The notes under the pieces: model-generated
The model's input: only the letters and a program-made list of their open reading frames with translations
Databases searched by the model: none
What the model was told of the DNA's origin: nothing
In this document: positions 1-64,000 of the stretch, piece by piece
How the letters are laid out: each line of letters opens with the position of its first letter
Position numbering within the stretch: the stretch's first letter is position 1
Position numbers and translations under genes: made by a program
Origin: Pseudomonas sp. MAG733B
Lineage (GTDB): Bacteria; Pseudomonadota; Gammaproteobacteria; Pseudomonadales; Pseudomonadaceae
Length of the DNA: 64,000 nucleotides
Reading direction: 5' to 3'
Assembly (NCBI RefSeq): GCF_036884845.1
Contig: NZ_CP145732.1
Span: 3,844,001-3,908,000, forward strand

Positions 1-2402
1 TGCGCCTTGACCGTGTTGGTCGAGATGTACAGACGCTCGCTGATCTCCCGGTTTGAGAAGCCTTCGGCCAGCAGCTCCAGCACGGCGAACTCGCGCCCGG
101 TGAGCTTTTCATGATTCGCGGGACCGATCAGCGGTTTGCCCGGCTGCGACGTCCGCGCTTCGCTGACCAGCAGATTGAACGAACCGGCATTGGGCGACGG
201 CTGACGGGCAGGTGGCGATTCTTGTGACGCTTGTGTGAGGCCGTCCAGCAGGCGCAGTGCCTTGGCCTGAAGTCCGTGAAAATTCAGACGCCGACATTCG
301 CGCAACGCTGTCTCCAGACGCCTCGCAGCATCCCGGGTTTGCCCGTTACCGTGTTCGGCAATGGCCAGCAGCATCTGACTGTGCACGGCCAGCGAAGGCT
401 CATGAATGCTCGTCAGCCGTGCGGCGGAGCCCCGCAAATATTGCTCGATCATCTGCGCCATGAGCAGCGCCTGCTTCCAGTTTTTCTGATGGATCAGGAC
501 ACTCAAGGTCTGCAGATTGAGTACCCCGCGATAGCTGCTTTCCTGGACATTGGCACACTGCATTCGACGTTCGGCGTCCTGCAGGAAAGCGAAGGCGCGC
601 TGGAAATCACCCCGGCAGGCACAGACGTCCGAGAGACCCATCAGCGCTTGCAGCAGCGTCAGCCCATGATCGGGAATGACTTGCAGGGCCTGGCTCAGGA
701 CACACTCGCCACTGTCCACTTCACCTCGTTGCAGATGCAACTTGCCCTGCAGCACCAACAATCGCCCGAGCAACATCACATGCCGATTGCCATCGGCCCG
801 CAACAGCAAGAGGTTCTCTTGCAACAGACGTTCGGCGAGGTCGCTTTCTCCACAGAGAATCATCAGGCAGATGCGCTGGATGTTGGTCTGCACTTCTCTG
901 ACCAGGCTGCCCTGGCGTCGGGCCTGTTCGATCGCGAGCATCAGGATCTGTTGAGCTTGAAGGGTTTCGCCCGTGCTCATGGCCAGCCGTGCAAGGATGA
1001 CCGTGCACACGAACGACACAGGCTGATCATCCTCGCCCAGTTGTTCCTGCGCAGCACGGCAATACTCCGTGGCCAGGGTGCAATTGCCCAAAAGGCCATG
1101 GATCGTGCCCCACAACGCTTGCCACACGGCCAGCAAACGGCGGTTCTGTTCTGCCGTGGGTTGTGGCAGGAAGCGACTCAACTGCTCCGTGCAGGTCTGT
1201 GCCTCATCCAGTCGTGTGTTCATCATCAGCGCGCAGGCATTGAGCGCCACCAGTTGCGGCGTACTCAACGACAAGCTCACGGGCAACTGATGGCGCCAGT
1301 CGAGCAGGCGCGACAGATTGCGCTCGGCCAGGAGCCAGCTCGGGTTAAGGCGGGTCATGTAGTTGGCCGCCACGTCCGGGCGGTTGGCACTCAACGCGAG
1401 GTCGATGGCATCCTCGATGTACCCCGACGCGCTCAATCCCCGACAGGCGCGCAGGCGTAATCGGTTCAGTTCGGTCAGGTCGTTCGTTCCCCGTAATGCC
1501 TGCGCCACGGCCGGCAGCATGCAATACCATTGGCCATTGCTGTCCAGTGGCTGGAAGAACGCCTGCGAAAGCAGCAATCGGCGCACGCACGTCTTGTCGT
1601 CAAGTTCCTCCCACAGGTCCGCGCACAGGCTTTCGCTGAACCGTGGCAGATGCGCCAGCCCCCCCAGCAGGCGGCGTTCCTCTGCACTCAGGTGTGACAG
1701 CAATTCTCGCTCGAGGTAGTCGCATAACATCCGCGTATCGGTGAGCAATAAACGTATGCCGGCGCACCAGCCCAGAGTCTGCCGCCAGATAGCCTCAAGG
1801 TCCGCGCCAAACTTCGCCGGTGCAATCAATCGAACGAGATCGTCGGACTCCTCACGGGAAAGGGCGAGGGCCTGGGTATCGAGCTCCCGCAGTTCGCCTT
1901 CAAGCAACAGGCGCGGCAGGTTCCATGCCGGACGTTGCCGGCAACTGACCCACAGTTGAATGGGCGCAGGTGAGTGCAAGAGCAAGTGGTCGATCCACGC
2001 GTCGAGCTCGGTATCGGTCCCGGTGGGATAATCGTCGAGGATCAGCGCGCAGGGCGCTTTCAGTCCCTCCAGCAAACTCAGCAGCGCGGGACCTGTGTCG
2101 ACCGGATGCGGGTGATCGCCAAGCTGCTCGGCGATGCACGTGCAAAACCGCGACAGTGAAAGAGCTTGCCCGGCCAGATTGAGTTGCAGTACGAGCGGCG
2201 CAGGCACGGATCGAGCGATGCATTGGCGGATCAGCGAGGTCTTGCCATAGCCCACGGGCGCACAGAGCAAGCGCAGGCGTTGCGGTTTTTCAAGCATCAG
2301 CGCCACGAGGTGGCTACGCGCCAAGAGCCGGGTTGAGGGGGAGGGCGTGAGGCTGACCGGAATGCAGGCCTGCTGGGCAACGGTTGTAAGGGACTGCGAC
2401 AT
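1..2402 (-). CDS. ATP-binding LuxR-family (MalT/LAL type) transcriptional regulator, C-terminus cut by window edge
   Basis: This is a long open frame on the minus strand from ATG at 2400-2402 to the window edge, about 800 codons without a stop in the stretches I translated. A Walker A motif (PVGYGKTSL) lies near residues 49-57. The last visible codons, from about residue 765, spell the start of a LuxR helix-turn-helix (LTGREFAVLELLAEG, then NREISERLYIS). That order, NTPase first and HTH last, is typical of the roughly 850-900 residue MalT-like regulators, so only a short C-terminal piece is missing. The gene diverges from the DUF1302 gene at 2697 across a 294-bp intergenic region with operator-like dyads, so it is probably the activator of that pair (inference). 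The inducer is unknown. Confidence 0.88.
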   Translation of the reverse strand, partial: MSQSLTTVAQQACIPVSLTPSPSTRLLARSHLVALMLEKPQRLRLLCAPVGYGKTSLIRQCIARSVPAPLVLQLNLAGQALSLSRFCTCIAEQLGDHPHPVDTGPALLSLLEGLKAPCALILDDYPTGTDTELDAWIDHLLLHSPAPIQLWVSCRQRPAWNLPRLLLEGELRELDTQALALSREESDDLVRLIAPAKFGADLEAIWRQTLGWCAGIRLLLTDTRMLCDYLERELLSHLSAEERRLLGGLAHLPRFSESLCADLWEELDDKTCVRRLLLSQAFFQPLDSNGQWYCMLPAVAQALRGTNDLTELNRLRLRACRGLSASGYIEDAIDLALSANRPDVAANYMTRLNPSWLLAERNLSRLLDWRHQLPVSLSLSTPQLVALNACALMMNTRLDEAQTCTEQLSRFLPQPTAEQNRRLLAVWQALWGTIHGLLGNCTLATEYCRAAQEQLGEDDQPVSFVCTVILARLAMSTGETLQAQQILMLAIEQARRQGSLVREVQTNIQRICLMILCGESDLAERLLQENLLLLRADGNRHVMLLGRLLVLQGKLHLQRGEVDSGECVLSQALQVIPDHGLTLLQALMGLSDVCACRGDFQRAFAFLQDAERRMQCANVQESSYRGVLNLQTLSVLIHQKNWKQALLMAQMIEQYLRGSAARLTSIHEPSLAVHSQMLLAIAEHGNGQTRDAARRLETALRECRRLNFHGLQAKALRLLDGLTQASQESPPARQPSPNAGSFNLLVSEARTSQPGKPLIGPANHEKLTGREFAVLELLAEGFSNREISERLYISTNTVKA

Positions 2403-2498
2403 TTCACTCTCCCGGACCGCAGGGCAACAACCCCGCGCCGACTGCACAGCGTGCTGATTAATGATTGGTTACTGCGCGCAAGAATCCGCAGCGCTGCC

Positions 2499-2630
2499 AT
2501 TACCGGCAATACCCCTTTCGATTGAAACGTCGATGCTTTCGTCAAAAGCGCAGGCAGCGTTACTTCTTGTATCGATGGCAAACCGGTAATCACCCACACG
2601 GGTAATCCGAAATCACCCCATCAGGGAATG
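2499..2630. promoter_or_regulatory. Divergent promoter region with repeated GGTAAT / AATCACCC dyads
   Basis: The region between the MalT-like regulator and DUF1302 contains two tandem near-dyads, 2588-2607 (AATCACCC, 4 bp, GGGTAATC) and 2611-2630 (AATCACCC, 4 bp, AGGGAATG), with starts 23 bp apart. The octamer CSGGTAAT occurs at 2583-2590 and 2599-2606, and inverted at 2499-2506. The same octamer occurs once upstream of the second DUF1302 copy (38844-38851). These are candidate binding sites for the adjacent regulator; no -35/-10 is assigned. Confidence 0.45.
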
Positions 2631-2696
2631 TCCCGAGCACGCGTCCGGTCCCTATCGTGACGGCTCCAACACACCCGTAGTATTTCGGAGAGCCGC

Positions 2697-4604
2697 ATGA
2701 CAAAAACAACAAAGCGCGCAATCTTTCAGCCGCAGTTGCTGGCAGCAGCAGTCGCCCTGGGGATTAGCACGCAGGCTTGCGCAGTAAATTTCAGCGTAGG
2801 GGAGATTGAGGGCAGTTTCGATTCATCGCTCTCGGTAGGTGCCAGTTGGGCCGTGCGCGGACCTGATCCGGACTTCATTTCCAACTTCAACTCACAAGGC
2901 GTTCGGGGGGGCGCCTCGTCCCGAACCAACGACGATAATCGGCTGAATTTCAAGAAGGGCGAAACCTTCTCGAAGATATTCAAGGGCGTACACGACCTGG
3001 AGTTGAAGTACGGCGACAGCGGCGCTTTTGTGCGCGGCAAATATTGGTATGACTTCGAACTGATGGACGAAAGCCGTCCTTTCTACGACATCGACGACCA
3101 CGGCCGCCAGCGTGCGGCGAAGTCGTCCGGGGCGATGTTTCTCGACAGTTTCGTCTACCACAACTACACACTCGACGAGTTGCAGGGCAACGTGCGTCTG
3201 GGTAAGCAGGTGGTGAGCTGGGGTGAGAGTACGTTCATCGGCAACTCAATCAACAGCATCAACCCGATCGACGTGGCAGCGCTGCGCCGGCCGGGTGCCG
3301 AGGTCAAGGAGGGGTTGATCCCGGTCAACATGCTGTATGTCTCGCAGGGCCTGTCGGAAAACGTCACCGCCGAAGCGTTCTACCAGATCGAATGGGCGCC
3401 GTCGGTGATCGACAACTGCGGCACCTTCTTCGGCAACGACGTGACGCCTGAAGGCTGTAACGACCGCGCGGTGATTGCCGGCCTCGACCTGCCGCCAGGG
3501 GTGGCGAGTAACAGCCGCTCGGGTCTGGCAGTGGCCGGCACGGCGGCGCAGGGCGGCGGCGTGGATGACGCCTACGTGCCACGCACCAAAACCAAGGATG
3601 CCCGTGATGGCGGCCAGTTCGGCGTGGCGTTGCGCTGGTTCGCCGCAGAGCTGAACGACACCGAGTTCGGGGCCTATTTTCTCAACTATCACAGCCGCAA
3701 CCCCAACCTTGATTTCACTCGGGCCACATTGACCGCCAACACCGGCGCGGGCGCTGCAACCGTTCCGGGCGCGATCAACTCGATCCGCACCGCGAGCTAC
3801 CACGTGGTCTATCCCGAAGACATCCGCCTCTACGGGCTGAGCTTCGCGACCAACCTGGCCGGCACTTCGCTGGGTGGTGAAATCAGCTATCGGCCGAACA
3901 TGCCGCTGCAACTCAACGGCGCTGACCTGAACCTGGCGGCAACGGGTAACAAGAACGCACCGTTGTTCATTGCCGGCCAATCGCAAAACGTCGCCGGCGC
4001 GCCGCTTCATGGCTATGAGCGGATGCCGGTGCTGCAAACCCAACTCACTGCCACGCAGTTCTTCGACCAGGTCATGGGCGCCAGTCGCCTGACGCTGGTG
4101 GGAGAGGTCGGCTACAACCGCATCAACGGCCTGGGCGATGCCGACGGCAGCAACCTGCGCTTTGGCCGCAGCACGATATTTGGTGCCGGCGCACTGGCCA
4201 CCGGAGCGGGGCCGGGCGCGACCGGTCCACAGACCTGTGCCGGGGCTCCGAGCCAGGTTCCGGGCGCTGCTGCGGGCGTCACCCGTCCAAGCAACCCGCA
4301 GCAGGAATGCAACAGCCACGGTTTCTACACCACCGATTCCTGGGGCTATCGCCTGCGCGGCCGACTGGATTACCCGAACGTGTTCGCCGGGGTCAACCTG
4401 GCGCCGAACATCGCCTGGTCCCATGACGTCGATGGCAACGGCCCGAACTTCGAAGAAGGCCTGAAGGCCGTCAGCCTGGGGCTGGATGCGGACTACGCCA
4501 ACCTCTACACCGCCAGTCTCAGCTACACGGATTTCTTCGGCGGCCATTTCAATACCAACGGCGACCGCGACTACGTTGCGCTCAGCGTCGGCGTGAACTT
4601 CTGA
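2697..4604 (+). CDS. DUF1302 family outer-membrane protein, copy A
   Basis: The 635-residue protein has a Sec signal peptide (AAAVALGISTQACA near residues 16-29) and the composition of an outer-membrane beta-barrel: Gly/Asn/Tyr-rich alternating strands and a C-terminal segment ending in a Phe (SVGVNF). It belongs to the DUF1302 family. Members often sit beside a DUF1329 gene in Pseudomonas and are suspected of handling hydrophobic substrates in the outer membrane; no activity is established. The ATG at 2697 follows GGAGAGCCGC. It is 26 bp upstream of the DUF1329 gene and presumably co-transcribed with it. A second copy of identical length, very similar along its whole length, is at 36887-38794 on the other strand. 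They differ mainly in the signal peptide and scattered loop positions. Confidence 0.85.
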   Translation: MTKTTKRAIFQPQLLAAAVALGISTQACAVNFSVGEIEGSFDSSLSVGASWAVRGPDPDFISNFNSQGVRGGASSRTNDDNRLNFKKGETFSKIFKGVHDLELKYGDSGAFVRGKYWYDFELMDESRPFYDIDDHGRQRAAKSSGAMFLDSFVYHNYTLDELQGNVRLGKQVVSWGESTFIGNSINSINPIDVAALRRPGAEVKEGLIPVNMLYVSQGLSENVTAEAFYQIEWAPSVIDNCGTFFGNDVTPEGCNDRAVIAGLDLPPGVASNSRSGLAVAGTAAQGGGVDDAYVPRTKTKDARDGGQFGVALRWFAAELNDTEFGAYFLNYHSRNPNLDFTRATLTANTGAGAATVPGAINSIRTASYHVVYPEDIRLYGLSFATNLAGTSLGGEISYRPNMPLQLNGADLNLAATGNKNAPLFIAGQSQNVAGAPLHGYERMPVLQTQLTATQFFDQVMGASRLTLVGEVGYNRINGLGDADGSNLRFGRSTIFGAGALATGAGPGATGPQTCAGAPSQVPGAAAGVTRPSNPQQECNSHGFYTTDSWGYRLRGRLDYPNVFAGVNLAPNIAWSHDVDGNGPNFEEGLKAVSLGLDADYANLYTASLSYTDFFGGHFNTNGDRDYVALSVGVNF

Positions 4605-4630
4605 TAGCCCAACAGCAAAGGATCGAGACC

Positions 4631-5998
4631 ATGAAAAAAATCATTCTTGTTGCCTGCGGCACCCTGGCGCTGAGTCTGCTGTCCACCAGCATCATGGCCG
4701 CCGTGTCAGCGGAAGAAGCGGCAAAACTGGGCACCACCCTGACACCGCTGGGCGGTGAAAAGGCTGGTAATGCCAGCGGTACTATTCCCGCCTGGACCGG
4801 TGGTTTGAAACCGGGCGCCGCGCCGATGACCAACGATTTTCTCGGCAACCCGTTCGAAGGCGAAAAGCCGCAGTTCGTGATCACCGCCGCCACCGCTTCG
4901 CAATACAAGGACAAGCTGACGGCCGGGCAACTGGCGATGTTCCAGCGTTACCCCGCGACCTACAGGATTCCGGTGTACAAGACCCAGCGCACGGCATCGG
5001 CGCCGCAAGCGGTCTACGACGCGGCGAAAAAAAGTGCGATGACCACCGAGGCGATCAATGACGGCTACGCGCTGAAAAACTTCGAGCAGTCGCACTACTA
5101 CGCCTTTCCGATTCCGAAGAATGGCCTGGAGGTGGTGTGGAATCACCTGACCCGTTCACGCGGCACCAACTTCATCAACCGACAGGCCCAGGCCACGCCG
5201 CAAGTCAACGGTGACTACACCATTGTCGACATTGAAATTGCTGCTGGTTTGCCGTGGAAGATGGCGGACGCCAAGCCTGAGGACAATGCCAATATCCTGT
5301 TTTTCGCCAAGCAGACCGTGACCGCACCCGCGCGCATGGCCGGTAGCGTTTTGCTCATCCACGAGACGCTGGATCAAGTCAAGCAACCTCGCATGGCCTG
5401 GGCTTACAACGCTGGCCAACGACGCGTACGGCGTGCTCCGCAAGTGGCCTACGACGGGCCGGGCACCGCCGCCGACGGTCTGCGCGTCGCCGACAACGCC
5501 GACATGTACAACGGCGCGCCGGACCGCTACGACTGGAAGCTGATCGGCAAAAAAGAAATCTACGTTCCCTACAACAGCTACGCGCTGCAATCACCGAAGC
5601 TCAAGTACGCCGACATCATCAAACCCGGCCACATCAACCAGGACCTGACCCGCTATGAGCTGCACCGGGTATGGGAAGTGGAGGGCACGCTGAAGCCGGG
5701 TGAGCGTCACATCTACGCCAAACGCCACATGTACTTCGACGAAGACACCTGGGCGGCGGTGGAAATCGATCAGTACGATGGTCGCGGCCAGTTGTGGCGA
5801 GTCAGTGAAGGTCATGTGGTCAATGACTATCAGCAAGGTGTGGCCGTGTATGCGGGGATCGGTATCTACGATTTGCTGGCGGGGCGCTACGTGATCTCCA
5901 ACCTGGGTAACGAAAACAAACGCGGCACTGACTACAGCTACCAGCCGACCGTGACTGACTTCACCCCGGCCGCTTTGCGTAACGCCGGTATCCGCTAA
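4631..5998 (+). CDS. DUF1329 family secreted protein, copy A
   Basis: The 455-residue protein has a clear N-terminal signal peptide (Lys-Lys, a hydrophobic core, then SIMAA near residues 20-24). It belongs to DUF1329, a family with a LolA/LolB-like fold that is thought to act in the periplasm or at the outer membrane. It is coupled to DUF1302 (26-bp spacer, ATG at 4631 after AAAGGATCGAGACC). The stretch around residues 265-360 is almost identical to the paralogue at 35494-36861. Pairing with a beta-barrel suggests a shuttle for a hydrophobic compound or lipid between periplasm and outer membrane, but this is inference. The operon ends at a hairpin (6013-6042). Confidence 0.85.
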   Translation: MKKIILVACGTLALSLLSTSIMAAVSAEEAAKLGTTLTPLGGEKAGNASGTIPAWTGGLKPGAAPMTNDFLGNPFEGEKPQFVITAATASQYKDKLTAGQLAMFQRYPATYRIPVYKTQRTASAPQAVYDAAKKSAMTTEAINDGYALKNFEQSHYYAFPIPKNGLEVVWNHLTRSRGTNFINRQAQATPQVNGDYTIVDIEIAAGLPWKMADAKPEDNANILFFAKQTVTAPARMAGSVLLIHETLDQVKQPRMAWAYNAGQRRVRRAPQVAYDGPGTAADGLRVADNADMYNGAPDRYDWKLIGKKEIYVPYNSYALQSPKLKYADIIKPGHINQDLTRYELHRVWEVEGTLKPGERHIYAKRHMYFDEDTWAAVEIDQYDGRGQLWRVSEGHVVNDYQQGVAVYAGIGIYDLLAGRYVISNLGNENKRGTDYSYQPTVTDFTPAALRNAGIR

Positions 5999-6012
5999 GC
6001 GACTGTCCGTTA

Positions 6013-6042
6013 TTCTCCAGGCCACGCGGGTGGTCTGGAGAA
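6013..6042. terminator. Hairpin between convergent DUF1329 and LuxR genes
   Basis: Arms TTCTCCAGGCCAC and GGTGGTCTGGAGAA pair over about 12 bp with one mismatch and a short loop. It lies between two convergent stop codons (5998 and 6047), so it may end transcripts from both sides. There is no strong T tract on either side, so intrinsic termination is not certain. Confidence 0.5.
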
Positions 6043-6046
6043 CCGG

Positions 6047-7072
6047 TCACTCCAGCCATCCATTAAAACGGGCAATGGCCAGTGCCTGGGAACGACTGCG
6101 GGCACCCAGCTTGACGTTGATTCTGTGCAGATGGGTTTTTACCGTGCATTCGCTGAGGAACATTCTTTGCGCAATCACCCGGTTGCGATGACCGAACGCC
6201 AACAGTTGCAGCACCTGTGTTTCCCTCTCGGTCAACGCTGTGGAACGGTTGCCAATACCCAGCCGCTGCAGCAATTGAGCTACGAACTGCGGATTGATGG
6301 CCTGATCACCTTGGCCACATCGACGGCTGACCCAGCGTCGCAACAGCGCAGCCACAGGCTCACCCTCATCGATAAAACTGCGCAACAAACCCTCATCGCC
6401 AGCCAGACGCAACGCCTGACCAAACGCCTGCATCGCCAGCCGCGAGCATTTACGACCGTCCTGAGCCATGGCCAACAACAGATGCAGTTTGATTTGCAGG
6501 CGCAGAGGCTGATTAGCCTGAGCATTGCCGATTGCCACGAGCAAGTCTTCGACGGCAGCGTTGTAATTGCCCTGGGCAATACGCAAGCGCTGGTAGGCGA
6601 TCAGTAGATTGTCGACTTCGCCAGCGGGCCACCGTCCTTCAAATGGCTCCCAGGCGCTGACACTTTGCGCCGAGCGCAAGGCCAGTTGCGCCACATCCAA
6701 ATGCTTCCTCAAGGTTGCCACGCGGGCTCGTTCCAGCCAGGCGGAACACTGGATGCGCAGAGAGCCGGACTGTTGCCCGAACCGCTCAAGTTCCACCAGA
6801 AAACGCTGCCAGGTTTCGCAGTCGCCGTGTGCCAGGGCAACGCGCGCCATCAGAATATGGCTGATGATCAGGGTGGCTGGTGTGCAGACCTGCCTGCCTT
6901 CGGGCAAGACGTTTACCAATAGTTGCTCGACCTGATTCAGTTCATCGCGATCATAGAGTTCGAGGGCGGCGAGGATGCCAGGCATGTCGGTGATCCCGCT
7001 AAATTGGTCCACGATCTCCTGTTTTTTACCGGTCGGCGAGGAGCAAAATTGCGAGATTGCAGCTCCTTCCAC
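6047..7072 (-). CDS. Short LuxR-type regulator lacking the NTPase half (possibly truncated MalT-like gene)
   Basis: The 341-residue protein ends in a LuxR helix-turn-helix (TERETQVLQLLAFG ... SECTVKTHLHRINVKLG, about residues 278-341). Before it lies a helical TPR-like stretch with 'EGLLRSFIDEGEPVAALLRR', the hallmark just before the HTH of MalT-like regulators. No Walker A motif or NTPase domain exists, and upstream sequence is only the 129-bp divergent promoter of the MBL gene. The protein therefore corresponds to roughly the C-terminal 40% of the regulators at 1-2402 and 54659-57340. It is either a deletion derivative still encoding a DNA-binding protein, or a naturally short regulator. 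The start is the first ATG of the frame. Confidence 0.75.
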   Translation of the reverse strand: MEGAAISQFCSSPTGKKQEIVDQFSGITDMPGILAALELYDRDELNQVEQLLVNVLPEGRQVCTPATLIISHILMARVALAHGDCETWQRFLVELERFGQQSGSLRIQCSAWLERARVATLRKHLDVAQLALRSAQSVSAWEPFEGRWPAGEVDNLLIAYQRLRIAQGNYNAAVEDLLVAIGNAQANQPLRLQIKLHLLLAMAQDGRKCSRLAMQAFGQALRLAGDEGLLRSFIDEGEPVAALLRRWVSRRCGQGDQAINPQFVAQLLQRLGIGNRSTALTERETQVLQLLAFGHRNRVIAQRMFLSECTVKTHLHRINVKLGARSRSQALAIARFNGWLE

Positions 7073-7201
7073 CGGACGTTCTTTTGGACGTCGTACGCAT
7101 GCTCCGTGGGTTCATTCCTTTGACCGTCGAAGCAAACGCGGACACTCCATAGCATTGGAGAGAAGTCTCGAACGTCATCTTCACTCAAGGTAAATCGCGC
7201 A

Positions 7202-8065
7202 ATGAACCGTCGTATTTCCGCATTGGTCGGCACCGGTCGCAGGCTTGATGGTGGAGTCATGTTCGGCAACACACCGCGCTCGCAATGGTCCGACTGGGTC
7301 AGCCCCGATCACGAAAACCAGATCAGGCTCGCTTCACGTGCCTTGCTGGTGCAGGAGGGCGACAAAAACGTTCTGGTTCTGGCGGGCAGTGAAGCGCTCC
7401 TGGCGCCTTTACCCAGGACCTGTCGCTGCCAACAACACACCAGGGGCTTGCTTGATTCTCTGGCCCAGCATGGCCTGGGTGAGGGCGATATTCACGTCGT
7501 GGTGCTTGTTCACCTGCACGCTCGACTATCGCCGCAACTGCGCAACGCCATCGAGGACGGTGAAACACCTCGCCTGCTATTTCCCAATGCCCGTTACTTG
7601 GTGGGTGAACGTCATTGGGAGCGCGCCCGGCGCCCGCATCCGCGTGACCGGGCACTGTTCATCTCGCCGATCCTCAATCGACTGGAAAACAGCGATCGCC
7701 TGACGTTGATCAAGGGCACCGACAACGAGCTGCTCGGCAGTGGTTGGCAATTTCATCTCAGTGATGGCTACACCCCCGGGCAACTGCTGCCAGAAATCGC
7801 CATGCCGGGCGGGCCGGTGCTGTTCGCCGGCGACCTGATCCCGGGAAGCCATTGGCTGGAGCTGGCGCTCACCAGCGGTTACGACCGCAACCCTGAATGC
7901 CTGATTGGGGAGAAAGAACGTTTGCTCGACCACATCGTCAGCGAGCGCGGCCGAATCTTTTTCAGTCGCGATCCGGACGTGGCGATGGTCAAGGTGATGC
8001 GCGACAGGCAGTCGCGATACCTGGCGTTTGACCTGTATCGCGCGCTCAGCCAATTCGACAACTGA
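7202..8065 (+). CDS. Metallo-beta-lactamase-fold protein with degenerate metal site, copy A
   Basis: This 287-residue protein matches the family of MBL-fold hydrolases that begin with a LDGG(V/A)MFG motif (here residues 15-22). The usual HxHxDH site is reduced to HLHARL (residues 104-109). The usual GHTPGH loop is DGYTPGQLLP, and the late HD-containing loop reads FFSRDPDV. The GDLIP strand is retained. The scaffold is thus conserved while most zinc ligands are gone, so hydrolase activity is doubtful. It diverges from the truncated LuxR gene. A paralogue of the same length (57452-58315) follows another MalT-like regulator and has the same losses. Possible roles are a sensor or non-catalytic binding protein of the DUF1302/DUF1329 system (inference). 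Confidence 0.8.
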   Translation: MNRRISALVGTGRRLDGGVMFGNTPRSQWSDWVSPDHENQIRLASRALLVQEGDKNVLVLAGSEALLAPLPRTCRCQQHTRGLLDSLAQHGLGEGDIHVVVLVHLHARLSPQLRNAIEDGETPRLLFPNARYLVGERHWERARRPHPRDRALFISPILNRLENSDRLTLIKGTDNELLGSGWQFHLSDGYTPGQLLPEIAMPGGPVLFAGDLIPGSHWLELALTSGYDRNPECLIGEKERLLDHIVSERGRIFFSRDPDVAMVKVMRDRQSRYLAFDLYRALSQFDN

Positions 8066-8182
8066 GTCTCCGTTTATCCGGTATCTGGCGTGGTGCAGGT
8101 TTCTTTAACTACGCTGCCTAGACGCCACATTGGGGCAGTTCCCGTCAGTTGGACTGGATTCTTCCGCGAGCGGCGAATGGAA

Positions 8183-8230
8183 CGTGCCGTAGGGCACGCG
8201 TGGAAAACTCTCTGATATCAGTACTCAGAG
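8183..8230. other. Small hairpins upstream of the autotransporter
   Basis: In the 214-bp gap between the MBL gene and the autotransporter are a 6-bp stem CGTGCC/GGCACG (8183-8198) and a dyad CTCTGA/TCAGAG (8210-8230). They could be a weak terminator, an operator or 5'-UTR structure. Nothing else is recognisable in the gap. Confidence 0.25.
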
Positions 8231-8279
8231 CAGACCGATGTGAGCCGTACGGTAGATCTCTGGGGAGCGAGGGAACGCA

Positions 8280-11200
8280 ATGCCCGAGTTTCCTGTTAGC
8301 CATACCCGCAATAACGTCTGGAACCCGCCGCTGGCTGCGGATTCAGCCCATTCATATCCCCGCCGACTTCAGCTTAGCGTCATCGTCGTGATCGCATTGA
8401 GCTCAGCCGATCCGGCCTTGGCCGTGGACTGCCCGGCGGGGCCGGTCTCGGTCAACGCCAGCGCCTGCACGGTGGTGCCTGCGACCACCATCACCGTCAC
8501 CAGCGCCGCTACACCCGGGCTCAGTGCAACCGGGGCAGGCGGGAACATCGTGGCCGATGGCATCAACGTTAACCTTGGCCCCGGAGCATTGCCTCGAAAC
8601 TTCATCGGCGCGCAGGCTCTGGGTGGAGGAACCATCAGTTTCAACGGCAGCACGATCACGACGGCTCAGATTGGTACGGGCCAAAGAGGCCTTGTCGCAG
8701 ACGGCGCCGGTAGCCTGATCAGTGCGACGGGCGCCACGATTACGCTAGGGCTCGGTGCAACGGCGGCCAGTGATTTGCTCGGCGTTGTCGCGCAGAACAG
8801 GGGTGCGGTGTTGTTGACCAACTCTGCGGTAACAACGCTGGGCGGGGCCAACGGGGTGGCCAATCATGGCCTGCAAGCGATCGGCGTGGGCAGCCGGATT
8901 ACCTTCAATGGTGGTTCGGTCAGTGCGCTGGGGCGCGGTTCCTTTGCTGCACTGGCAGACAGCGGCGCTGTCGTGACACTCCAGGGCGGCGCGCAACTGG
9001 GCACCACTGGCGCACAAATCGTCGCCGGTTCGCTCGGCAGCCACGCGGTTGTGGCACGAGGCAGCGGCAGCCAGGTCAACGGCACCGGAGTGACATTGAC
9101 CGCGACCGGCACCTTTGCCAATGGTGCGCGTGCGGAAGACGGCGGGGCAGTGACCCTTTCCGGCAGTTCGGTCAACACCAGTGGCGTGGGCAACAAGTTG
9201 ATCACCAACGTGCAGAACGCGGCCGCCATGGCCATATCCGGTGGCTCGATTCAGTTGAACGGCAACAGCACAGTCGTCACGTCCGGCCAATACAACCATG
9301 GCGTGATGGCCCAAGGCGCGGGTTCAAGCGCAACGGTGACCGATACCACGATCACTACCAACGGCAATGGCGCTGTCGGTGTGCGCGTAGCAGATGCAAC
9401 GGCCACCGTGACCAATACAAGCATTTTTACCAACGGTTCCGGTGCCATCGGCACCTGGGCTGAGGGCCCGGGCTCGACACTGAATATCACCAACAGTCAC
9501 ATCACCACACAAAGCAATGTCGCGCCCGCGGTACGTGCCAGCCTCGGCTCTATTGCGGCCATTACGGGCGGCACGATCACCACCAATGGCCTCGACTCCG
9601 CCGGGTTGTCGGCGGGAGGCGGCGCGAACCTTACCGCTACCGATGTCACCACACTGACCACCGGCAACGACAACGCGATGGGTGTCATTGCTGACGTCGA
9701 CGGGCTGATCACGCTCAATCGCGGGACGGTGACCACCACCGGCAGCCTGGTTCGGGCAGGCGCCCGACCGCATGCATTGGCTGCTCGGGGTAGCGGGGCG
9801 ACGCTGGTTGCCAACGGTACAGTCGCCCGCACCCAAGGCAACGATGGCATGGGCGTGGTGGCCGATGACGGTGGTTCGGTGAGGCTCAATGTTGATACCG
9901 CCAGTGGAGCCGGCGTGTCGGTCCGGACCGAAGGATTGCGCAGCATCGGTTTGTTTTCCGTCGTCGAGCAGGTCGGACCGCAGTTTCTCGCGGACATCAC
10001 CACCACCGGTGCCACAGTCGAGACGTTGGGCGCCAATGCCCACGGTGCGCTGGCCCAGCAAAACTTCCTGGCCGCTCCCGCCACGATCAATCTGAACACA
10101 ACTTCTGTCACCACCCGTGGCGCTGATGCAGTGGGGCTGAGGGCGGTGTCGGCGGGCAGCGTTGTCGCCAACAACAGTGTCGTGCTGACTCAAGGTGTCG
10201 CGTCCCATGGTGTGATGGCCAGAGACGCCCAAGGCGGACTGCGCAGTTCAATGACGGTGAACCAGACGTCCGTCACCACCTCCGGTGCTGTCGCACATGG
10301 TGCCGTCGCGCAAGCTGGTGGGCTGGTCACCGGCAACAATTCGACTATCACTGCCAGCGGCGCCGATGCTTCGGCGCTTTATGCCATGGGCGCCGCGGGA
10401 TTTGTCTCCAATGCCAATTTCAGCAACAGCGCCTTGAGCAACGCCAGCGGCGCGACCGTGGCTATCGGCGGCGTTGCCGATGTTTCGCTGACCAACACCA
10501 CGGTGTCAGGCAGCGGCCAATGGCTGCGCGTCGCCACTGCCGACAGTTTCGCGCCCTTGCCGCAACCGGCTGCGCCCATTACCGGCGTTCCCGACGTACC
10601 GGAATTCGACGAAGTGGCCGGGCCGCCGCCCGTTGCGCTGCCAACCCCTGGAGCAATTCCCACCAATGTTCCGGGTCTGGCGAACATCGTCGCTACCAAT
10701 TCAACGCTCACAGGCTCGGCATTGACCGATACCGGGAGCGTTTCCAACCTGACGTTGATCAACAGCACCTGGAACCTGACCGGCAACTCGAACCTGACTA
10801 CCCTGGTCAACGATCCCAGCCTGATCGACTTCTCGGCGCCGGTCGGCGGCGTGTTCAAGACACTCACCGTCAACACCTACAGCGGCGACGGCGACATCGC
10901 CCTCAATACCTTTCTTGAAGGGGATGGATCGCCTTCGGACAAATTGGTGATCGACAGCGGAACGGCAACGGGCAGCAGCCACCTGATCATTCGTAATGCT
11001 GCCGATGCCAGCGGCGTACTGGGTCGCGGCGCCTTGACCACCGGCAACGGCATCCAGGTGATTGACGCCGTCAATGGCGGCACCACTGCACCCGGCGCGT
11101 TTGCCCTTGGGGGGCCGGTGTATGCCGGTCCCTACGAATACACGTTGCATCGCTCCAGCACCGATAACAGCAACGAGCAGGCCTGGTATCTGCGCTCCAA

Positions 11201-12251
11201 CGTGGCACCCGACGGACCGTCTCCCGGCCCCGATCCCGAACCGGCGGTGCCCAATTTCCGCCCGCAAACTTCACTCTACGGTGCAGTGCCCGCGCTGGCT
11301 CTGGTCTACAGCCGCAGCATCATCGATACGCTGCATGAACGGGTAGGGGAGGAGCGCCGCTTGACCGGTGCCCCATTGCCAGCAGAAGACCAACAGGAAT
11401 ATGGCCCGTCACTGGGCTGGGGCCGGTTGATCTACCGCAGTGGTGAGCGCGAAAGCGATAACGGCCCCTTCGGCAATTCACCCGGCTACAACTATGACCT
11501 GAATGCTTTCCAGGTCGGCGTTGACCTGTATCGCAGTGAAGAAACCGACGGCAATACCGAACAGGCCGGTGTGTCCCTGGCCATCGGCAATATCAAAGGC
11601 GGTATCGATCATTACAACGGCGCCAATGCCGGTGAAGACGTATTACGCGCCTACAGCCTCGGCGGATACTGGACCCACTTCGACCCCGAAGGCTGGTATC
11701 TGGATACCGTGCTGCAACTCAATCGATTCGACATCGAAGCCAAACCCGGCAATATCGGAAAACTCAAGACAGACGGCTGGGGGTACACAGCGTCACTGGA
11801 AGGCGGTTATCCCTTTGAAGTCCGCAAAGACCTCTACATCGAGCCGCAAGCGCAAATCATCTATAGCTACGTGGAACTCGACGACAGCGATGACCTGGCC
11901 GCTGACGTGCGTTTCGAGGACGTCGATTCATTGATCGGGCGGCTGGGAGTGCGTATCGACAAGGACTGGTTCCGCGAAGACGACGATGGCAAGACCCGCC
12001 GCACCAACGGTTGGATTCGGCCGAGTATCTGGCATGAATTCAAGGGCGAGCCGAAGACCGAGTTTTCTTCAGCCAACGGCTTTGTGCCTTTCGAGGCCGA
12101 CATTGGCGGCACCTGGGGCGAGATCAATCTCGGGGTGGACTATCAGGCCAACGAACGCACCACGTTCTATGTGTCTGCCGGCTATCAACGTGCCTTTGAC
12201 GGCGAGAGCCACAGTTACGAAGGAATGCTCGGGGTCAAAGTGGCGTTCTAG
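8280..12251 (+). CDS. Large autotransporter (type Va secretion) with beta-helix passenger
   Basis: The 1323-residue protein has an extended N-terminus (about 25 polar residues) before a hydrophobic signal segment (LSVIVVIALSSADPALA, residues about 32-48). This layout is common in autotransporters. Residues about 50-900 are a Gly/Ser/Thr/Asn-rich passenger with imperfect repeats of about 40 residues containing T-T-G or T-x-T-N-G turns and 'GVMA/GVVA' strands, as expected for a parallel beta-helix. A Pro-rich linker lies near 755-795 and another near 970-990. The last about 300 residues are an aromatic-rich barrel ending in GVKVAF. GGAGCGAGGG precedes the ATG. It faces the same way as the MBL gene and may be co-regulated. 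Likely role is surface display or adhesion; no protease or lipase triad was noticed. Confidence 0.88.
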   Translation: MPEFPVSHTRNNVWNPPLAADSAHSYPRRLQLSVIVVIALSSADPALAVDCPAGPVSVNASACTVVPATTITVTSAATPGLSATGAGGNIVADGINVNLGPGALPRNFIGAQALGGGTISFNGSTITTAQIGTGQRGLVADGAGSLISATGATITLGLGATAASDLLGVVAQNRGAVLLTNSAVTTLGGANGVANHGLQAIGVGSRITFNGGSVSALGRGSFAALADSGAVVTLQGGAQLGTTGAQIVAGSLGSHAVVARGSGSQVNGTGVTLTATGTFANGARAEDGGAVTLSGSSVNTSGVGNKLITNVQNAAAMAISGGSIQLNGNSTVVTSGQYNHGVMAQGAGSSATVTDTTITTNGNGAVGVRVADATATVTNTSIFTNGSGAIGTWAEGPGSTLNITNSHITTQSNVAPAVRASLGSIAAITGGTITTNGLDSAGLSAGGGANLTATDVTTLTTGNDNAMGVIADVDGLITLNRGTVTTTGSLVRAGARPHALAARGSGATLVANGTVARTQGNDGMGVVADDGGSVRLNVDTASGAGVSVRTEGLRSIGLFSVVEQVGPQFLADITTTGATVETLGANAHGALAQQNFLAAPATINLNTTSVTTRGADAVGLRAVSAGSVVANNSVVLTQGVASHGVMARDAQGGLRSSMTVNQTSVTTSGAVAHGAVAQAGGLVTGNNSTITASGADASALYAMGAAGFVSNANFSNSALSNASGATVAIGGVADVSLTNTTVSGSGQWLRVATADSFAPLPQPAAPITGVPDVPEFDEVAGPPPVALPTPGAIPTNVPGLANIVATNSTLTGSALTDTGSVSNLTLINSTWNLTGNSNLTTLVNDPSLIDFSAPVGGVFKTLTVNTYSGDGDIALNTFLEGDGSPSDKLVIDSGTATGSSHLIIRNAADASGVLGRGALTTGNGIQVIDAVNGGTTAPGAFALGGPVYAGPYEYTLHRSSTDNSNEQAWYLRSNVAPDGPSPGPDPEPAVPNFRPQTSLYGAVPALALVYSRSIIDTLHERVGEERRLTGAPLPAEDQQEYGPSLGWGRLIYRSGERESDNGPFGNSPGYNYDLNAFQVGVDLYRSEETDGNTEQAGVSLAIGNIKGGIDHYNGANAGEDVLRAYSLGGYWTHFDPEGWYLDTVLQLNRFDIEAKPGNIGKLKTDGWGYTASLEGGYPFEVRKDLYIEPQAQIIYSYVELDDSDDLAADVRFEDVDSLIGRLGVRIDKDWFREDDDGKTRRTNGWIRPSIWHEFKGEPKTEFSSANGFVPFEADIGGTWGEINLGVDYQANERTTFYVSAGYQRAFDGESHSYEGMLGVKVAF

Positions 12252-12357
12252 CGTCGTCATTGGCGAATTGTCGTATCGCCCCCCCAAGCAGGGGAGTTCT
12301 GCGCAGGGCATGAACATCCGAGCATAGGGCTCACGCGCCCTGACAGGATTTTTGTGC

Positions 12358-13194
12358 ATGACGTCCATGACTGACTCCCCCTATGCCGCCTTGATCGGGC
12401 GTAGCGAACGAACGACCGAGCATTTGAGTGTCAGCCTGGCCAAGCGGATCGCGGCCACGCTGGGTGAATCGGCGCCAGCTTCGGGACAGACGCTGCCTGC
12501 CTTGTGGCACTGGGCATTTTTCCAGCCAGCAATGGAAGAAGAAGGCCTCGGGAACGACGGCCATCCAGCCCACAGCAGCCTTTTACCGGCGATCCAGAAT
12601 CGCAATCGGATGTGGGCGGGCGGACGTGTTGAGTTTCTTGAGGCTCTGCGTGTTGGCGTTGAAGCCACCCGAATCACAACCGTGCTGAAGATCGAAGAAA
12701 AAAGCGGACGCACCGGCTCACTGCTGTTTGCCACCCTGCGCCACGACTATGTGCAGGACGGGCGCCTGGCGATTCGCGAAGAGCAGGATATTGTCTATCG
12801 CGAGCCAACTCCGCCCAGACTTGCCAGCGGCGAAGCATTGCCCCTCGCGGGTTGGCAAGAGTCGATAACGCCCACGCCGGTCCTGTTGTTTCGCTACAGC
12901 GCGGTGACTTTCAACAGTCACCGCATCCACTACGACTGGCCGTATGTCACCGAAACCGAAGGTTACCCCGGCCCGGTGGTGCATGGACCACTCATTGCCA
13001 CGCTCAATCTGCGCGCCTTCTGCCGGGCGAACCCGCAAGCGCGGGTGCGGCACTTTGAGTATCGCGGCATTCGTCCGTTGATTTCGCCGCACCCCTTCAT
13101 CGTTGGCGGGCGCCTCTACGCGCCTGGCAGGGCTGAGTTGTGGGCCGGCAACGAGGCTGGCGTGGCGCAGCGTGCCGAACTGACTTTCGACTGA
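12358..13194 (+). CDS. ich: MaoC/FAS1-like hydratase, itaconyl-CoA hydratase candidate
   Basis: The 278-residue protein belongs to the mesaconyl/itaconyl-CoA hydratase group of double hot-dog proteins. The C-terminal half carries an NSHRIHYDWPY motif (hydratase-2-like) followed by VVHGPL. The N-terminal half contains WHWAFF and FLEALRVG, typical of the group. ATG at 12358 is chosen because AGGA lies 9 bp upstream (12345-12348). Downstream genes encode an acyl-CoA dehydrogenase, a class III CoA transferase and a citramalyl-CoA-lyase-like enzyme. That is close to the Pseudomonas itaconate catabolic set (ict-ich-ccl), in which this enzyme hydrates itaconyl-CoA to citramalyl-CoA. Assignment rests on this context; mesaconyl-C4-CoA hydratase is the alternative. 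Confidence 0.72.
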   Translation: MTSMTDSPYAALIGRSERTTEHLSVSLAKRIAATLGESAPASGQTLPALWHWAFFQPAMEEEGLGNDGHPAHSSLLPAIQNRNRMWAGGRVEFLEALRVGVEATRITTVLKIEEKSGRTGSLLFATLRHDYVQDGRLAIREEQDIVYREPTPPRLASGEALPLAGWQESITPTPVLLFRYSAVTFNSHRIHYDWPYVTETEGYPGPVVHGPLIATLNLRAFCRANPQARVRHFEYRGIRPLISPHPFIVGGRLYAPGRAELWAGNEAGVAQRAELTFD

Positions 13195-13249
13195 CTTTTC
13201 GTTCCTGGCTTTTGCCTTGCACCACAACAACAAGAATCGAGGAAAACCG

Positions 13250-14410
13250 ATGAACCGCAACAGTGACGAACTCAATGCGATCCGTGAAGGTGTGCGTGCG
13301 TTGTGCGCTGAATTCGATGCCGCTTACTGGCGTGGGATTGATGAGCAAAAAGGCTTTCCGGAAGCCTTCGTCGACGCATTGACCAAGGCCGGCTGGTTGG
13401 CGGCGATGATTCCGCTGCAGTACGGCGGCTCAGGATTGGGCCTTGCCGAAGCCTCGGTGATCCTGGAAGAAGTGAACCGTTGCGGCGGCAATTCCGGCAC
13501 GGTGCACGGGCAGATGTACAACATGTTCACCTTGCTGCGAAATGGCAGCGAAGCGCAAAAAAGCTACTACCTGCCCAAGTTGGCCAGCGGCGAACTGCGC
13601 CTGCAATCGATGGGCGTCACCGAGCCGACCACGGGCACCGACACCACCAAGATCAAGACCAGCGCCGTGCGCAAGGGCGACAAGTACGTGATCAACGGCC
13701 AGAAAGTGTGGATCTCGCGCATCCAGCATTCCGACCTGATGATTCTGTTGGCTCGCACCACACCGCTGGCCGACGTGAAGAAAAAGTCCGAGGGCATGTC
13801 GATTTTCCTCGTCGACCTGCGCGAAGCCATCGGCAACGGACTGACCGTGCAGCCGATTGCCAACATGGTCAATCACGAGACCAACGAATTGTTCTTCGAC
13901 AACCTGGAGATTCCGGCCGACAGCCTGATCGGCGAGGAGGGCAAGGGCTTCAAGTACATCCTTGATGGCTTGAATGCCGAGCGCACCCTGATCGCCGCCG
14001 AATGCATCGGTGACGGTCGCTGGTTCATTGAAAAGGCCAGCGCCTATGCCCGCGACCGGGTGGTGTTCGGCCGTCCAATCGGGCAAAACCAGGGTGTGCA
14101 GTTCCCGATTGCCGAGGCCCATATCGAAATCGAAGCCGCGGACCTGATGCGCTGGCGCGCCTGCGAGGAATACGACAGCGGGGTCAACGCCGGCGCCAGC
14201 GCCAACATGGCCAAATACCTGGCCGCCAAGGCGTCCTGGGAAGCAGCCAACGCGTGCCTGCAAACCCACGGTGGCTTTGGCTTCGCCTGCGAATACGACG
14301 TGGAGCGCAAATTCCGAGAGACGCGGCTTTATCAGGTTGCGCCGATTTCCACCAACCTGATTCTTTCGTATGTAGCCGAGCACTTGCTCGAGCTGCCGCG
14401 CAGCTTCTAG
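13250..14410 (+). CDS. Acyl-CoA dehydrogenase of the itaconate-type cluster
   Basis: The 386-residue flavoprotein has the full acyl-CoA dehydrogenase layout: an N-terminal helical domain, MGVTEPTTGTDT (FAD/substrate strand) in the middle, and FGRPIGQNQGVQFPIAEAH and THGGFGFACEYDVER in the C-terminal helical domain. GAGGAAA lies just upstream of ATG 13250, so the 11 in-frame codons before it are not used. An acyl-CoA dehydrogenase also accompanies the P. aeruginosa itaconate genes, but its substrate there is not clear to me. It lies 55 bp after the hydratase and 11 bp before the CoA transferase, so it is probably in one operon. Confidence 0.82.
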   Translation: MNRNSDELNAIREGVRALCAEFDAAYWRGIDEQKGFPEAFVDALTKAGWLAAMIPLQYGGSGLGLAEASVILEEVNRCGGNSGTVHGQMYNMFTLLRNGSEAQKSYYLPKLASGELRLQSMGVTEPTTGTDTTKIKTSAVRKGDKYVINGQKVWISRIQHSDLMILLARTTPLADVKKKSEGMSIFLVDLREAIGNGLTVQPIANMVNHETNELFFDNLEIPADSLIGEEGKGFKYILDGLNAERTLIAAECIGDGRWFIEKASAYARDRVVFGRPIGQNQGVQFPIAEAHIEIEAADLMRWRACEEYDSGVNAGASANMAKYLAAKASWEAANACLQTHGGFGFACEYDVERKFRETRLYQVAPISTNLILSYVAEHLLELPRSF

Positions 14411-14421
14411 GGGCCATAGCC

Positions 14422-15636
14422 ATGACTGATAAAACCCTGAATTTGCGCCCCCTCGATGGCATCACCGTTGTCAGCCTCGAACACGCCATTGCCGCGCCGT
14501 TTTGCACGCGGCAACTGGCGGACCTGGGTGCGCGGGTGATCAAGGTCGAACGGCCCGGCAGCGGCGATTTTGCCCGTGGCTATGACCAACGCGTGCGCGG
14601 CATGGCCTCGCATTTCGTCTGGACCAATCGCTCCAAGGAAAGCATCGCACTGGATCTCAAGCAACAGGAAGCTCAGGTCATTCTCGAGCAGCTATTGTAG
14701 CAAGCCGACGTGCTGGTGCAAAACCTGGCGCCGGGCGCTGCTGCACGCATGGGCCTGTCGTTCGAGGCATTGCATAAGGACTACCCGCAATTGATTGTTT
14801 GCGACATTTCCGGTTATGGCGAAGGCGGCACCTACGAAGACAAAAAGGCTTACGACCTGCTGATCCAGAGTGAAAGCGGCTTTCTCTCGGTCACTGGCAA
14901 TGGTGAGGAGGAGGGCATGGCCAAGGCTGGTTGCTCGATCGCCGACATTTCCGCCGGTATGTATGCCTACACCGGCATTCTCTCGGCACTGCTACTGCGG
15001 GATAAAACCGGGAAGGGCAGTCGAGTCGAAGTTTCGATGCTGGAAAGCCTGGTGGAATGGATGGGTTTCCCGATGTACTACGCCTTTGAAGACGCCACGC
15101 CGCCGCAGCGCACGGGTGCGTCTCACGCGACGATTTATCCCTATGGGCCATTCCCGTCAGGCGACGGCGGCACCGTCATGATCGGGCTGCAAAACGAGCG
15201 TGAGTGGGTGCAGTTCTGCGAGCAGGTGCTTCAGCGTCCCGAGCTGATCGCCGACGAGCGTTTTTCCGCCAACTTCAAACGCTCGGACAACCGTCAGGCC
15301 TTGCGCGCCATCATTGTCGAAGTGTTCGTCCAACTGGATGCCGCGACCGTCATCGAAAGACTCGATGCCGCGCAAATCGCCAATGCCCAGGTCAACGACA
15401 TGTCCGGCGTCTGGGAGCATCCGCAGCTCAAGGCGCGCAACCGCTGGACCGAGGTCGCCAGCCCGGTAGGCATCCTGCCCACACTGCTGCCACCGGCCAG
15501 CAGCAACGCGTTTTCACCCCGCATGGCGGCAGTACCGGGGCTTGGTCAACACAGCATCAAGTTGCTGATTGAATTGGGTTACAGCGCCATCGATATTCAA
15601 CGCCTGAGCGAAACAGGCATCGTCCAGAACGGTTGA
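14422..15636 (+). pseudogene. ict: CaiB/BaiF class III CoA transferase (itaconate CoA-transferase candidate) interrupted by an amber stop
   Basis: The frame from ATG 14422 encodes PLDGITVVSLEHAIAAPFCTRQLADLGARVIKVE, the family's N-terminus. It stops at TAG 14698-14700 (codon 93) and continues in the same frame for 311 more codons (QADVLVQNLAPGAAARMG ...) to the stop ending at 15636. Total length without the amber codon would be 404 residues, normal for the family, and no other disruption is seen. A single base change could create the stop from a sense codon such as GAG, CAG or TTG. As written, the enzyme that would attach CoA to itaconate is inactive unless the codon is suppressed, read through, or a sequencing error. 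The downstream half alone lacks the N-terminal CoA-binding fold. Confidence 0.85.
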
Positions 15637-15649
15637 GGGAGTGTTGTGT

Positions 15650-16462
15650 ATGTCCAGTCTGTTTGTTCGCACGGCGCTGTTTGTGCCGGGCAATCGTCCT
15701 GAACGGTTTGCCAAGGCGTTGGCCAGTGGTGCCGACGCGGTGATCATCGACCTCGAGGATGCCGTGCCCAGCGCGGAAAAAGCGGCGGCGCGCCAGCACC
15801 TGGCGCAGTTCATCCTGTGGAACAGGGACGTGCAGCTGCTGGTGCGGATCAACGCCACCGGCACCGTGGAACACGAAGCCGACCTTGAGGTGTGTCGTCA
15901 GCATCCGGACGTGGTCGGGATCATGTTGCCCAAGGCCGAGTCCGCCGCTCAGGTGAACCATGTCGCCACCAGCGGCAAAGCGGTCTGGCCCATCATCGAA
16001 AGTGCCCGGGGCATACTCGCGATCACCGAAATCGCCGCCTGCACCGGCGTCCGGCGCCTGACGTTCGGCGCACTCGATCTTGCGCTCGACCTGGGGTTGA
16101 AGGCTGGTAGTCCGGCCGCCGAAACCGTGTTCGACCAGACCCGTTTTGCGCTGCTGTTGCATTCACGGGTCAATGACCTGCAGCCGCCGCTGGACAGCGT
16201 CTATCCGAATTTCGAAGATGACACCGGGCTTGCCAACGCCATGCGACGTGGTCGCGATATGGGCATGGCCGGCGCCTTGTGCATCCATCCGCGTCAGGTG
16301 AATGTCGTGCACTCAGCCCTGGCGCCCAGCGCAGAAGAAAAAGCATGGGCACAGCGCATCGTCAGCGCGGCTGAGTCCGGAGAGGCAGCGTTCAAGGTTG
16401 ACGGGGAAATGGTCGACGCGCCGGTGCTGGGTCGAGCACGAAGGTTGTTGGCGATTAACTAG
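15650..16462 (+). CDS. ccl: HpcH/HpaI-family CoA ester lyase, citramalyl-CoA lyase candidate
   Basis: The 270-residue protein has CitE/malyl-CoA-lyase features: RTALFVPGNRPERF at the N-terminus, DAVIIDLEDAVP (metal-binding Glu/Asp), VRINATGT, and GALCIHPRQV near the C-terminus. Such enzymes cleave 3-hydroxyacyl-CoA esters; in itaconate catabolism (S)-citramalyl-CoA gives acetyl-CoA and pyruvate. ATG 15650 lies 9 bp after GAGGGA, which overlaps the stop of the CoA transferase frame, so the two are translationally close. It is the last gene of the operon and faces the convergent LysR gene. Confidence 0.8.
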   Translation: MSSLFVRTALFVPGNRPERFAKALASGADAVIIDLEDAVPSAEKAAARQHLAQFILWNRDVQLLVRINATGTVEHEADLEVCRQHPDVVGIMLPKAESAAQVNHVATSGKAVWPIIESARGILAITEIAACTGVRRLTFGALDLALDLGLKAGSPAAETVFDQTRFALLLHSRVNDLQPPLDSVYPNFEDDTGLANAMRRGRDMGMAGALCIHPRQVNVVHSALAPSAEEKAWAQRIVSAAESGEAAFKVDGEMVDAPVLGRARRLLAIN

Positions 16463-16487
16463 GTTGATCACAGCACGGCTGGCAGTC

Positions 16488-17339
16488 TCAAACGGGAGGA
16501 GCCAGACACTGGGCCAGAAACGTCATGACAGCCTGCACCGACGCGGTATGACGAATATCGTTGTGAGTCACCAGCCATACTTCGCGCTCTAACGCGGGGC
16601 CGGAAATGGCGGCAGGCTTCAGTGAATATTGTTCACCGAGAAAGTAGGGCAGTGCTGCAAGTCCGACACCTGCTTTCGCAGCCATGGCCTGAATGTTCAG
16701 ATCGTTGCTGCGTAGCAGGATTGGACGATCAGCGGCCTGTTTCAGCAGCCATACCTGCTGAGTGGTTTGTTCCATGCTTTCGTCATAGGCGATGAAGTTC
16801 AGTTGGTCGGCAGGCGTTCGATCCAGATAGTCGGCTGAACCATATAAGGCAAACGCAATGGTGGCGACTTTTCGGGCAACAAAGTCCGGCTCTGTGGGGC
16901 GACTCAAGCGAATGGCAACGTCCGCTTCCCGACGGGTGAGGGAGACGCTGCCAAGGTTGCCCAACAATTGCAAAGACAGTTGAGGATGTTCCCGACGAAG
17001 TTTCCCCAGATGCGGCGCGATCAATGAGCAGGCCAGCGCGGGTGGTGCGCTGACGGTCACCTCTCCGACTGCCCCGGCCTGACCTGCCAGCGCACTACGC
17101 TCCACGGCGAAGGATTCGACTTCCATGCGCTTGCCCAGTTTGGCAATACGCTCACCGTCCGCCGTCAGCTCATAGGACCTGGGGCGACGGTCTACCAGCT
17201 TCAGGTTCAGTGAAGCCTCCAGAGCGCTGATTCGCCTCGCTACCGTTGCGTGATCGACCTTCAACTTGCGCGCCGCTGCGGATAACGATTGTTCCTGGGC
17301 AAACACCGAGAAGTAGCGCAGATCTTCCCAATCAAACAT
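16488..17339 (-). CDS. LysR-family transcriptional regulator
   Basis: The 283-residue protein has an N-terminal winged HTH (FDWEDLRYFSVFAQEQSLSAAARKLKVDHATVARRISALE) and a LysR substrate-binding domain (AVRLSRP-like strand 'VAIRLSRPTEPDFVARKVA'). The ATG at 17339 is preferred over the GTG one codon earlier. It converges on the itaconate-type operon, 25 bp from its end. P. aeruginosa has a LysR gene (ripR) beside its itaconate genes, so a role in that regulation is plausible but not shown. The 265 bp upstream (17340-17607) carries no gene that I can support. Confidence 0.85.
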   Translation of the reverse strand: MFDWEDLRYFSVFAQEQSLSAAARKLKVDHATVARRISALEASLNLKLVDRRPRSYELTADGERIAKLGKRMEVESFAVERSALAGQAGAVGEVTVSAPPALACSLIAPHLGKLRREHPQLSLQLLGNLGSVSLTRREADVAIRLSRPTEPDFVARKVATIAFALYGSADYLDRTPADQLNFIAYDESMEQTTQQVWLLKQAADRPILLRSNDLNIQAMAAKAGVGLAALPYFLGEQYSLKPAAISGPALEREVWLVTHNDIRHTASVQAVMTFLAQCLAPPV

Positions 17340-17607
17340 CACATAACTCCTTCGTCGAGTCAGGGTGACTGCCTGTCACGTGGCAAACATCAGTTCTGGG
17401 CGCTGCACGATTGAGCGAACTTGCGATAACTGATCCGTTTCAGGCTACCCGCGGTCGTACTGTAGGTCATATGCGCCTCGACCACCTGGCACGCCGATGG
17501 ATCAGGTTCCCCAGTCACGCACACGTTCTATGCAATTTTGCACAAGCGCGTCATCACTTTTGCCTTTGTAGACGGGGACCAAATTGCCGCCGAGAAAGGG
17601 CGATGCT

Positions 17608-18555
17608 TCAGGACTGAGGAAGGAAACGTGGGACATCTACGCCTTGCTTCCAACCCAACAGTGCATCAGCCGCGGCGTCGGCGAACTGCGCATACATCTC
17701 ATCAGTCGGCCAGCCGAGATGGGAAGTCAGGATGACATTCGACAGACCCGTCAAGGCGTGCCCTTGAGGCAAAGGCTCCTGATCGAACACGTCAAGTGCA
17801 GCGCCCGCAATACGACGTTCCTGAAGGGTTTGCACCAGCGCGGCTTCATCGATAATCGGGCCACGTGCCGTGTTGACGATGTAGGCTGATGGCTTCATCA
17901 AGGCCAGGCGCCGTGCGTCAATCAGCCCTCGGGATTCGGGGGCCAGCGTGGCGTGAACGGAGACGATGTCGGACTGCCTCATCAGGTCATCCAGCTCCAG
18001 TGCCGTGGCACCCATCGCCGCAGCGTCTTGCGTTGTCAGCCTCAGGCCCCACGCTACGACATTCATGCCGAACACTTGGGCAACTTGTGTGACGTAACGA
18101 CCGATATTGCCCATGCCCACGATGCCCAGTGTTTTGCCGCGCAGCACGCGCGTCATTGGCGTTGGCCATTCACCGCGTTTGACGGCGCTGTCGACCCATG
18201 GGATTTCTCTCATCAACGCCATCATCAGGCCAAAGGTGAATTCACCCGCGCTGGTGCAGAAACCCCCAGTGGCCTTGGCAATCACGATACCCAGCCTTTG
18301 CGCCGCTTCCAGATCGATGTGATAAGCATGATTGCCTGTTTGGGCGATGATGCGCAGTTCCGGGACTTGTTCCATGAACTCGGCGGTGAACAAGGTACGC
18401 TCACGATTGGCGATGACCGCGTCAAAACCTTGCAAGTCTTCTGGACCCTCAAGCGGCCCGGTGAAGATTTTGACCTGGGCGTGTTCACGCAGCCGGCGGA
18501 TGCCTGAGGTGCTTTCGTAGGCATGGTGAATATCGTTAAGGACGGCAATACGCAT
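17608..18555 (-). CDS. D-isomer-specific 2-hydroxyacid dehydrogenase family protein
   Basis: The 315-residue protein has the D-2-hydroxyacid dehydrogenase fold. The nucleotide site is LGIVGMGNIGRYV (about residues 143-155). The catalytic Arg is in NTARGPIIDE, the Glu in DVFDQEPLP and the His in LTSHLGWPTDEMY. These enzymes reduce 2-oxoacids with NAD(P)H. The HLGW context and long NTARG loop resemble phosphoglycerate-dehydrogenase-like proteins of unknown substrate. It stands alone between LysR and the nitA regulator, separated from nitA by about 130 bp, so its pathway cannot be told. Confidence 0.85.
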   Translation of the reverse strand: MRIAVLNDIHHAYESTSGIRRLREHAQVKIFTGPLEGPEDLQGFDAVIANRERTLFTAEFMEQVPELRIIAQTGNHAYHIDLEAAQRLGIVIAKATGGFCTSAGEFTFGLMMALMREIPWVDSAVKRGEWPTPMTRVLRGKTLGIVGMGNIGRYVTQVAQVFGMNVVAWGLRLTTQDAAAMGATALELDDLMRQSDIVSVHATLAPESRGLIDARRLALMKPSAYIVNTARGPIIDEAALVQTLQERRIAGAALDVFDQEPLPQGHALTGLSNVILTSHLGWPTDEMYAQFADAAADALLGWKQGVDVPRFLPQS

Positions 18556-18685
18556 CTTTGATTACCTGTAATTTTTTGATCAAACCGAACAGTGATCAGT
18601 GTCCCAACGTATTCAGCTTGCCCATTGCGGGCAACCGAGTTTTTAGCCACTTTCGGTTTACAAAAAATCAAGGAATGCGCGGAGG

Positions 18686-20584
18686 TTATTTGATTTCCAG
18701 CCGCTTGAATCTCGACGCCAGTGTCGTGGGCTTGATCCCCAGTAACTCGGCGGCGCCACCCTTGCCAAACAACTTTCCATCCGAGGCTTTGAGTGCGGCT
18801 TGCATGTTGCAACGCTCAAGCTCGCGAATCTGCGCGTCGGTCAGAATCTCGGTCGGTGGGGAGGGCTGCATGATTGCTGAAGGGCTCGGTTTCGGTTCGT
18901 CGGGCAGGTCCAGGTTCAAGTCAGCGCCGTTCGAGGTGATCAATGCGCGTTCAATGACGTTTTGCAGCTCACGAATATTTCCCGGCCAGGAATAGCGTTG
19001 CAGCCGCTCGATGTCGCTGTTGCGCAGACGCCGCCCCGGCATATTCAGGCGCTTGCCCGTCTGTTTGAGAAAGTGCGCGGCCAGAGGCGCAATATCCATC
19101 GGCCGTTCGCGCAGTGCCGGCGACTGGATAGGGAAAACGTTGAGCCGGAAATACAGGTCTTCGCGAAAGTTTTTCGCGGCGACTTCTTGCCGAAGATCCC
19201 GGTTGGTCGCGGCAATGATCCGCACATCGACCTTGCGGGTGCGTTCTTCGCCGACCCGTTCGAACTGGCCTTCCTGCAACACCCGCAGCAATTTGCTTTG
19301 CAGCTCCAAAGGGATTTCTCCGATTTCGTCGAGAAACAGCGTGCCGCCATCCGCCAGTTCAAAGCGTCCGACGCGGTCCCGCACGGCGCCGGTAAAGGCG
19401 CCCCGAATGTGCCCGAAAAACTCGCTTTCAAACAATTCGGCCGGAATCGCCGCGCAGTTGACGCGAATCAGCGGACTGGCATTGCGCCGGCTGGCTTGAT
19501 GGATTGCGCGGGCGATCAGTTCCTTGCCGGTCCCCGATTCGCCGTTGATCAGCACGCTGGCATCGGTGGGGGCGACCACGTCGATCTGTTTGATGATTTT
19601 TTTGATCGGCTCGCTCTGGCCGACGATTTCGCGGAAGTTGTGCTCGATGTGAATCTCTTCCTGCAAGTACGCGTTTTGCTCTTCCAACCGATCCTTTAGC
19701 ACCTTGAGTTCTTCCAGGGCACTTTGCAGTTGGTTTTCAGTGCTGCGCCGTTCGGTGATGTCACGAAACACCACCACAGCACCCACAATGCGCCCATCGG
19801 AAATCACCGGTGTGCTGGTGAATTCCACCGGAAACGAACTGCCGTCACGACGCCAGAACACCTCCTGACGTCCCTCATGCATCACGCCGTCGCGCACGGC
19901 CTTGTAGATAGGGCAATCATCGACCGGGTAGTGGCTGCCGTCGGCGTGGGTGTGGTGGTGGATGCGATGGATATTCTTGCCGATCATGTCCTGCGGTTCC
20001 CAACCCAGCATGCGCGCACCGGCCGGGTTGACGAAGGTGGCCAGACCGTCGCTGTTGATGCTGTAGATGCCGTCACCGACCGAACTGAGCAAGAGCTGAT
20101 TGTCGCGTTCGGTTTCCTGGAACAGGTTGAGAATGTTGCGCCATTCGATCAGCCCACCGCGCATGGTGCGCTCGGTGTGGGCCTGGTCGCGCTGATACTT
20201 CTCATGGCTCAGCTCGCGCAGCACCAGGATCAGCTGTTGCTCTCCCTTGATCTGAAGGATGGTGGCGGAGATTTCCAGCTCGATGCGTTCGCCGCTTTTG
20301 CAGTTGCAACTCAGCTCTTCGCTCCAGCCGCGACCTTTGTCCATGACCGCTTGCGTGAACACAATCAGGTCCGCGAGTTGATGGCCGAACAGCTTGCTCA
20401 CCGGCAGTTCCAGCAACTCCTGACGCGGATAGCCGAGCAACTTGCAGGCGGCGATGTTCAGATCGCCCAGCCGATCGGTAAACGGATTGAGCAACACGAT
20501 GGCTTCGGCGCAATGCTCGAACACCATGTGCCGTGACGAGTACGCCAGATCGGCCCAGCCGGTTAAAGAGTCTGCTTCGTTCAT
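18686..20584 (-). CDS. nitA: Sigma-54-dependent PAS-domain activator of the Nit1C cluster
   Basis: The 632-residue protein has two PAS domains (about 15-130 and 165-290; [30 protein letters not shown] is the second) and a short coiled coil. An AAA+ module follows, with Walker A GESGTGKE near 345, GAFTGA near 410 and Walker [13 protein letters not shown] Fis-like HTH lies at the C-terminus ([25 protein letters not shown]). The intact GAFTGA loop means it can contact sigma-54. It diverges from nitBCDEFGH across a 241-bp region containing a -24/-12 promoter and repeated upstream sites. In Pseudomonas a gene of this type, nitA, controls the nit cluster for cyanide assimilation. Sensing is probably through the PAS domains; the signal is unknown. 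Confidence 0.9.
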
Positions 20585-20586
20585 GA

Positions 20587-20642
20587 CTACGAAATCTCGT
20601 GAATGAGCGCTACGAATAATCGTATTTCTACGGGAATACGTG
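20587..20642. promoter_or_regulatory. Three CTACG-type repeats, candidate upstream activator sites for NitA
   Basis: Related 15-mers with CTACG at one end and CGT near the other occur at 20587-20601, 20610-20624 and 20628-20642; the last two also form the dyad CGTATT/AATACG (20621-20640). They lie about 100-160 bp upstream of the -24 element, the usual distance for an enhancer of a sigma-54 promoter. They also overlap the 5' side of nitA, so autoregulation is possible. Confidence 0.5.
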
Positions 20643-20742
20643 ATTCGCCGATAGCAGCAGACACTTCAAATAAAACCGGCTCAGATTGGCATTTACAGCT
20701 AAATCAACCACTTACTTATTCGCAAAAAATAATTTTGTTTCC

Positions 20743-20758
20743 TGGCACGGCGTTCGCT
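20743..20758 (+). promoter_or_regulatory. Sigma-54 (-24/-12) promoter of nitBCDEFGH
   Basis: The sequence TGGCACGGCGTTCGCT matches the consensus TGGCACG-N4-TTGCW with one mismatch and the required 10 bp between GG and GC. It is 67 bp upstream of the nitB ATG, on the same strand, and just downstream of the divergent sigma-54 activator gene, which makes it convincing. Confidence 0.75.
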
Positions 20759-20825
20759 CTATCTCCTGCAACCCGGCAGCCACACAGGCTGGCGTTCAAG
20801 CACGAAGAAACTGGAGAGCAACACT

Positions 20826-21308
20826 ATGCCAACCGTGGACATCCCCCATTACAAAGACGGCGACTTCCTGGTCAATTACGAAGAGAAAGTCTTCGAGGAC
20901 GTCAAAGCCGAACCCGGCGAAAAAGTCCTCATCACCTTTCACACCATCGCCTTCGAGGGCTCCATTGGCCTGGTCAACATGCTTCAGGCCAAGCGCCTGC
21001 TGCGCAAAGGCTTTGAAACCAAAATCCTGCTGTACGGCCCAGGCGTGCAACTTGGTGTGCAGCGCGGTTTCCCGACCCTGGGAGCAGAAGCGTTTCCCGG
21101 TCACCTGGCGGTGAACAAGCAACTCATGCAGTTCATGGAGGAGGGAGGCGAGGTCTACGCGTGCCGCTTTGCCCTGCAAGCCTTGTACGGCCAGACCGAA
21201 AAAGCCCTGATCGAAGGCATCCGCCCGATCAACCCGCTGGACGTGATGGACCTGCGCCTGCTGATGCGCCGCGAGGGCGCGATGATCATCGATACCTGGA
21301 CTGCCTGA
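20826..21308 (+). CDS. nitB: MSMEG_0572/Sll0783 family nitrogen-starvation response protein
   Basis: The 160-residue protein is the first gene of the Nit1C cluster. It resembles the Sll0783/MSMEG_0572 family: an [22 protein letters not shown] strand (here [13 protein letters not shown]), a DsrE-like fold pattern, and [13 protein letters not shown]. The biochemical function is unknown; the family is named for induction under nitrogen limitation. ATG at 20826 follows GGAGAGCAACACT. A 180-bp gap with a REP pair separates it from the nitrilase gene, so differential mRNA stability or processing between nitB and nitC is possible. Confidence 0.88.
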
Positions 21309-21329
21309 CCGCACAGTTGAAATACCCCT

Positions 21330-21441
21330 GTGGCGAGCGAGCTTGCTCGCGCTCGACTGCGCAGCAGTCGCAAAAAACGGCTTCGAATGCCCGATTTTTG
21401 GGGCCGCTACGCAGCCCAGCGCGAGCAAGCTCGCTCGCCAC
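21330..21441. repeat. REP inverted pair between nitB and nitC
   Basis: A perfect 22-bp inverted repeat, 21330-21351 and 21420-21441 (GTGGCGAGCGAGCTTGCTCG... and its complement), flanks a 68-bp centre. This is a Pseudomonas-type REP doublet (BIME). Inside an operon such pairs often stabilise upstream mRNA or attenuate downstream expression. Confidence 0.85.
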
Positions 21442-21487
21442 AACAGCGACATCGATCTTTTGATCACTCATCAATTCAGGACCGAAC

Positions 21488-22465
21488 ATGGCCATCATTC
21501 GCGCAGCCGCCGTACAAATCAGCCCGGTGCTTTACAGCCGCGAAGGCACCGTCGACAAGGTCTGCCAGCAGATCATCGCCCTCGGTCGACAAGGCGTGCA
21601 GTTCGCCGTTTTCCCGGAAACGGTGGTGCCGTACTACCCGTATTTTTCCTTTGTGCAGCCGGCATTCGCAATGGGCGCACAGCACCTCAAATTGCTCGAT
21701 CAATCCGTTACCGTTCCGTCCGCCGCCACGCTGGCCATTGGTGAGGCGTGCAAGCAAGCGGGCATGGTCGTTTCGATTGGCGTCAATGAACGCGATGGCG
21801 GCACGATCTACAACGCGCAATTACTCTTCGATGCTGACGGCAGCCTGATTCAGCATCGCCGCAAAATCACGCCGACCTATCACGAACGCATGGTCTGGGG
21901 GCAGGGCGACGGTTCCGGCCTGCGCGCCATCGACAGCGCTGTCGGGCGCATCGGTTCGCTGGCGTGCTGGGAACATTACAACCCGCTGGCCCGTTACGCC
22001 TTGATGGCGGACGGCGAGCAAATCCATGCCGCGATGTTTCCGGGTTCCCTGGTGGGAGACATTTTCGCCGAGCAGATCGAAGTCACCATCCGCCATCACG
22101 CCCTCGAATCCGCTTGTTTTGTGGTCAACGCCACTGCGTGGCTGGATGCCGATCAGCAAGGCCAGATCATGCAGGACACCGGCTGTGGCCTTGGACCGAT
22201 CTCGGGTGGTTGCTTCAGCGCCATCGTGTCGCCCGAAGGCAAGTTGCTCGGCGAGCCGTTGCGTTCCGGCGAAGGCGCGGTGATTGCCGACCTTGATCTG
22301 GCCTTGATCGACAAGCGCAAACGGATGATGGATTCGGTCGGGCATTACAGCCGTCCGGAACTGCTCAGCCTGCTGATCGACCGTACGCCCGCCGTGCATG
22401 TGCATGAACGCAGGCCGCAGCTTGCAGCGGTGGCGACCGAGGAGTTCGATCATGCAAACCAATGA
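21488..22465 (+). CDS. nitC: Nit1/NitC nitrilase
   Basis: The 325-residue protein is a nitrilase-superfamily branch 1 enzyme with the catalytic triad visible: Glu44 (FPET), Lys126 (RRKITP) and Cys160 ([15 protein letters not shown]). Enzymes of this cluster hydrolyse nitriles to acid and ammonia. NitC of Pseudomonas is required for growth on cyanide as nitrogen source, probably through 2-hydroxynitriles formed from cyanide and keto acids (established for relatives, inferred here). Its end overlaps the start of nitD by 14 bp. Length and motifs are normal. Confidence 0.93.
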
Positions 22466-23534
22466 ATTGCTGGCCGAGCTGCAATGTCATGGCGTGCGCT
22501 GGCCCGCTGCGCAGAACGGCCTGTCCCGGCAGGGTGGCGCGGGACCGTCCGACCACAAGGCGCTGAGTTTTGGCAGCCGGACGATGATGGTGCCGATCCT
22601 CAATCAGGCCTCGCAGGATTCGCCCTATCAAGCGCAACCCAGCGCCGATGGCAGCCAGGCGCTGATCTTTCGCGAAGGCTTGCAGGTCGGTCAGGTGCAA
22701 ATGCCCGGTGTACCGAAGTTCTACGGGCTGAGCACCGCCGACGGCATTCCCTATTGGAAAATCGCCACGCTACACAGCAGTGATGTGCTCGCGACCACGG
22801 TGTTGCAGCACTGCATCCGTTTCAACGATCGCGGCAGCTCTTGCCAGTTTTGCGCCATCGGCCAGTCGCTGGCGGCGGGCAAAACCATCGCCCGCAAACG
22901 TCCGCAACAACTGGCGGAAGTGGCAAAAGCCGCGGTGGAACTGGATGGCGTCAAGCACATGGTGATGACCACCGGCACGCCACAAACTCCGGATCGCGGC
23001 GCGGCGATTTTGTGTGAATCCGCCGCCGCGGTGACCGCTGCGGTCGACCTGCCGATTCAGGCCCAGTGCGAGCCGCCGGATGACGATCGCTGGTTCCAGC
23101 GTCTGGCCGACAGCGGCGTGGTCTCGCTGGGTATGCACCTTGAAGCGGTCACCGATGAAGTGCGCCAACGCATCATGCCCGGCAAGGCCGAAGTGCCGCT
23201 GAGCCGTTACTTCGAGGCATTCAGCGCAGCGGTCGAGGTGTTCGGTCGAGGCCAGGTCAGTACCTACATTCTTGCCGGCTTGGGCGACAGCGAAGCGGCG
23301 ATCAGTGCGATGAGCGAGCGTTTGTGTGAGCTGGGGGTGTACCCGTTCGTGGTGCCCTTCGTGCCTATCGACGGCACGCCGTTGGCCCATCACCCCAAAC
23401 CCGACAGCGCGATGATGGCCCGTTTGTATCCGCAGATCGGCGCGAGCCTGCGTCGTCACGGTTTGCACTCCGATCAGATCAACGCCGGTTGCGCCAAATG
23501 CGGCGCGTGCTCGGCCCTGAAAAGCTACGAATAA
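22452..23534 (+). CDS. nitD: MSMEG_0568 family radical SAM protein
   Basis: The 360-residue protein starts at ATG 22452 inside the end of nitC. Its cluster-binding cysteines read C-X9-C-X2-C ([14 protein letters not shown], near residue 120), not the classical CX3CX2C. It has further cysteines at the C-terminus (CAKCGAC). A TTGTP strand and [16 protein letters not shown] follow as in radical SAM barrels. Radical SAM proteins of this family always accompany Nit1 nitrilase but their reaction is not known. It is part of the tight nitCDEF translation unit. Confidence 0.9.
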
Positions 23535-23548
23535 GCCGGAGAACACCC

Positions 23549-24109
23549 ATGCCCAATCTCGCCTTTGCTTTGGTCGACAGCACGTTTGAACCGTTTCGTG
23601 CGGGTGAATTGCTGGTCAAGCCCGCCAGCGAACACTGGGAGAAACAGGCCTATTTCGCCCTGCGGCGCTCGGTGTTTTCCGATGAGCAACAACTGCTGGC
23701 GCAAGACAAGGACCGCCATGATTTTCAGGCGATTGCCATCGTTGCCCTGGCCGGTAATTGCGGGATCTCCGATCAGGTGGTCGGCGCGGTGCGTATCTAT
23801 CAGCCCGAACCGGGCCTGTGGTTCGGCGGACGCTTGTGCGTGGCCCCGGCGTATCGACGCCACAGCATGATTGGCAAGGCGCTGGTCAACGAAGCGGTGT
23901 CGCGTGCCAAGGAACTCGGCTGCGAAGTGTTCCGCGCGACGGTGCAGGCGCAAAACGAAACGTACTTTCATGCCTTGCGCTGGCAAACCCTGGAGCAACT
24001 GGAGTTGCTCGGCCAGCCTCATTGCCTGATGCAGGCGGATTTACCCAGCTACCCACTGATGCCGCGTCAGGTGTCGTTGCGCGCGTTGAAGGTGGCTCGT
24101 CATGGCTGA
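23549..24109 (+). CDS. nitE: MSMEG_0567/Sll0786 family GNAT N-acetyltransferase
   Basis: The 186-residue protein has the GNAT acetyl-CoA motif (RLCVAPAYRRHSMIGKALVNEAVSRAKELG, about residues 95-124). ATG 23549 is 14 bp after nitD and follows GCCGGAGAAC; the earlier in-frame codons lie inside nitD and are not used. In other genomes this domain may be fused to the AIR-synthase domain; here the two are separate and overlap by 8 bp. The acceptor substrate is unknown. Confidence 0.87.
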   Translation: MPNLAFALVDSTFEPFRAGELLVKPASEHWEKQAYFALRRSVFSDEQQLLAQDKDRHDFQAIAIVALAGNCGISDQVVGAVRIYQPEPGLWFGGRLCVAPAYRRHSMIGKALVNEAVSRAKELGCEVFRATVQAQNETYFHALRWQTLEQLELLGQPHCLMQADLPSYPLMPRQVSLRALKVARHG

Positions 24110-25133
24110 GGTCATTGATTTGGCAGCGCTGCTTGAGACGTTGCGCAGCACTCGCGCCATGCACTCGAAACAGGCGATCCAACAGCCAGCGGCGCTGATC
24201 GGCGGTGCAAATCCGGCACTGACCCGCGAGCAGCTTTATGCCTTGCCCGGCGATGACACGGCGGCGATAGGCTGCGGCGACCATTTTCAGTTGCTGGCCA
24301 TCGAGGGCATGTTGCCGGCCTTTGTTGAAACGGCGCCTTGGTTTGCCGGGTGGTCGGCGGTCATGGCCAACGTCAGCGACATCAGCGCCATGGGTGGACG
24401 GGCGACGGCGGTGGTCAACGCGTATTGGCATCACGACAACGCGGCCGCGCAGCAATTGCTCGCGGGCATTCACGCTGCGTGCGAAGCGTATGGCTTGTTG
24501 CTCGCCGGTGGGCACACCAGCCTGACGACGGGGAATCCGACCGCGCTGGCCGTGGCGATTATCGGCGTCGCGCAAAATCTGCTGTCGACCTTGCATGTCG
24601 CGCCCGGTCAGGTCATTGCCATGGCGGTGGACCTTGATGGGCATTGGCATGCCGACAGCACCTATTGGAAAGCCTTCGAAGGTGTGCCTGCCGAACGCCT
24701 GCGCAGCAAGCTCGACGTACTGCCGCGCCTGGCAGACGCGCGACTGCTGCATGCGGCCAAAGACATCAGCAACGCCGGGGTCCTCGGCAGCCTGTTGATG
24801 CTGCTGGAAACCTCCGGCTGCGGCGCGACCATCGATTTGGCGGCAGTGCCGTGTCCGCCGGATACCGACCTGTTTCGCTGGCTGCAGGTGTTCCCCAGTT
24901 ATGGCTTCTTGATGACGCTGGACGAACGCGACTGGCCGCAAGTGCAGACCGCATTCGCCTTCGAAGGCGTGCGCTGTGAGCGAGTCGGCCAGGTCAATGC
25001 CAGCGGCGCGTTGAATGTGCTGCTCGGCGAACAGCGCGGCGAATTCTGGAACCTGCGCGAGCAGGCATTCACCGGTTTCAGCTATCCCCATCTCGACCTG
25101 AGCCCCTTAAACCGCAAACAACAGGAGCACTGA
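24102..25133 (+). CDS. nitF: Sll0787 family AIR-synthase-like protein
   Basis: The 343-residue protein has the PurM/SelD/HypE-type ATP-binding fold: GDDTAAIGCGDHFQLLAIEGM at the N-terminal domain, NVSDISAMGGR (typical DxSAMG motif), AGGHTS, and KDISNAGVLGSLLM (the SxAG loop). Such enzymes activate an amide or carboxylate with ATP. The role in the Nit1C pathway is unknown. It overlaps nitE by 8 bp and precedes nitG by 1 bp, so translation is coupled. Confidence 0.88.
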   Translation: MAEVIDLAALLETLRSTRAMHSKQAIQQPAALIGGANPALTREQLYALPGDDTAAIGCGDHFQLLAIEGMLPAFVETAPWFAGWSAVMANVSDISAMGGRATAVVNAYWHHDNAAAQQLLAGIHAACEAYGLLLAGGHTSLTTGNPTALAVAIIGVAQNLLSTLHVAPGQVIAMAVDLDGHWHADSTYWKAFEGVPAERLRSKLDVLPRLADARLLHAAKDISNAGVLGSLLMLLETSGCGATIDLAAVPCPPDTDLFRWLQVFPSYGFLMTLDERDWPQVQTAFAFEGVRCERVGQVNASGALNVLLGEQRGEFWNLREQAFTGFSYPHLDLSPLNRKQQEH

Positions 25134-25134
25134 C

Positions 25135-25470
25135 ATGCCCGCCGTCAATTTCAAAATCCGTTGGCCGAATGGCCAGGAAGCGAACGGTTATTCGCCCTCG
25201 ACCGTGATTTTCAACTACCTGGAGGAGGGCGCCAGTTACTCGCTGCCGGACTTTCTGCAACGCCTCGAGAGCGCTTTGAACAACGCCTCGGAGCGGGTGA
25301 AGCAGGTCAAGGGTTTCTATTGCAGCTCCGCCATGGACACGTTGAGTTCACTCAAGGGCCAGGCCAGTTATCTGGTCGAGCCAGACCACGCGGCGGGACA
25401 AGTGAACATTCTCAGCCTGCGTACTGAAGGCGCAGGGCAGGTGTTCGGCGCAGGCTGGAGTTCATTTTGA
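25135..25470 (+). CDS. nitG: MSMEG_0570 family nitrogen-starvation response protein
   Basis: This is a small 111-residue protein with the family pattern (NFKIRWPNGQ at the start, STVIFNYLEEGASY, YCSSAMDTLSSLKGQA). No catalytic motif is evident. It is the sixth gene after the sigma-54 promoter and always travels with the nitrilase cluster. The ATG at 25135 overlaps closely with the end of nitF. Function is unknown. Confidence 0.87.
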   Translation: MPAVNFKIRWPNGQEANGYSPSTVIFNYLEEGASYSLPDFLQRLESALNNASERVKQVKGFYCSSAMDTLSSLKGQASYLVEPDHAAGQVNILSLRTEGAGQVFGAGWSSF

Positions 25471-25522
25471 TACATCGATTTTTCCATTCGACCCCTTTCA
25501 TTACCGAGTACCGGAGTGCCCC

Positions 25523-26824
25523 ATGACCAGCCCACTCACCACAATCAAATCTCCACATCACAGCGTGATCGTCGTTGGCGGCGGGCAGGCCGGGCTATCC
25601 GCCAGCTACTACCTGCAACAACAGGGTATCGACCACCTGGTCCTGGAAAAACACCGACTGACCCACACCTGGCGCGATCAGCGCTGGGATGCCTTCAGTC
25701 TGGTGACGCCCAACTGGCAGTGCGCTTTGCCGGGTTACACCTATACCGACGATTTCAATGGCAGCGATCCCCACGGGTTCATGAAGAAGGATGAGATCAA
25801 CCAATACCTGGCCGGCTTCGTCAAATCGGTGAATGCCCCGGCCCGTGAAGGTGTCACGGTTCAGCGCGTGGTGCCCGGTAGCCTCGGTGGTTTCGAGGTG
25901 CACACTTCGCAAGGCGAGTTCACGGCCGATCAGGTGATTGTCGCATCGGGCGGCTACCACACGCCGATCATCCCGCGCCTGGCCGAACGCTTGCCGGCCG
26001 GCATTCAGCAGATTCACTCCGAGCAATATCGCAATCCGCAGGCCTTGCCCGCCGGTAATGTGCTGGTGGTCGGTTCGGGGCAATCGGGCGCGCAAATTGC
26101 CGAGGACCTGCACCTGGCCGGGCGCAAGGTGTATCTGGCCGTGGGTGATGCACCGCGGTGCGCGCGGTTTTACCGTGGCAAGGATGTGGTCGATTGGCTG
26201 GCGCAAATGGGTTACTACGAGATTGGCGTTGACACCCATCCGCTGCGTGAAGGCGTGCGGGATAACACCAACCACTACGTCACCGGCCGCGACGGTGGGC
26301 GCGATATTGACCTGCGCAGCTTTGCCCGCGAAGGCATGGAGTTATACGGTCGCCTGGAGGGTTTGCAGGGCACTCGCCTGCAGTTTGCCAACAACCTTGG
26401 CGAAAGCCTGGACAGTGCCGATGCGGTCTACAACCGCATCAATGCGTCAATCGACAAGTACATCGAACAGCACTCGATTGATGCCCCGACCGGAGCGCGT
26501 TACCAGCCGAGCTGGACGCCCGCTCAGGAGCGCAGCGAACTGGACCTGGAGAGCGAAGGCATCACCAGCATCATCTGGTGCATCGGCTTCAGCCCGGACT
26601 TTAGCTGGGTCGATGCGCCGGTCTTCAACGGGCGAGGTCACCCCGGCCACCAACGTGGGATCACGGCGCAGCCTGGTTTGTATTTCCTCGGCCTGCCATG
26701 GCTGTACACGTGGGGCTCGGGGCGTTTCTCCGGCGTGGCGCGGGATGCGGAGTTTCTCGTGCAGCACATTGTCGACGGCGCGCAGGAGAGCACAGCGCGC
26801 CGCCGGCGTTCGGCAGCAGGCTAA
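25523..26824 (+). CDS. nitH: MSMEG_0569 family flavin-dependent oxidoreductase
   Basis: The 433-residue protein resembles FAD/NAD(P)H monooxygenases. The FAD motif VIVVGGGQAGLSASYYL lies near residues 15-31 and a second nucleotide motif NVLVVGSGQSGAQIAEDL near 174-191. HTWRDQRWDAFSLVTPNW matches the family, and the C-terminal GLPWLYTWGSGRFSGV is also characteristic. It may oxygenate a nitrile or intermediate before or after nitrilase action; the reaction is not established. ATG 25523 lies 52 bp after nitG. It is the last gene of the cluster. Confidence 0.9.
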   Translation: MTSPLTTIKSPHHSVIVVGGGQAGLSASYYLQQQGIDHLVLEKHRLTHTWRDQRWDAFSLVTPNWQCALPGYTYTDDFNGSDPHGFMKKDEINQYLAGFVKSVNAPAREGVTVQRVVPGSLGGFEVHTSQGEFTADQVIVASGGYHTPIIPRLAERLPAGIQQIHSEQYRNPQALPAGNVLVVGSGQSGAQIAEDLHLAGRKVYLAVGDAPRCARFYRGKDVVDWLAQMGYYEIGVDTHPLREGVRDNTNHYVTGRDGGRDIDLRSFAREGMELYGRLEGLQGTRLQFANNLGESLDSADAVYNRINASIDKYIEQHSIDAPTGARYQPSWTPAQERSELDLESEGITSIIWCIGFSPDFSWVDAPVFNGRGHPGHQRGITAQPGLYFLGLPWLYTWGSGRFSGVARDAEFLVQHIVDGAQESTARRRRSAAG

Positions 26825-26882
26825 GTATCAACGGGCGGTTTGTGTCACTTCGCGGATCTTTTTCACTTGCCCGGCTCATCCG

Positions 26883-27161
26883 TCAGACGATGGACGCCGG
26901 GTGCTTGCTCAACGGCGTGACTTCCAGTGCCATGAACGGAAACAAGGGCAGGGAGCTGAGGATTTCGTGAAGTTCGTCGTTACTGTCGACATCGAAAATG
27001 CTGACGTTTGCCCACTTGCCAGCTACCCGCCACAGATGAAGCCATTTGCCTTCGCGCTGAAGATTCTGCGCTAGCTTCATCTCCGTTGCGCTGAGGTTTC
27101 TTATTTTTTCCTGATCGGCGTCGTGGGGAATGTGGATCTGCATCGTTACTTGAAAGAGCAT
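26883..27161 (-). CDS. Orphan muconolactone delta-isomerase-like protein
   Basis: The 92-residue protein has the CatC pattern: MLFQVTMQIHIP, a run KLAQNLQREGKWLHLWRVAGKWANVSIFDVDS and PLFPFMALEVTPLSKHP. CatC isomerises muconolactone in the beta-ketoadipate pathway and is a decameric small protein of about 96 residues. No catA, catB or other beta-ketoadipate genes are nearby, so this is an orphan paralogue, possibly acting on another lactone linked to the adjacent transporter. It diverges from the MFS gene across 241 bp. Confidence 0.85.
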   Translation of the reverse strand: MLFQVTMQIHIPHDADQEKIRNLSATEMKLAQNLQREGKWLHLWRVAGKWANVSIFDVDSNDELHEILSSLPLFPFMALEVTPLSKHPASIV

Positions 27162-27402
27162 ACGTGTCTCCTATTAATTAAAGGCGACCATGCGCCTGCG
27201 TGGCTTCATTACAGGAGCGGGCAATTAAAAGTTCAACTGACTTTTTGGAGTGTGAAGATTGAGAAAAAGCCAATCGTAAGTTCGAGTATAAAAAAAGTGC
27301 TTGTGAATTTCTGCACATCAGCTCCGCATTTTCGGCCGTATGTAGGCTAAAGAGCAGTCTGTATGCTCGCCTCACTACGGGAATTCATGCGGAGTACAAA
27401 CA

Positions 27403-28584
27403 ATGACTACTGAAGCGAGAGTCGATAATACACTTGGCGTGATGCGAGCAGCCTGGGTCATCACAGCCATTTTTATACTGTCCAACGCAGCAACACCCTT
27501 ATATGGCTTCTGGCAGGATAAGTTGGGATTTGCGTCAGGAATACTGACCGTCATTTTTGGTTGTTACATTCTCGGCTTGTTATTGACGTTAGTTGTTGCC
27601 GGGCAACTCTCTGATCACTATGGGCGCAAGGCGATGCTGCTGCCGGGCATTGTGATTGCCATCTTGGCCGCGCTGCTATTTGAAGCGGCAGACAGTGTTC
27701 TTGTCTTGATGCTTGCACGCTTTTTAACAGGCGTTTCAGTGGGGATCGTTGTTTCGGCGGGAATGGCCAACGTCGTTGAGCAGACCTCGTCGCATCGCCG
27801 GCAATTTGCTTCGTTAATAGCCTCTGTCGCCATGGTGGCGGGCGCTGGATCGGGGCCGCTGCTAGCGGGGCTGATCGCCCATTCCTATGCGGATCCGATC
27901 CGACTGGTGTTCAGCGCTGAAATCTTGCTGTTGCTGCTTGCGCTGGTCGCGGTTGTTCGCCAGCCACACCGCAAGCTAGGCACAGGAGCATTTCGTCCCA
28001 AGTTTCCTTCTATTCCAAAGCAGAGCATCGGCATTGTGTTGCTGGGAATCACCTTTTTCGGGCCCGGCATAACGGCCACGTCTTTTGTACTCTCCTTGGG
28101 ACCGAAGATGCTCGCGACACTGTTGCATACCAATCAGCCACTCCTGAGTGGGGTGATGGCGTTTTTCATGTTTCTTGTCGCGGTGCTTGTGCAATTTGCG
28201 ATGAAGCCGTTCGGTGTTAGACGGATGTTTGCGTTGAGCGGGCTCTCGACGATTGTCGGGATGATCAGCTTGTGGCTTGCGCTGCACTTTGGTTCTGCGG
28301 CTTGGCTTTTGGTCGGCGCTTTATTCGCGGGTGCCGGTCAAGGCCTGGGGCAATTGGGCGGGTTGACGCTAATTGCCGAAAACGTGTCGGCCAATCGCCG
28401 CGCTGAAGCGAACGCGATCTTCAATATCGGCGGATACATTCCAGCGGGCATCATTCCAGTCGCCACGGGTTATCTGATTGAGTTTTTTGGCCTGGAAGCC
28501 GGCGTGACCGCGCTTGCCTGTTTCATTGCCGGCAGCGCTCTGTTGGCGTTGGGCGGATTGGCGCAGACCAGGACGGTCTCCTGA
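27403..28584 (+). CDS. MFS transporter
   Basis: The 393-residue protein has about 12 predicted hydrophobic segments and the MFS signature loop between helices 2 and 3 (GQLSDHYGRKAMLLPG, about residues 67-82). A second half-repeat follows after a cytoplasmic loop (FRPKFPSIPKQSIG). Base composition is visibly more AT-rich than the flanking nit genes, suggesting separate acquisition. Substrate unknown; it may export or import a compound handled by the divergent isomerase-like protein. It starts at ATG 27403; the preceding gap 27162-27402 is AT-rich with no gene. Confidence 0.87.
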   Translation: MTTEARVDNTLGVMRAAWVITAIFILSNAATPLYGFWQDKLGFASGILTVIFGCYILGLLLTLVVAGQLSDHYGRKAMLLPGIVIAILAALLFEAADSVLVLMLARFLTGVSVGIVVSAGMANVVEQTSSHRRQFASLIASVAMVAGAGSGPLLAGLIAHSYADPIRLVFSAEILLLLLALVAVVRQPHRKLGTGAFRPKFPSIPKQSIGIVLLGITFFGPGITATSFVLSLGPKMLATLLHTNQPLLSGVMAFFMFLVAVLVQFAMKPFGVRRMFALSGLSTIVGMISLWLALHFGSAAWLLVGALFAGAGQGLGQLGGLTLIAENVSANRRAEANAIFNIGGYIPAGIIPVATGYLIEFFGLEAGVTALACFIAGSALLALGGLAQTRTVS

Positions 28585-28705
28585 GTGTTAGAGTGTTCTT
28601 CGATGTCCGTTCTTAAGGGCCCTCCACTCGATTCGCGTATTCGTCCCAAACGGGTCTGGCGAACGAACAGGGCAAAAAAACCGTATATCAATTGTTATGT
28701 GAAGA

Positions 28706-29344
28706 ATGAATCGTCCGCTGTTTGTTTCTCTAGATGGTCCCAAGGGAGCCGGAAAAACCACACTGTTGGAGGCCGTTACGAAAGTACTGAGGGCAGACAA
28801 CAAAAAAGTGATCCGGCTTTGCGAGAAAAAAAGCGATCCCTTTCGGGGGGAAACAATGACCCTCGTAAACAAACTCGTCAGAAATCCCACCCGGGATTTG
28901 GAGTTGGAGGTTTGTGAGCGCTTTGCTGATAGCCGTGCGTGGATCTCCCGGCACGTCCTGGCTAAACAGCCACCAGACAGCATCGTCTTGATCGATCGCT
29001 GGTATCCGTCGGATGCTGCGTTTCGGCGAATAGTCCCGTTTGCAGAGATTCTGCAGTTGAACCTTGATCGAAACGTGCGAGTGCCAGACCTGCATGTCGG
29101 GGTTGTCACCGACCCTGATATTTCATGGGCGAGGGCAGCGGCACGATCGCGTGGGCTGAGCAGTACTGTGATCCATAAGCTCGAAGAACATGTCGCTTGT
29201 ACCAAGGCGTTCGAGCGAGCGGTTGCGGATCACGGCTGGGTTTTATGCCGAAATGAAGGAACGATCGAAGAGGCAACGAAGCAGGTGGTTTACGAGATCT
29301 ATAGAGTCCTTCGATGCCCCGCAGGCGAAGTTCGCCGGTCTTGA
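28706..29344 (+). CDS. Thymidylate-kinase-like P-loop protein
   Basis: The 212-residue protein has a Walker A motif (DGPKGAGKTTLLEAV, residues 9-23) and the dTMP-kinase DR(W/Y)xxS motif (LIDRWYPSDAAFR), followed by an Arg-rich lid (ARAAARSRG). The family phosphorylates dTMP, but this protein is diverged from housekeeping Tmk and stands alone beside an AT-richer MFS gene. It may be a salvage or mobile-element-derived kinase with another nucleotide substrate. It ends about 40 bp before the convergent IclR stop codon. Confidence 0.72.
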   Translation: MNRPLFVSLDGPKGAGKTTLLEAVTKVLRADNKKVIRLCEKKSDPFRGETMTLVNKLVRNPTRDLELEVCERFADSRAWISRHVLAKQPPDSIVLIDRWYPSDAAFRRIVPFAEILQLNLDRNVRVPDLHVGVVTDPDISWARAAARSRGLSSTVIHKLEEHVACTKAFERAVADHGWVLCRNEGTIEEATKQVVYEIYRVLRCPAGEVRRS

Positions 29345-29386
29345 TGCGGTGGAAAATGCCGGAGTGCTCGATTCAAAGGCACGAGA

Positions 29387-30166
29387 TCAATCCAGGTTCC
29401 GCGCCGAGTTGGTCAACGCACGGGAACATTGCAACAGCGCCGGCGCCAGTTGCCGCTCGGCATCCGCGCGGCTCCAGCGACTGGTGGGTGCTACCACATG
29501 CACCGCCGCTACCGGCCGGCCGTTAGCCCCCAGCACCGGTGCACCGATGGTCATATCGCCGAGGAAAAGTTCCTGGGTATTGACTGCATAACCTTGCTCG
29601 CGCACCACCTGCAGCGATTCCAGAATACTGTCGACCTGCGTCAGCGTATGGCTGGTATGGGCAATTCGCTGGCTATGTTCGATTAACACCAACGCTTCAT
29701 CCTGGGGCAGCGCACTTAAGTAGGCCCTGCCAGACGCGGTGCAATACATCGGCACACGCGAGCCGATCGGCATATGCACCGGCACAAAACCTGAGCTGAC
29801 GAAGCGCGCAATGTAGGTCATGTCGTAACCCGCTGGCTCCGTAAGGCAGGAGGTCTCTCCGGTCAGTCGCGTCAGTTCGGAAAGGAACGGGTTGGCCACT
29901 TCAATCAGCGAATGAGCATCCAGATAACTGAACCCCAGCTCCAGCACACGTGGTGTCAGTTGGTAATGACGTGTGCGCGGGTGTTTCCGAAGGTAACCAA
30001 GGCTTTCCAGGGTAAACACCATGCGCTGGGCGGAGCTCTTCGTCATGCCAGCGGCGGCAGCCACCTCTGCAAGGCTCATGCTACGGCGCTGTGCACTGAA
30101 AGCCTTGAGCACTGACAGGCCTTTTTCCAAGGATTGATTGTGCAAACTGTTGCGTTCTTCTGGCAT
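29387..30166 (-). CDS. IclR-family transcriptional regulator
   Basis: The 259-residue protein has an N-terminal winged HTH (SLEKGLSVLKAFSAQRRSMSLAEVAAAAGMTKSSAQRMVFTLESLGYL, about 12-60) and the IclR effector domain (GYDMTYIARF, VPMYCTASGRAYLSALP). It diverges from the amino acid ABC transporter operon (214-bp gap), so it is the likely regulator of that operon, binding a small acid or amine (inference). Confidence 0.88.
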   Translation of the reverse strand: MPEERNSLHNQSLEKGLSVLKAFSAQRRSMSLAEVAAAAGMTKSSAQRMVFTLESLGYLRKHPRTRHYQLTPRVLELGFSYLDAHSLIEVANPFLSELTRLTGETSCLTEPAGYDMTYIARFVSSGFVPVHMPIGSRVPMYCTASGRAYLSALPQDEALVLIEHSQRIAHTSHTLTQVDSILESLQVVREQGYAVNTQELFLGDMTIGAPVLGANGRPVAAVHVVAPTSRWSRADAERQLAPALLQCSRALTNSARNLD

Positions 30167-30308
30167 GGCGAACTCGTTGTCAGATTGATCAATTACAAGG
30201 AGATTTCTACAGCATAAAGCAAAAATAGACCATTAAATATCGCATATCGATACGAACAGATCATTTATAGCGTTTTGTGAATCGATATTCGCCATATTTC
30301 AATCGGAA

Positions 30309-30324
30309 TGGCATGAGGCTTGCG
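30309..30324 (+). promoter_or_regulatory. Sigma-54-like promoter of the ABC transporter operon
   Basis: TGGCATGAGGCTTGCG fits TGGCAY-R-N4-TTGCW with correct 10-bp spacing between GG and GC, 57 bp upstream of the substrate-binding-protein ATG. The intergenic region also has a GAATCGATATTC palindrome (30279-30290) that could be an IclR site. Sigma-54 control of a nitrogenous-compound transporter is common. Confidence 0.65.
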
Positions 30325-30380
30325 ATTGTTCTCCTGCCGCCAGCGGTACTGACGATCCGTTTTCCTTTTGGAGTAACCCG

Positions 30381-31163
30381 ATGAACAGTCTTTCACAGTT
30401 GTTTCGCCATCTTGCGTTCGGTCTATGCGCCACCGTTTGCGTGGCCAACGTGCACGCTGCCAGTGCAACCTCGTACAAAGTGGGTGCAACAGCGAGCGGT
30501 TCGCCGTTTACCTTTCTCGATATCAAGAGCAATAGCATCCAGGGGGTGATGGTCGACGTCGCCGAAGCGGTGGGAAAGGCAGGGGGCTTCACCAGCCAGA
30601 TCGAACAGACCAACTTCGCCGCGCTCATTCCCTCTCTGACATCCGACAAGCTCGACTTCATTTCCGCCGGCATGCTGAAAACCGAAGAGCGTAAAAAAGT
30701 CGTCGACTTCAGTAACCCGGTCTACGCCTACGGTGAAGGCCTGATCATCAGCGCCGATGACAATGCCGCCTACCCCGACCTGACTTCGCTCAAAGATCAG
30801 GTAGTGGGGGTGCAGGCCGGCACCATCTTTTATGACCAGCTCAACAAGCTCGGCATCTTCAAGGAAATCCGTACCTACGACTCCATTGGCGAGATGGTCC
30901 GTGACCTGTCCCTGGGTCGCATCAAGGCCGCTGTTGGTGACCAGCCGGTGGTGGCGTATCAGATCCGCCAGAATCTATTCAAAGGCGTGAAACTGGCCGC
31001 CGACTACAAGCCCACAAATGTCGGCGAGGTTTGCCTGGTGGTGCGCAAGGGCGATACCGAAACCCTCGAGCGATTGAACCAAGCCATCGCCAGCATCAAG
31101 GCTGACGGAACCTTGGCCAGTATCCTCAAGAAGTGGGGGCTTGATGCCCAGGTGAACCTATGA
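30381..31163 (+). CDS. Polar amino acid ABC transporter, substrate-binding protein
   Basis: The 260-residue periplasmic protein has a signal peptide (ending ...ANVHAA near residue 30). The family-3 solute-binding fold is evident: GSPFTFLDIKSNSIQGVMVDVAEAV, LDFISAGMLKTEERKKVVDFSNPVY, and GVQAGTIFYDQL. It binds a polar amino acid or amine. It overlaps the permease gene (ATGA). The FAD oxidase at the end of the operon suggests the ligand is an amine or N-modified amino acid. Confidence 0.9.
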   Translation: MNSLSQLFRHLAFGLCATVCVANVHAASATSYKVGATASGSPFTFLDIKSNSIQGVMVDVAEAVGKAGGFTSQIEQTNFAALIPSLTSDKLDFISAGMLKTEERKKVVDFSNPVYAYGEGLIISADDNAAYPDLTSLKDQVVGVQAGTIFYDQLNKLGIFKEIRTYDSIGEMVRDLSLGRIKAAVGDQPVVAYQIRQNLFKGVKLAADYKPTNVGEVCLVVRKGDTETLERLNQAIASIKADGTLASILKKWGLDAQVNL

Positions 31164-31828
31164 GCCCCACTGAATTCCTGCAAAGCGCCGTGGATTTTTT
31201 ACCCATCCTGCTTCAGGGCGCCTGGGTGACTATCCAGATCACCGTGCTGTCGTTCCTGCTCAGCAGCGCCATCGGCCTGGTGCTTGCATTGCTCAAGCTG
31301 TCGCCGATCCGCGCGCTGTCGGTGGCGGCGAGCACGGTGATCAACGTGATTCGCGGCCTGCCGATCATCGTGCAGCTGTTTTACATTTATTTCGTGTTGC
31401 CGGACATGGGCGTGCACCTCAGCGCCTTCCAGGCCGGGGTGATCGGCATGGGTATCGCTTACTCCGCCTATCAGGCTGAAAACTTTCGCACCGGCATCAT
31501 TGCCGTGGAGCAAGGACAGCGCGAAGCCGCCGAAGCCTTGGGAATGCGCTCGGTATTGATGATGCGCCGCGTGATTCTGCCCCAGGCATTCCGCATCGCA
31601 CTGCCGCCCTATGGCAATACCTTGGTGATGATGCTCAAGGACTCGTCACTGGTGTCCACCATCACCGTCGCCGAAATGACGCGCCAAGGGCAATTGATTG
31701 CCTCATCCACCTTTCAGAACATGACTGTTTACACCCTGGTAGCTCTGCTTTACCTGCTGATGAGCCTGCCGTTGGTGTATGGCCTGCGTCGCATGGAACA
31801 GCATCTGGGCCGGAGGAAAAAAGCATGA
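31160..31828 (+). CDS. Polar amino acid ABC transporter, permease
   Basis: The 222-residue inner-membrane protein has about five transmembrane helices and the EAA loop ([34 protein letters not shown]) that contacts the ATPase. It belongs to the HisM/GlnP family. ATG overlaps the stop of the substrate-binding-protein gene, and its own end overlaps the next gene by 4 bp, showing translational coupling. Confidence 0.92.
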
Positions 31829-32577
31829 TCAAGATTCGACAACTGCAAAAACATTACGGCAACCACCGCGTACTGCACGGAGTGGATCTGGACGTGGCCA
31901 AGGGTGAAGTGGTGTGTCTGATTGGCCCCTCTGGCTCGGGCAAATCCACGCTACTGCGCTGTATCAATGCACTGGAAACCTACGATGGCGGCGCCATCAC
32001 CGTGTTCGGCGAAACCGTGCAACGCAGCAGTAAAACCGTGCACGCGCTCAGAAGTCGCATGGGCATGGTGTTCCAGCGTTTCAACCTGTTTCCCCATCGC
32101 ACCGTATTGGAAAACGTCATGGAAGGCCCGGTATACGTCAAAGGTGAATCACCCTCTCAAGCACGTGAGGAGGCCTTGGCCCTACTGGAAAAAGTCGGCC
32201 TGTCGGCAAAGGCGCAATCCTATCCGGAACAACTTTCCGGCGGTCAGCAACAACGGGTGGCCATCGCGCGTGCCTTGGCGATGAAGCCCGAAGCCATGCT
32301 GTTCGACGAACCTACCTCGGCCCTCGACCCTGAGCTGGTGGGCGATGTGCTGGAAGTCATGCGCACCTTGGCGGATGAAGGCATGACCATGATCGTGGTC
32401 ACCCATGAAATGGGTTTTGCTCGTGAAGTGGCCGACCGCGTGTGCTTCCTCCATGGCGGTTACATCGTTGAAAGCGGCCCGGCAGAGCAAGTCCTGGGCA
32501 ATCCGCAGCAACCGCGAACGCAAGACTTTTTGCGCCGGGTACTGCATCCGACCGCCAGCACCCGGAGCCTGTCATGA
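31825..32577 (+). CDS. Polar amino acid ABC transporter, ATP-binding protein
   Basis: The 250-residue ATPase has Walker [14 protein letters not shown] (about 35-47), the Q loop [13 protein letters not shown], signature [15 protein letters not shown], Walker [17 protein letters not shown] and the His switch (VVTHEMGFA). This is the GlnQ/HisP-type subunit of the transporter. It overlaps both neighbours by 4 bp (ATGA). Confidence 0.93.
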
Positions 32578-33842
32578 AGTCACTTTGGGCAGCGACTGCG
32601 CCAACAGCCGTACCGACGCCTGCGTTGAGCGAATCGTTGAAGGTAGATGTGGCGATTGTGGGGGCAGGGTATACCGGTTTGTCGACGGCCCTGCATCTGG
32701 CTGAGAAGGGTGTAAGTGTCTGCGTCCTGGAAGCCAACGAACCTGGCTGGGGGGCCTCGGGCCGTAATGGTGGGCAGGTCAACCCGACGTTGAAATACGA
32801 TCCGGATCAACTGGTGCAAATGTACGGTGCTGAGCGCGCTGAACCGTTGATCGATGTTGTGTCGAGCTCTGCTGACCTGGTGTTCAATTTGATCCAGCGG
32901 CATGAGATTGATTGCGCGCCGGTGCGAAAGGGATGGATGCAGGTTTCCTACTCGGACAAAGGCGTGGCCGGGCTGCATGCCCGTGCGGATCAGTGGGCCC
33001 GGCGTGGCGTGCCAGTGCAGTGTCTGGATGCGAGAACAGTGGCGACTCGCATGGGCAGTGAAGCTTTTGCCGGCGGTTGGCTGGATGGTCGAGCCGGCGC
33101 GATTCAGCCTTTGGCTTATGCACGCGGATTGGTGCGTGCGGCGCTGACGGCAGGTGTGCGGATTCATGGTCAGAGCGCCGTGACTGCGTTGCAGCGTCAA
33201 GGCTCCGGGTGGCAATTGCAGACCGCTGGGGGCGCACAAGTAACGGCGGATCAGGTGGTGCTGGCAACCAACGGCTACAGCAGCAACCTGTGGCCCGGTA
33301 TGGCGCAAAGCATATTGGCTGCCAACAGTTTTATCGTCGCCACCAAACCGTTGAGTGGGTCTGTTGCCGACAGTATTTTGCCTGGACAGGAAACGGTTTC
33401 TACGGCGCAACGATTACTGCTGTATTTCCGTAAGGATGCCTACGGACGTCTGTTGATGGGAGGGCGCGGCTTGTTCAACGATCCCACTGGGCCGACGGAC
33501 TTTGCTCACCTTGAGCGCTCGCTGGCATTGCTGTTTCCGCAGTTGGGGCCACTGGAGTTTGAGTATCACTGGGCTGGACGGATCGCCATCACTCGGGACT
33601 TCATGCCCCATGTTCATGAACCGGCGCCAGGGCTGACCTTGGCGCTTGGGTGTAATGGGCGGGGGATCGCTTTGTGTACCAGCCTTGGGCAACAGTTGGC
33701 CGGGCGCTTATGTGACAACCGCGCGGCATTTGCGTATCCGGTGTCGCCATTGCAGCGGCTGCCATTACATGGATTGCAGAGGTTCTATATTGGCGCGGGG
33801 GTGGCGTGGTATAGCTTGTTGGATCGGTTGAATGTGAGCTGA
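32574..33842 (+). CDS. FAD-dependent amino acid or amine oxidoreductase (DAO family)
   Basis: The 422-residue protein has the DAO/GlpO fold: [29 protein letters not shown] (FAD motif, about 25-53) and [16 protein letters not shown]-terminal [16 protein letters not shown] loop matches PuuB/gamma-glutamylputrescine oxidase and D-amino-acid dehydrogenase relatives. It is co-translated with the transporter ATPase (ATGA overlap), so it probably oxidises the imported compound, giving an imino acid or aldehyde. Exact substrate unknown. Confidence 0.87.
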
Positions 33843-33988
33843 GGATTCTCTATTGCAGTCGCTGTCTCCGAACTCTTGTTCATGAGCAATTTAGAGCTTT
33901 GAAGGGACGCCGAGGGCGCAGGAGCGTTCTTGAAACGTCACAGGGATTGCGATGTCGGGCACCGTGCACCGACACCGCAATGACCATT

Positions 33989-35386
33989 TCAGTCCACGCG
34001 CTTGATCGCCGGGAGGCGATAAGAACCATCAAGCACGGATGATCCAGGTCCGTAGAAACGCATGGTCAGGTTGAACGGCCCGGCCGGTGCCGGTAGCCAG
34101 TTTGACGTGTCGCTCGGGCGTTCCTGCTGGATTAGCAGGGTCAGCGAACCGTCTGCGGCCGGTTTGAGTCCTGCGGTCATGCTGCCAATGCTGTATCGGC
34201 CGAAGGCGTTTTCGACAAACAGCATATCCGCGCCGTACATCGACAGATTCCAGAACAACGAGGCAGGCGGTTGCTGGCCCTCGGCGAATTGCATGACGTA
34301 CTTGTGCTTGCCATCCAGAGCGCTTCCCTGGTCGTCCACCTGTGTGTTGGGATATAGCACTTGCTCCGATAGCTGTGCACCAATCACGTTTTTGGCCAGC
34401 GCAGCGCGCATCGCGTAATCATGACCAGCGCGGCCACCGACCATGAAGTAACGCCAGCCGTTGGTGACTTCGCCCAAATTCTTCCAGCGCTGATCGACGA
34501 TCTGCTGGGCGGCTGCAACAGCACGGGTCAGCCCACGCAAGGTCGCCTCATCGAGTGAGCGCCAATCAAACCCCATATCTGGGCTCAAACCAATCAGGCG
34601 CAATTGCGTCATGAACGCCTCATCCTGATCGCCACTCGCCGGCATGAACTGCTGCATGGCGTGCCCGAGCTGGTCAAAAAAACGCACGCCTTCCGGGGCC
34701 GTACCGTTGAAGACAGGAATGTCTGCGGTACTCGGCTTGTATTGCAGACCATCGCGCAAATAAGCGGACAACGGCATGATCTGGAAACCTTTTTGCGCTT
34801 CGATGGCGGCGGCGACATCCTGCTCGCCGTTGGCGAAAATACGTACCGCAATTACCCCCCACTTGGTGCGGCTCGGCACCTGGGTCATTTCACGAGGCAC
34901 CGTGCCATGAAAGTCCGGACCGGTGATCAGGTAATCGCCCGGTTGAGCGCCTTTGATACCACCAATGTTGTGGGTGACTTCATCGAAGGTGTTGCCAATC
35001 TGGGTCAAATACCAGCGTGGTTCAGTCAGCGCGGGGACATGCACAACCAGCGGTTCCTTGGACACGTCAAAGCGCGCGTAGGCATCGATCGTCACATTAT
35101 TGGGTGTGACAACCGTGCGGTCCTTTGCGGTTTTCAATGCGCTGTACTTGCGCAGGGTGTTCATGCCCACCGCGCCGGCCTGAAGACTTTTCGGCCCCGT
35201 CACATCATAAAAATACAGGGGAAAACCCCACAGGTAAGCCTGCACACCAAGGGTGTAAGCGTTTTCTTCGCGGGCCTGTTCGGCTGAAAGGATAGATGTT
35301 GCTGGCGCGTCGTTACTGGCCGATTGTGCGGGGAGGGGAAGAAGTAGCGAAAGACTCAGACCGATGGCCAGAGCGAGTCTTGTCAT
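33989..35386 (-). CDS. DUF1254/DUF1214 domain protein, copy A
   Basis: This protein of about 465 residues has a signal peptide (LALAIGLSLSLLLPLPAQSA). It has the DUF1254 N-terminal domain (AYLWGFPLYFYDV, TPNNVTIDAYARFDVSKEPLVVHVPAL) and the DUF1214 C-terminal beta domain (FGRYSIGSMTAGL, SNWLPAPAGPFNLTMRFYGP). Family function is unknown. ATG 35386 or the ATG two codons upstream (35392) may be used. It follows the DUF1302-DUF1329 copy B on the same strand and is separated from it by a hairpin, so it is probably the third gene of that operon. A distant family member (51910-53382) lies in the same cluster. Confidence 0.83.
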   Translation of the reverse strand: MTRLALAIGLSLSLLLPLPAQSASNDAPATSILSAEQAREENAYTLGVQAYLWGFPLYFYDVTGPKSLQAGAVGMNTLRKYSALKTAKDRTVVTPNNVTIDAYARFDVSKEPLVVHVPALTEPRWYLTQIGNTFDEVTHNIGGIKGAQPGDYLITGPDFHGTVPREMTQVPSRTKWGVIAVRIFANGEQDVAAAIEAQKGFQIMPLSAYLRDGLQYKPSTADIPVFNGTAPEGVRFFDQLGHAMQQFMPASGDQDEAFMTQLRLIGLSPDMGFDWRSLDEATLRGLTRAVAAAQQIVDQRWKNLGEVTNGWRYFMVGGRAGHDYAMRAALAKNVIGAQLSEQVLYPNTQVDDQGSALDGKHKYVMQFAEGQQPPASLFWNLSMYGADMLFVENAFGRYSIGSMTAGLKPAADGSLTLLIQQERPSDTSNWLPAPAGPFNLTMRFYGPGSSVLDGSYRLPAIKRVD

Positions 35387-35438
35387 TATCATGTTCGGTT
35401 CCTTGACGAATGAAGATGCCTTTCACTTGGAAAGCTGC

Positions 35439-35477
35439 ATCACGTGCTTCATCCGTCATCCAGATGAAGTACGTGAT
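35439..35477. other. Large inverted repeat between DUF1329 and DUF1254 genes
   Basis: Arms ATCACGTGCTTCATC (35439-35453) and GATGAAGTACGTGAT (35463-35477) pair 14 of 15 bp around a 9-base loop. No T tract follows on the coding strand, so it looks more like an mRNA processing/attenuation hairpin or a protein-binding dyad than a classic terminator. Confidence 0.5.
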
Positions 35478-35493
35478 TAGGCACAACCGACGC

Positions 35494-36861
35494 TTAACGA
35501 ATACCGGCGTTTCGCAGTGCCGCGGGGGTGAAGTCGGTCATGGTCGGACGGTAACTATAGTCCTGCCCGCGTTTGTTTTCGTTCTGCAGGTTGGAAACGA
35601 CATAGCGCCCGGCGATCAGGTCATACACCGTAATAGCAGCGTAGTTCGCGGTACCCTGGACATAGTCGTTGACCAGAAGACCTTCCCCGACCCGCCACAG
35701 TTGACCGCGACCGTCGTAGTGGTCGATTTCCAGTACCGCCCAGGTGTCCTCGTCGAAGTACATGTGTCGCTTGGCATAAATATGCCGCTCGCCCGCCTTG
35801 AGCGTGCCTTCGACTTCCCAGACCCGGTGCAGTTCGTAGCGGGTAAGGTCCTGGTTGATGTGTCCGGGTTTGATGATGTCTTCGTACTTCACCTTCGGCG
35901 AAAACAACGTGTAGTTGTTGTATGGCACGTACATCTCTTTCTTGCCGATCAGTTTCCAGTCGTAGCGGTCCGGAGCGCCGTTGTACATGTCGTTCTGGTC
36001 GGCAACGCGCAGGCCATCGGCGGCGGTACCCGGGCCGTCATACGCCACCTGCGGCGCACGACGTACACGACGTTGACCGGCACTGTAGGACCAGGCCATG
36101 CGCGGGTCTTTGAGCTGATCGATTGTCTCATGGACCAGCAACACGTTGCCCGCCATGCGCGCCGGCGAAGTGACCTCCTGCTTGGCGTAAAACAGCACGT
36201 TGGCGCTTTGCTGCGGGTCGGTATCCTTCATCTGCCAGGGAAAACCGACGCTCTGCTGGACATTGACGAGGGTGTAGCTGCCATTGACCTGCGGCGTCGC
36301 CTGTACCAGGTTTTGCATGAAACTGGTGCCGCGGTAGCGGGTCAGGTGATTCCACACCACCTCAAGGCCAGACTTCGGAATAGGAAACGCGGTGTAGTGC
36401 GACTTCTCGAAGTTCTGCAAGCCATAACCATCGTTCACGGCGACGGTGTTCAGCGCGCTGGACTTCACCGCGGCATAGACATCCTGTGGCGAAGACGCGG
36501 TACGCTGAGTCTTGTACACCGGAATCTTGTACGTGTCGGGATAGCGCTGAAACATCGCCATCTGGCCCGGCGTCAAATTGTCCTTGTACTGAGCGGCGGT
36601 CGCGGCCGTAATGACGAATTGCGGTTTCTCGCCTTCGAACGGATTGCCGATAAAATCGTTTTGCACCGGAGCCGCACCAGGCTTGAGGCCGCCGGTCCAG
36701 GCTGGAATGCTGCCATCGGCATTGCCTGCTTTCTCGCCACCCAGTGGCGTCAGGGTGGTGCCCAGTTTGTCGGCTTCCTGTGGCGAAACGGCTGCCATCA
36801 CGCTACTGGCCAGCAGGGTCAGCGCCAAAGCACCGGCAGTCAAAATTGTGGTCTTTTTCAT
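35494..36861 (-). CDS. DUF1329 family secreted protein, copy B
   Basis: The protein is 455 residues, the same length as copy A (4631-5998), with the same signal-peptide layout (KKTTILTAGALALTLLASSVMAA). Large blocks are identical, including the RRVRRAPQVAYDGPGTA segment and the region around IKPGHINQDLTRYELHRVWEVEG. The N-terminal half is more diverged. It follows DUF1302 copy B by 25 bp on the minus strand. Shared length and colinearity with copy A show duplication of the whole pair. Confidence 0.86.
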   Translation of the reverse strand: MKKTTILTAGALALTLLASSVMAAVSPQEADKLGTTLTPLGGEKAGNADGSIPAWTGGLKPGAAPVQNDFIGNPFEGEKPQFVITAATAAQYKDNLTPGQMAMFQRYPDTYKIPVYKTQRTASSPQDVYAAVKSSALNTVAVNDGYGLQNFEKSHYTAFPIPKSGLEVVWNHLTRYRGTSFMQNLVQATPQVNGSYTLVNVQQSVGFPWQMKDTDPQQSANVLFYAKQEVTSPARMAGNVLLVHETIDQLKDPRMAWSYSAGQRRVRRAPQVAYDGPGTAADGLRVADQNDMYNGAPDRYDWKLIGKKEMYVPYNNYTLFSPKVKYEDIIKPGHINQDLTRYELHRVWEVEGTLKAGERHIYAKRHMYFDEDTWAVLEIDHYDGRGQLWRVGEGLLVNDYVQGTANYAAITVYDLIAGRYVVSNLQNENKRGQDYSYRPTMTDFTPAALRNAGIR

Positions 36862-36886
36862 TGTTTTATCCTCTGTCTGTCGGCTG

Positions 36887-38794
36887 TCAAAAGTTCACGC
36901 CGACGCTGAGCGCAACGTAGTCGCGGTCGCCGTTGGTGTTGAAATGGCCGCCGAAGAAATCCGTGTAGCTGAGACTGGCGGTGTAGAGGTTGGCGTAGTC
37001 GGCATCCAGACCCAGGCTGACGGCTTTGAGGCCTTCCTCGAAGTTCGGGCCGTTACCCTCGACGTCATGGGACCAGGCGATGTTCGGCGCCAGGTTCACG
37101 CCGGCGAACACGTTCGGGTAATCCAGACGGCCGCGCAGGCGATAACCCCAGGAATCGGTGGTATAGAAGCCGTGGCTGTTGCACTCCTGCTGGGGGTTAC
37201 TCGGTCGGGTAACACCGGCTGCGGCGCCGGGAACCTGGCTTGCCGCACCCGCGCAAGTTTGCGGTCCGGTGGCGCCCGCGCCAGGTCCGGTTGCCAGTTC
37301 GCCCGCACCGAAAATCGTGCTACGGCCAAATCGCAGATCCGTGCCATCCGCCTCGCCCAGACCATTGATGCGGTTGTATCCGACTTCACCCACCACGGTC
37401 AGACGACTGGCGCCCATCACCTGGTCGAAGAATTGCGTGGCACTCAATTGCGTTTGCAGTACCGGCATCCGCTCATAGCCCTTGAGCGGCGCTCCGGCGA
37501 CGTTTTGCGATGCGCCAGAGATGAACAGCGGCGAGTTTTTGTTGCCCGTCGCCGCCAGGTTCAGGTCGCCGCCATTGAGTTGCAGCGGCATGTTCGGGCG
37601 GAAGCTGATTTCGCCAGCCAGGGCGGTGCCATCGACGTTGGTCGAGAAGCTCAGGCCGTAAAGACGAATGTCCTCTGGGTAGACCACGTGGTAGCTGGCC
37701 GTGCGGATTGAGTTGATAGCACCAGGGACAGTGGCCGCACCAGCACCGGTATTGGCGATATTGGTGGCGCGGGTGAAATCCAGGTTGGGGTTGCGGGCGT
37801 GATAGTTGAGGAAATAGGCACCGAACTCGGTGTCGTTCAAGTCCGGCGCGAACCAGCGCAAAGCCACGCCAAACTGGCCGCTGTCCTTGGCATCCTTGGT
37901 CTTGGTGCGCGTCACGTAGGCATCATCCACGCCACCGCCCTGTGCCGCTGTGCCCGCCACCTGCAAACCAGATCCGGTGTTAGTCGCTGCGCCCGGAGGC
38001 AGGTCGAGACCGGCGATCACCGCGCGATCGTTGCAGCCTTCAGGCGTCACGTCGTTACCGAAGAAGGTGCCGCAGTTGTCCAGGACCGAGGGTGCCCATT
38101 CAATCTGGTAAAAAGCCTCGGCGGTGACGTTCTCGGACAGGCCTTGCGAGACATACAGCATGTTGACCGGGATCAAGCCTTCCTTGATTTCGGCGCCGGG
38201 CCGGCGCAAGGCCGCCACGTCGGTCGGGTTGATGCTGTTGATGGAGTTGCCGATAAAGGTACTTTCACCCCAGCTCACCACCTGCTTGCCGAGACGCACG
38301 TTGCCCTGCAATTCGTCGAGTGTGTAGTTGTGATAGACGAAACTGTCGAGGAACATCGCTCCGGACGACTTCGCCGCACGTTGGCGGCTATGATCATCGA
38401 TGTCGTAGAACGGCCGGCTCTCGTCCATCAATTCGAAATCGTACCAATACTTGCCGCGTACGAAAGCACCGCTGTCACCGTACTTCAGTTCCAGGTCATG
38501 CACGCCCTTGAAGATCTTCGAGAAGGTCTCGCCCTTCTTGAAGTTCAAGCGGTTGTCATCGCTGGTACGCGCAGATGCGTTACCCCTGACCCCTTGGGAA
38601 TTGAAGTTGGAGATAAAGTCCGGGTCTGGTGCGCGTACGGACCAACTGGACCCAAGCGACATCGAACTGTCGAAGCTGCCCTGAATCTCCCCAATGCTGA
38701 AGTTGACTGCGTAAGCCGGTGCATTGATGCCCAAAGCAACAGCCGTGGCCAGCAGTTGCGGCCGAAAAATTCCGCGCATTGTTGTTTTTCTCAT
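36887..38794 (-). CDS. DUF1302 family outer-membrane protein, copy B
   Basis: The 635-residue protein is colinear and nearly identical to copy A (2697-4604), with differences concentrated in the signal peptide and in loops (for example residues 265-285 and 485-500). The final about 90 residues hardly differ, ending in SVGVNF. It shares the beta-barrel features of copy A. Its upstream region contains one CSGGTAAT octamer (38844-38851) and one CCCACTCG-type dyad (38913-38930), so it may answer to either cluster regulator. It is first in the DUF1302-DUF1329-DUF1254 operon. Confidence 0.86.
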   Translation of the reverse strand: MRKTTMRGIFRPQLLATAVALGINAPAYAVNFSIGEIQGSFDSSMSLGSSWSVRAPDPDFISNFNSQGVRGNASARTSDDNRLNFKKGETFSKIFKGVHDLELKYGDSGAFVRGKYWYDFELMDESRPFYDIDDHSRQRAAKSSGAMFLDSFVYHNYTLDELQGNVRLGKQVVSWGESTFIGNSINSINPTDVAALRRPGAEIKEGLIPVNMLYVSQGLSENVTAEAFYQIEWAPSVLDNCGTFFGNDVTPEGCNDRAVIAGLDLPPGAATNTGSGLQVAGTAAQGGGVDDAYVTRTKTKDAKDSGQFGVALRWFAPDLNDTEFGAYFLNYHARNPNLDFTRATNIANTGAGAATVPGAINSIRTASYHVVYPEDIRLYGLSFSTNVDGTALAGEISFRPNMPLQLNGGDLNLAATGNKNSPLFISGASQNVAGAPLKGYERMPVLQTQLSATQFFDQVMGASRLTVVGEVGYNRINGLGEADGTDLRFGRSTIFGAGELATGPGAGATGPQTCAGAASQVPGAAAGVTRPSNPQQECNSHGFYTTDSWGYRLRGRLDYPNVFAGVNLAPNIAWSHDVEGNGPNFEEGLKAVSLGLDADYANLYTASLSYTDFFGGHFNTNGDRDYVALSVGVNF

Positions 38795-38843
38795 GCGGTA
38801 CTCCGAGTGGGGTGAAAAGTGTGTAAGCGCTGAACCCGATTGC

Positions 38844-38930
38844 GGGTAATTGCCGACTGACTGGTCAGTTCTCAGTGCCGTCCCGATGCTACGGTCAGCA
38901 GCGCTGGACTAGCCCACTCGGGAGGAGGGG
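38844..38930. promoter_or_regulatory. Operator-like sites upstream of DUF1302 copy B
   Basis: CSGGTAAT at 38844-38851, preceded by ACCCG (inverted half), resembles the sites upstream of copy A. CCCACTCGGGAGGAGGGG at 38913-38930 resembles the 18-bp sites at 45148, 45240, 54606 and 57346. This promoter therefore seems to combine motifs of both clusters. Confidence 0.4.
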
Positions 38931-38987
38931 AAAAGGAGTGGGGGGAGTGGGGGGGGGCGGCAGATCTTTTCGAGTCGAACAAAAAAA

Positions 38988-39077
38988 TGTGGGAGCGGGC
39001 TCGCTCGCGAAGGGGGCATCAGCTTCAACGTCAATGTTGACTGACACACCGCATTCGCGAGCAAGCCCGCTCCCACA
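38988..39077. repeat. REP inverted pair
   Basis: Arms 38988-39010 (TGTGGGAGCGGGCTCG...) and 39055-39077 pair 22 of 23 bp around a 44-bp centre. It lies in the 323-bp gap between DUF1302 copy B and the racemase gene. The gap also has a G-rich run (38931-38960) and no gene. Confidence 0.85.
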
Positions 39078-39117
39078 GGTTCCGGGTCTTATCTGATTGG
39101 TGTCGGCGGTGCGAGAG

Positions 39118-40218
39118 TCAAGAAGACTGCCAGACAGAACCTCGCGCCGGTGAGTTCAGGATGCCCATGATCTGCTCCGTATGTTCACCCGTTTTCGGCA
39201 CGCTTGCAGGCTGCACCACCTCGCCATTGAAACGCGGTGCGACGGCGGTTTGCAGCAACCCATCGCGCTCGAACCAGGTTCCACGAGCAGTGTTGTGCGG
39301 ATGCAGCGCGGCTTCGCTGGGTGCCAATACCGGGGCAAAGCACACATCGCTACCTTCCAGCAATTCGCACCAATGCGCACGTGTCCTGCTGGAAAACAGC
39401 TCGGTGAAATGCTGGTGCTGTTCTTTCCAGAACCGGCGATCCCATTGCCAGACAAAGCGCGAGTCAGCCTGGAGGCCGAGTTTTTCCAGCAGCAGTGAAT
39501 AGAACTGCGGCTCGATCGAACCCAGCGTAATGAATCCGCCATCAGCGCAGCGATAGGTTGCATAGAACGGCGAGCTGTCATGAATATTCTTGCCGCGTTC
39601 ATCACTCATAAAGCCCAGGTTACGTGTCGAAAGCATGAGCTGAAGCATGTGTGCCGAACCGTCGACGATGGCCGCATCGACCACCGCCCCTTTGCCGGTG
39701 GCCCGTGCGTTGAGAATGCCGCTCAGTAAGCCGATGGTCAGGTATAGCGCGCCGCCACCGACATCGCCTAACGTGGCGAATGCGGAGGAGGGGGGAGCTT
39801 CGGACGCACCGTTGTGAAACAGCGCGCCGGACAGCGACGCATAGTTATTATCGTGCCCGGCGACCTTGGCCAGCGGTCCGGACTGACCCCAGCCGGTCAT
39901 GCGGCCGTAGACCAGGCTCGGGTTACGGGCCTGGCAATCTTGCGGTCCAAGACCCAGGCGTTCCATCACGCCAGGGCGCATGCCTTCGATCAGCGCGTCT
40001 GCGTCTTCTATCAGGTGCAAGACCAGCTCCCTACCCACGGCACTTTTCAGATCGGCGATCACCGAACGCTTGCCTCTGTTGAGCACGTTGACCCTCGACG
40101 CGCCACTGGCATCGCGCTCAACCGCAATCACTTCAGCGCCCAGATCGGCCAAATGCATGGCCGAAAACGGGCCAGGACCGATACCGCAAATTTCCACAAT
40201 CTTTATGCCTTGCAGCAT
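39118..40218 (-). CDS. Alpha-methylacyl-CoA racemase-like CoA-transferase-family protein
   Basis: The 366-residue protein belongs to the CaiB/BaiF fold but carries the racemase residues rather than the transferase Asp pattern. These are His in KVAGHDNNYASLSG, Asp in FATLGDVGGGALYL, and Glu in LGSIEPQFYS, matching the catalytic His/Asp/Glu of AMACR/MCR. Such enzymes epimerise 2-methylacyl-CoA so that beta-oxidation of methyl-branched chains can proceed. It is last of the leftward operon (SDRs to racemase) and shares its orientation. This is the strongest hint that the substrate has an alpha-methyl branch. Confidence 0.83.
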   Translation of the reverse strand: MLQGIKIVEICGIGPGPFSAMHLADLGAEVIAVERDASGASRVNVLNRGKRSVIADLKSAVGRELVLHLIEDADALIEGMRPGVMERLGLGPQDCQARNPSLVYGRMTGWGQSGPLAKVAGHDNNYASLSGALFHNGASEAPPSSAFATLGDVGGGALYLTIGLLSGILNARATGKGAVVDAAIVDGSAHMLQLMLSTRNLGFMSDERGKNIHDSSPFYATYRCADGGFITLGSIEPQFYSLLLEKLGLQADSRFVWQWDRRFWKEQHQHFTELFSSRTRAHWCELLEGSDVCFAPVLAPSEAALHPHNTARGTWFERDGLLQTAVAPRFNGEVVQPASVPKTGEHTEQIMGILNSPARGSVWQSS

Positions 40219-40269
40219 GAAAACACCTCAACGGTTACACAGGTTGCAGCCGGGGAAAAAAGTACGGGC

Positions 40270-41412
40270 TCATGCGACATCCATCAGGCGGCTGTACGCC
40301 GCGAGGTGGTAGTCATCATCGCCAAACTGATGGCTGAACATCACGAGGCGCTTGGCGTGGTGGGAGAGGTTGTATTCCTCGGTCATGCCAATCCCGCCGT
40401 GCAGTTAAATGGCTTGCTCAGAAATGTGACGGGCCGCGCGGGTGACAATGAACTTGGCCGCGGCCAGGGCACGGCTGCGCTCGAGGCTATCGGGATCGTC
40501 GGCCACACAAGCGGCAAGAATGACCATCGACGCCGCCTGATCCAGTTCACTGCGCATGTCCACCATGCGGTGCTGAAGTACTTGGAACTTGCCGATGGGC
40601 TGACCAAACTGTTTGCGGGTCTTGAGGAAGTCCAGGGTCAGGCTGCAGGCTTCTTCCATGCTGCCCAGCGCTTCAGCGCATTGTGCCGCGATGGCGCGAC
40701 CCTGTTGGTAACGCAGTGCCGGGAAGGCCTTACCGGTTTCGCCCAGTTGCTGGGAGTCACTGACAAATACGCCATCCAGATAGAGTTCGCTGGCCCGGCG
40801 ACCGTCGATGGTTTGATAATCGCGGCGCCGTGCATGCGCGTGCGCGGCGTCAATCACGAACAGACTGATGCCGGCTTCATCATCCTCCTCACCGGCAACG
40901 CGGGCGGACACCATAATCAGCTCAGCGAACGGAGCGCCGATGACCACCGATTTGCGACCCGACAGTCGCCATCCTCCGGCGGCCAGTGTAGCGCGAGTTT
41001 GCACGGAGCTCAGTTGGTAATGGCTGTCCAGTTCTTCGGTTGCCACGGCGACCTTCAATTCGCCGCTTGCAATGCGTGGCAATAGATCGCTTTGCTGTGC
41101 CGGGCTACCCAGTTGGCTGATAAGGCCGCCGGCCAGAATCACCGAATCCATATAGGGTTCAAGGCACAGTCCACGGCCGAGTTCGGTCATGATCAGCATG
41201 GTGTCCACGCTGTCACCGCCGAAGCCACCCAGTTCCTCGGTGAACGGTACGGCGGTCAGGCCGAGTTCGCCGAGCTGAGCCCAGAACAGCGGGTTGAATC
41301 CGGCTTCGCTGAGACGAAAACGCTCGCGTTGCTCGAAGCTGTAGTGGTCGCGAACCAGGCGCGCGACGGTGTCCTGCAGCATCTGCTGCTCTTCAGTCAA
41401 TTTGAAATCCAT
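40270..41412 (-). pseudogene. Acyl-CoA dehydrogenase small-subunit type, interrupted by an ochre stop
   Basis: The frame from ATG 41412 encodes a PimD-like acyl-CoA dehydrogenase. It stops at TAA 40405-40407 after 335 codons (...AARHISEQAI), and the frame continues LHGGIGMTEEYNLSHHAKRL to a stop at 40270-40272. Total length with the stop codon replaced would be 380, normal for the family. The expected codon in the conserved EQAIQLHGGIG motif is CAA or CAG (Gln), so one C-to-T transition explains it. The lost part is the last 45 residues, including the GG(I/Y)G helix near the active site. Partner large subunit is at 41427-42623. Activity as written is doubtful. Confidence 0.87.
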
Positions 41413-41426
41413 GATCGGGCGGCCTT

Positions 41427-42623
41427 TTACAGTTCAAGAATCATCTTTGAGACGATGTTTTTCTGAATCTCGTTGGAACCACCGAAAATCGACAGCTTGC
41501 GCAGGTTGAAATACTGACCCGACACCGTGGAGCTGTATTCGGTGTGGAGCAGATTGTCGGTAGTCACTTGTTCTTGTTCCGCATCCAGGAACGGCAGCGC
41601 GTAAGGGCCTACAGCCTTGCGCATCAGGTGGCTCAAGGACTGGCGAATTTCGGAGCCCTTGACCTTGAGAAACGAACTGGCTGCGCCGATACCGCCACCG
41701 TCACGGGCGGCGGCGAGCATGCGTAGCGTGCTCATTTCGGCGGCCACCAGTTGCATTTCCACTTCGGCAATTTGCGCACGGAACAGCGGGTCGTCGATTA
41801 ACGCCCGGCGATTTCGCTGTTCTCGACCAGCAATGTGTTTGAGTTGGCGCAGTTGCGCCTTCGAGGTGCCGATGCCGGCGACGGTGGTACGTTCGTGAGT
41901 CAGCAGATACTTGGCGTAGGTCCAACCCTGGTTTTCTTCACCCACCAGGTTGGCCACCGGCACCCGCACGTCGTCGAAGAACACCTCGTTGACCTCATGG
42001 TCGCCGTCGAGGGTGATGATCGGCCGCACACTGATCCCCGGACTATTCATGTCAATCAGCAGGAAAGAGATGCCACGTTGTGCCTGGGCTTCGCTGTCGG
42101 TGCGCACCAGACAGAAGATCCAGTCGGCGAACTGCGCCTGGGTTGTCCATGTTTTCTGGCCGGTGACGATGTAGTGATCGCCGTCACGCACGGCACGGGT
42201 CTTCAGCGAGGCCAGGTCGGAACCTGCACCGGGTTCGGAGTAACCCTGGCACCACCAGTCGGTGCCATCGAGGATACGGGGCAAATAGTGGGCTTTTTGC
42301 TCTTCGGTGCCGAACTTGATGATGACTGGGCCCACCATCACCACCCCAAACGGTAGTACCGGCGGCGCACCGAACGCGGCGCACTCGTCTTCAAAAATGT
42401 GCTTCTGCACTTCGCTCCAGCCCGTGCCACCCAGCTCCACTGGCCACAGGGACGCATACCAGCCTCGCTCGTTAAGCGCAGCCATCCAGCTCACGTAATC
42501 GTGTTTGGTCAAGCGTTTGCCCAACCGTCCCTTGGCAGCGAGCTCCGGGGACAGCTTGTCATGCAGAAAAGCTCGCACTTCCTCACGGAAGGCCAGTTCG
42601 GCCGGCGTGTAATGGATGTCCAT
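41427..42623 (-). CDS. Acyl-CoA dehydrogenase large-subunit type (PimC/FadE-like)
   Basis: The 398-residue protein has the acyl-CoA dehydrogenase layout: SEPGAGSDLASLKTRA in the middle domain, and SIFGGSNEIQKNIVSKMILEL at the C-terminus. It resembles the larger subunit of two-gene dehydrogenases, such as pimeloyl-CoA dehydrogenase or the alpha2beta2 enzymes that act on steroid side chains. It is 14 bp upstream of the small-subunit gene, so the two probably form one enzyme. Substrate unknown. Confidence 0.86.
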   Translation of the reverse strand: MDIHYTPAELAFREEVRAFLHDKLSPELAAKGRLGKRLTKHDYVSWMAALNERGWYASLWPVELGGTGWSEVQKHIFEDECAAFGAPPVLPFGVVMVGPVIIKFGTEEQKAHYLPRILDGTDWWCQGYSEPGAGSDLASLKTRAVRDGDHYIVTGQKTWTTQAQFADWIFCLVRTDSEAQAQRGISFLLIDMNSPGISVRPIITLDGDHEVNEVFFDDVRVPVANLVGEENQGWTYAKYLLTHERTTVAGIGTSKAQLRQLKHIAGREQRNRRALIDDPLFRAQIAEVEMQLVAAEMSTLRMLAAARDGGGIGAASSFLKVKGSEIRQSLSHLMRKAVGPYALPFLDAEQEQVTTDNLLHTEYSSTVSGQYFNLRKLSIFGGSNEIQKNIVSKMILEL

Positions 42624-42696
42624 TGAAAGGTTCTCTAATGAGGAGAGGGTAGACGGCGCGCGGGGCAGATCTAATAGGCCTGCGCACCGGCTCGCA

Positions 42697-43485
42697 TCAG
42701 GCGCCGCGGTAGACCGGGGAACGCTTCTCTTCGAAGGCCTTGATCGCCTCCTTGTGGTCGGCGCTGAAAAAGTTTTCCTTCTCCAGGGCCAGCGAGGTAT
42801 CGAGGACCAGGTTCACGGTGTCGCGCAGGATCTTGTTGACGACGGCTTTGGTGGCCTGGATCGCCAGGCGCGGACCGTCAGCCATGCGTCGGGCCATCGC
42901 GGTGGCGCTGGCCAACGCTTCGCCATTGGCCACGACCTGATTGACCAAGCCAATGCGCTCGGCTTCGGTAGCGCTGAGTGTGTCGCCGGTAAACAGGTAT
43001 TGTTTGGCACGGGTCGGGCCGACCAGCAGGGGCCAAATGGCACCACCGCCGTCACCGGCAGCAATGCCTACGCGTACATGAGGGTCGGAAATTTTCGCTG
43101 ACTCGGCAACGAAAATCATGTCGCAGAACAATGCCAGGGTCGCTCCCAGACCGGCCGCGTGACCATTGACCGCCGCGATGATCGGCTGTGGCAGTTCAAG
43201 CATGTCGATGATGATCTTGCGTGCTTCACGGAACAGCTGATCGATGCCTTGCTGATTGATGTCGCGCATCCAGGCGAGGTCGCCGCCACCGCAAAAACCG
43301 CGACCTTCACCGGTCAGGACCACGGCATGCACACTGCGGTCGGCGGCGATGTCGGCGAACACCCGGGAAAGCTCTTCGTGCAGCGCACCGTTCACCGCGT
43401 TGAAGGCTTCAGGGCGATTCAAACGTACGGTCAAGACGCCGTTGTCTTTTTCGAAGGTAATGAAGTTGTACTGTTCGTAGTTCAT
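42697..43485 (-). CDS. Enoyl-CoA hydratase/isomerase family protein
   Basis: The 262-residue crotonase-fold protein contains LTGEGRGFCGGGDLAW, AAVNGHAAGLGATLALFCDMIF and IAAGDGGGAIWPLLVG, the oxyanion-hole and active-site regions. ATG 43485 is chosen (GGAGCTCCT upstream); the longer frame to 43692 lies in the neighbouring SDR gene. It probably hydrates the 2-enoyl-CoA made by the two-subunit dehydrogenase. Confidence 0.87.
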   Translation of the reverse strand: MNYEQYNFITFEKDNGVLTVRLNRPEAFNAVNGALHEELSRVFADIAADRSVHAVVLTGEGRGFCGGGDLAWMRDINQQGIDQLFREARKIIIDMLELPQPIIAAVNGHAAGLGATLALFCDMIFVAESAKISDPHVRVGIAAGDGGGAIWPLLVGPTRAKQYLFTGDTLSATEAERIGLVNQVVANGEALASATAMARRMADGPRLAIQATKAVVNKILRDTVNLVLDTSLALEKENFFSADHKEAIKAFEEKRSPVYRGA

Positions 43486-43519
43486 AGGAGCTCCACTAAA
43501 AAATGTGCAACGGTCAGGC

Positions 43520-44275
43520 TTAAGCCGTGTAACCGCCGTCGACGACGAATTGTCCGCCGGTGGCATAGGAAGATCGGTCCGAGGCCAGCCAAAGCACCAT
43601 TTGTGCTTGCTCGGACGGCTCGCCCAGACGGCGTTGGGGAATGGTCTTGAGCATCGCCGCCAGCGCATCGGGATCGAATTCGCTGCCGACACCGACGATC
43701 ATCGGTGTCTCTACGAAACCGGGGCACAGCGCGTTGATCCGCACGCCGTACTTGCCGTATTCCAGGGCGGCGCTGCGGGTCAGGCCGATCACGCCATGCT
43801 TGGACGCCGAGTAGGCAGATGCGCCAGCGGTGCCTTGCAGACCCATGATCGAGGCGGTGTTGATGATCGAACCGCCGCGCGCTTTCATGGCGCGCAGTTC
43901 ATGCACCATGCAGTTGAAAACCCCGGTCAGGTTCACATCCAGCACGTTGCGCCAGTGCTCCAGGCTTTGGTTTTCGATCAGCCCGGTGGAACCGCTGATG
44001 CCGGCATTGTTGAAGGCGATGTCGAGCTGGCCGTATCGGCCCAGCGTTACCTCGACCAGCGCGGCGCAATCTTCCTCGTGGCGCACATCGACCCGCTGGA
44101 AGAAGGCATCACCGTCGGCCTGGCGAATCTCGTCGACCACGGCTTGTCCTGCCGCGTCGTTCATGTCCGCCACCACGACCCGGGCACCCTCGCGGGCGAA
44201 CAACAGGGCTGTGGCGCGGCCAATACCGGAAGAGCCGCCGGTGACGATAGCCACCTTGTTTTGCAGAAGCTTCAT
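43520..44275 (-). CDS. SDR-family oxidoreductase, tandem copy 1
   Basis: The 251-residue Rossmann protein has TGGSSGIGRA (NAD site), NNAG and the catalytic Ser-Tyr-Lys (SAYSASKHGVIG). ATG 44275 has GGAAG at the right distance and the frame from 44290 is less likely. It is strongly similar to the next SDR (44328-45083), same length and same motif ALEYGKYGVRINALCPG, so the two arose by tandem duplication. Likely a 3-hydroxyacyl-CoA or alcohol dehydrogenase. Confidence 0.86.
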   Translation of the reverse strand: MKLLQNKVAIVTGGSSGIGRATALLFAREGARVVVADMNDAAGQAVVDEIRQADGDAFFQRVDVRHEEDCAALVEVTLGRYGQLDIAFNNAGISGSTGLIENQSLEHWRNVLDVNLTGVFNCMVHELRAMKARGGSIINTASIMGLQGTAGASAYSASKHGVIGLTRSAALEYGKYGVRINALCPGFVETPMIVGVGSEFDPDALAAMLKTIPQRRLGEPSEQAQMVLWLASDRSSYATGGQFVVDGGYTA

Positions 44276-44327
44276 ATCAATGACTTCCATTGCATGTGTG
44301 AAAAGGGAGGCAAGCGGGCATCACGGC

Positions 44328-45083
44328 TCAAGCCGATACACCGCCATCAACCACGAACTGCCCACCGGTGGCGTAGCACGACCGATCCGAGGCCAGCCAT
44401 AGCGCCATCTCGGCCATTTCCTCCGGCGTGCCTTGGCGGCGCAAGGCAGAGCTTTTGACGCCCGCGTTGATCATTTTTTCGTTGAAACCGCTGTCCGGGC
44501 CGGCGGTCATGGGCGTCTCGATCAATCCGGGGCACAGGGCGTTGATGCGCACGCCGTACTTGCCGTATTCCAGAGCTGCGCTGCGGGTCAGGCCGATCAC
44601 GCCATGCTTGGAGGCGCAATACGCCGCAGCCCCATAAGTGCCACTGATACCGGCGACCGAGGCGGTATTGATGATGGAACCGCCGCGGGCTTTCATCGCG
44701 CGCAGCTCGTGAACCATGCAGTTGAAGACGCCCGTCAGATTGACATCGAGCATGCGTTGCCAGAGCGCCAGGCCCTGATCCTCAGTCAAGGTCGGTGCGG
44801 CAAAGACGCCGGCGTTGTTGAGGGCGATGTCGAGTTGGCCATATCGCTGCAACGTCGAATCGACCAGCGCCGCACAATTTTCCTCACTGCGTACATCGAG
44901 CATTTGAAAGAACGCTTGCGCGCCTTCCTGCTCAATCAACCGCACCACCTCCAGGCCCGCGGATTCATTCATGTCCGCCACGACCACTTTGGCGCCCTGA
45001 CGGGCGAAGAGCAGGGCAGTGGCCCGCCCGATGCCGGACGCTGCCCCGGTCACGATCGCGACTTTGCCTTGTAGAACCGTCAT
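44328..45083 (-). CDS. SDR-family oxidoreductase, tandem copy 2
   Basis: The 251-residue protein has TGAASGIGRA, NNAGVFA and AAYCASKHGVIGL. ATG 45083 is chosen because GAGGAG lies 6 bp upstream; the 35 in-frame residues before it are not used. It is first in the leftward operon and faces a divergent promoter region with two 18-bp dyads. Differences from copy 1 lie mostly in the substrate loop (GLIETPMTAGPDSGFNEKM against FVETPMIVGVGSEFDPD), suggesting a different substrate or stereospecificity. Confidence 0.86.
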   Translation of the reverse strand: MTVLQGKVAIVTGAASGIGRATALLFARQGAKVVVADMNESAGLEVVRLIEQEGAQAFFQMLDVRSEENCAALVDSTLQRYGQLDIALNNAGVFAAPTLTEDQGLALWQRMLDVNLTGVFNCMVHELRAMKARGGSIINTASVAGISGTYGAAAYCASKHGVIGLTRSAALEYGKYGVRINALCPGLIETPMTAGPDSGFNEKMINAGVKSSALRRQGTPEEMAEMALWLASDRSCYATGGQFVVDGGVSA

Positions 45084-45147
45084 GAAAACTCCTCTGTGCG
45101 TTTTCCGTGCATGGCCAGAGAAGCTAAGGCAGCGGCGAATGATCGGA

Positions 45148-45257
45148 CCCACTCTCGAAGAGTGGCGGGCAGGGAGGGGGCAAAACACCTAACAGTCAGG
45201 CAAGACACTGAACCAGTGGCGAGGGACCCACCCACCCCACCCACTCTTCGAGGGCGG
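45148..45257. promoter_or_regulatory. Two 18-bp operator-like dyads in the divergent SDR/thiolase promoter
   Basis: CCCACTCTCGAAGAGTGG (45148-45165, with internal dyad CACTCT-CGA-AGAGTG) and CCCACTCTTCGAGGGCGG (45240-45257) share the pattern CCCACYC-N5-GAGKGG or close to it. They lie between the divergent start codons at 45083 and 45366. Similar sites precede the LuxR gene and MBL gene, so they may bind that regulator (inference). Confidence 0.5.
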
Positions 45258-45365
45258 GTCGTATCGCAAGCACGCTACGTATCTTGAAGGTGTGAGCCGG
45301 CCCAGCCGTCGCTTTGATCTCGTGAACCGGGTGTCACGAGGCATAACCACACAATGGAGAAGACG

Positions 45366-46553
45366 ATGTCGCAGAAAGTGTATGTAGCCGGCGTAGGTAT
45401 GATTCCGTTTCTGAAACCAGGTGCCAGCGGCTCCTACATCGAAATGGGCGCCGAGGCGACCCGCCTGGCCCTCAAGGATTCTGGTCTGGATTACCGGCTG
45501 GTGCAGCAAGCCTATGTCGGGTACGTCTACGGCGATTCCACCTCGGGTCAGTCGGCCCTCTATGAAGTGGGGATGACCGGTATCCCGGTGGTCAACGTCA
45601 ACAACAACTGCTCGACCGGCTCCAGCGCTCTATACCTTGCACGTCAGGCCGTGGAAAGCGGTGCGGTGGAATGCGCTCTGGCCCTCGGCTTCGAGCAAAT
45701 GCAACCCGGGGCGCTGAAAAACCAGTGGGAAGATCGCCCGGCCGCCATGGGCAAAAGCTCGGCAGTGGCGGACCTGCTGACCGCCGATGCCGAAGGCGTA
45801 CCCATGGCGCTGAAGATGTTCGGTGGCGCCGGTCGTGAGCACATGCACAAATACGGCACACAAATGAGCACCTTCGCGGCCATCCGCACCAAGGCCAGCC
45901 GTCACGCGGCCAACAACCCGCTTGCGCTGTTCCGCAAGGTCGTGACTACCGAAGACGTGATGAACGATCAGGTCGTATGGCCCGGCGTGATGACCCGCCT
46001 GATGGCTTGCCCGCCAACCTGTGGAGCCGCGGCGGCAATCATCTGCACCGAGGCTTTCGCCCGCAAACACGGCCTGCGCACAGACGTGGTGATCCTCGCC
46101 CAGTCGATGACCACGGACATGCCAATCGCCTACGAGCCGCCATCGATGATCCAAATGGTCGGTTTCGACATGGCTCAGCGCGCCGCTCATGAAGTGTATG
46201 AGAAGGCTGGTGTAGGACCGCAGGACATCCGCGTCGCCGAAATGCACGACTGCTTCGCCCACAACGAACTGCTGACCTATGAATCGCTGGGTTTTTGCCC
46301 GGTCGGTGGCGCCGAGCGCTTCGTGCTTGATGGCGACAACACCTACGGCGGCCAGGTGGTCACCAACCCGTCCGGCGGTCTGCTCTCCAAGGGCCACCCG
46401 CTGGGGGCAACCGGCCTGGCGCAATGCTACGAACTGACCCATCAATTGCGTGGCACGGCTCAGGACCGCCAAGTCCAGGGTGTGCGTCATGCGTTGCAGC
46501 ACAACCTCGGTCTCGGCGGCGCTTGCGTGGTCACGCTTTACGGCCGCGGCTGA
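45366..46553 (+). CDS. SCP-x type thiolase (lipid-transfer thiolase)
   Basis: The 395-residue protein has the nucleophilic Cys in NVNNNCSTGSSAL, HDCFAHNELL, and SKGHPLGATGLAQ with the catalytic His, so the three thiolase active-site elements are present. Thiolases of this subfamily cleave bulky or branched 3-oxoacyl-CoA (sterol carrier protein x type). ATG 45366 (GGAG 6 bp upstream) is chosen over 45354. First gene of the rightward operon. Confidence 0.87.
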   Translation: MSQKVYVAGVGMIPFLKPGASGSYIEMGAEATRLALKDSGLDYRLVQQAYVGYVYGDSTSGQSALYEVGMTGIPVVNVNNNCSTGSSALYLARQAVESGAVECALALGFEQMQPGALKNQWEDRPAAMGKSSAVADLLTADAEGVPMALKMFGGAGREHMHKYGTQMSTFAAIRTKASRHAANNPLALFRKVVTTEDVMNDQVVWPGVMTRLMACPPTCGAAAAIICTEAFARKHGLRTDVVILAQSMTTDMPIAYEPPSMIQMVGFDMAQRAAHEVYEKAGVGPQDIRVAEMHDCFAHNELLTYESLGFCPVGGAERFVLDGDNTYGGQVVTNPSGGLLSKGHPLGATGLAQCYELTHQLRGTAQDRQVQGVRHALQHNLGLGGACVVTLYGRG

Positions 46554-46611
46554 TCCACTGGACCCGCATCCAAGGGCGCGGGTCTGAGAACCCTGATAGG
46601 AGAGTTGTGAA

Positions 46612-47049
46612 ATGGCAGACAAGAGTCTGATCGGCCGTTCGCTTGGCGTCACCAGCGCCGAAGTGGAAAAAGGCCGCCTGCGTTTCTTCGCAAAGGCGAT
46701 TGGTGAAACCGACCCGGTATACACCGACGAAGCTGCGGCTCAGGCCGCTGGCTATAAATCCCTGCCGGTACCACCAACGTTCCTCCTGTGCCTGCAAGGC
46801 GAGGGGCGCGACCTGGTGGAAATGTTGGACATCTACGGCTTTGACCTGGGGCGCATCCTGCACGCCGAGCAATCGTTCGTGTACCACGCCAGCGCCGTTG
46901 CCGGTGACACGCTGACTTTCGATTCCCGCGTAGTCGATGTCTACGAAAAGAAGGGTGGCGCCCTGCAATTCGTGGTCAACGAAACCCGCGTGACCAATCA
47001 GGACGGCGTCCATATCGCCGATGTCCGCGGCACCCTCGTTCAACGTTGA
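46612..47049 (+). CDS. MaoC-like hot-dog protein, non-catalytic half (FAS1-like dehydratase type)
   Basis: The 145-residue protein has a single hot-dog fold with GRSLGVTSAEVEKGRLRFFAKAIGETDPVY and PVPPTFLLCLQGEG, like the N-terminal half of MaoC-type hydratases. The hydratase D-x4-H motif is not seen. It overlaps the next gene (start region 47046-47061 after its stop at 47049) and probably pairs with it to build a full (R)-enoyl-CoA hydratase, as in HadAB-type heterodimers. Confidence 0.83.
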   Translation: MADKSLIGRSLGVTSAEVEKGRLRFFAKAIGETDPVYTDEAAAQAAGYKSLPVPPTFLLCLQGEGRDLVEMLDIYGFDLGRILHAEQSFVYHASAVAGDTLTFDSRVVDVYEKKGGALQFVVNETRVTNQDGVHIADVRGTLVQR

Positions 47050-47060
47050 GGAACCTACAC

Positions 47061-47477
47061 ATGAATATTCAATACAGCGATATCCAGGTGGGCGATGAAC
47101 TGCCGGCGTTGAACCTGCCAGCCATCAACCGCACCACCCTGGCCCTTTATTGCGGCGCGTCGGGTGATCACAACCCGATCCATATCGACATCGACTTCGC
47201 CCGCAAGGCGCGCATGCCCGACGTGTTTGCCCACGGCATGTTGTCCGCCGCCTACCTGGGACGACTGCTGACCCAGTGGGTACCGCAGCAACAGGTGCGT
47301 TCGTTGTCGATGCGTTTTACCGGCATCACCCAGCTCGGCCACACGCCGGCCTGCACCGGCAAAGTCACCGAAAAGTTTGAAGAAAACGGCGAAAAACGTG
47401 TGCGCCTGACGATCCACTGCGCCAACCAGTACGGCGAGGACAAGCTCGTCGGCGAAGCCGTCGTAGCCTTGGCCTGA
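47061..47477 (+). CDS. MaoC-like hot-dog protein, catalytic half
   Basis: The 138-residue protein carries the hydratase motif GDHNPIHIDIDFARKARMPDVFAHGMLS (Asp and His). GAGGAA precedes ATG 47061, 11 bp after the stop of the partner. The partner lacks the motif and this one has it, so a heterodimer is likely: two half-size hot-dog subunits, as for the hydratases of steroid side-chain breakdown and mycolate synthesis. Confidence 0.83.
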   Translation: MNIQYSDIQVGDELPALNLPAINRTTLALYCGASGDHNPIHIDIDFARKARMPDVFAHGMLSAAYLGRLLTQWVPQQQVRSLSMRFTGITQLGHTPACTGKVTEKFEENGEKRVRLTIHCANQYGEDKLVGEAVVALA

Positions 47478-47509
47478 ATCCTCCAACTCCCTATCCCTGG
47501 AAAACAATA

Positions 47510-48340
47510 ATGAAAAAGCTCGAAGGCAAAGTTGCTCTGATCACCGGTTCCGGTCGTGGCATTGGTCGCAGTGTCGCTCTGCAACTGGCCGCCTATGGCG
47601 CCAAAGTCGTGGTCAATGACCTGGACGCCGCGCCCGCCGAAGAAGTGGTCGCTGAGATCCGCGCCGCCGGCGGCGAAGCCGTGGCCTGTGTCGGAAGTGT
47701 CACTGCCGCCGATTTCGCTGAGCGCTTTGTGCAGACCGCCGTTCAAAGTTTTGGCGGCATCGACATCATCGTTAACAACGCCGGCTACACCTGGGACAAC
47801 GTGATCCAGAAGATGACCGATGAGCAGTGGTACGCGATTCTCGACTGCCACCTGACCGCACCATTTCGAATCCTGCGCGCCGCCCAACCAGTCATCAGCG
47901 CCCAGGCCAAGAAAGAAGTCGCCGAAGGTCGGGAGGTGTTCCGCAAGGTGGTCAACATTTCTTCCGTCGCCGCCGGTGGCAACGCCGGTCAGGCCAACTA
48001 TTCCTCGGCCAAGGCCGGCATCCTCGGCATGACCAAGACCCTGGCACGCGAGTGGGGTCGCATGAAGGTGTGCGTCAATGCCGTGGCGTTCGGTTTCATC
48101 GACACGCGTCTGACCCAGGCACTGGCCGGCAACGAAAGCAAGACGGTCAACATCGAGGGCCGCGAGATCAAGGTCGGCGTACAACAGGCCATGGTCGACG
48201 GCGCCAGCCAGATGATCCCGCTGGGCCGTCCGGGCACGCCGGAAGAAGCCGCAGGTTCGGTGGTGATGCTGTGCCTGCCGGAAGCCAACTACGTATCCGG
48301 CCAAACCCTGGTCTGCGGCGGCGGTCATGGTGCCGTTTAA
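47510..48340 (+). CDS. SDR-family oxidoreductase (3-hydroxyacyl-CoA dehydrogenase candidate)
   Basis: The 276-residue protein has TGSGRGIGRS, NNAG and the catalytic Ser with NYSSAKAG (Tyr-x3-Lys). Sequence style (NISSVAAGGNAGQANYSSAKAGILGMTK) is typical of FabG and of HSD17B4-like 3-hydroxyacyl-CoA dehydrogenases that follow MaoC hydratases. It is 32 bp after the MaoC pair. Confidence 0.86.
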   Translation: MKKLEGKVALITGSGRGIGRSVALQLAAYGAKVVVNDLDAAPAEEVVAEIRAAGGEAVACVGSVTAADFAERFVQTAVQSFGGIDIIVNNAGYTWDNVIQKMTDEQWYAILDCHLTAPFRILRAAQPVISAQAKKEVAEGREVFRKVVNISSVAAGGNAGQANYSSAKAGILGMTKTLAREWGRMKVCVNAVAFGFIDTRLTQALAGNESKTVNIEGREIKVGVQQAMVDGASQMIPLGRPGTPEEAAGSVVMLCLPEANYVSGQTLVCGGGHGAV

Positions 48341-48424
48341 ACGCTGACGTGAAATCCCGTCGCCTCGCCATTCAGCGCGGGGCGTTCGGGCCAGGACAAC
48401 AATAAGAATTTTGAGGTATTCGCC

Positions 48425-49570
48425 ATGCTGGATAACTACCGTTCCCCTTGGCTAGACGAAGACGTCGCGCCATTTGCCGACAGCGTTCGCCGTTTTGTCA
48501 CCACCCAATTGGCACCCATGGAAGAAAAGTGGCGCGAGCAGCACCAGGCTGACCGCGCTTCATGGCTGGCGACGGGCGAAATGGGCATGATCCTGCCCGA
48601 TATCGACGTTGAGTACGGCGGCTCGGGTGGTACACCGGCGCACCTGGCAGTGGTGGTCAGTGAACTGTTCTATGCCGGTGTATCCGGCATGGGCGTTGGC
48701 ATCAACCACATCGTCGGGCACTACATCCTCGACGACGGCACCGAAGCGCAAAAGCAGCACTGGCTGCCAAAGATTGCCTCAGGTGAAGTGATCTGCTCCG
48801 TCGCCATGACCGAGCCAGGTACTGGTTCCGATTTGCAGGCTGTCCGTACCCGCGCGGTCAAGCAGGGCGACAAGTACGTGATCAACGGTGCCAAGACGTT
48901 CATCACCAACGGCCAGACCAGCGACATGGTGGCGGTTGTCGCCAAGACCGACATGTCCGCCGGCTCCAAGGGCATTTCGATTTTCCTGGTTGATACCAAA
49001 CTTCCGGGCTTCCGTCGCGGCAAGTGCCTGGACAAGATCGGCCTGCAATCGTCGGATACTTCCGAGATGTTCTTTGACGATGTCGAAGTCCCGGCTGACT
49101 GCCTGCTGGGCGGTATCGAAGGGAAAGGCCTGTACACCCTGATGAAGCAACTGCCGTTCGAACGAGCACAGATCGCTATTGGCGCCGCCGCCACCATGGA
49201 ACGCGCCCTCAAGCTGACCCTTGAGTACACCAAAGAGCGCCAGGTGTTCGGCAAGCCGGTACTGGATTTTCAGAACACCCGTTTCAGCCTGGCTGACGTC
49301 AAGGCCACCGTATTCGCTTCGCGCACGTTCTGTGATCACATCATCGCGCAATGGGTCAACGGCAAACTCGACTCGACACTGGCCTCAATGGGCAAGTTCT
49401 GGCTGACCGAGCGTCAGAGCGAAGTGCTCGATACCTGCCTGCAATTTTTCGGTGGCTACGGCTACATGAACGAATACCCGATTGCCCGGATGTGGGCAGA
49501 TGCGCGCGTTGCCCGTATCTACGGCGGCGCCAACGAGATCCAGCGCGAGCTGGTGGGCCGTTCGCTTTAA
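48425..49570 (+). CDS. Acyl-CoA dehydrogenase
   Basis: The 381-residue protein has MTEPGTGSDLQAVRTRA, FGKPVLDFQNTRFSLADVKA, FFGGYGYMNEYPIARMW and IYGGANEIQRELVGRSL. The usual YEGT Glu is replaced by Gly; the Glu of LPFERAQIA could serve as base, as in isovaleryl-CoA dehydrogenase types. Separated from the SDR by 84 bp. A third dehydrogenase in the pathway suggests at least two rounds of oxidation. Confidence 0.87.
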   Translation: MLDNYRSPWLDEDVAPFADSVRRFVTTQLAPMEEKWREQHQADRASWLATGEMGMILPDIDVEYGGSGGTPAHLAVVVSELFYAGVSGMGVGINHIVGHYILDDGTEAQKQHWLPKIASGEVICSVAMTEPGTGSDLQAVRTRAVKQGDKYVINGAKTFITNGQTSDMVAVVAKTDMSAGSKGISIFLVDTKLPGFRRGKCLDKIGLQSSDTSEMFFDDVEVPADCLLGGIEGKGLYTLMKQLPFERAQIAIGAAATMERALKLTLEYTKERQVFGKPVLDFQNTRFSLADVKATVFASRTFCDHIIAQWVNGKLDSTLASMGKFWLTERQSEVLDTCLQFFGGYGYMNEYPIARMWADARVARIYGGANEIQRELVGRSL

Positions 49571-49579
49571 CGGGCTCTC

Positions 49580-49608
49580 TGTAGGAGCCGGCGCAAGCTG
49601 CTCCTACA
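49580..49608. terminator. Hairpin after the acyl-CoA dehydrogenase gene
   Basis: TGTAGGAGC (49580-49588) and GCTCCTACA (49600-49608) form a 9-bp stem with an 11-base loop, followed by a second CTGCTCCTA fragment. The sequence looks like half of a Pseudomonas REP-type element. No T tract is present, so it may only attenuate transcription before DUF2889. Confidence 0.45.
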
Positions 49609-49625
49609 AGCTGCTCCTATAGGGT

Positions 49626-50255
49626 ATGCGGCCAGCCCCCATGTCTGTCGAGAAAAGCCTGATGAAGCAAATAGCATCGAACGAGTCGGCCCGAAAAGCG
49701 CTGCACACGCGACAAGTGATCTGTACCGGCTACCTGCGCAGCGATGGCTTGATCGATCTGGAAGGCCGCCTGCTGGACACCAAGCACCACGATCACGACG
49801 CTTACTACAAACTGATTCCAGCCGGCGCCCCAGTGCACCGGATGCACATTGTCTTGACCACCGATCTGCAATTCGTGATTCACAACGTTGAAGCGATCAT
49901 GGACGACATCCCCACACCGTTCTGTCCTGAAATCGTTGCGGCCTACAAGAGCCTGATCGGCCTGAAGGTCGGCCCAGGCTTCAAGAAGCAGATGATTCAG
50001 CGCGTCGGTGGCGTCCAGGGGTGTACCCATCTCACCGAATTGCTCGGCCCGATGGCGACCACGTTATACCAAAGCACCGTGGACCTGCTGCGCGAAGCCG
50101 AGCGCGAGCGCGCCGCTCGTGACCCGGATTACGTCGCCCCCAAGCCCTGGTTCATTGGCACCTGCCATGCCCATAGCACCGACAGGGAAGAGGTGCGTAA
50201 TCGCTGGCCCGACGCTGAGCCGGTACCGATACACCTGATTGCCGCTAACCGATAA
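49626..50255 (+). CDS. DUF2889 family protein
   Basis: The protein is up to 209 residues; conserved features are CTGYLRSDGLIDLEGRLLDTK, HRMHIVLTTDLQFVIHNVEA, GGVQGCTHLTELLGPMATTLYQS and the final FIGTCHAHS. The many His and Cys residues (HHDHDAYY, GCTH, CHAH) could bind metal. DUF2889 has no known activity but is often found with acyl-CoA enzymes. Starts at 49626, 49641 and 49662 are all possible; 49662 has GAGAAA at a suitable distance. It lies in the rightward operon. Confidence 0.8.
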   Translation: MRPAPMSVEKSLMKQIASNESARKALHTRQVICTGYLRSDGLIDLEGRLLDTKHHDHDAYYKLIPAGAPVHRMHIVLTTDLQFVIHNVEAIMDDIPTPFCPEIVAAYKSLIGLKVGPGFKKQMIQRVGGVQGCTHLTELLGPMATTLYQSTVDLLREAERERAARDPDYVAPKPWFIGTCHAHSTDREEVRNRWPDAEPVPIHLIAANR

Positions 50256-50295
50256 CCAAGCCATTGCCCAGAACAATAAGAAATGGGAGTTTCCG

Positions 50296-51864
50296 ATGTA
50301 CATCACTCAAGGTTTGCACCGTCACCTTCAACGCTGTCCGAACGCTACTGCCATTCGTTATCAGGGGCGGGGTATCACCTACGCCGAGTTTGGCGATCGC
50401 GTTGCGCGCCTGGCCGGTGCGCTCAAGGGCCTGGGCGTAACCAGCGGGGATCGCGTGGCGATGCTGTCGCTCAATTCCCTGCGCTACATCGAGTACTACC
50501 AGGCGGTGCCCTGGGCCGATGCGGTGCTCAACCCGGTCAATACCCGTTGGAGTGTGACGGAAATCATCTACTCGCTTGACGATTCGGGTACGACGGTGCT
50601 GATCGTCGACGACAACTTTCTGGCCCATGCGAGCAAGATCATCGAAACAGCAAAAACCCTACGGGTGGTGATCTATGCGGGTGACGGTGAAACACCGACC
50701 GGCATGCTTAATTACGAAGCGTTGATTGCCGAGTACGCGCCAGTCGAGGACGCACGTCGCGGCGGCGATGAGCTGCTGGGTATCTTTTATACCGGTGGCA
50801 CCACCGGTTTTCCGAAAGGTGTGATGCTCAGCCACACGAACGTCTGCGTTTCATCGATGGCCATCGTTATGTCTGGCTCCTGCCGTCCACACGAACGTTT
50901 CCTGCATGCGATGCCGATGTTCCATCTGGCTGACTTTGCGGCCATGACCGCACTGTTCATCAGCGGCGGTACCCACGTCGTCCTGCCTTCTTTCCTGCCA
51001 CAGACCGTGCTGGAAACCATTGCCACCGAGCGAGTCAGCGAAATCCTGCTGGCACCGACCATGATCCAGATGCTGCTGGACTGGCGGACCAACATTCCGG
51101 ACACCACGAGCCTTGACCTGTCGTCACTGCAAACCCTGGGCTACGGCGCATCACCCATCACACCAGTTTTGCTGGATCGTGCCCGTGATACGTTCCCCAG
51201 CGCCGGATTCCGCCAGGGTTACGGCATGACAGAACTGGCGCCCATCGCCACCTTGCTGTTACCCGAGTATCACAGCGCAGAACACCACCAAAGCGGCAAA
51301 ATGCACTCGGCCGGGCAGCCGGCGGCGTGCGTGGAAGTGCGCATCGTCGATACCGAAGACCGGGAAGTGCCGCGTGGCACCGTCGGGGAGATAGCCGTAC
51401 GCGGGGCGAACGTCATGCTCGGTTACTGGAACAAACCTGAAGCCACCGCTGAAGTATTGCGCAATGGCTGGATGCACACCGGTGACGGCGGCTACATGGA
51501 TGACGATGGATTCGTCCATGTGTGCGACCGCCTCAAGGACATGATCGTCAGCGGCGGCGAAAACATCTATTCCGCCGAAGTGGAGACCGCCATCGCCAGT
51601 CACCCGGCCGTGGCCCAAGTCGCGGTGATAGGCATTCCCTGCGACAAGTGGGGCGAGACAGTCCACGCGGTAATCATCCGCAAATCCGGCACTACCGTCA
51701 CCGACGAGCAAGTGGTTAGTCACTGCCGTGATCGCATTGCCGGCTACAAGTGCCCGCGCAGCGTGGAGTTTCGCGACAGCTTGCCGGTCTCCAGCATCGG
51801 CAAGGTGCTCAAGACCGACCTGCGCGCGCCGTTCTGGGAAGGCCGCAAACGCGGCGTGGCTTGA
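50296..51864 (+). CDS. AMP-binding acyl-CoA synthetase
   Basis: The 522-residue enzyme has the adenylation motifs YTGGTTGFPKGV, GYGMTELAP, MHTGDGGYMDDDGFVHVCDRLKDMIVSGGENIY and the C-terminal Lys in SIGKVLKTDLR. ATG 50296 is chosen (GGGAG upstream, 41 bp after DUF2889). It activates the free acid with ATP and CoA and is the expected first step of the pathway. Type is FadD-like; chain preference unknown. Confidence 0.9.
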   Translation: MYITQGLHRHLQRCPNATAIRYQGRGITYAEFGDRVARLAGALKGLGVTSGDRVAMLSLNSLRYIEYYQAVPWADAVLNPVNTRWSVTEIIYSLDDSGTTVLIVDDNFLAHASKIIETAKTLRVVIYAGDGETPTGMLNYEALIAEYAPVEDARRGGDELLGIFYTGGTTGFPKGVMLSHTNVCVSSMAIVMSGSCRPHERFLHAMPMFHLADFAAMTALFISGGTHVVLPSFLPQTVLETIATERVSEILLAPTMIQMLLDWRTNIPDTTSLDLSSLQTLGYGASPITPVLLDRARDTFPSAGFRQGYGMTELAPIATLLLPEYHSAEHHQSGKMHSAGQPAACVEVRIVDTEDREVPRGTVGEIAVRGANVMLGYWNKPEATAEVLRNGWMHTGDGGYMDDDGFVHVCDRLKDMIVSGGENIYSAEVETAIASHPAVAQVAVIGIPCDKWGETVHAVIIRKSGTTVTDEQVVSHCRDRIAGYKCPRSVEFRDSLPVSSIGKVLKTDLRAPFWEGRKRGVA

Positions 51865-51909
51865 GGCACGGCGAAACAATAAGAACAACACGTTGAGGAC
51901 TGACAAATC

Positions 51910-53382
51910 ATGCAATCTCACTGCGCAAAGACGGGGTCGCGTGGCCGTAAGACGCTGCTCGCCGCCTGCTTGATCTGCCTTGGATTAGGGCTGGGACTGA
52001 CTGGCGTGCCGCTGCCGTCATTCAGCCAGACCCAGTCACTTTCAAGCCCTGAAAACCTGCACAACCGCATGCTCGAACGTCGCGCTGTTGAAGCGGCGGT
52101 CTGGGGCATGCCACTGGTCAACTTCGATGCCATGCGCCAAGCCTATTTCCGCGATGCCGGCGCGCGCTACAACGATGTCATGTACTGGTCGCGACCTTCG
52201 GACTGGAAGAACCAGACCACCACACCCAACCATTCCACCATTTACGTAATGACCTTCGTCAACCTGAAGGACGGCCCTGTGGTGCTGGATATTCCGGCAA
52301 CCACCACGGCTGGCCTCTATGGCGCGGTACTCGATGCGTGGACCATTCCATTGCTCAATGTTGGCAGTCGCGGCCAGGATCAGGGCAAAGGCGGGCGCTA
52401 CCTGATGCTGCCACCGGGTTATAAAGGTGAAGTGCCGGCCGGTTTCATTCCTATCCAAAGCAGCACCTACAACAACTACACCTTGTTGAGGGTCATCACT
52501 CAAACCACCAGCACTCAGGACTTGGCGAATGGCGTCGACTACCTGAAAACCTTGAAAGTTTACCCACTTGAGCAGGCGCAGACACCGGCCTCCAACCGCT
52601 ACATAGACGTGGCCGACAAAGTCTTTGAAGCCATCGCCCGCTATGACGCCAGCTTCTACGACTCATTGGCGCGGATGGTCAGCGAAGAACCGGTGCAGGA
52701 TCGTGACATGAGCATGATGGGGCAATTGAATGCGCTGGGCATTGGTAAAGGTCTGGACTTCAAGGCCGACGCCCAGCGTCAGAAACTTCTCGACGCGGCC
52801 ATCGGTGAAGCACACGCTTACATGATGGACGGCTACGCCCGATCGGGTATCGAGGTTTGGGAAGGACGACGTAAATGGCGCTCACTGGCCGGGCCAAAGC
52901 AGGCGATTGGCACCAAACTGACGTTCATCGAGCCGGGGCAGGGTGTCTATCTGGACGAGCGGGCTTTTGCCTGGTTTGCCATGTTCGGCCCCATCGTGCC
53001 GCCGGGGCCACAGGTGTACATGAAAAGCTACGAAACCGGCAAAGGCGAGCCCCTTGATGGCAGCCAGAGCTACCGCTTGACCATCCCGGCCAACGCGCCG
53101 GCACGGGATTTCTGGGCGCTCGATGTGTACGACGCGCGTACTGCCGGGTTCATCCGCGAGGCGAGGGTAGTCGGGCTTGACTCCTACAACCAGCAGATGA
53201 AGAAGAACCCCGATGGCAGCGTCGATCTGTACTTCGGGCCGAAACCGCCGACCGGGCATGAAGCCAACTGGATCAGCACTCAGGCTGGCCAGCCGTTCTT
53301 CACCATGTTCCGGATCTATGGACCGCAACAGCCGATGGTCGACCGCAGTTGGGTGTTGAGTGACATCGAAAAACTCGATTGA
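51910..53382 (+). CDS. DUF1254/DUF1214 domain protein, copy B
   Basis: The 490-residue protein has a signal segment (LLAACLICLGLGLGLTGVPLPSFS) and DUF1254 (AVWGMPLVNFDAMRQAYF, TPNHSTIYVMTFVNLKDGPVVLDIP) plus DUF1214 (RDFWALDVYDARTAGFIREA). It is only distantly similar to copy A (33989-35386) and belongs to another subfamily. It lies last in the rightward operon and, with copy A, shows that the cluster uses at least two of these secreted proteins. Function unknown. Confidence 0.83.
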   Translation: MQSHCAKTGSRGRKTLLAACLICLGLGLGLTGVPLPSFSQTQSLSSPENLHNRMLERRAVEAAVWGMPLVNFDAMRQAYFRDAGARYNDVMYWSRPSDWKNQTTTPNHSTIYVMTFVNLKDGPVVLDIPATTTAGLYGAVLDAWTIPLLNVGSRGQDQGKGGRYLMLPPGYKGEVPAGFIPIQSSTYNNYTLLRVITQTTSTQDLANGVDYLKTLKVYPLEQAQTPASNRYIDVADKVFEAIARYDASFYDSLARMVSEEPVQDRDMSMMGQLNALGIGKGLDFKADAQRQKLLDAAIGEAHAYMMDGYARSGIEVWEGRRKWRSLAGPKQAIGTKLTFIEPGQGVYLDERAFAWFAMFGPIVPPGPQVYMKSYETGKGEPLDGSQSYRLTIPANAPARDFWALDVYDARTAGFIREARVVGLDSYNQQMKKNPDGSVDLYFGPKPPTGHEANWISTQAGQPFFTMFRIYGPQQPMVDRSWVLSDIEKLD

Positions 53383-53444
53383 GAAACCCTGATGGAACCG
53401 CGCGGTTCAGGTGCAGGCCTGGCCGCGCGTTGCCATATTCAGAG

Positions 53445-54563
53445 TCAGGGCAACTCGCCGATCAGGCCTTCGGCGATTCGTTGCGCATCCTCGGCAATAC
53501 TCTCGCTGAGAAGAGCCAGCGGTCCGCCGTTGTGTGGCCAATTCGGGTTGTTGTTCTGAGGGACGTTGCTGCTGTCGATCCGGCTGATACGCCGTTCGAT
53601 ACGTTGCGCGATCTCGGCCGTCAACAACCGTGCGCGGCTGGCGATATTGCCATCCAGGCGATCGGCATCGAGTTGCGCAAAACCCAACCCGCACATCAGT
53701 CGGGCAGCATCCAGTTGGGTGGCGAGTTCGGCGAACTGCATGGCCACGAGGTGCTGGGCGGCAATCGGGCGACCGAACTGCGTGTTGTGGCTGGCCCGGG
53801 ACATCGATGCATCGAGCAACGCCTGACCACGGGCCAATTGGATCACCGCTTCATGCAATTTGAATGTATCCAGCACATGGCGTGTCATCAGCGAGGCAGG
53901 GGCTGCATCGCCGAGCCAGCGCTGTGTCGGGAGTCGGGCCTGAGTGATCTGCAGGCACATGTGCTTCTCACCTTCAACATCGTGGTAATGACGGATCTCG
54001 AAGCGGTCTTCCGAGCGATCCAGCAATATCCATGAGGAAGACTTCGAGTGTTCGCGAACCGCACAAATGAGCAAGTCGGTCTGCAGGCTTGCGCTGACGT
54101 TGTCGCATCTGCCGTCAATGAGCCACTCGTCGCCTTTGCGTCGACCGTGCAGTGCACTGGTCGGGCCGTTCCGGGTGATTCCGACAAGTCTGCGGCCAGC
54201 GATCAACTCGGGGAGATAGCGCTCAGCCAGCGCCGGATGCTGCATCACCAGCGTCGTTGCGAGCGTATTGAGCAATACCTGACAGGCAAGTTCGACACTG
54301 CCTGCTGCCAACTCTTCGAACAGTCTGCCCTGGGTCACCCAGTCGACGCCGTGACCTCCGAGGGACCTGGTCACCACCATGCCAGGCAAGCCGAACTCGG
54401 CGACCGCCTGAGTGAGTTCCAGCAGCTGATCGCGCGGTGCTGCGGCGTGGCGCAATAGACTGGCGACGGGTGCAATTTCACGCTGCACAAAGGTGCGCAT
54501 GCTGTCGATTGAAAGCCTTTGGGCATCTGTCATCGGTGGACATACCATCTCAAGTTCACTCAT
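53445..54563 (-). CDS. Diverged acyl-CoA dehydrogenase-like protein
   Basis: The 372-residue protein keeps an acyl-CoA dehydrogenase-like N-terminal domain (FVQREIAPVASLLRHAA, FGLPGMVVTRSLGGHGVDWVTQGRLFEELA) and FGRPIAAQHLVAMQFAELATQLDAARL. The C-terminus is unlike the family: there is no GGYG helix, no RDAR segment and no catalytic Glu motif, and it ends with SSNVPQNNNPNWPHNGG. The middle (NGPTSALHGRRKGDEWLIDGRCDNVSAS) replaces the TEPxxGSD motif. It may be an inactive or new-function relative. It diverges from the LuxR gene. Confidence 0.68.
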   Translation of the reverse strand: MSELEMVCPPMTDAQRLSIDSMRTFVQREIAPVASLLRHAAAPRDQLLELTQAVAEFGLPGMVVTRSLGGHGVDWVTQGRLFEELAAGSVELACQVLLNTLATTLVMQHPALAERYLPELIAGRRLVGITRNGPTSALHGRRKGDEWLIDGRCDNVSASLQTDLLICAVREHSKSSSWILLDRSEDRFEIRHYHDVEGEKHMCLQITQARLPTQRWLGDAAPASLMTRHVLDTFKLHEAVIQLARGQALLDASMSRASHNTQFGRPIAAQHLVAMQFAELATQLDAARLMCGLGFAQLDADRLDGNIASRARLLTAEIAQRIERRISRIDSSNVPQNNNPNWPHNGGPLALLSESIAEDAQRIAEGLIGELP

Positions 54564-54605
54564 AGTCCGGATGCTTCCAAGTTAATGCATTGCCGATGAT
54601 TTCCG

Positions 54606-54623
54606 CCCACCCCGCTGGAGTGG
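54606..54623. promoter_or_regulatory. 18-bp operator-like dyad upstream of the LuxR gene
   Basis: CCCACCCCGCTGGAGTGG at 54606-54623 lies between the divergent acyl-CoA dehydrogenase-like and LuxR genes and matches the sites at 45148, 45240 and 57346. If LuxR binds it, this would be an autoregulatory site. Confidence 0.45.
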
Positions 54624-54658
54624 TGTCACCTTCATCGCCCTCGCTCGAGTTTTGCCTG

Positions 54659-57340
54659 ATGAAACCCAACACCCTGCTTGTCAGCACCAAATTCGCTCCG
54701 CCGCGCCTCTCCAGCCAAGCTGTATTGCGTGAGGAACTGATGGCGCGTCTGAACGATGCGCGCCATAAAAAACTAATGGTCATCACCGGCAGCGCCGGGT
54801 TTGGAAAGACCACGTTGATGGCGCAATGGCGAATGGAATTGGTCAAGGAGGGGGCACGCGTTGCCTGGCTTTCGCTGATTTCCGAGGATGCATCGAGGAC
54901 GACGTTCTGCGCCGGGTTGATCGGTACCCTGCAAAAAATCGGACTGGTTCTGGAGGACGACCTGTGGCTGATAAGCGACGCGGGTAAGACTGGTTGGCAG
55001 CAGGCGATGTGCGCAGCCCTGGTCAATACGCTCGACCGGGATGGGGCCGAGCAATACCTGATGATCGACGATTTTCACCACATCACCGATCCCGCGATCC
55101 TGGCGCTGATACAGGCGCTGGTCGACGCGGCCCCAGGGAATTTGCACATTGTCTTGGCATCACGGGTGGCGACGCCGCTATTGCTCGGTCGCCTGCGGGC
55201 AATGGGCGAGCTTTGCGAGATTGACGGCACTGAACTGTCGTTCGCCTTTCGCGAGTCCTTCAGTTTTCTCAAGAATCATCTGGATGCCAATATCGATCTA
55301 GACGCCGCACATTCGATTCACGACTTGACCAACGGATGGCCGATCGGCCTGCAACTGGTGTCGATCTCGATGAAGGCCAAGCCTGGCAAGTCGCCGAAAC
55401 CCGGCAGACAGTTGCTCAACAGCGCGAGTCTTGGTGCGTATCTTTCCGAGGACGTCATTGGCGATCTACCCGATGAGTTGTTCCAGTTCATGCAGAAAAT
55501 ATCGATTTTGCGTCGTTTCAGTTCTCCCTTGGCCGCCTATGTCACGGAAAACGAGCATGCCCCGCAGCTGATTGCATCCATTGAAGCACGTAACCTGTTT
55601 TTGCTGCCGGTGGACATGGAAGATCGTTTTGAGTGGTATCGGCTGCATCCAATGTTCGCTGAGTTCCTCAACCAGCGCCTGGAGCAGGGCGGGATCGACG
55701 TCAGTGGGCTGCACCTGCGTGCTGCTCAATGGTTCGCCAATGAGGAGCTCTTTACCGAAGCTGTTCGACACGCGGTGCTCAGCGGTGATTTTCAGACGGT
55801 AGTGGAGATCCTTGAACGGGCCATTCCTACTCTGGCCAATCTCAGTCATCTTGGCGTCTTCATGCGCTGGATCGAGAGCGTGCCGACAGAGCTTCTCGCC
55901 CAGCATCCGCGATTGATGCTGATGGGGGCCTGGAGTGCGGTGATGGTCGGCCATCTGGACACGGCCAGGCATTGGAAAGACATCCTGACGTCGAGCCACC
56001 CGACACCAACCCAGGCGTTGCAAATCAAATTGTTGCAGGCGTTGATCGCAGAGATGGACGAGGACGTGGAAAACGGCCTGGTCTATCTGAACGAGATTGG
56101 CGACGCGCCATTGGGTCATGCTTTTTTCGAGTACTTCCGCTGGGGGCTGACCGTGGCCGCGCTTGCCACCCTCGGGCAGTATGCTCAGGCGCGAAGCCGA
56201 TTCAACACATTGGCTGACCACCACATGCTCAGCAATACAAGCGAGGTGGCGCTGGTCAACCGCAGCACCTTGGGTGTCGTCGCGCTGTACGAAGGCAACG
56301 TGCTGGAAGCCGAACGCGTCTGTTCGAGCGTCCTTGCAGACGCGGAAACCCATCATGGGCGTCGTTCGATAAGTGCGACCAGTACGGCGGCGATTCTGGC
56401 TGAGTTGTGGTACGAACTTGACCGCATCGACGACGCCCGAGAAACCCTCGCCAACCGCCTGGACATGCTGCATTTTTCTGCGCCTGAATACATGTACTGC
56501 GCCGCCCGTACTTATGCACGGCTGCAGTTCCTGCAGGAAGGCGTAAGGAGTGCGCTCGACTATGTCGCAAAAAAAGAAAGCCATTTCCGCGCGCTGGGGT
56601 TGAACCATGGCGTTGCCGTCATGCTTGCCGAGCAGGTCAATCTGGTGCTGAAAGCCGGTGACTGGCGACATGGCGAATCGTTACAGGCAACCCTCGACGA
56701 TCTGGCTTTGCAACCACAGCAATCCCAATCTTGCCATAGCGCAATCGTTGCCACGGCCGCATTGTCGCGGGCTCGCCTGGCGTTGGCCAAGCAGGAGCCG
56801 GCAGCAGCGCTGCTGGCGATCGAAGCGGTGCATGAAATCGCTACCCGGCTCAACAGGGGTGCGCTGTTGGTCAAAGCCGATCTCCTCAAGGCAATTGCAC
56901 TGGATCGACTCGGGCATGACGATGCCGCCCGAGACCGTCTGAAAACAGCGCTTGCCTCAGGTTACCGATTGGGCCTTTTGCGCAGCTTTCTCGATGAGGG
57001 AGAGACATTACGTGGCTTGCTGGCTGGGCTGGACTGTCAGTCCGTGGAGACGCTTGCGCAGTATCAACAGCAACTGCTGGCCCGCATGAAGCAGACTACG
57101 TCATTGATCAGTGACAAGACGGCGCCGCCGTTGACGGGCTCTCACGATGACACCGAGCCGTTGACCAAGCGCGAGCAGGAGATTCTCACGCTGTTGGAGC
57201 AATCCATGTCCAATAAGCACATCGCACTGGCACTCAACATCAGCGTACAAACCGTCAAATGGAACTTGAAGAACATGTTCATCAAACTCGGCGTGTCGAG
57301 TCGTTACGAAGCCATCATCGTTGCGCGCAAGCGCGGATGA
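54659..57340 (+). CDS. ATP-binding LuxR-family (MalT/LAL type) transcriptional regulator
   Basis: The 893-residue protein has TKFAPPRLSSQ at the start, Walker A TGSAGFGKTTL near 43-53, a long TPR-like middle region, GLLRSFLDEGE and the LuxR HTH (LTKREQEILTLLEQSMSNKHIALALNISVQTVKWNLKNMFIKLG) at the end. ATG 54659 is preferred because the family starts just before the TKFxPPRL motif; 54596 is an alternative upstream ATG. It is full length compared with the truncated relative at 6047-7072. Position suggests it controls the right cluster. Effector unknown. Confidence 0.88.
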   Translation: MKPNTLLVSTKFAPPRLSSQAVLREELMARLNDARHKKLMVITGSAGFGKTTLMAQWRMELVKEGARVAWLSLISEDASRTTFCAGLIGTLQKIGLVLEDDLWLISDAGKTGWQQAMCAALVNTLDRDGAEQYLMIDDFHHITDPAILALIQALVDAAPGNLHIVLASRVATPLLLGRLRAMGELCEIDGTELSFAFRESFSFLKNHLDANIDLDAAHSIHDLTNGWPIGLQLVSISMKAKPGKSPKPGRQLLNSASLGAYLSEDVIGDLPDELFQFMQKISILRRFSSPLAAYVTENEHAPQLIASIEARNLFLLPVDMEDRFEWYRLHPMFAEFLNQRLEQGGIDVSGLHLRAAQWFANEELFTEAVRHAVLSGDFQTVVEILERAIPTLANLSHLGVFMRWIESVPTELLAQHPRLMLMGAWSAVMVGHLDTARHWKDILTSSHPTPTQALQIKLLQALIAEMDEDVENGLVYLNEIGDAPLGHAFFEYFRWGLTVAALATLGQYAQARSRFNTLADHHMLSNTSEVALVNRSTLGVVALYEGNVLEAERVCSSVLADAETHHGRRSISATSTAAILAELWYELDRIDDARETLANRLDMLHFSAPEYMYCAARTYARLQFLQEGVRSALDYVAKKESHFRALGLNHGVAVMLAEQVNLVLKAGDWRHGESLQATLDDLALQPQQSQSCHSAIVATAALSRARLALAKQEPAAALLAIEAVHEIATRLNRGALLVKADLLKAIALDRLGHDDAARDRLKTALASGYRLGLLRSFLDEGETLRGLLAGLDCQSVETLAQYQQQLLARMKQTTSLISDKTAPPLTGSHDDTEPLTKREQEILTLLEQSMSNKHIALALNISVQTVKWNLKNMFIKLGVSSRYEAIIVARKRG

Positions 57341-57345
57341 CGCCC

Positions 57346-57363
57346 CCCCTCCAGTGGGGTGGG
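57346..57363. promoter_or_regulatory. 18-bp operator-like dyad upstream of the second MBL gene
   Basis: On the minus strand this reads CCCACCCCACTGGAGGGG, differing from the site at 54606 in only two positions. It lies in the 111-bp gap between the LuxR stop codon and the MBL gene start, about 90 bp upstream of it. Confidence 0.5.
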
Positions 57364-57451
57364 TCGCAACCCTGAATCAATGCATTAACGTGCGCTCCTT
57401 TGCATGCCTTGCGATGTTGTGAGGCACCCGCATACACAGGGGTTGAACATT

Positions 57452-58315
57452 GTGATTCGTAGCATTTCCACACTGGCAGGCCCGCGTCGGAAACTGGACG
57501 GGGGAATTCTGTTCGGGCATACACCTCGTTTGAAATGGTCGCAGTGGATGAAGCCCGATCTGGACAATCAGGTGGACATCGCTTCCCGAGCCTTACTGGT
57601 GCAACAGCCGGGGATGAACATCCTCGTGTTGTCTGGTGCTGACGCGCTATTGGCTCCGCCACCACGCACCTGCCGCTGCCAGCCACGGGTGATGGGACTG
57701 TTGGACAACCTGGCGCAACACGGTTTGTGTGAAGACGATATTGACGCGGTGGTGTTGACTCATCTGCATGCGCCACTTTCCGAAGAGCTGCTCGAGCGCG
57801 TAAGGGAAGGGGAGATGCCCCGATTATTGTTCCCGAAAGCGCGGTACCTGACTGGCGAACGTCACTGGGCTCGCGCACGCAATCCCCACCCCCGTGACCG
57901 CGACTTGTTTCTCTCGCCATTGATGCATCGTCTGGAAAAAAGCGGGCGTCTGGTCCTGATCAACCGTAGCGCCTGCGAACTGCTCGGCGAGGGTTGGCAC
58001 TTTGATTTCAGTGATGGTTTTACGCCGGGGCAACTGTTGCCGGAAATCCAGCTACAGGGTGGCCCGGTGGTGTTCGTCGGCAATCTGATCCCGGGAACGC
58101 ACTGGTTGAGCCTGACTATCAACAGCGCCTACGACCGCAATCCCGAATGCGTCATAGGCGACAAGGAACGCTTGCTTGACCACCTGGTGGAAAAAGCAGG
58201 AAGACTGGTCTTTTCCCTGGATCCGGATGTGGCCATGGTCAAAGTCATGCGTGACCGGCAGTCACGTTACATTCCATACGACCTTTACACGTCGTTGAGT
58301 CGGTTTGACACCTGA
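57452..58315 (+). CDS. Metallo-beta-lactamase-fold protein with degenerate metal site, copy B
   Basis: The 287-residue protein starts at GTG 57452 (AGGGG upstream), giving the same length and N-terminus style as copy A. The metal motif is HLHAPL instead of HxHxDH. The second loop is DGFTPGQLLP instead of GHTPGH. The GDLIP strand is GNLIP, so the Asp is also lost, and the final loop is FSLDPDV. LDGGILFG, ERHWARARNPHPRDR and AYDRNPECVIGDKERLLDH are strongly shared with copy A. Conservation of the scaffold with loss of ligands in both copies argues for a retained non-hydrolytic role. Confidence 0.83.
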   Translation: MIRSISTLAGPRRKLDGGILFGHTPRLKWSQWMKPDLDNQVDIASRALLVQQPGMNILVLSGADALLAPPPRTCRCQPRVMGLLDNLAQHGLCEDDIDAVVLTHLHAPLSEELLERVREGEMPRLLFPKARYLTGERHWARARNPHPRDRDLFLSPLMHRLEKSGRLVLINRSACELLGEGWHFDFSDGFTPGQLLPEIQLQGGPVVFVGNLIPGTHWLSLTINSAYDRNPECVIGDKERLLDHLVEKAGRLVFSLDPDVAMVKVMRDRQSRYIPYDLYTSLSRFDT

Positions 58316-58728
58316 GTGTCGAGCACCGCGTCAGGGTAGAGAGCGCGTACTAGGGAATCGAAACCAAGCCTGATACGCAGTGGTTCACGATGTTTCGTTT
58401 CTAGGTCCGGATAAGGGCGTGTTCGATAAAAGTTGGACGATGACCGATATCGAGATGGTCAAATGATAGACCGACTGGAACCGACCAAGGAAAAGTAACA
58501 ACACTGACAGTTGGAGTGCAGAGGGCCTACGTAGACCTGACCCCGCCTCCGATAGCGGGTATAGGGAAAGGACTGACAATCTGAGCTCCCAGTCGCAAGC
58601 GAACTCTCACCTGTGAGCTTCGACTAGGTTTTTGGTTGCGCGTTGGTGAAATGCCCGCCTCAACTCAGCGCCGCCAACAAACGAGGAGCGGCATGTTCCT
58701 CGCACCGAAGGGGAAAATAAACGAATAC
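58316..58728. other. 413-bp gap with no gene I can support
   Basis: Both strands were read; no ORF with family features was found. A 6-bp stem CGAGGA/TCCTCG at 58682-58702 may end the NmrA-like transcript. The rest shows several short repeats and GC-rich stems that could be a decayed mobile element or an RNA, but nothing specific was recognised. Confidence 0.4.
58682..58702 (-). terminator. Hairpin downstream of the NmrA-like gene
   Basis: The stem CGAGGA/TCCTCG with a 9-base loop lies 27 bp after the stop codon of the minus-strand gene and is followed, in the direction of transcription, by TTTGTTGG. The T tract is weak. Confidence 0.4.
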
Positions 58729-59598
58729 TTAAAGCGAGAAAGCCACCCGTAAAATGCCCTCAAGATCTTTCGGCTTGCGCCCCAGCAGTTTTTCAAGCGT
58801 GCGACTGCTCTGGTCGAAAGCGCCTTTATCGATAGCATTGCCCCAGCCGCTGAGGAATTTCGCGACCGCGGTTGGCCAGCCGTCAGCCTCTCGAGCGGCG
58901 ATGAATGCCTGAACGGAAATTGGTTGGTAAGCAACCGGCTTGCCCGTCAGTCGAGTCAACCCGTCTGCGATGTCCTGAAACGACCAGGTCTGTCCCGCAT
59001 TTAGCAGGCAAGTGCGATTTTCATAGCCTGTTTGGGTTAACAGTGCGGCACCGGCTTCTGCCAGTTCGGTATAAGTGGCGAAGCTGGCTCGACCTTGCCC
59101 TGTTGGGGCGCTGAAGCCTTCTTTTGCCGCATTGGCACCGATGAGGAAGGGCAAATCGTTAGCGTATAGCGGATGTTGAATAATTGTGTACGTGAGGCCC
59201 GACTTCTCAAGCAATCGCTCGGTAGCTATATCACTCTCCGTCACGCCCTCGATAGGTGCCAGCTCATCGTTGATCCGTTGAATACTGGTGTAAACCACAT
59301 GGCGAACACCCGCGCGGCCGGCTGCAATGATCACGTTTTTATGCTGGGCAAGACGATCACTGAACGCTACGGCTGACACCAAATAGATTTTTTCTACGCC
59401 TTCGAACGCTGCCACCAGCGAATCGTAGTCGGTGTAATCCGCTCGGCGCACTTCTATACCTAATGCAGCCAGAGGCTCCGCCTTTTCAATATCACGTGCC
59501 ATTGCCACAACATCTGATGCCGGGATTTTTTGTATCAGTGAACGCAAGACAGCATTGCCCAATCTGCCTGTCGCGCCGGTAACGAGAATTTTTGCCAT
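58729..59598 (-). CDS. NmrA/QorB-like NAD(P)-binding oxidoreductase
   Basis: The 289-residue atypical SDR has the N-terminal motif ILVTGATGRLGNAVLRSL. Typical features follow: VVAMARDIEKAEPLAALGIEVRRADYTDYDSLVAAFEGVEKIYLVS and VVYTSIQR. The QorB subfamily reduces quinones with NADPH; others sense NADP. It diverges from the LysR gene at 59712 with a gap of about 110 bp, a usual arrangement for LysR-regulated QorB-like genes. Confidence 0.87.
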   Translation of the reverse strand: MAKILVTGATGRLGNAVLRSLIQKIPASDVVAMARDIEKAEPLAALGIEVRRADYTDYDSLVAAFEGVEKIYLVSAVAFSDRLAQHKNVIIAAGRAGVRHVVYTSIQRINDELAPIEGVTESDIATERLLEKSGLTYTIIQHPLYANDLPFLIGANAAKEGFSAPTGQGRASFATYTELAEAGAALLTQTGYENRTCLLNAGQTWSFQDIADGLTRLTGKPVAYQPISVQAFIAAREADGWPTAVAKFLSGWGNAIDKGAFDQSSRTLEKLLGRKPKDLEGILRVAFSL

Positions 59599-59711
59599 GA
59601 TGCTTTGCTTTCCAATCTTGAACCAGGAGGAAGCCCATCATGACCAAAGCATCAAGGATTAATTAGTCTTCAATCGGTAGAATCAGCTTCAACCAAAAGT
59701 TGGAGATGATC

Positions 59712-60632
59712 GTGGAAACCCTGGGTAATCTTGAGTCCTTCGTCCGTGCCGCAGAAGCCAGCAGCTTTTCCGAAGCCGCACGACGCATGGGCATTTCAGC
59801 TGCCGCCGTCAGTAAAAATGTGGCGCGACTTGAAGCGAATCTGGGTACGCGGTTGTTCCACCGCAGCACGCGCAGTCTCACCCTCACCGAGGCGGGAGAG
59901 TTGTTTTACCAAGAGGTCGCGCAAGGCCTGGAAACCATCCAGGGGGCCATCAACCAGATTGGCGAAACTCGCGAAGTACCCGCAGGGCGACTGCGGGTCA
60001 ATTTGGCACCGTCTTTGGCTTACGATTATGTATTGCCATTGCTCAAGACCTTCAAACAGCGTTATCCCGCTGTGGTGCCGGATTGGCACCTGGAAATCCG
60101 ACGCGTGGATTTGATAGGTGAAGGTTTTGATGTCGCTATCGGCGGCGGCATGGAATTGTCACCGGGCGTTGTGGCGCGCGAACTGGCCAAACTTCATCTC
60201 GTGGCTGTCGCTGCTCCATCATGGCTTGAAGGCAAACCGCTACCCGCTACGCCCAGCGATTTGCAGGGGGCCGATGGCATCGTAATGCGTTCGACCAACT
60301 CAGGGCGTTTGCTGAACTGGACACTTCGTGATTCCGGGGAAGGGCGGTACGACCTGAATCTAAAACCAGCAGCCATCATGAACGACCCAGAAGCGCTGTG
60401 TAGTTGCGCTGTGATGGGGTTAGGTGTCGCGCTACTACCCTTGGATCGCGCCTGGCCTCGCTTGCAAAGCGGTGAGCTGGTTCGATTGTTACCCGACGGG
60501 TACGTGGATCTGGGCGTGGTCTCGATTTACTACTCTTCAAAAAAGTCCTTGCCGGCGAAAACACGGGTGTTCGTCGATTTTCTGTTAGAGCATTTTCAAG
60601 AATCGCTCTGCCAACACTTCCGTGCCGATTGA
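59712..60632 (+). CDS. LysR-family transcriptional regulator
   Basis: The protein of about 306 residues has the winged HTH (NLESFVRAAEASSFSEAARRMGISAAAVSKNVARLE) and the LysR effector domain. GTG 59712 is taken because GGAG lies 6 bp upstream; ATG 59706, two codons earlier, is an alternative. It likely controls the divergent NmrA-like gene. The style (ETLGNLESFVRAAE) is like regulators of aromatic- or quinone-responsive genes. Confidence 0.87.
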   Translation: METLGNLESFVRAAEASSFSEAARRMGISAAAVSKNVARLEANLGTRLFHRSTRSLTLTEAGELFYQEVAQGLETIQGAINQIGETREVPAGRLRVNLAPSLAYDYVLPLLKTFKQRYPAVVPDWHLEIRRVDLIGEGFDVAIGGGMELSPGVVARELAKLHLVAVAAPSWLEGKPLPATPSDLQGADGIVMRSTNSGRLLNWTLRDSGEGRYDLNLKPAAIMNDPEALCSCAVMGLGVALLPLDRAWPRLQSGELVRLLPDGYVDLGVVSIYYSSKKSLPAKTRVFVDFLLEHFQESLCQHFRAD

Positions 60633-60680
60633 CACATCGGTGGGCACCAGTCCTGAAGGATGTTCTCAAACCATAAGTGG

Positions 60681-60920
60681 TTATTCGGAATACTTCGTGA
60701 AGATCAGGTCCGTTGCAGGGGGCATCTTCGTATCGCAAGCGAAGCAACCATTGATGATCTTTTCACTGGGATTGGGCTTGCCGTTTTCAAACTGCCCGTA
60801 ACCTAAGCATTCAGCCATTCGGACCAGATCAGCAAATGATTTCGCCTGCATTTTTTTCATCGCGTTACCACGGTGAATCTTGACAGTAACTTTGCAAGTT
60901 TGGAAAGCGTAGCAGTTCAA
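60681..60920 (-). pseudogene. Chimeric gene remnant: response-regulator HTH tail joined to cytochrome P460 tail
   Basis: The 79-codon frame joins two unrelated C-termini. Its first part (VTVKIHRGNAMKKMQAKSFADLVRMAE) is the end of a FixJ/StyR-type response-regulator HTH. Its second part (GQFENGKPNPSEK, then GCFACDTKMPPATDLIFTKYSE) is the end of a cytochrome P460. The heme motif is CFACD instead of CxxCH, so the axial His is lost. The two parts meet around LG-YGQF without a stop. No upstream domains are visible. It is probably a deletion scar between two former genes. Identification rests on reading of family C-termini and should be checked. Confidence 0.6.
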
Positions 60921-60994
60921 ACGACAGGGCAGTGCCGAGCATGCTCACAAGCAGACGAATCACGTCAAAAAGTCTAGTTGGCGAAATGGATACG

Positions 60995-61891
60995 CTAAAT
61001 CTCGCGACGCAGTTTCCCCGGCGCTTCCCCGTAAAACGCCTTGAATTTCTTGCTGAAAGCCGACTGCGACTGGTAACCGACCTGCACGGCAATATCGCTC
61101 AACCCTAGATGGGAGTGGCTCAGCAGATTGAACGCCAATTCCATCCGGACCTGAGTCAACAGCACCCAGGGCGATGCACCCGCCACTCGTGCGAAGGCGC
61201 GCAGAAAAGTTGCCCGGGACATGCTTGCCATTTCCGCCAGCCCTTCAACGGTCCACTCGAATGCAGGGTCGGCCAACATCGCCTGCCACGCGCGTCCGAG
61301 GCGTTTATCGCTGAGCAAAGCGAGTGAACCGGTGGTCTGGCCATCGCTTGCCAGGTGCGCTCGCAGGATCAAGGTGAACAGCGCCTGGGATAGCGCGTCG
61401 AGCATGAATCTGGAGCAGACCTGGTCACCATCCGCTTCGCCACGCAGCATCTCCACCAGCGCAGGCAACGGCCCACTGGCCGTGGGCGGGATGACCAGAT
61501 ACTCGGGCAGCGCGGCAAACAGCAGTGACGTGCGATTGAAGTGAAACCCGCCACAGAGCATGTCGAAATCGCGACTGGTCCCGCCAATTCGATGCATCGG
61601 TACGACACCACCTTCGCTAACGCTCGGCACGGTCGGCGCTACGGTTTTGCCTGGGCTGTGCATGACATGCGGCGCGCCTCGCGCAAGCAGCAGAATGTCC
61701 CCGGCCTTCATGGGAACGCGCTGGCCATCGGGAAAGTCTACCCGGCACTCTCCGGCCAGCACGATGTGATAGGGCGCCCGGCCCAAGGCTTCCTGCGCAT
61801 GCTCGCGTGCCCAATCCCCCTCGAATTGGCAGCGCAAATCCAGACTGCCGCGAACATTGGCCAAACTGATGAGTTTATCGATTGAGTTCAT
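60995..61891 (-). CDS. AraC-family regulator with cupin-like sensor domain
   Basis: The 298-residue protein has an N-terminal AraC-binding/cupin-like domain (PYHIVLAGECRVDFPDGQRVPMKAGDILLLARGAPHVMHS). It has two AraC HTH motifs at the C-terminus (WTVEGLAEMASMSRATFLRAFARVAGASPWVLLTQVRMELAFNLL and LGLSDIAVQVGYQSQSAFSKKFKAFYGEAPG). ATG 61891 (MNSIDKLISLANVRG) is preferred over the frame start at 61978. It diverges from the DUF417 gene, a common pairing, so it probably controls it. Confidence 0.85.
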   Translation of the reverse strand: MNSIDKLISLANVRGSLDLRCQFEGDWAREHAQEALGRAPYHIVLAGECRVDFPDGQRVPMKAGDILLLARGAPHVMHSPGKTVAPTVPSVSEGGVVPMHRIGGTSRDFDMLCGGFHFNRTSLLFAALPEYLVIPPTASGPLPALVEMLRGEADGDQVCSRFMLDALSQALFTLILRAHLASDGQTTGSLALLSDKRLGRAWQAMLADPAFEWTVEGLAEMASMSRATFLRAFARVAGASPWVLLTQVRMELAFNLLSHSHLGLSDIAVQVGYQSQSAFSKKFKAFYGEAPGKLRREI

Positions 61892-62019
61892 TTTGAGTTT
61901 TTCGCAATAAAAGCTGAGCCGATTGAGCAAATCCGAATCGCGCCACTGGAGAAAACAGAGTGTGTCGAAACAGTACACTCAACCTGTTCACGTTGAGACG
62001 ATCAAGCAACAACTTGAGC

Positions 62020-62664
62020 ATGACGAACAAAAGCACCGTTCGCCAAACCCGCAGACTGGCTCCACATTCAATGTTCTGGAGAAGTCTCTTGCTCACCTCA
62101 TTTGCAACCTGGTTACGGTTCCTCAGCAAAGTGGATACCTTTGGCGCTTCGCTTATGCGACTGGCAATCGGCATCGTGTTCCTGTGGATTGGTGCACTCA
62201 AATTCGTCCCCTACGAGGCCGACAGCATCACACCGTTTGTCGCCAACAGCCCCTTCATGTCGTTCTTCTACGAGCACCCGCAAGAGTACAAGGTTCACCT
62301 GACACATGAAGGCGAACTGAACGCGGACAAGCGCGCCTGGCAGACAGCCAATAACACCTACGGGTTCTCGACCGGGCTGGGCATTGTCGAACTCCTGATT
62401 GGTTTATTGGTGCTGTCCAATCCGATCTCACGACGCACCGGCTTACTCGGTGGTGCATTGGCCTTCGGTACGCCATTGGTGACGTTGAGCTTTCTGATCA
62501 CCACGCCAGAGGCCTGGGTCGGTGCCCTGGGCGACGCTCAGAACGGTTTTCCCTATCTGTCCGGTGGCGGTCGCCTGGTGCTTAAAGACGTATTGATGCT
62601 GGCAGGTTCGCTGACTGTGATGGCCGACTCCGCTCGTCATCTGCTGCGGGAAAGTCGTGCATGA
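62020..62664 (+). CDS. DUF417 (YkgB-like) inner-membrane protein
   Basis: The 214-residue protein has four hydrophobic segments. Family features are RLAIGIVFLWIGALKFVPYEADSITPFVANSPFMSF and ETGLGIVELLIG-like (here STGLGIVELLIGLLVL), then GGRLVLKDVLMLAGSL. YkgB family proteins may act in stress resistance; exact activity unknown. ATG 62020 is chosen by family start; 61960 and 62074 are alternatives. Divergent AraC regulator upstream. Confidence 0.82.
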   Translation: MTNKSTVRQTRRLAPHSMFWRSLLLTSFATWLRFLSKVDTFGASLMRLAIGIVFLWIGALKFVPYEADSITPFVANSPFMSFFYEHPQEYKVHLTHEGELNADKRAWQTANNTYGFSTGLGIVELLIGLLVLSNPISRRTGLLGGALAFGTPLVTLSFLITTPEAWVGALGDAQNGFPYLSGGGRLVLKDVLMLAGSLTVMADSARHLLRESRA

Positions 62665-63095
62665 GCCATCAACGCCTCGCTGGATTGTTTCACCCAGCAC
62701 AATTAAGCCATGACATCCCTGCCGGTTCTCTAATTGCCCATAGATGGTGAGACTGAACGCAGAAGGCATTGACCCATTTCGGGCTAATGCAGAGTCCATC
62801 CAGGGAGTCCCCACATGATTGATGTTGCTCATTCCTGCGACGGTAACCCTTGGTTGGAGACTCCAGCCATGGCCCATAGCGAATACGAAGGTAGTTTTTT
62901 GTTGCCCCAACTGATGGGTGCACTGGCTAGCGAGTCCAGAGCGGCTCCTGTCACGCACAGATCCAATGCGCATCAGAACAAGGTTTCGGTCTCGAAACGA
63001 TGCGCCCCGATTTTGCGCGCATTTAAACTTCGTTTTTCTCCCCTTTAACGATGGTTGGCCACACCTGTGTTGTGCGACCTTGCAGAGAATTGAGA
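62665..63095. other. 430-bp gap before gor, no gene supported
   Basis: Short open frames occur on both strands (for example 62815-63048 +, 62443-62973 -), but none shows family features or a convincing ribosome binding site. It could hold a decayed element. The promoter of gor must lie in its last part. Confidence 0.35.
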
Positions 63096-64000
63096 TGACC
63101 TACGACTTTGATTTATTTGTGATTGGTGCAGGCTCCGGCGGTGTCCGTGCTGCGCGTTTTGCCGCAGGATTCGGCGCGAAAGTGGCTGTTGCCGAAAGCC
63201 GCTACCTCGGTGGTACTTGCGTGAATGTCGGTTGCGTGCCAAAAAAACTGCTGGTCTACGGCTCGCATTTTGCCGACGACTTCGAACAGGCCGAGGGCTT
63301 TGGCTGGACGGCCGGCAAGGCGCAATTCGACTGGGAAAAATTGATCTCCAACAAGAACCGCGAGATCGAACGGCTCAACGGGATTTACCGCAAATTGCTG
63401 ATCAACAGCGGCGTGACCTTGCTCGAAGGTCATGCACGGCTGACCGATGCGCATCACGTTGAAATCAACGGCCAACGTTACAGCGCAGAACGCATTCTGA
63501 TTGCCACCGGTGGCTGGCCACAGATTCCGGATATTCCAGGTCGTGAGCACGCGATCACTTCGAATGAAGCATTCTTTCTGAAACAACTGCCCAAGCGGGT
63601 ATTGGTGGTTGGCGGTGGTTACATCGCCGTCGAATTTGCCGGTATTTTCAATGGCCTGGGTGCCGACACCAGCCTGCTGTATCGCGGTGATCTGTTCCTG
63701 CGCGGGTTTGATAAATCAGTTCGTACGCACCTTGTGGAAGAACTGACAAAACGCGGTCTGCAATTGCAGTTCAACACCGATATCGTGCAGATCGACAAAC
63801 AGGCGGACGGCAGTCTGCTGGCGACGCTCAACGACGGTCGTCAACTGGAGACCGACAGCATTTTCTACGCCACTGGCCGCCGCCCCATGCTCGACAATCT
63901 GGGCCTGGAAAACACCCGCGTCGCACTCAATGACAAGGGCTTCATCGACGTCAACGACAACTTCGAAACCCGCGAGCCATCGATTCTGGCATTGGGTGAT
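63096..64000 (+). CDS. gor: Glutathione reductase, C-terminus beyond the window
   Basis: About 301 residues are visible. The N-terminal FAD motif [19 protein letters not shown] and the redox disulfide motif [14 protein letters not shown] are both present. The NADPH-binding motif [17 protein letters not shown] (about 169-185) follows, and the end of the visible part ([16 protein letters not shown], then EPSILALGD) is again FAD-binding. The Arg-lacking sequence after the NADPH motif ([13 protein letters not shown]) fits NADPH-type GR. Reduces GSSG with NADPH in the cytoplasm. The dimer interface and catalytic His lie outside the window. Confidence 0.94.

Follow-up and report, generated by a model that had tools for sequence, protein, structure and literature searches.

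The β-oxidation of branched chains in vertebrate peroxisomes uses an α-methylacyl-CoA racemase (AMACR), a branched-chain oxidase, MFE-2, and SCPx. By homology, an AMACR, a hydratase pair, an MFE-2-like SDR, and an SCP2-type thiolase also occur at the Pseudomonas locus described here; however, the proteins are separate and not a fused MFE-2, a dehydrogenase with ETF takes the place of the oxidase, and the hydratase is nearer to HadAB than to MFE-2. The side-chain modules of steroid degradation (cholate and sterol; ChsE, Ltp, MCR) are likewise close, having in common with this locus, by sequence likeness, a heteromeric-type dehydrogenase nearest in the PDB to 4x28 and 6wy8, an AMACR nearest to Mycobacterium MCR, SCPx-type thiolases and, in one relative, linkage to KshA. 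They differ in that DUF2889 and DUF1254 sit in the operon here, while KshA is missing from the genome, a ChsH2-like protein is missing from the 164 kb of it that were searched, and the ligase falls under the steroid cut-offs. For the neighboring uptake genes, the closest described systems are PP_0765/0766 of Pseudomonas putida, essential for the use of Tween 20 (PMC10866462), and AmeAB of Castellaniella (PMC6394551), both of which pair adjacent DUF1302 and DUF1329 genes with the use of a hydrophobic substrate. Here, in contrast, three such pairs lie in one supercluster together with CoA-dependent β-oxidation genes, and no gene for an RND partner was noticed next to them. Among the open-licence PMC papers listed, no title or abstract opening describes such a cluster; DUF2889 is mentioned in two of these papers.

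The window, that is, the whole stretch of 64,000 nucleotides that was analyzed, contains two divergent operons, as the sequence-only reading had stated, which part between 45188 and 45354 (Table 1). Every domain named in that reading was recovered by Pfam or NCBIfam, including the acyl-CoA ligase, the FAS1_DH and MaoC pair, three SDRs, the SCPx-type thiolase, CoA_transf_3, and the DUF1254/DUF1214 and DUF2889 proteins. The DUF1302/DUF1329 pair that had been placed within the cluster is in fact just outside the span given for it. The crotonase, the divergent dehydrogenase-like protein, and the MalT-type LuxR regulator are further genes that the reading had not listed.

Table 1. Features of the locus (window positions) and the matches on which each assignment is based.
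Feature	Position	Strand	Basis
Second DUF1302/DUF1329 pair within the window	2697..5998	+	Pfam
Second DUF1254/DUF1214 protein	33989..35392	-	Pfam
DUF1329 periplasmic (LolA-like) protein, DUF1302 partner	35494..36861	-	PF07044 487 bits; N terminus signal-like by eye
DUF1302, presumed outer-membrane barrel	36887..38794	-	PF06980 532 bits
α-Methylacyl-CoA racemase (AMACR/MCR type)	39118..40218	-	Best PDB sequence match Mycobacterium MCR 1x74, 319 bits
Small subunit, PimCD/ChsE-like heteromeric acyl-CoA dehydrogenase, truncated	40405..41412	-	PimD model 270 bits, cut-off 653
Large subunit, PimCD/ChsE-like heteromeric acyl-CoA dehydrogenase	41427..42623	-	PimC model 476 bits, cut-off 624
Crotonase-type enoyl-CoA hydratase/isomerase	42697..43485	-	ECH_1 185 bits
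SDR dehydrogenase 1	43520..44290	-	adh_short_C2 233 bits
SDR dehydrogenase 2	44328..45083	-	adh_short_C2 229 bits
SCPx-type thiolase, opens plus operon	45354..46553	+	NCBIfam PRK08256 672 bits, cut-off 436
HadA-like (FAS1_DH) subunit, heteromeric (R)-hydratase	46612..47049	+	PF13452 154 bits
HadB-like MaoC subunit with SGDHNPIH stretch	47061..47477	+	PF01575; PDB HadB 53 bits
SDR nearest MFE-2-type (3R)-hydroxyacyl-CoA dehydrogenase	47510..48340	+	PDB 2et6
Acyl-CoA dehydrogenase, LCAD/IVD type	48425..49570	+	Nearest named PDB relative mitochondrial LCAD 8w0t
DUF2889 protein	49626..50255	+	PF11136 136 bits
Acyl-CoA synthetase	50239..51864	+	PRK06187 526 bits, cut-off 476
DUF1254/DUF1214 protein, signal-like N terminus (by eye)	51910..53382	+	Pfam
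Divergent acyl-CoA dehydrogenase-like protein, middle domain unscored	53445..54563	-	Pfam
MalT/LuxR-type regulator (STAND ATPase, TPR, GerE)	54590..57340	+	Pfam

On the minus strand, the His, Asp, and Glu claimed for the racemase are present as H122, D152, and E236, and these align with Mycobacterium MCR 1x74 together with R81; these four are the catalytic residues of the MCR active site. The two-subunit acyl-CoA dehydrogenase was recognized as a PimC/PimD-like pair, with 4x28 and 6wy8 as best PDB matches and both scores below the NCBIfam cut-offs. Both entries are linked to steroid side chains; the large subunit matched 4x28_A, which is titled only acyl-CoA dehydrogenase. The claim of two subunits needs amending for the smaller one, which ends prematurely at an in-frame TAA. 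Past this stop, ~ 44 further codons of open frame resemble the end of a 380-residue paralogue. It may be that the stop is a sequencing error. An intact paralogue of the small subunit lies upstream (locus L043, 6472–7614) as part of an intact paralogous pair. The two minus-strand SDRs are 70% identical to each other.

In the plus operon, the best PDB match of the thiolase was an SCP2-thiolase of type-1 (6hsj, 428 bits). The HadA-like subunit matched HadA/HadC-type entries at no more than 44 bits, and the HadA/HadB-like pair scored below the HadA/HadB equivalog cut-offs; the assignment is one of homology. The third SDR gave 228 bits with 2et6, summed over two stretches, compared with 169 bits at most for FabGs. 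The LCAD/IVD-type dehydrogenase has a conserved Glu in the LPxER position, where 8w0t likewise has Glu and 8w0z has Gln, and YGG at the MCAD position. The synthetase probably starts internally, near 50296, as judged by similarity to the copy at locus L008, and it fell well short of the equivalog cut-offs for steroid ligases, with 276 of 750 bits for CasG and 359 of 657 bits for the FadD3 family. Comparative genomics had been suggested as a check, and the plus operon was found to be conserved in relatives, with 70–93% identity in genome G271. Homologues of the MalT/LuxR-type regulator (at least 27% identity) were present at 17 of 29 thiolase-bearing relative loci, which had been picked mostly around DUF2889 and two of which (L047 and L050) overlap.

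The gene set studied is half of a partly duplicated supercluster of ~ 102 kb (genome 3.7999–3.9023 Mb). This extends upstream of the window to a second such operon with ALDH, Zn-ADH, and ETF genes, a PimCD pair, an AMACR, and a further DUF1302/DUF1329 pair. Much of the set thus recurs upstream of the window, and the cluster is not the self-contained one that had been described. The minus-strand DUF1302 protein, which is presumed by analogy with PP_0765 to be an outer-membrane barrel, is 91% identical to the copy at 2697–4604. DUF1302 was present in all 398 Pseudomonas genomes examined, with up to three candidates scored in each; the idea of a self-contained uptake system was thus overstated, and the pair itself is unremarkable, the extra clustered copies being what is special. 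The median number of DUF1302 copies was 10 in the 32 genomes with the thiolase and 4 in 111 without it (P = 9e-14), these being unscored first-look counts with the thiolase-negative genomes drawn from G001–G120.

The thiolase was found in 17 of the 19 genomes with DUF2889, compared with 32 of 398 overall (P = 3e-19), and DUF2889 is a strong companion within Pseudomonas. Three Cys residues were invariant in all 61 aligned DUF2889 rows, two of which repeat the window's own copy. A kinship of DUF2889 with IscU (SufE/NifU fold) found little backing, the likeness being one of fold, at a score under the reliable level of the tool, and hhalign being negative. Outside the genus, 20 distant DUF2889 loci were fetched and the gene caller labelled DUF2889 in 14 of them. 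One of these (L153, same family) had a thiolase module and another (L146) had other lipid-degradation genes, while the remaining 12 had neither, as judged by eye from N termini. Since the neighbors outside Pseudomonas are mostly others, this pathway is not the only setting of DUF2889.

A resemblance to steroid side-chain oxidation had been proposed, and comparative genomics lends it some support. Strong matches to KshA (PF19298, E < 1e-60, a threshold chosen after the scores were seen) were found in 20 of the 32 thiolase genomes and in 4 of 60 genomes without the thiolase, and matches at the Pfam cut-off in 24 of 32 and 9 of 60, where all are raw counts that ignore kinship and the control is the 60 lowest-numbered (G001–G065) of 366 thiolase-negative genomes. 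One of the four KshA-positive controls (G046) carries DUF2889. Among 12 genomes searched together, which were chosen as cluster-rich, PF19298 was strong in nine. In genome G015, the modules lie within a single 140 kb region that also includes KshA, KstD-like, FadD3-family, and ChsH2-like genes. Note, however, that a strong KshA is absent from 12 of the 32 thiolase genomes, and that in the other 19 of the 20 KshA-positive ones KshA lies either on a different contig from the listed thiolases or no closer to them than 178 kb. It could be that the association reflects versatile degraders. The genome of the strain itself gave no match to KshA (PF19298) or to P450 (PF00067), and its seven PF00848 matches are all outside 3.784–3.948 Mb, so that the absence of ring-cleaving genes that had been noted holds for the region as regards ring-attacking oxygenases of these families. 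A tblastn search of 164 kb of this genome with the G015 ChsH2-like query returned nothing at 1e-5. Without KshA, a 9,10-seco opening of the rings is unlikely in this strain, and complete steroid catabolism was rejected for the lack of any KshA or P450 match.

A methyl-branched hydrophobic acid, as put forward in the sequence-only reading, is the best interpretation of the enzyme set. An AMACR with the MCR residues and an SCPx-type thiolase scoring above the PRK08256 cut-off were both found, and, judged by homology, the AMACR, LCAD-type dehydrogenase, HadAB-like pair, MFE-2-like SDR, and SCP2-type thiolase would form coherent parts of a 2-methyl-branched β-oxidation. On balance, we lean towards the view that the supercluster of which this locus is one half breaks down methyl-branched hydrophobic acids and the corresponding alcohols, and that it is assembled from modules found beside steroid ring-degradation genes in at least one other Pseudomonas. 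The genes, their families and key residues, their linkage, and the co-occurrence with KshA are observations; in the pathway that we infer from them, DUF1302/DUF1329 proteins would carry the substrate across the outer membrane and periplasm, the Zn-ADH and ALDH of the upstream copy would convert alcohol to acid, and the ligase would form the CoA ester. The AMACR would then epimerize the 2-methyl centre, and a dehydrogenase of LCAD or PimCD type, paired with a dedicated ETF, would give the enoyl-CoA. This would be hydrated by the HadAB-like pair to the (R)-hydroxyacyl-CoA and oxidized by the MFE-2-like SDR before the SCPx thiolase frees propionyl- or acetyl-CoA. The MalT/LuxR proteins may be the on-switch of the pathway. 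The substrate could be either a side chain with a branch or an acid of the acyclic isoprenoid kind, and in this strain the pathway probably ends with a shortened chain or with rings that the strain is unable to open.

It is possible, though somewhat unlikely, that the cluster acts on an open-chain branched acid or alcohol, such as an acyclic isoprenoid, and has no connection with steroids, the KshA association then being one of versatile genomes. The lack of KshA and P450 in the genome would fit, as would entry as an alcohol (suggested by the upstream ADH and ALDH), a ligase of general long-chain type, and the closeness of KshA to the modules in 1 of 20 genomes only; against this stand the enrichment of KshA in thiolase genomes, the physical linkage in G015, and the absence of a geranyl-CoA-carboxylase-type carboxyltransferase inside the cluster, the five PF01039 matches in the genome all lying elsewhere. 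The Atu/Liu acyclic terpene pathway was rejected, since the cluster has no carboxyltransferase. That the cluster degrades ordinary hydrophobic fatty acids, esters, or surfactants with no preference for branching seems improbable. Straight chains may also be substrates of SCPx-type thiolases and MaoC/SDR sets, DUF1302 occurs in every genome examined, the need of P. putida for DUF1302/DUF1329 on Tween 20 (PMC10866462) is in line with such substrates, and sulfatases adjoin the operons of some relatives, which could fit alkyl sulfates. Two AMACR-type genes, LCAD-type dehydrogenases, and at least four SCPx-type thiolases in the genome (up to four candidates were scored per genome), however, exceed what straight chains should need, and the thiolase is limited to 32 of 398 genomes.

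There is a very slight chance that this strain carries the cluster in a partly decayed or silent state. The in-frame stop codon that interrupts the small dehydrogenase subunit, a CoA-transferase split over two ORFs (14422–15636), and the unrelated genes interspersed between the supercluster modules would agree with decay, but the intact upstream paralogue covers the broken subunit and the other listed genes are open frames of coding-like composition. A far-reaching version of the steroid link, which we regard as distinctly doubtful, would make the locus a bacterial, nutritional counterpart of the vertebrate C27-to-C24 bile pathway, in which a C27 bile alcohol or its sulfate would be taken up, its side chain harvested, and its nucleus left, while KshA-bearing relatives degrade the rings. 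A terminal CH2OH beside the methyl branch would be freed and oxidized, AMACR would epimerize, and the SCPx thiolase would cut off propionyl-CoA; DUF1302/DUF1329 would supply the steroid uptake route that is missing, and DUF2889 would act as a new helper that depends on a metal or a thiol. Two other roles were rejected. Degradation of rubber oligomers was set aside as the RoxA-like match (at 2309506, an ORF of ~ 600 residues whose N terminus resembles a membrane anchor by eye; such a match occurs in 8 of 12 genomes searched) is far from the cluster and among unrelated genes, as judged by eye. A biosynthetic role was set aside as the genes called in the cluster gave no sign, on reading, of a synthase for polyketides or terpenes.

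If the locus does serve methyl-branched acids and their alcohols, part of the genus Pseudomonas, as marked by the thiolase in 32 of 398 genomes, would possess, as an accessory trait, a module that handles hydrophobic chains with branches. This module would bring with it a candidate uptake pair and a companion family, DUF2889, testable by simple deletions, and it could be a case in which side chains are harvested without degradation of the rings.

The genome of Pseudomonas sp. MAG733B forms one contig of 6.65 Mb, of which the window covers bases 3844001–3908000. A sequence-only reading had proposed divergent catabolic operons for a probably methyl-branched hydrophobic acid at 39118–54563, and the gene set it claimed was borne out with Pfam and NCBIfam models. 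The observation stands with corrections, for example that the pair formed by DUF1302 (a presumed outer-membrane barrel) and DUF1329 (its periplasmic partner) lies outside that range. The minus and plus runs are read as putative operons from gene order and spacing.

Genes of the locus in the window and of its partly duplicated upstream part
Feature	Position	Strand	Content	Placement or evidence
Minus operon	45188 down to 39118	-	two SDRs, crotonase, PimC-like and PimD-like acyl-CoA dehydrogenases, alpha-methylacyl-CoA racemase (AMACR)	
Plus operon	45354–53382	+	SCPx-type thiolase, FAS1_DH/MaoC pair, SDR, acyl-CoA dehydrogenase, DUF2889, acyl-CoA ligase, DUF1254/DUF1214 protein	
Divergent dehydrogenase	53445–54563			after plus operon
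MalT/LuxR regulator	54590–57340			after divergent dehydrogenase
DUF1329/DUF1302 pair	35494–38794			adjoins 39118–54563
Second DUF1302/DUF1329 pair	2697–5998			in window
Upstream genes	upstream of window		ALDH, Zn-ADH, PimC/PimD-like pair, MFS transporter, second DUF2889, two ETF subunits, MalT-type regulator, DUF1329, ligase, thiolase, FAS1_DH/MaoC pair	Pfam
Second CoA_transf_3 protein	upstream of window			Pfam; 64% identical to AMACR
DUF1302	upstream of window			
Two more SCPx-type thiolases, two SDRs	upstream of window			similarity

The top structural relative of the racemase was Mycobacterium MCR (1x74, 319 bits; first non-racemase entry 4ed9, 120), and R81, H122, D152, and E236, which we take to be the catalytic residues, were kept at the MCR positions. 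The best solved relatives of the thiolase were 6hsj and 6hrv, named SCP2-thiolase (type-1), while the plus-operon SDR was nearest to 2et6 (228 bits across two stretches), named (3R)-hydroxyacyl-CoA dehydrogenase and presumably yeast MFE-2. Of the two small hydratases, the first matched HadA-type proteins (44 bits) and the second HadB-type ones (53 bits); the latter carried SGDHNPIH. For the dehydrogenase at 48425–49570, mitochondrial LCAD (8w0t) was the closest named relative, and a Glu, taken as the putative catalytic base, occupies the position that is Glu in 8w0t and Gln in 8w0z. Judged from sequence, these enzymes are the predicted parts list of 2-methyl-branched beta-oxidation, and we infer that the corresponding reactions occur. 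The PimD-like gene is truncated by an in-frame stop codon (40405–40407), beyond which the same frame runs for ~ 44 codons resembling the end of the upstream 380-residue paralogue; the stop may be a sequencing error.

Gene calling on 3784001–3948000 placed the modules at about 3799900 to 3902315, with unrelated genes interspersed and the ends judged by gene content, which suggests one run of ~ 102 kb. Upstream and window copies were 75–83% (thiolases), 72% (ligase), and 67–68% (PimC/D) identical. An upstream 572-residue protein (L044:15706–17424) had no Pfam match and is probably secreted; its homologue (74%) adjoins AMACR in a relative's locus (L063), where DUF2889 is also present. On either flank of the modules lie related proteins (66%): that at 7202–8065 weakly matched the metallo-beta-lactamase fold, and that at 57404–58315 matched the YtnP lactonase model below its cut-off, with THLHAP in place of the usual HxHxDH.

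DUF1302 occurs at seven places in the genome, three of them inside the supercluster. The literature precedent for DUF1302/DUF1329 is real: PMC10866462 describes PP_0765 and PP_0766 as essential for Tween 20 use and proposes them as transport-system parts, and PMC6394551 assigns AmeA/AmeB to monoterpene metabolism. DUF1302 was present in 398 of 398 Pseudomonas genomes examined, and the pair by itself is therefore little informative.

Other genes were observed among the modules. Between the window's two DUF1302/DUF1329 pairs lie an autotransporter of 1323 residues (8280–12251) and, with a sigma-54 type regulator alongside, a nitrilase cluster (20826–26824) whose MSMEG_0572 family, Nit6803 nitrilase, MSMEG_0568 radical SAM, MSMEG_0567 GNAT, sll0787 AIR synthase-like, and MSMEG_0569 flavoprotein members exceeded NCBIfam cut-offs; we take it to be of the Nit1C type. 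Genes at 12352–16462 encode a MaoC-like protein (weak match), an acyl-CoA dehydrogenase, a CoA-transferase split over two ORFs (14422–14700 and 14710–15636), and a CitE/RipC-like lyase (RipC match below cut-off), and resemble itaconate/citramalyl-CoA-type degradation.

Across the 398 genomes, the SCPx thiolase (E up to 1e-100) was found in 32 and DUF2889 in 19, and 17 genomes had both (Fisher p = 3e-19). Relatives of the locus with a species or strain name were Pseudomonas sp. ERMR1:02, P. schmalbachii, P. jinjuensis, and sp. BN102. Of 42 relative loci of ~ 20 kb, mostly picked around DUF2889, 29 carried the thiolase, and counts among these were SDR 24, MaoC 22, DUF2889 22, plus-operon-type ACAD 18, MalT regulator 17, DUF1329 15, ligase 14, DUF1302 13, AMACR 11, and PimC/D pair 3. 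Five of the 29 contained a sulfatase, three of them confirmed as PF00884, and sulfatase genes in or near the same operons were noted at L047, L053, L055, L068, and L161; no homologue was found in the strain's own 164-kb stretch (3784001–3948000). At loci L135, L137, L140, L141, L145, and L149 from more distant genomes, inspection by eye placed DUF2889 next to portions of a gene order that recurs there (aroK/aroB-like, CBS-domain, CorC-like, and BolA-like) and is unrelated to lipid catabolism.

KshA, the key steroid ring-opening enzyme of the 9,10-seco pathway, gave strong PF19298 matches (E below 1e-60) in nine of 12 cluster-rich genomes searched first and 11 of the 20 remaining thiolase genomes, that is, 20/32 versus 4/60 thiolase-negative genomes (p = 1.4e-8, kinship ignored); at Pfam's own cut-off the figures were 24/32 versus 9/60 (p = 1.6e-8, kinship ignored). 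The PF19298 search found no KshA in the MAG733B genome. In a single Pseudomonas genome (G015), one 140 kb stretch contained KshA (226 bits), a FadD3-family ligase that exceeded its cut-off, a CoA-transferase, a ChsH2-like protein, and a KstD-like gene that scored best with the 3-oxosteroid 1-dehydrogenase model, at 579 bits under a cut-off of 788. The same stretch also carried PimC/PimD-like (75%), ETF (78–86%), MFS (82%), and AMACR-like CoA_transf_3 (52%) proteins and two SCPx-MaoC-MaoC-SDR modules; one listed G015 thiolase carries an internal stop. Because KshA in the other 19 positive thiolase genomes lay at least 178 kb from the listed thiolases or on a different contig, the linkage comes from this one genome. 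According to Bergstrand et al. 2016 (PMC4810484), most cholate side-chain genes were missing from two of the four Pseudomonas that had steroid pathways, and none of the Proteobacteria tested there metabolised cholesterol.

The locus is best read as a supercluster for the beta-oxidation of branched chains, of the kind that serves steroid side chains; no ring-opening genes were detected in this strain.
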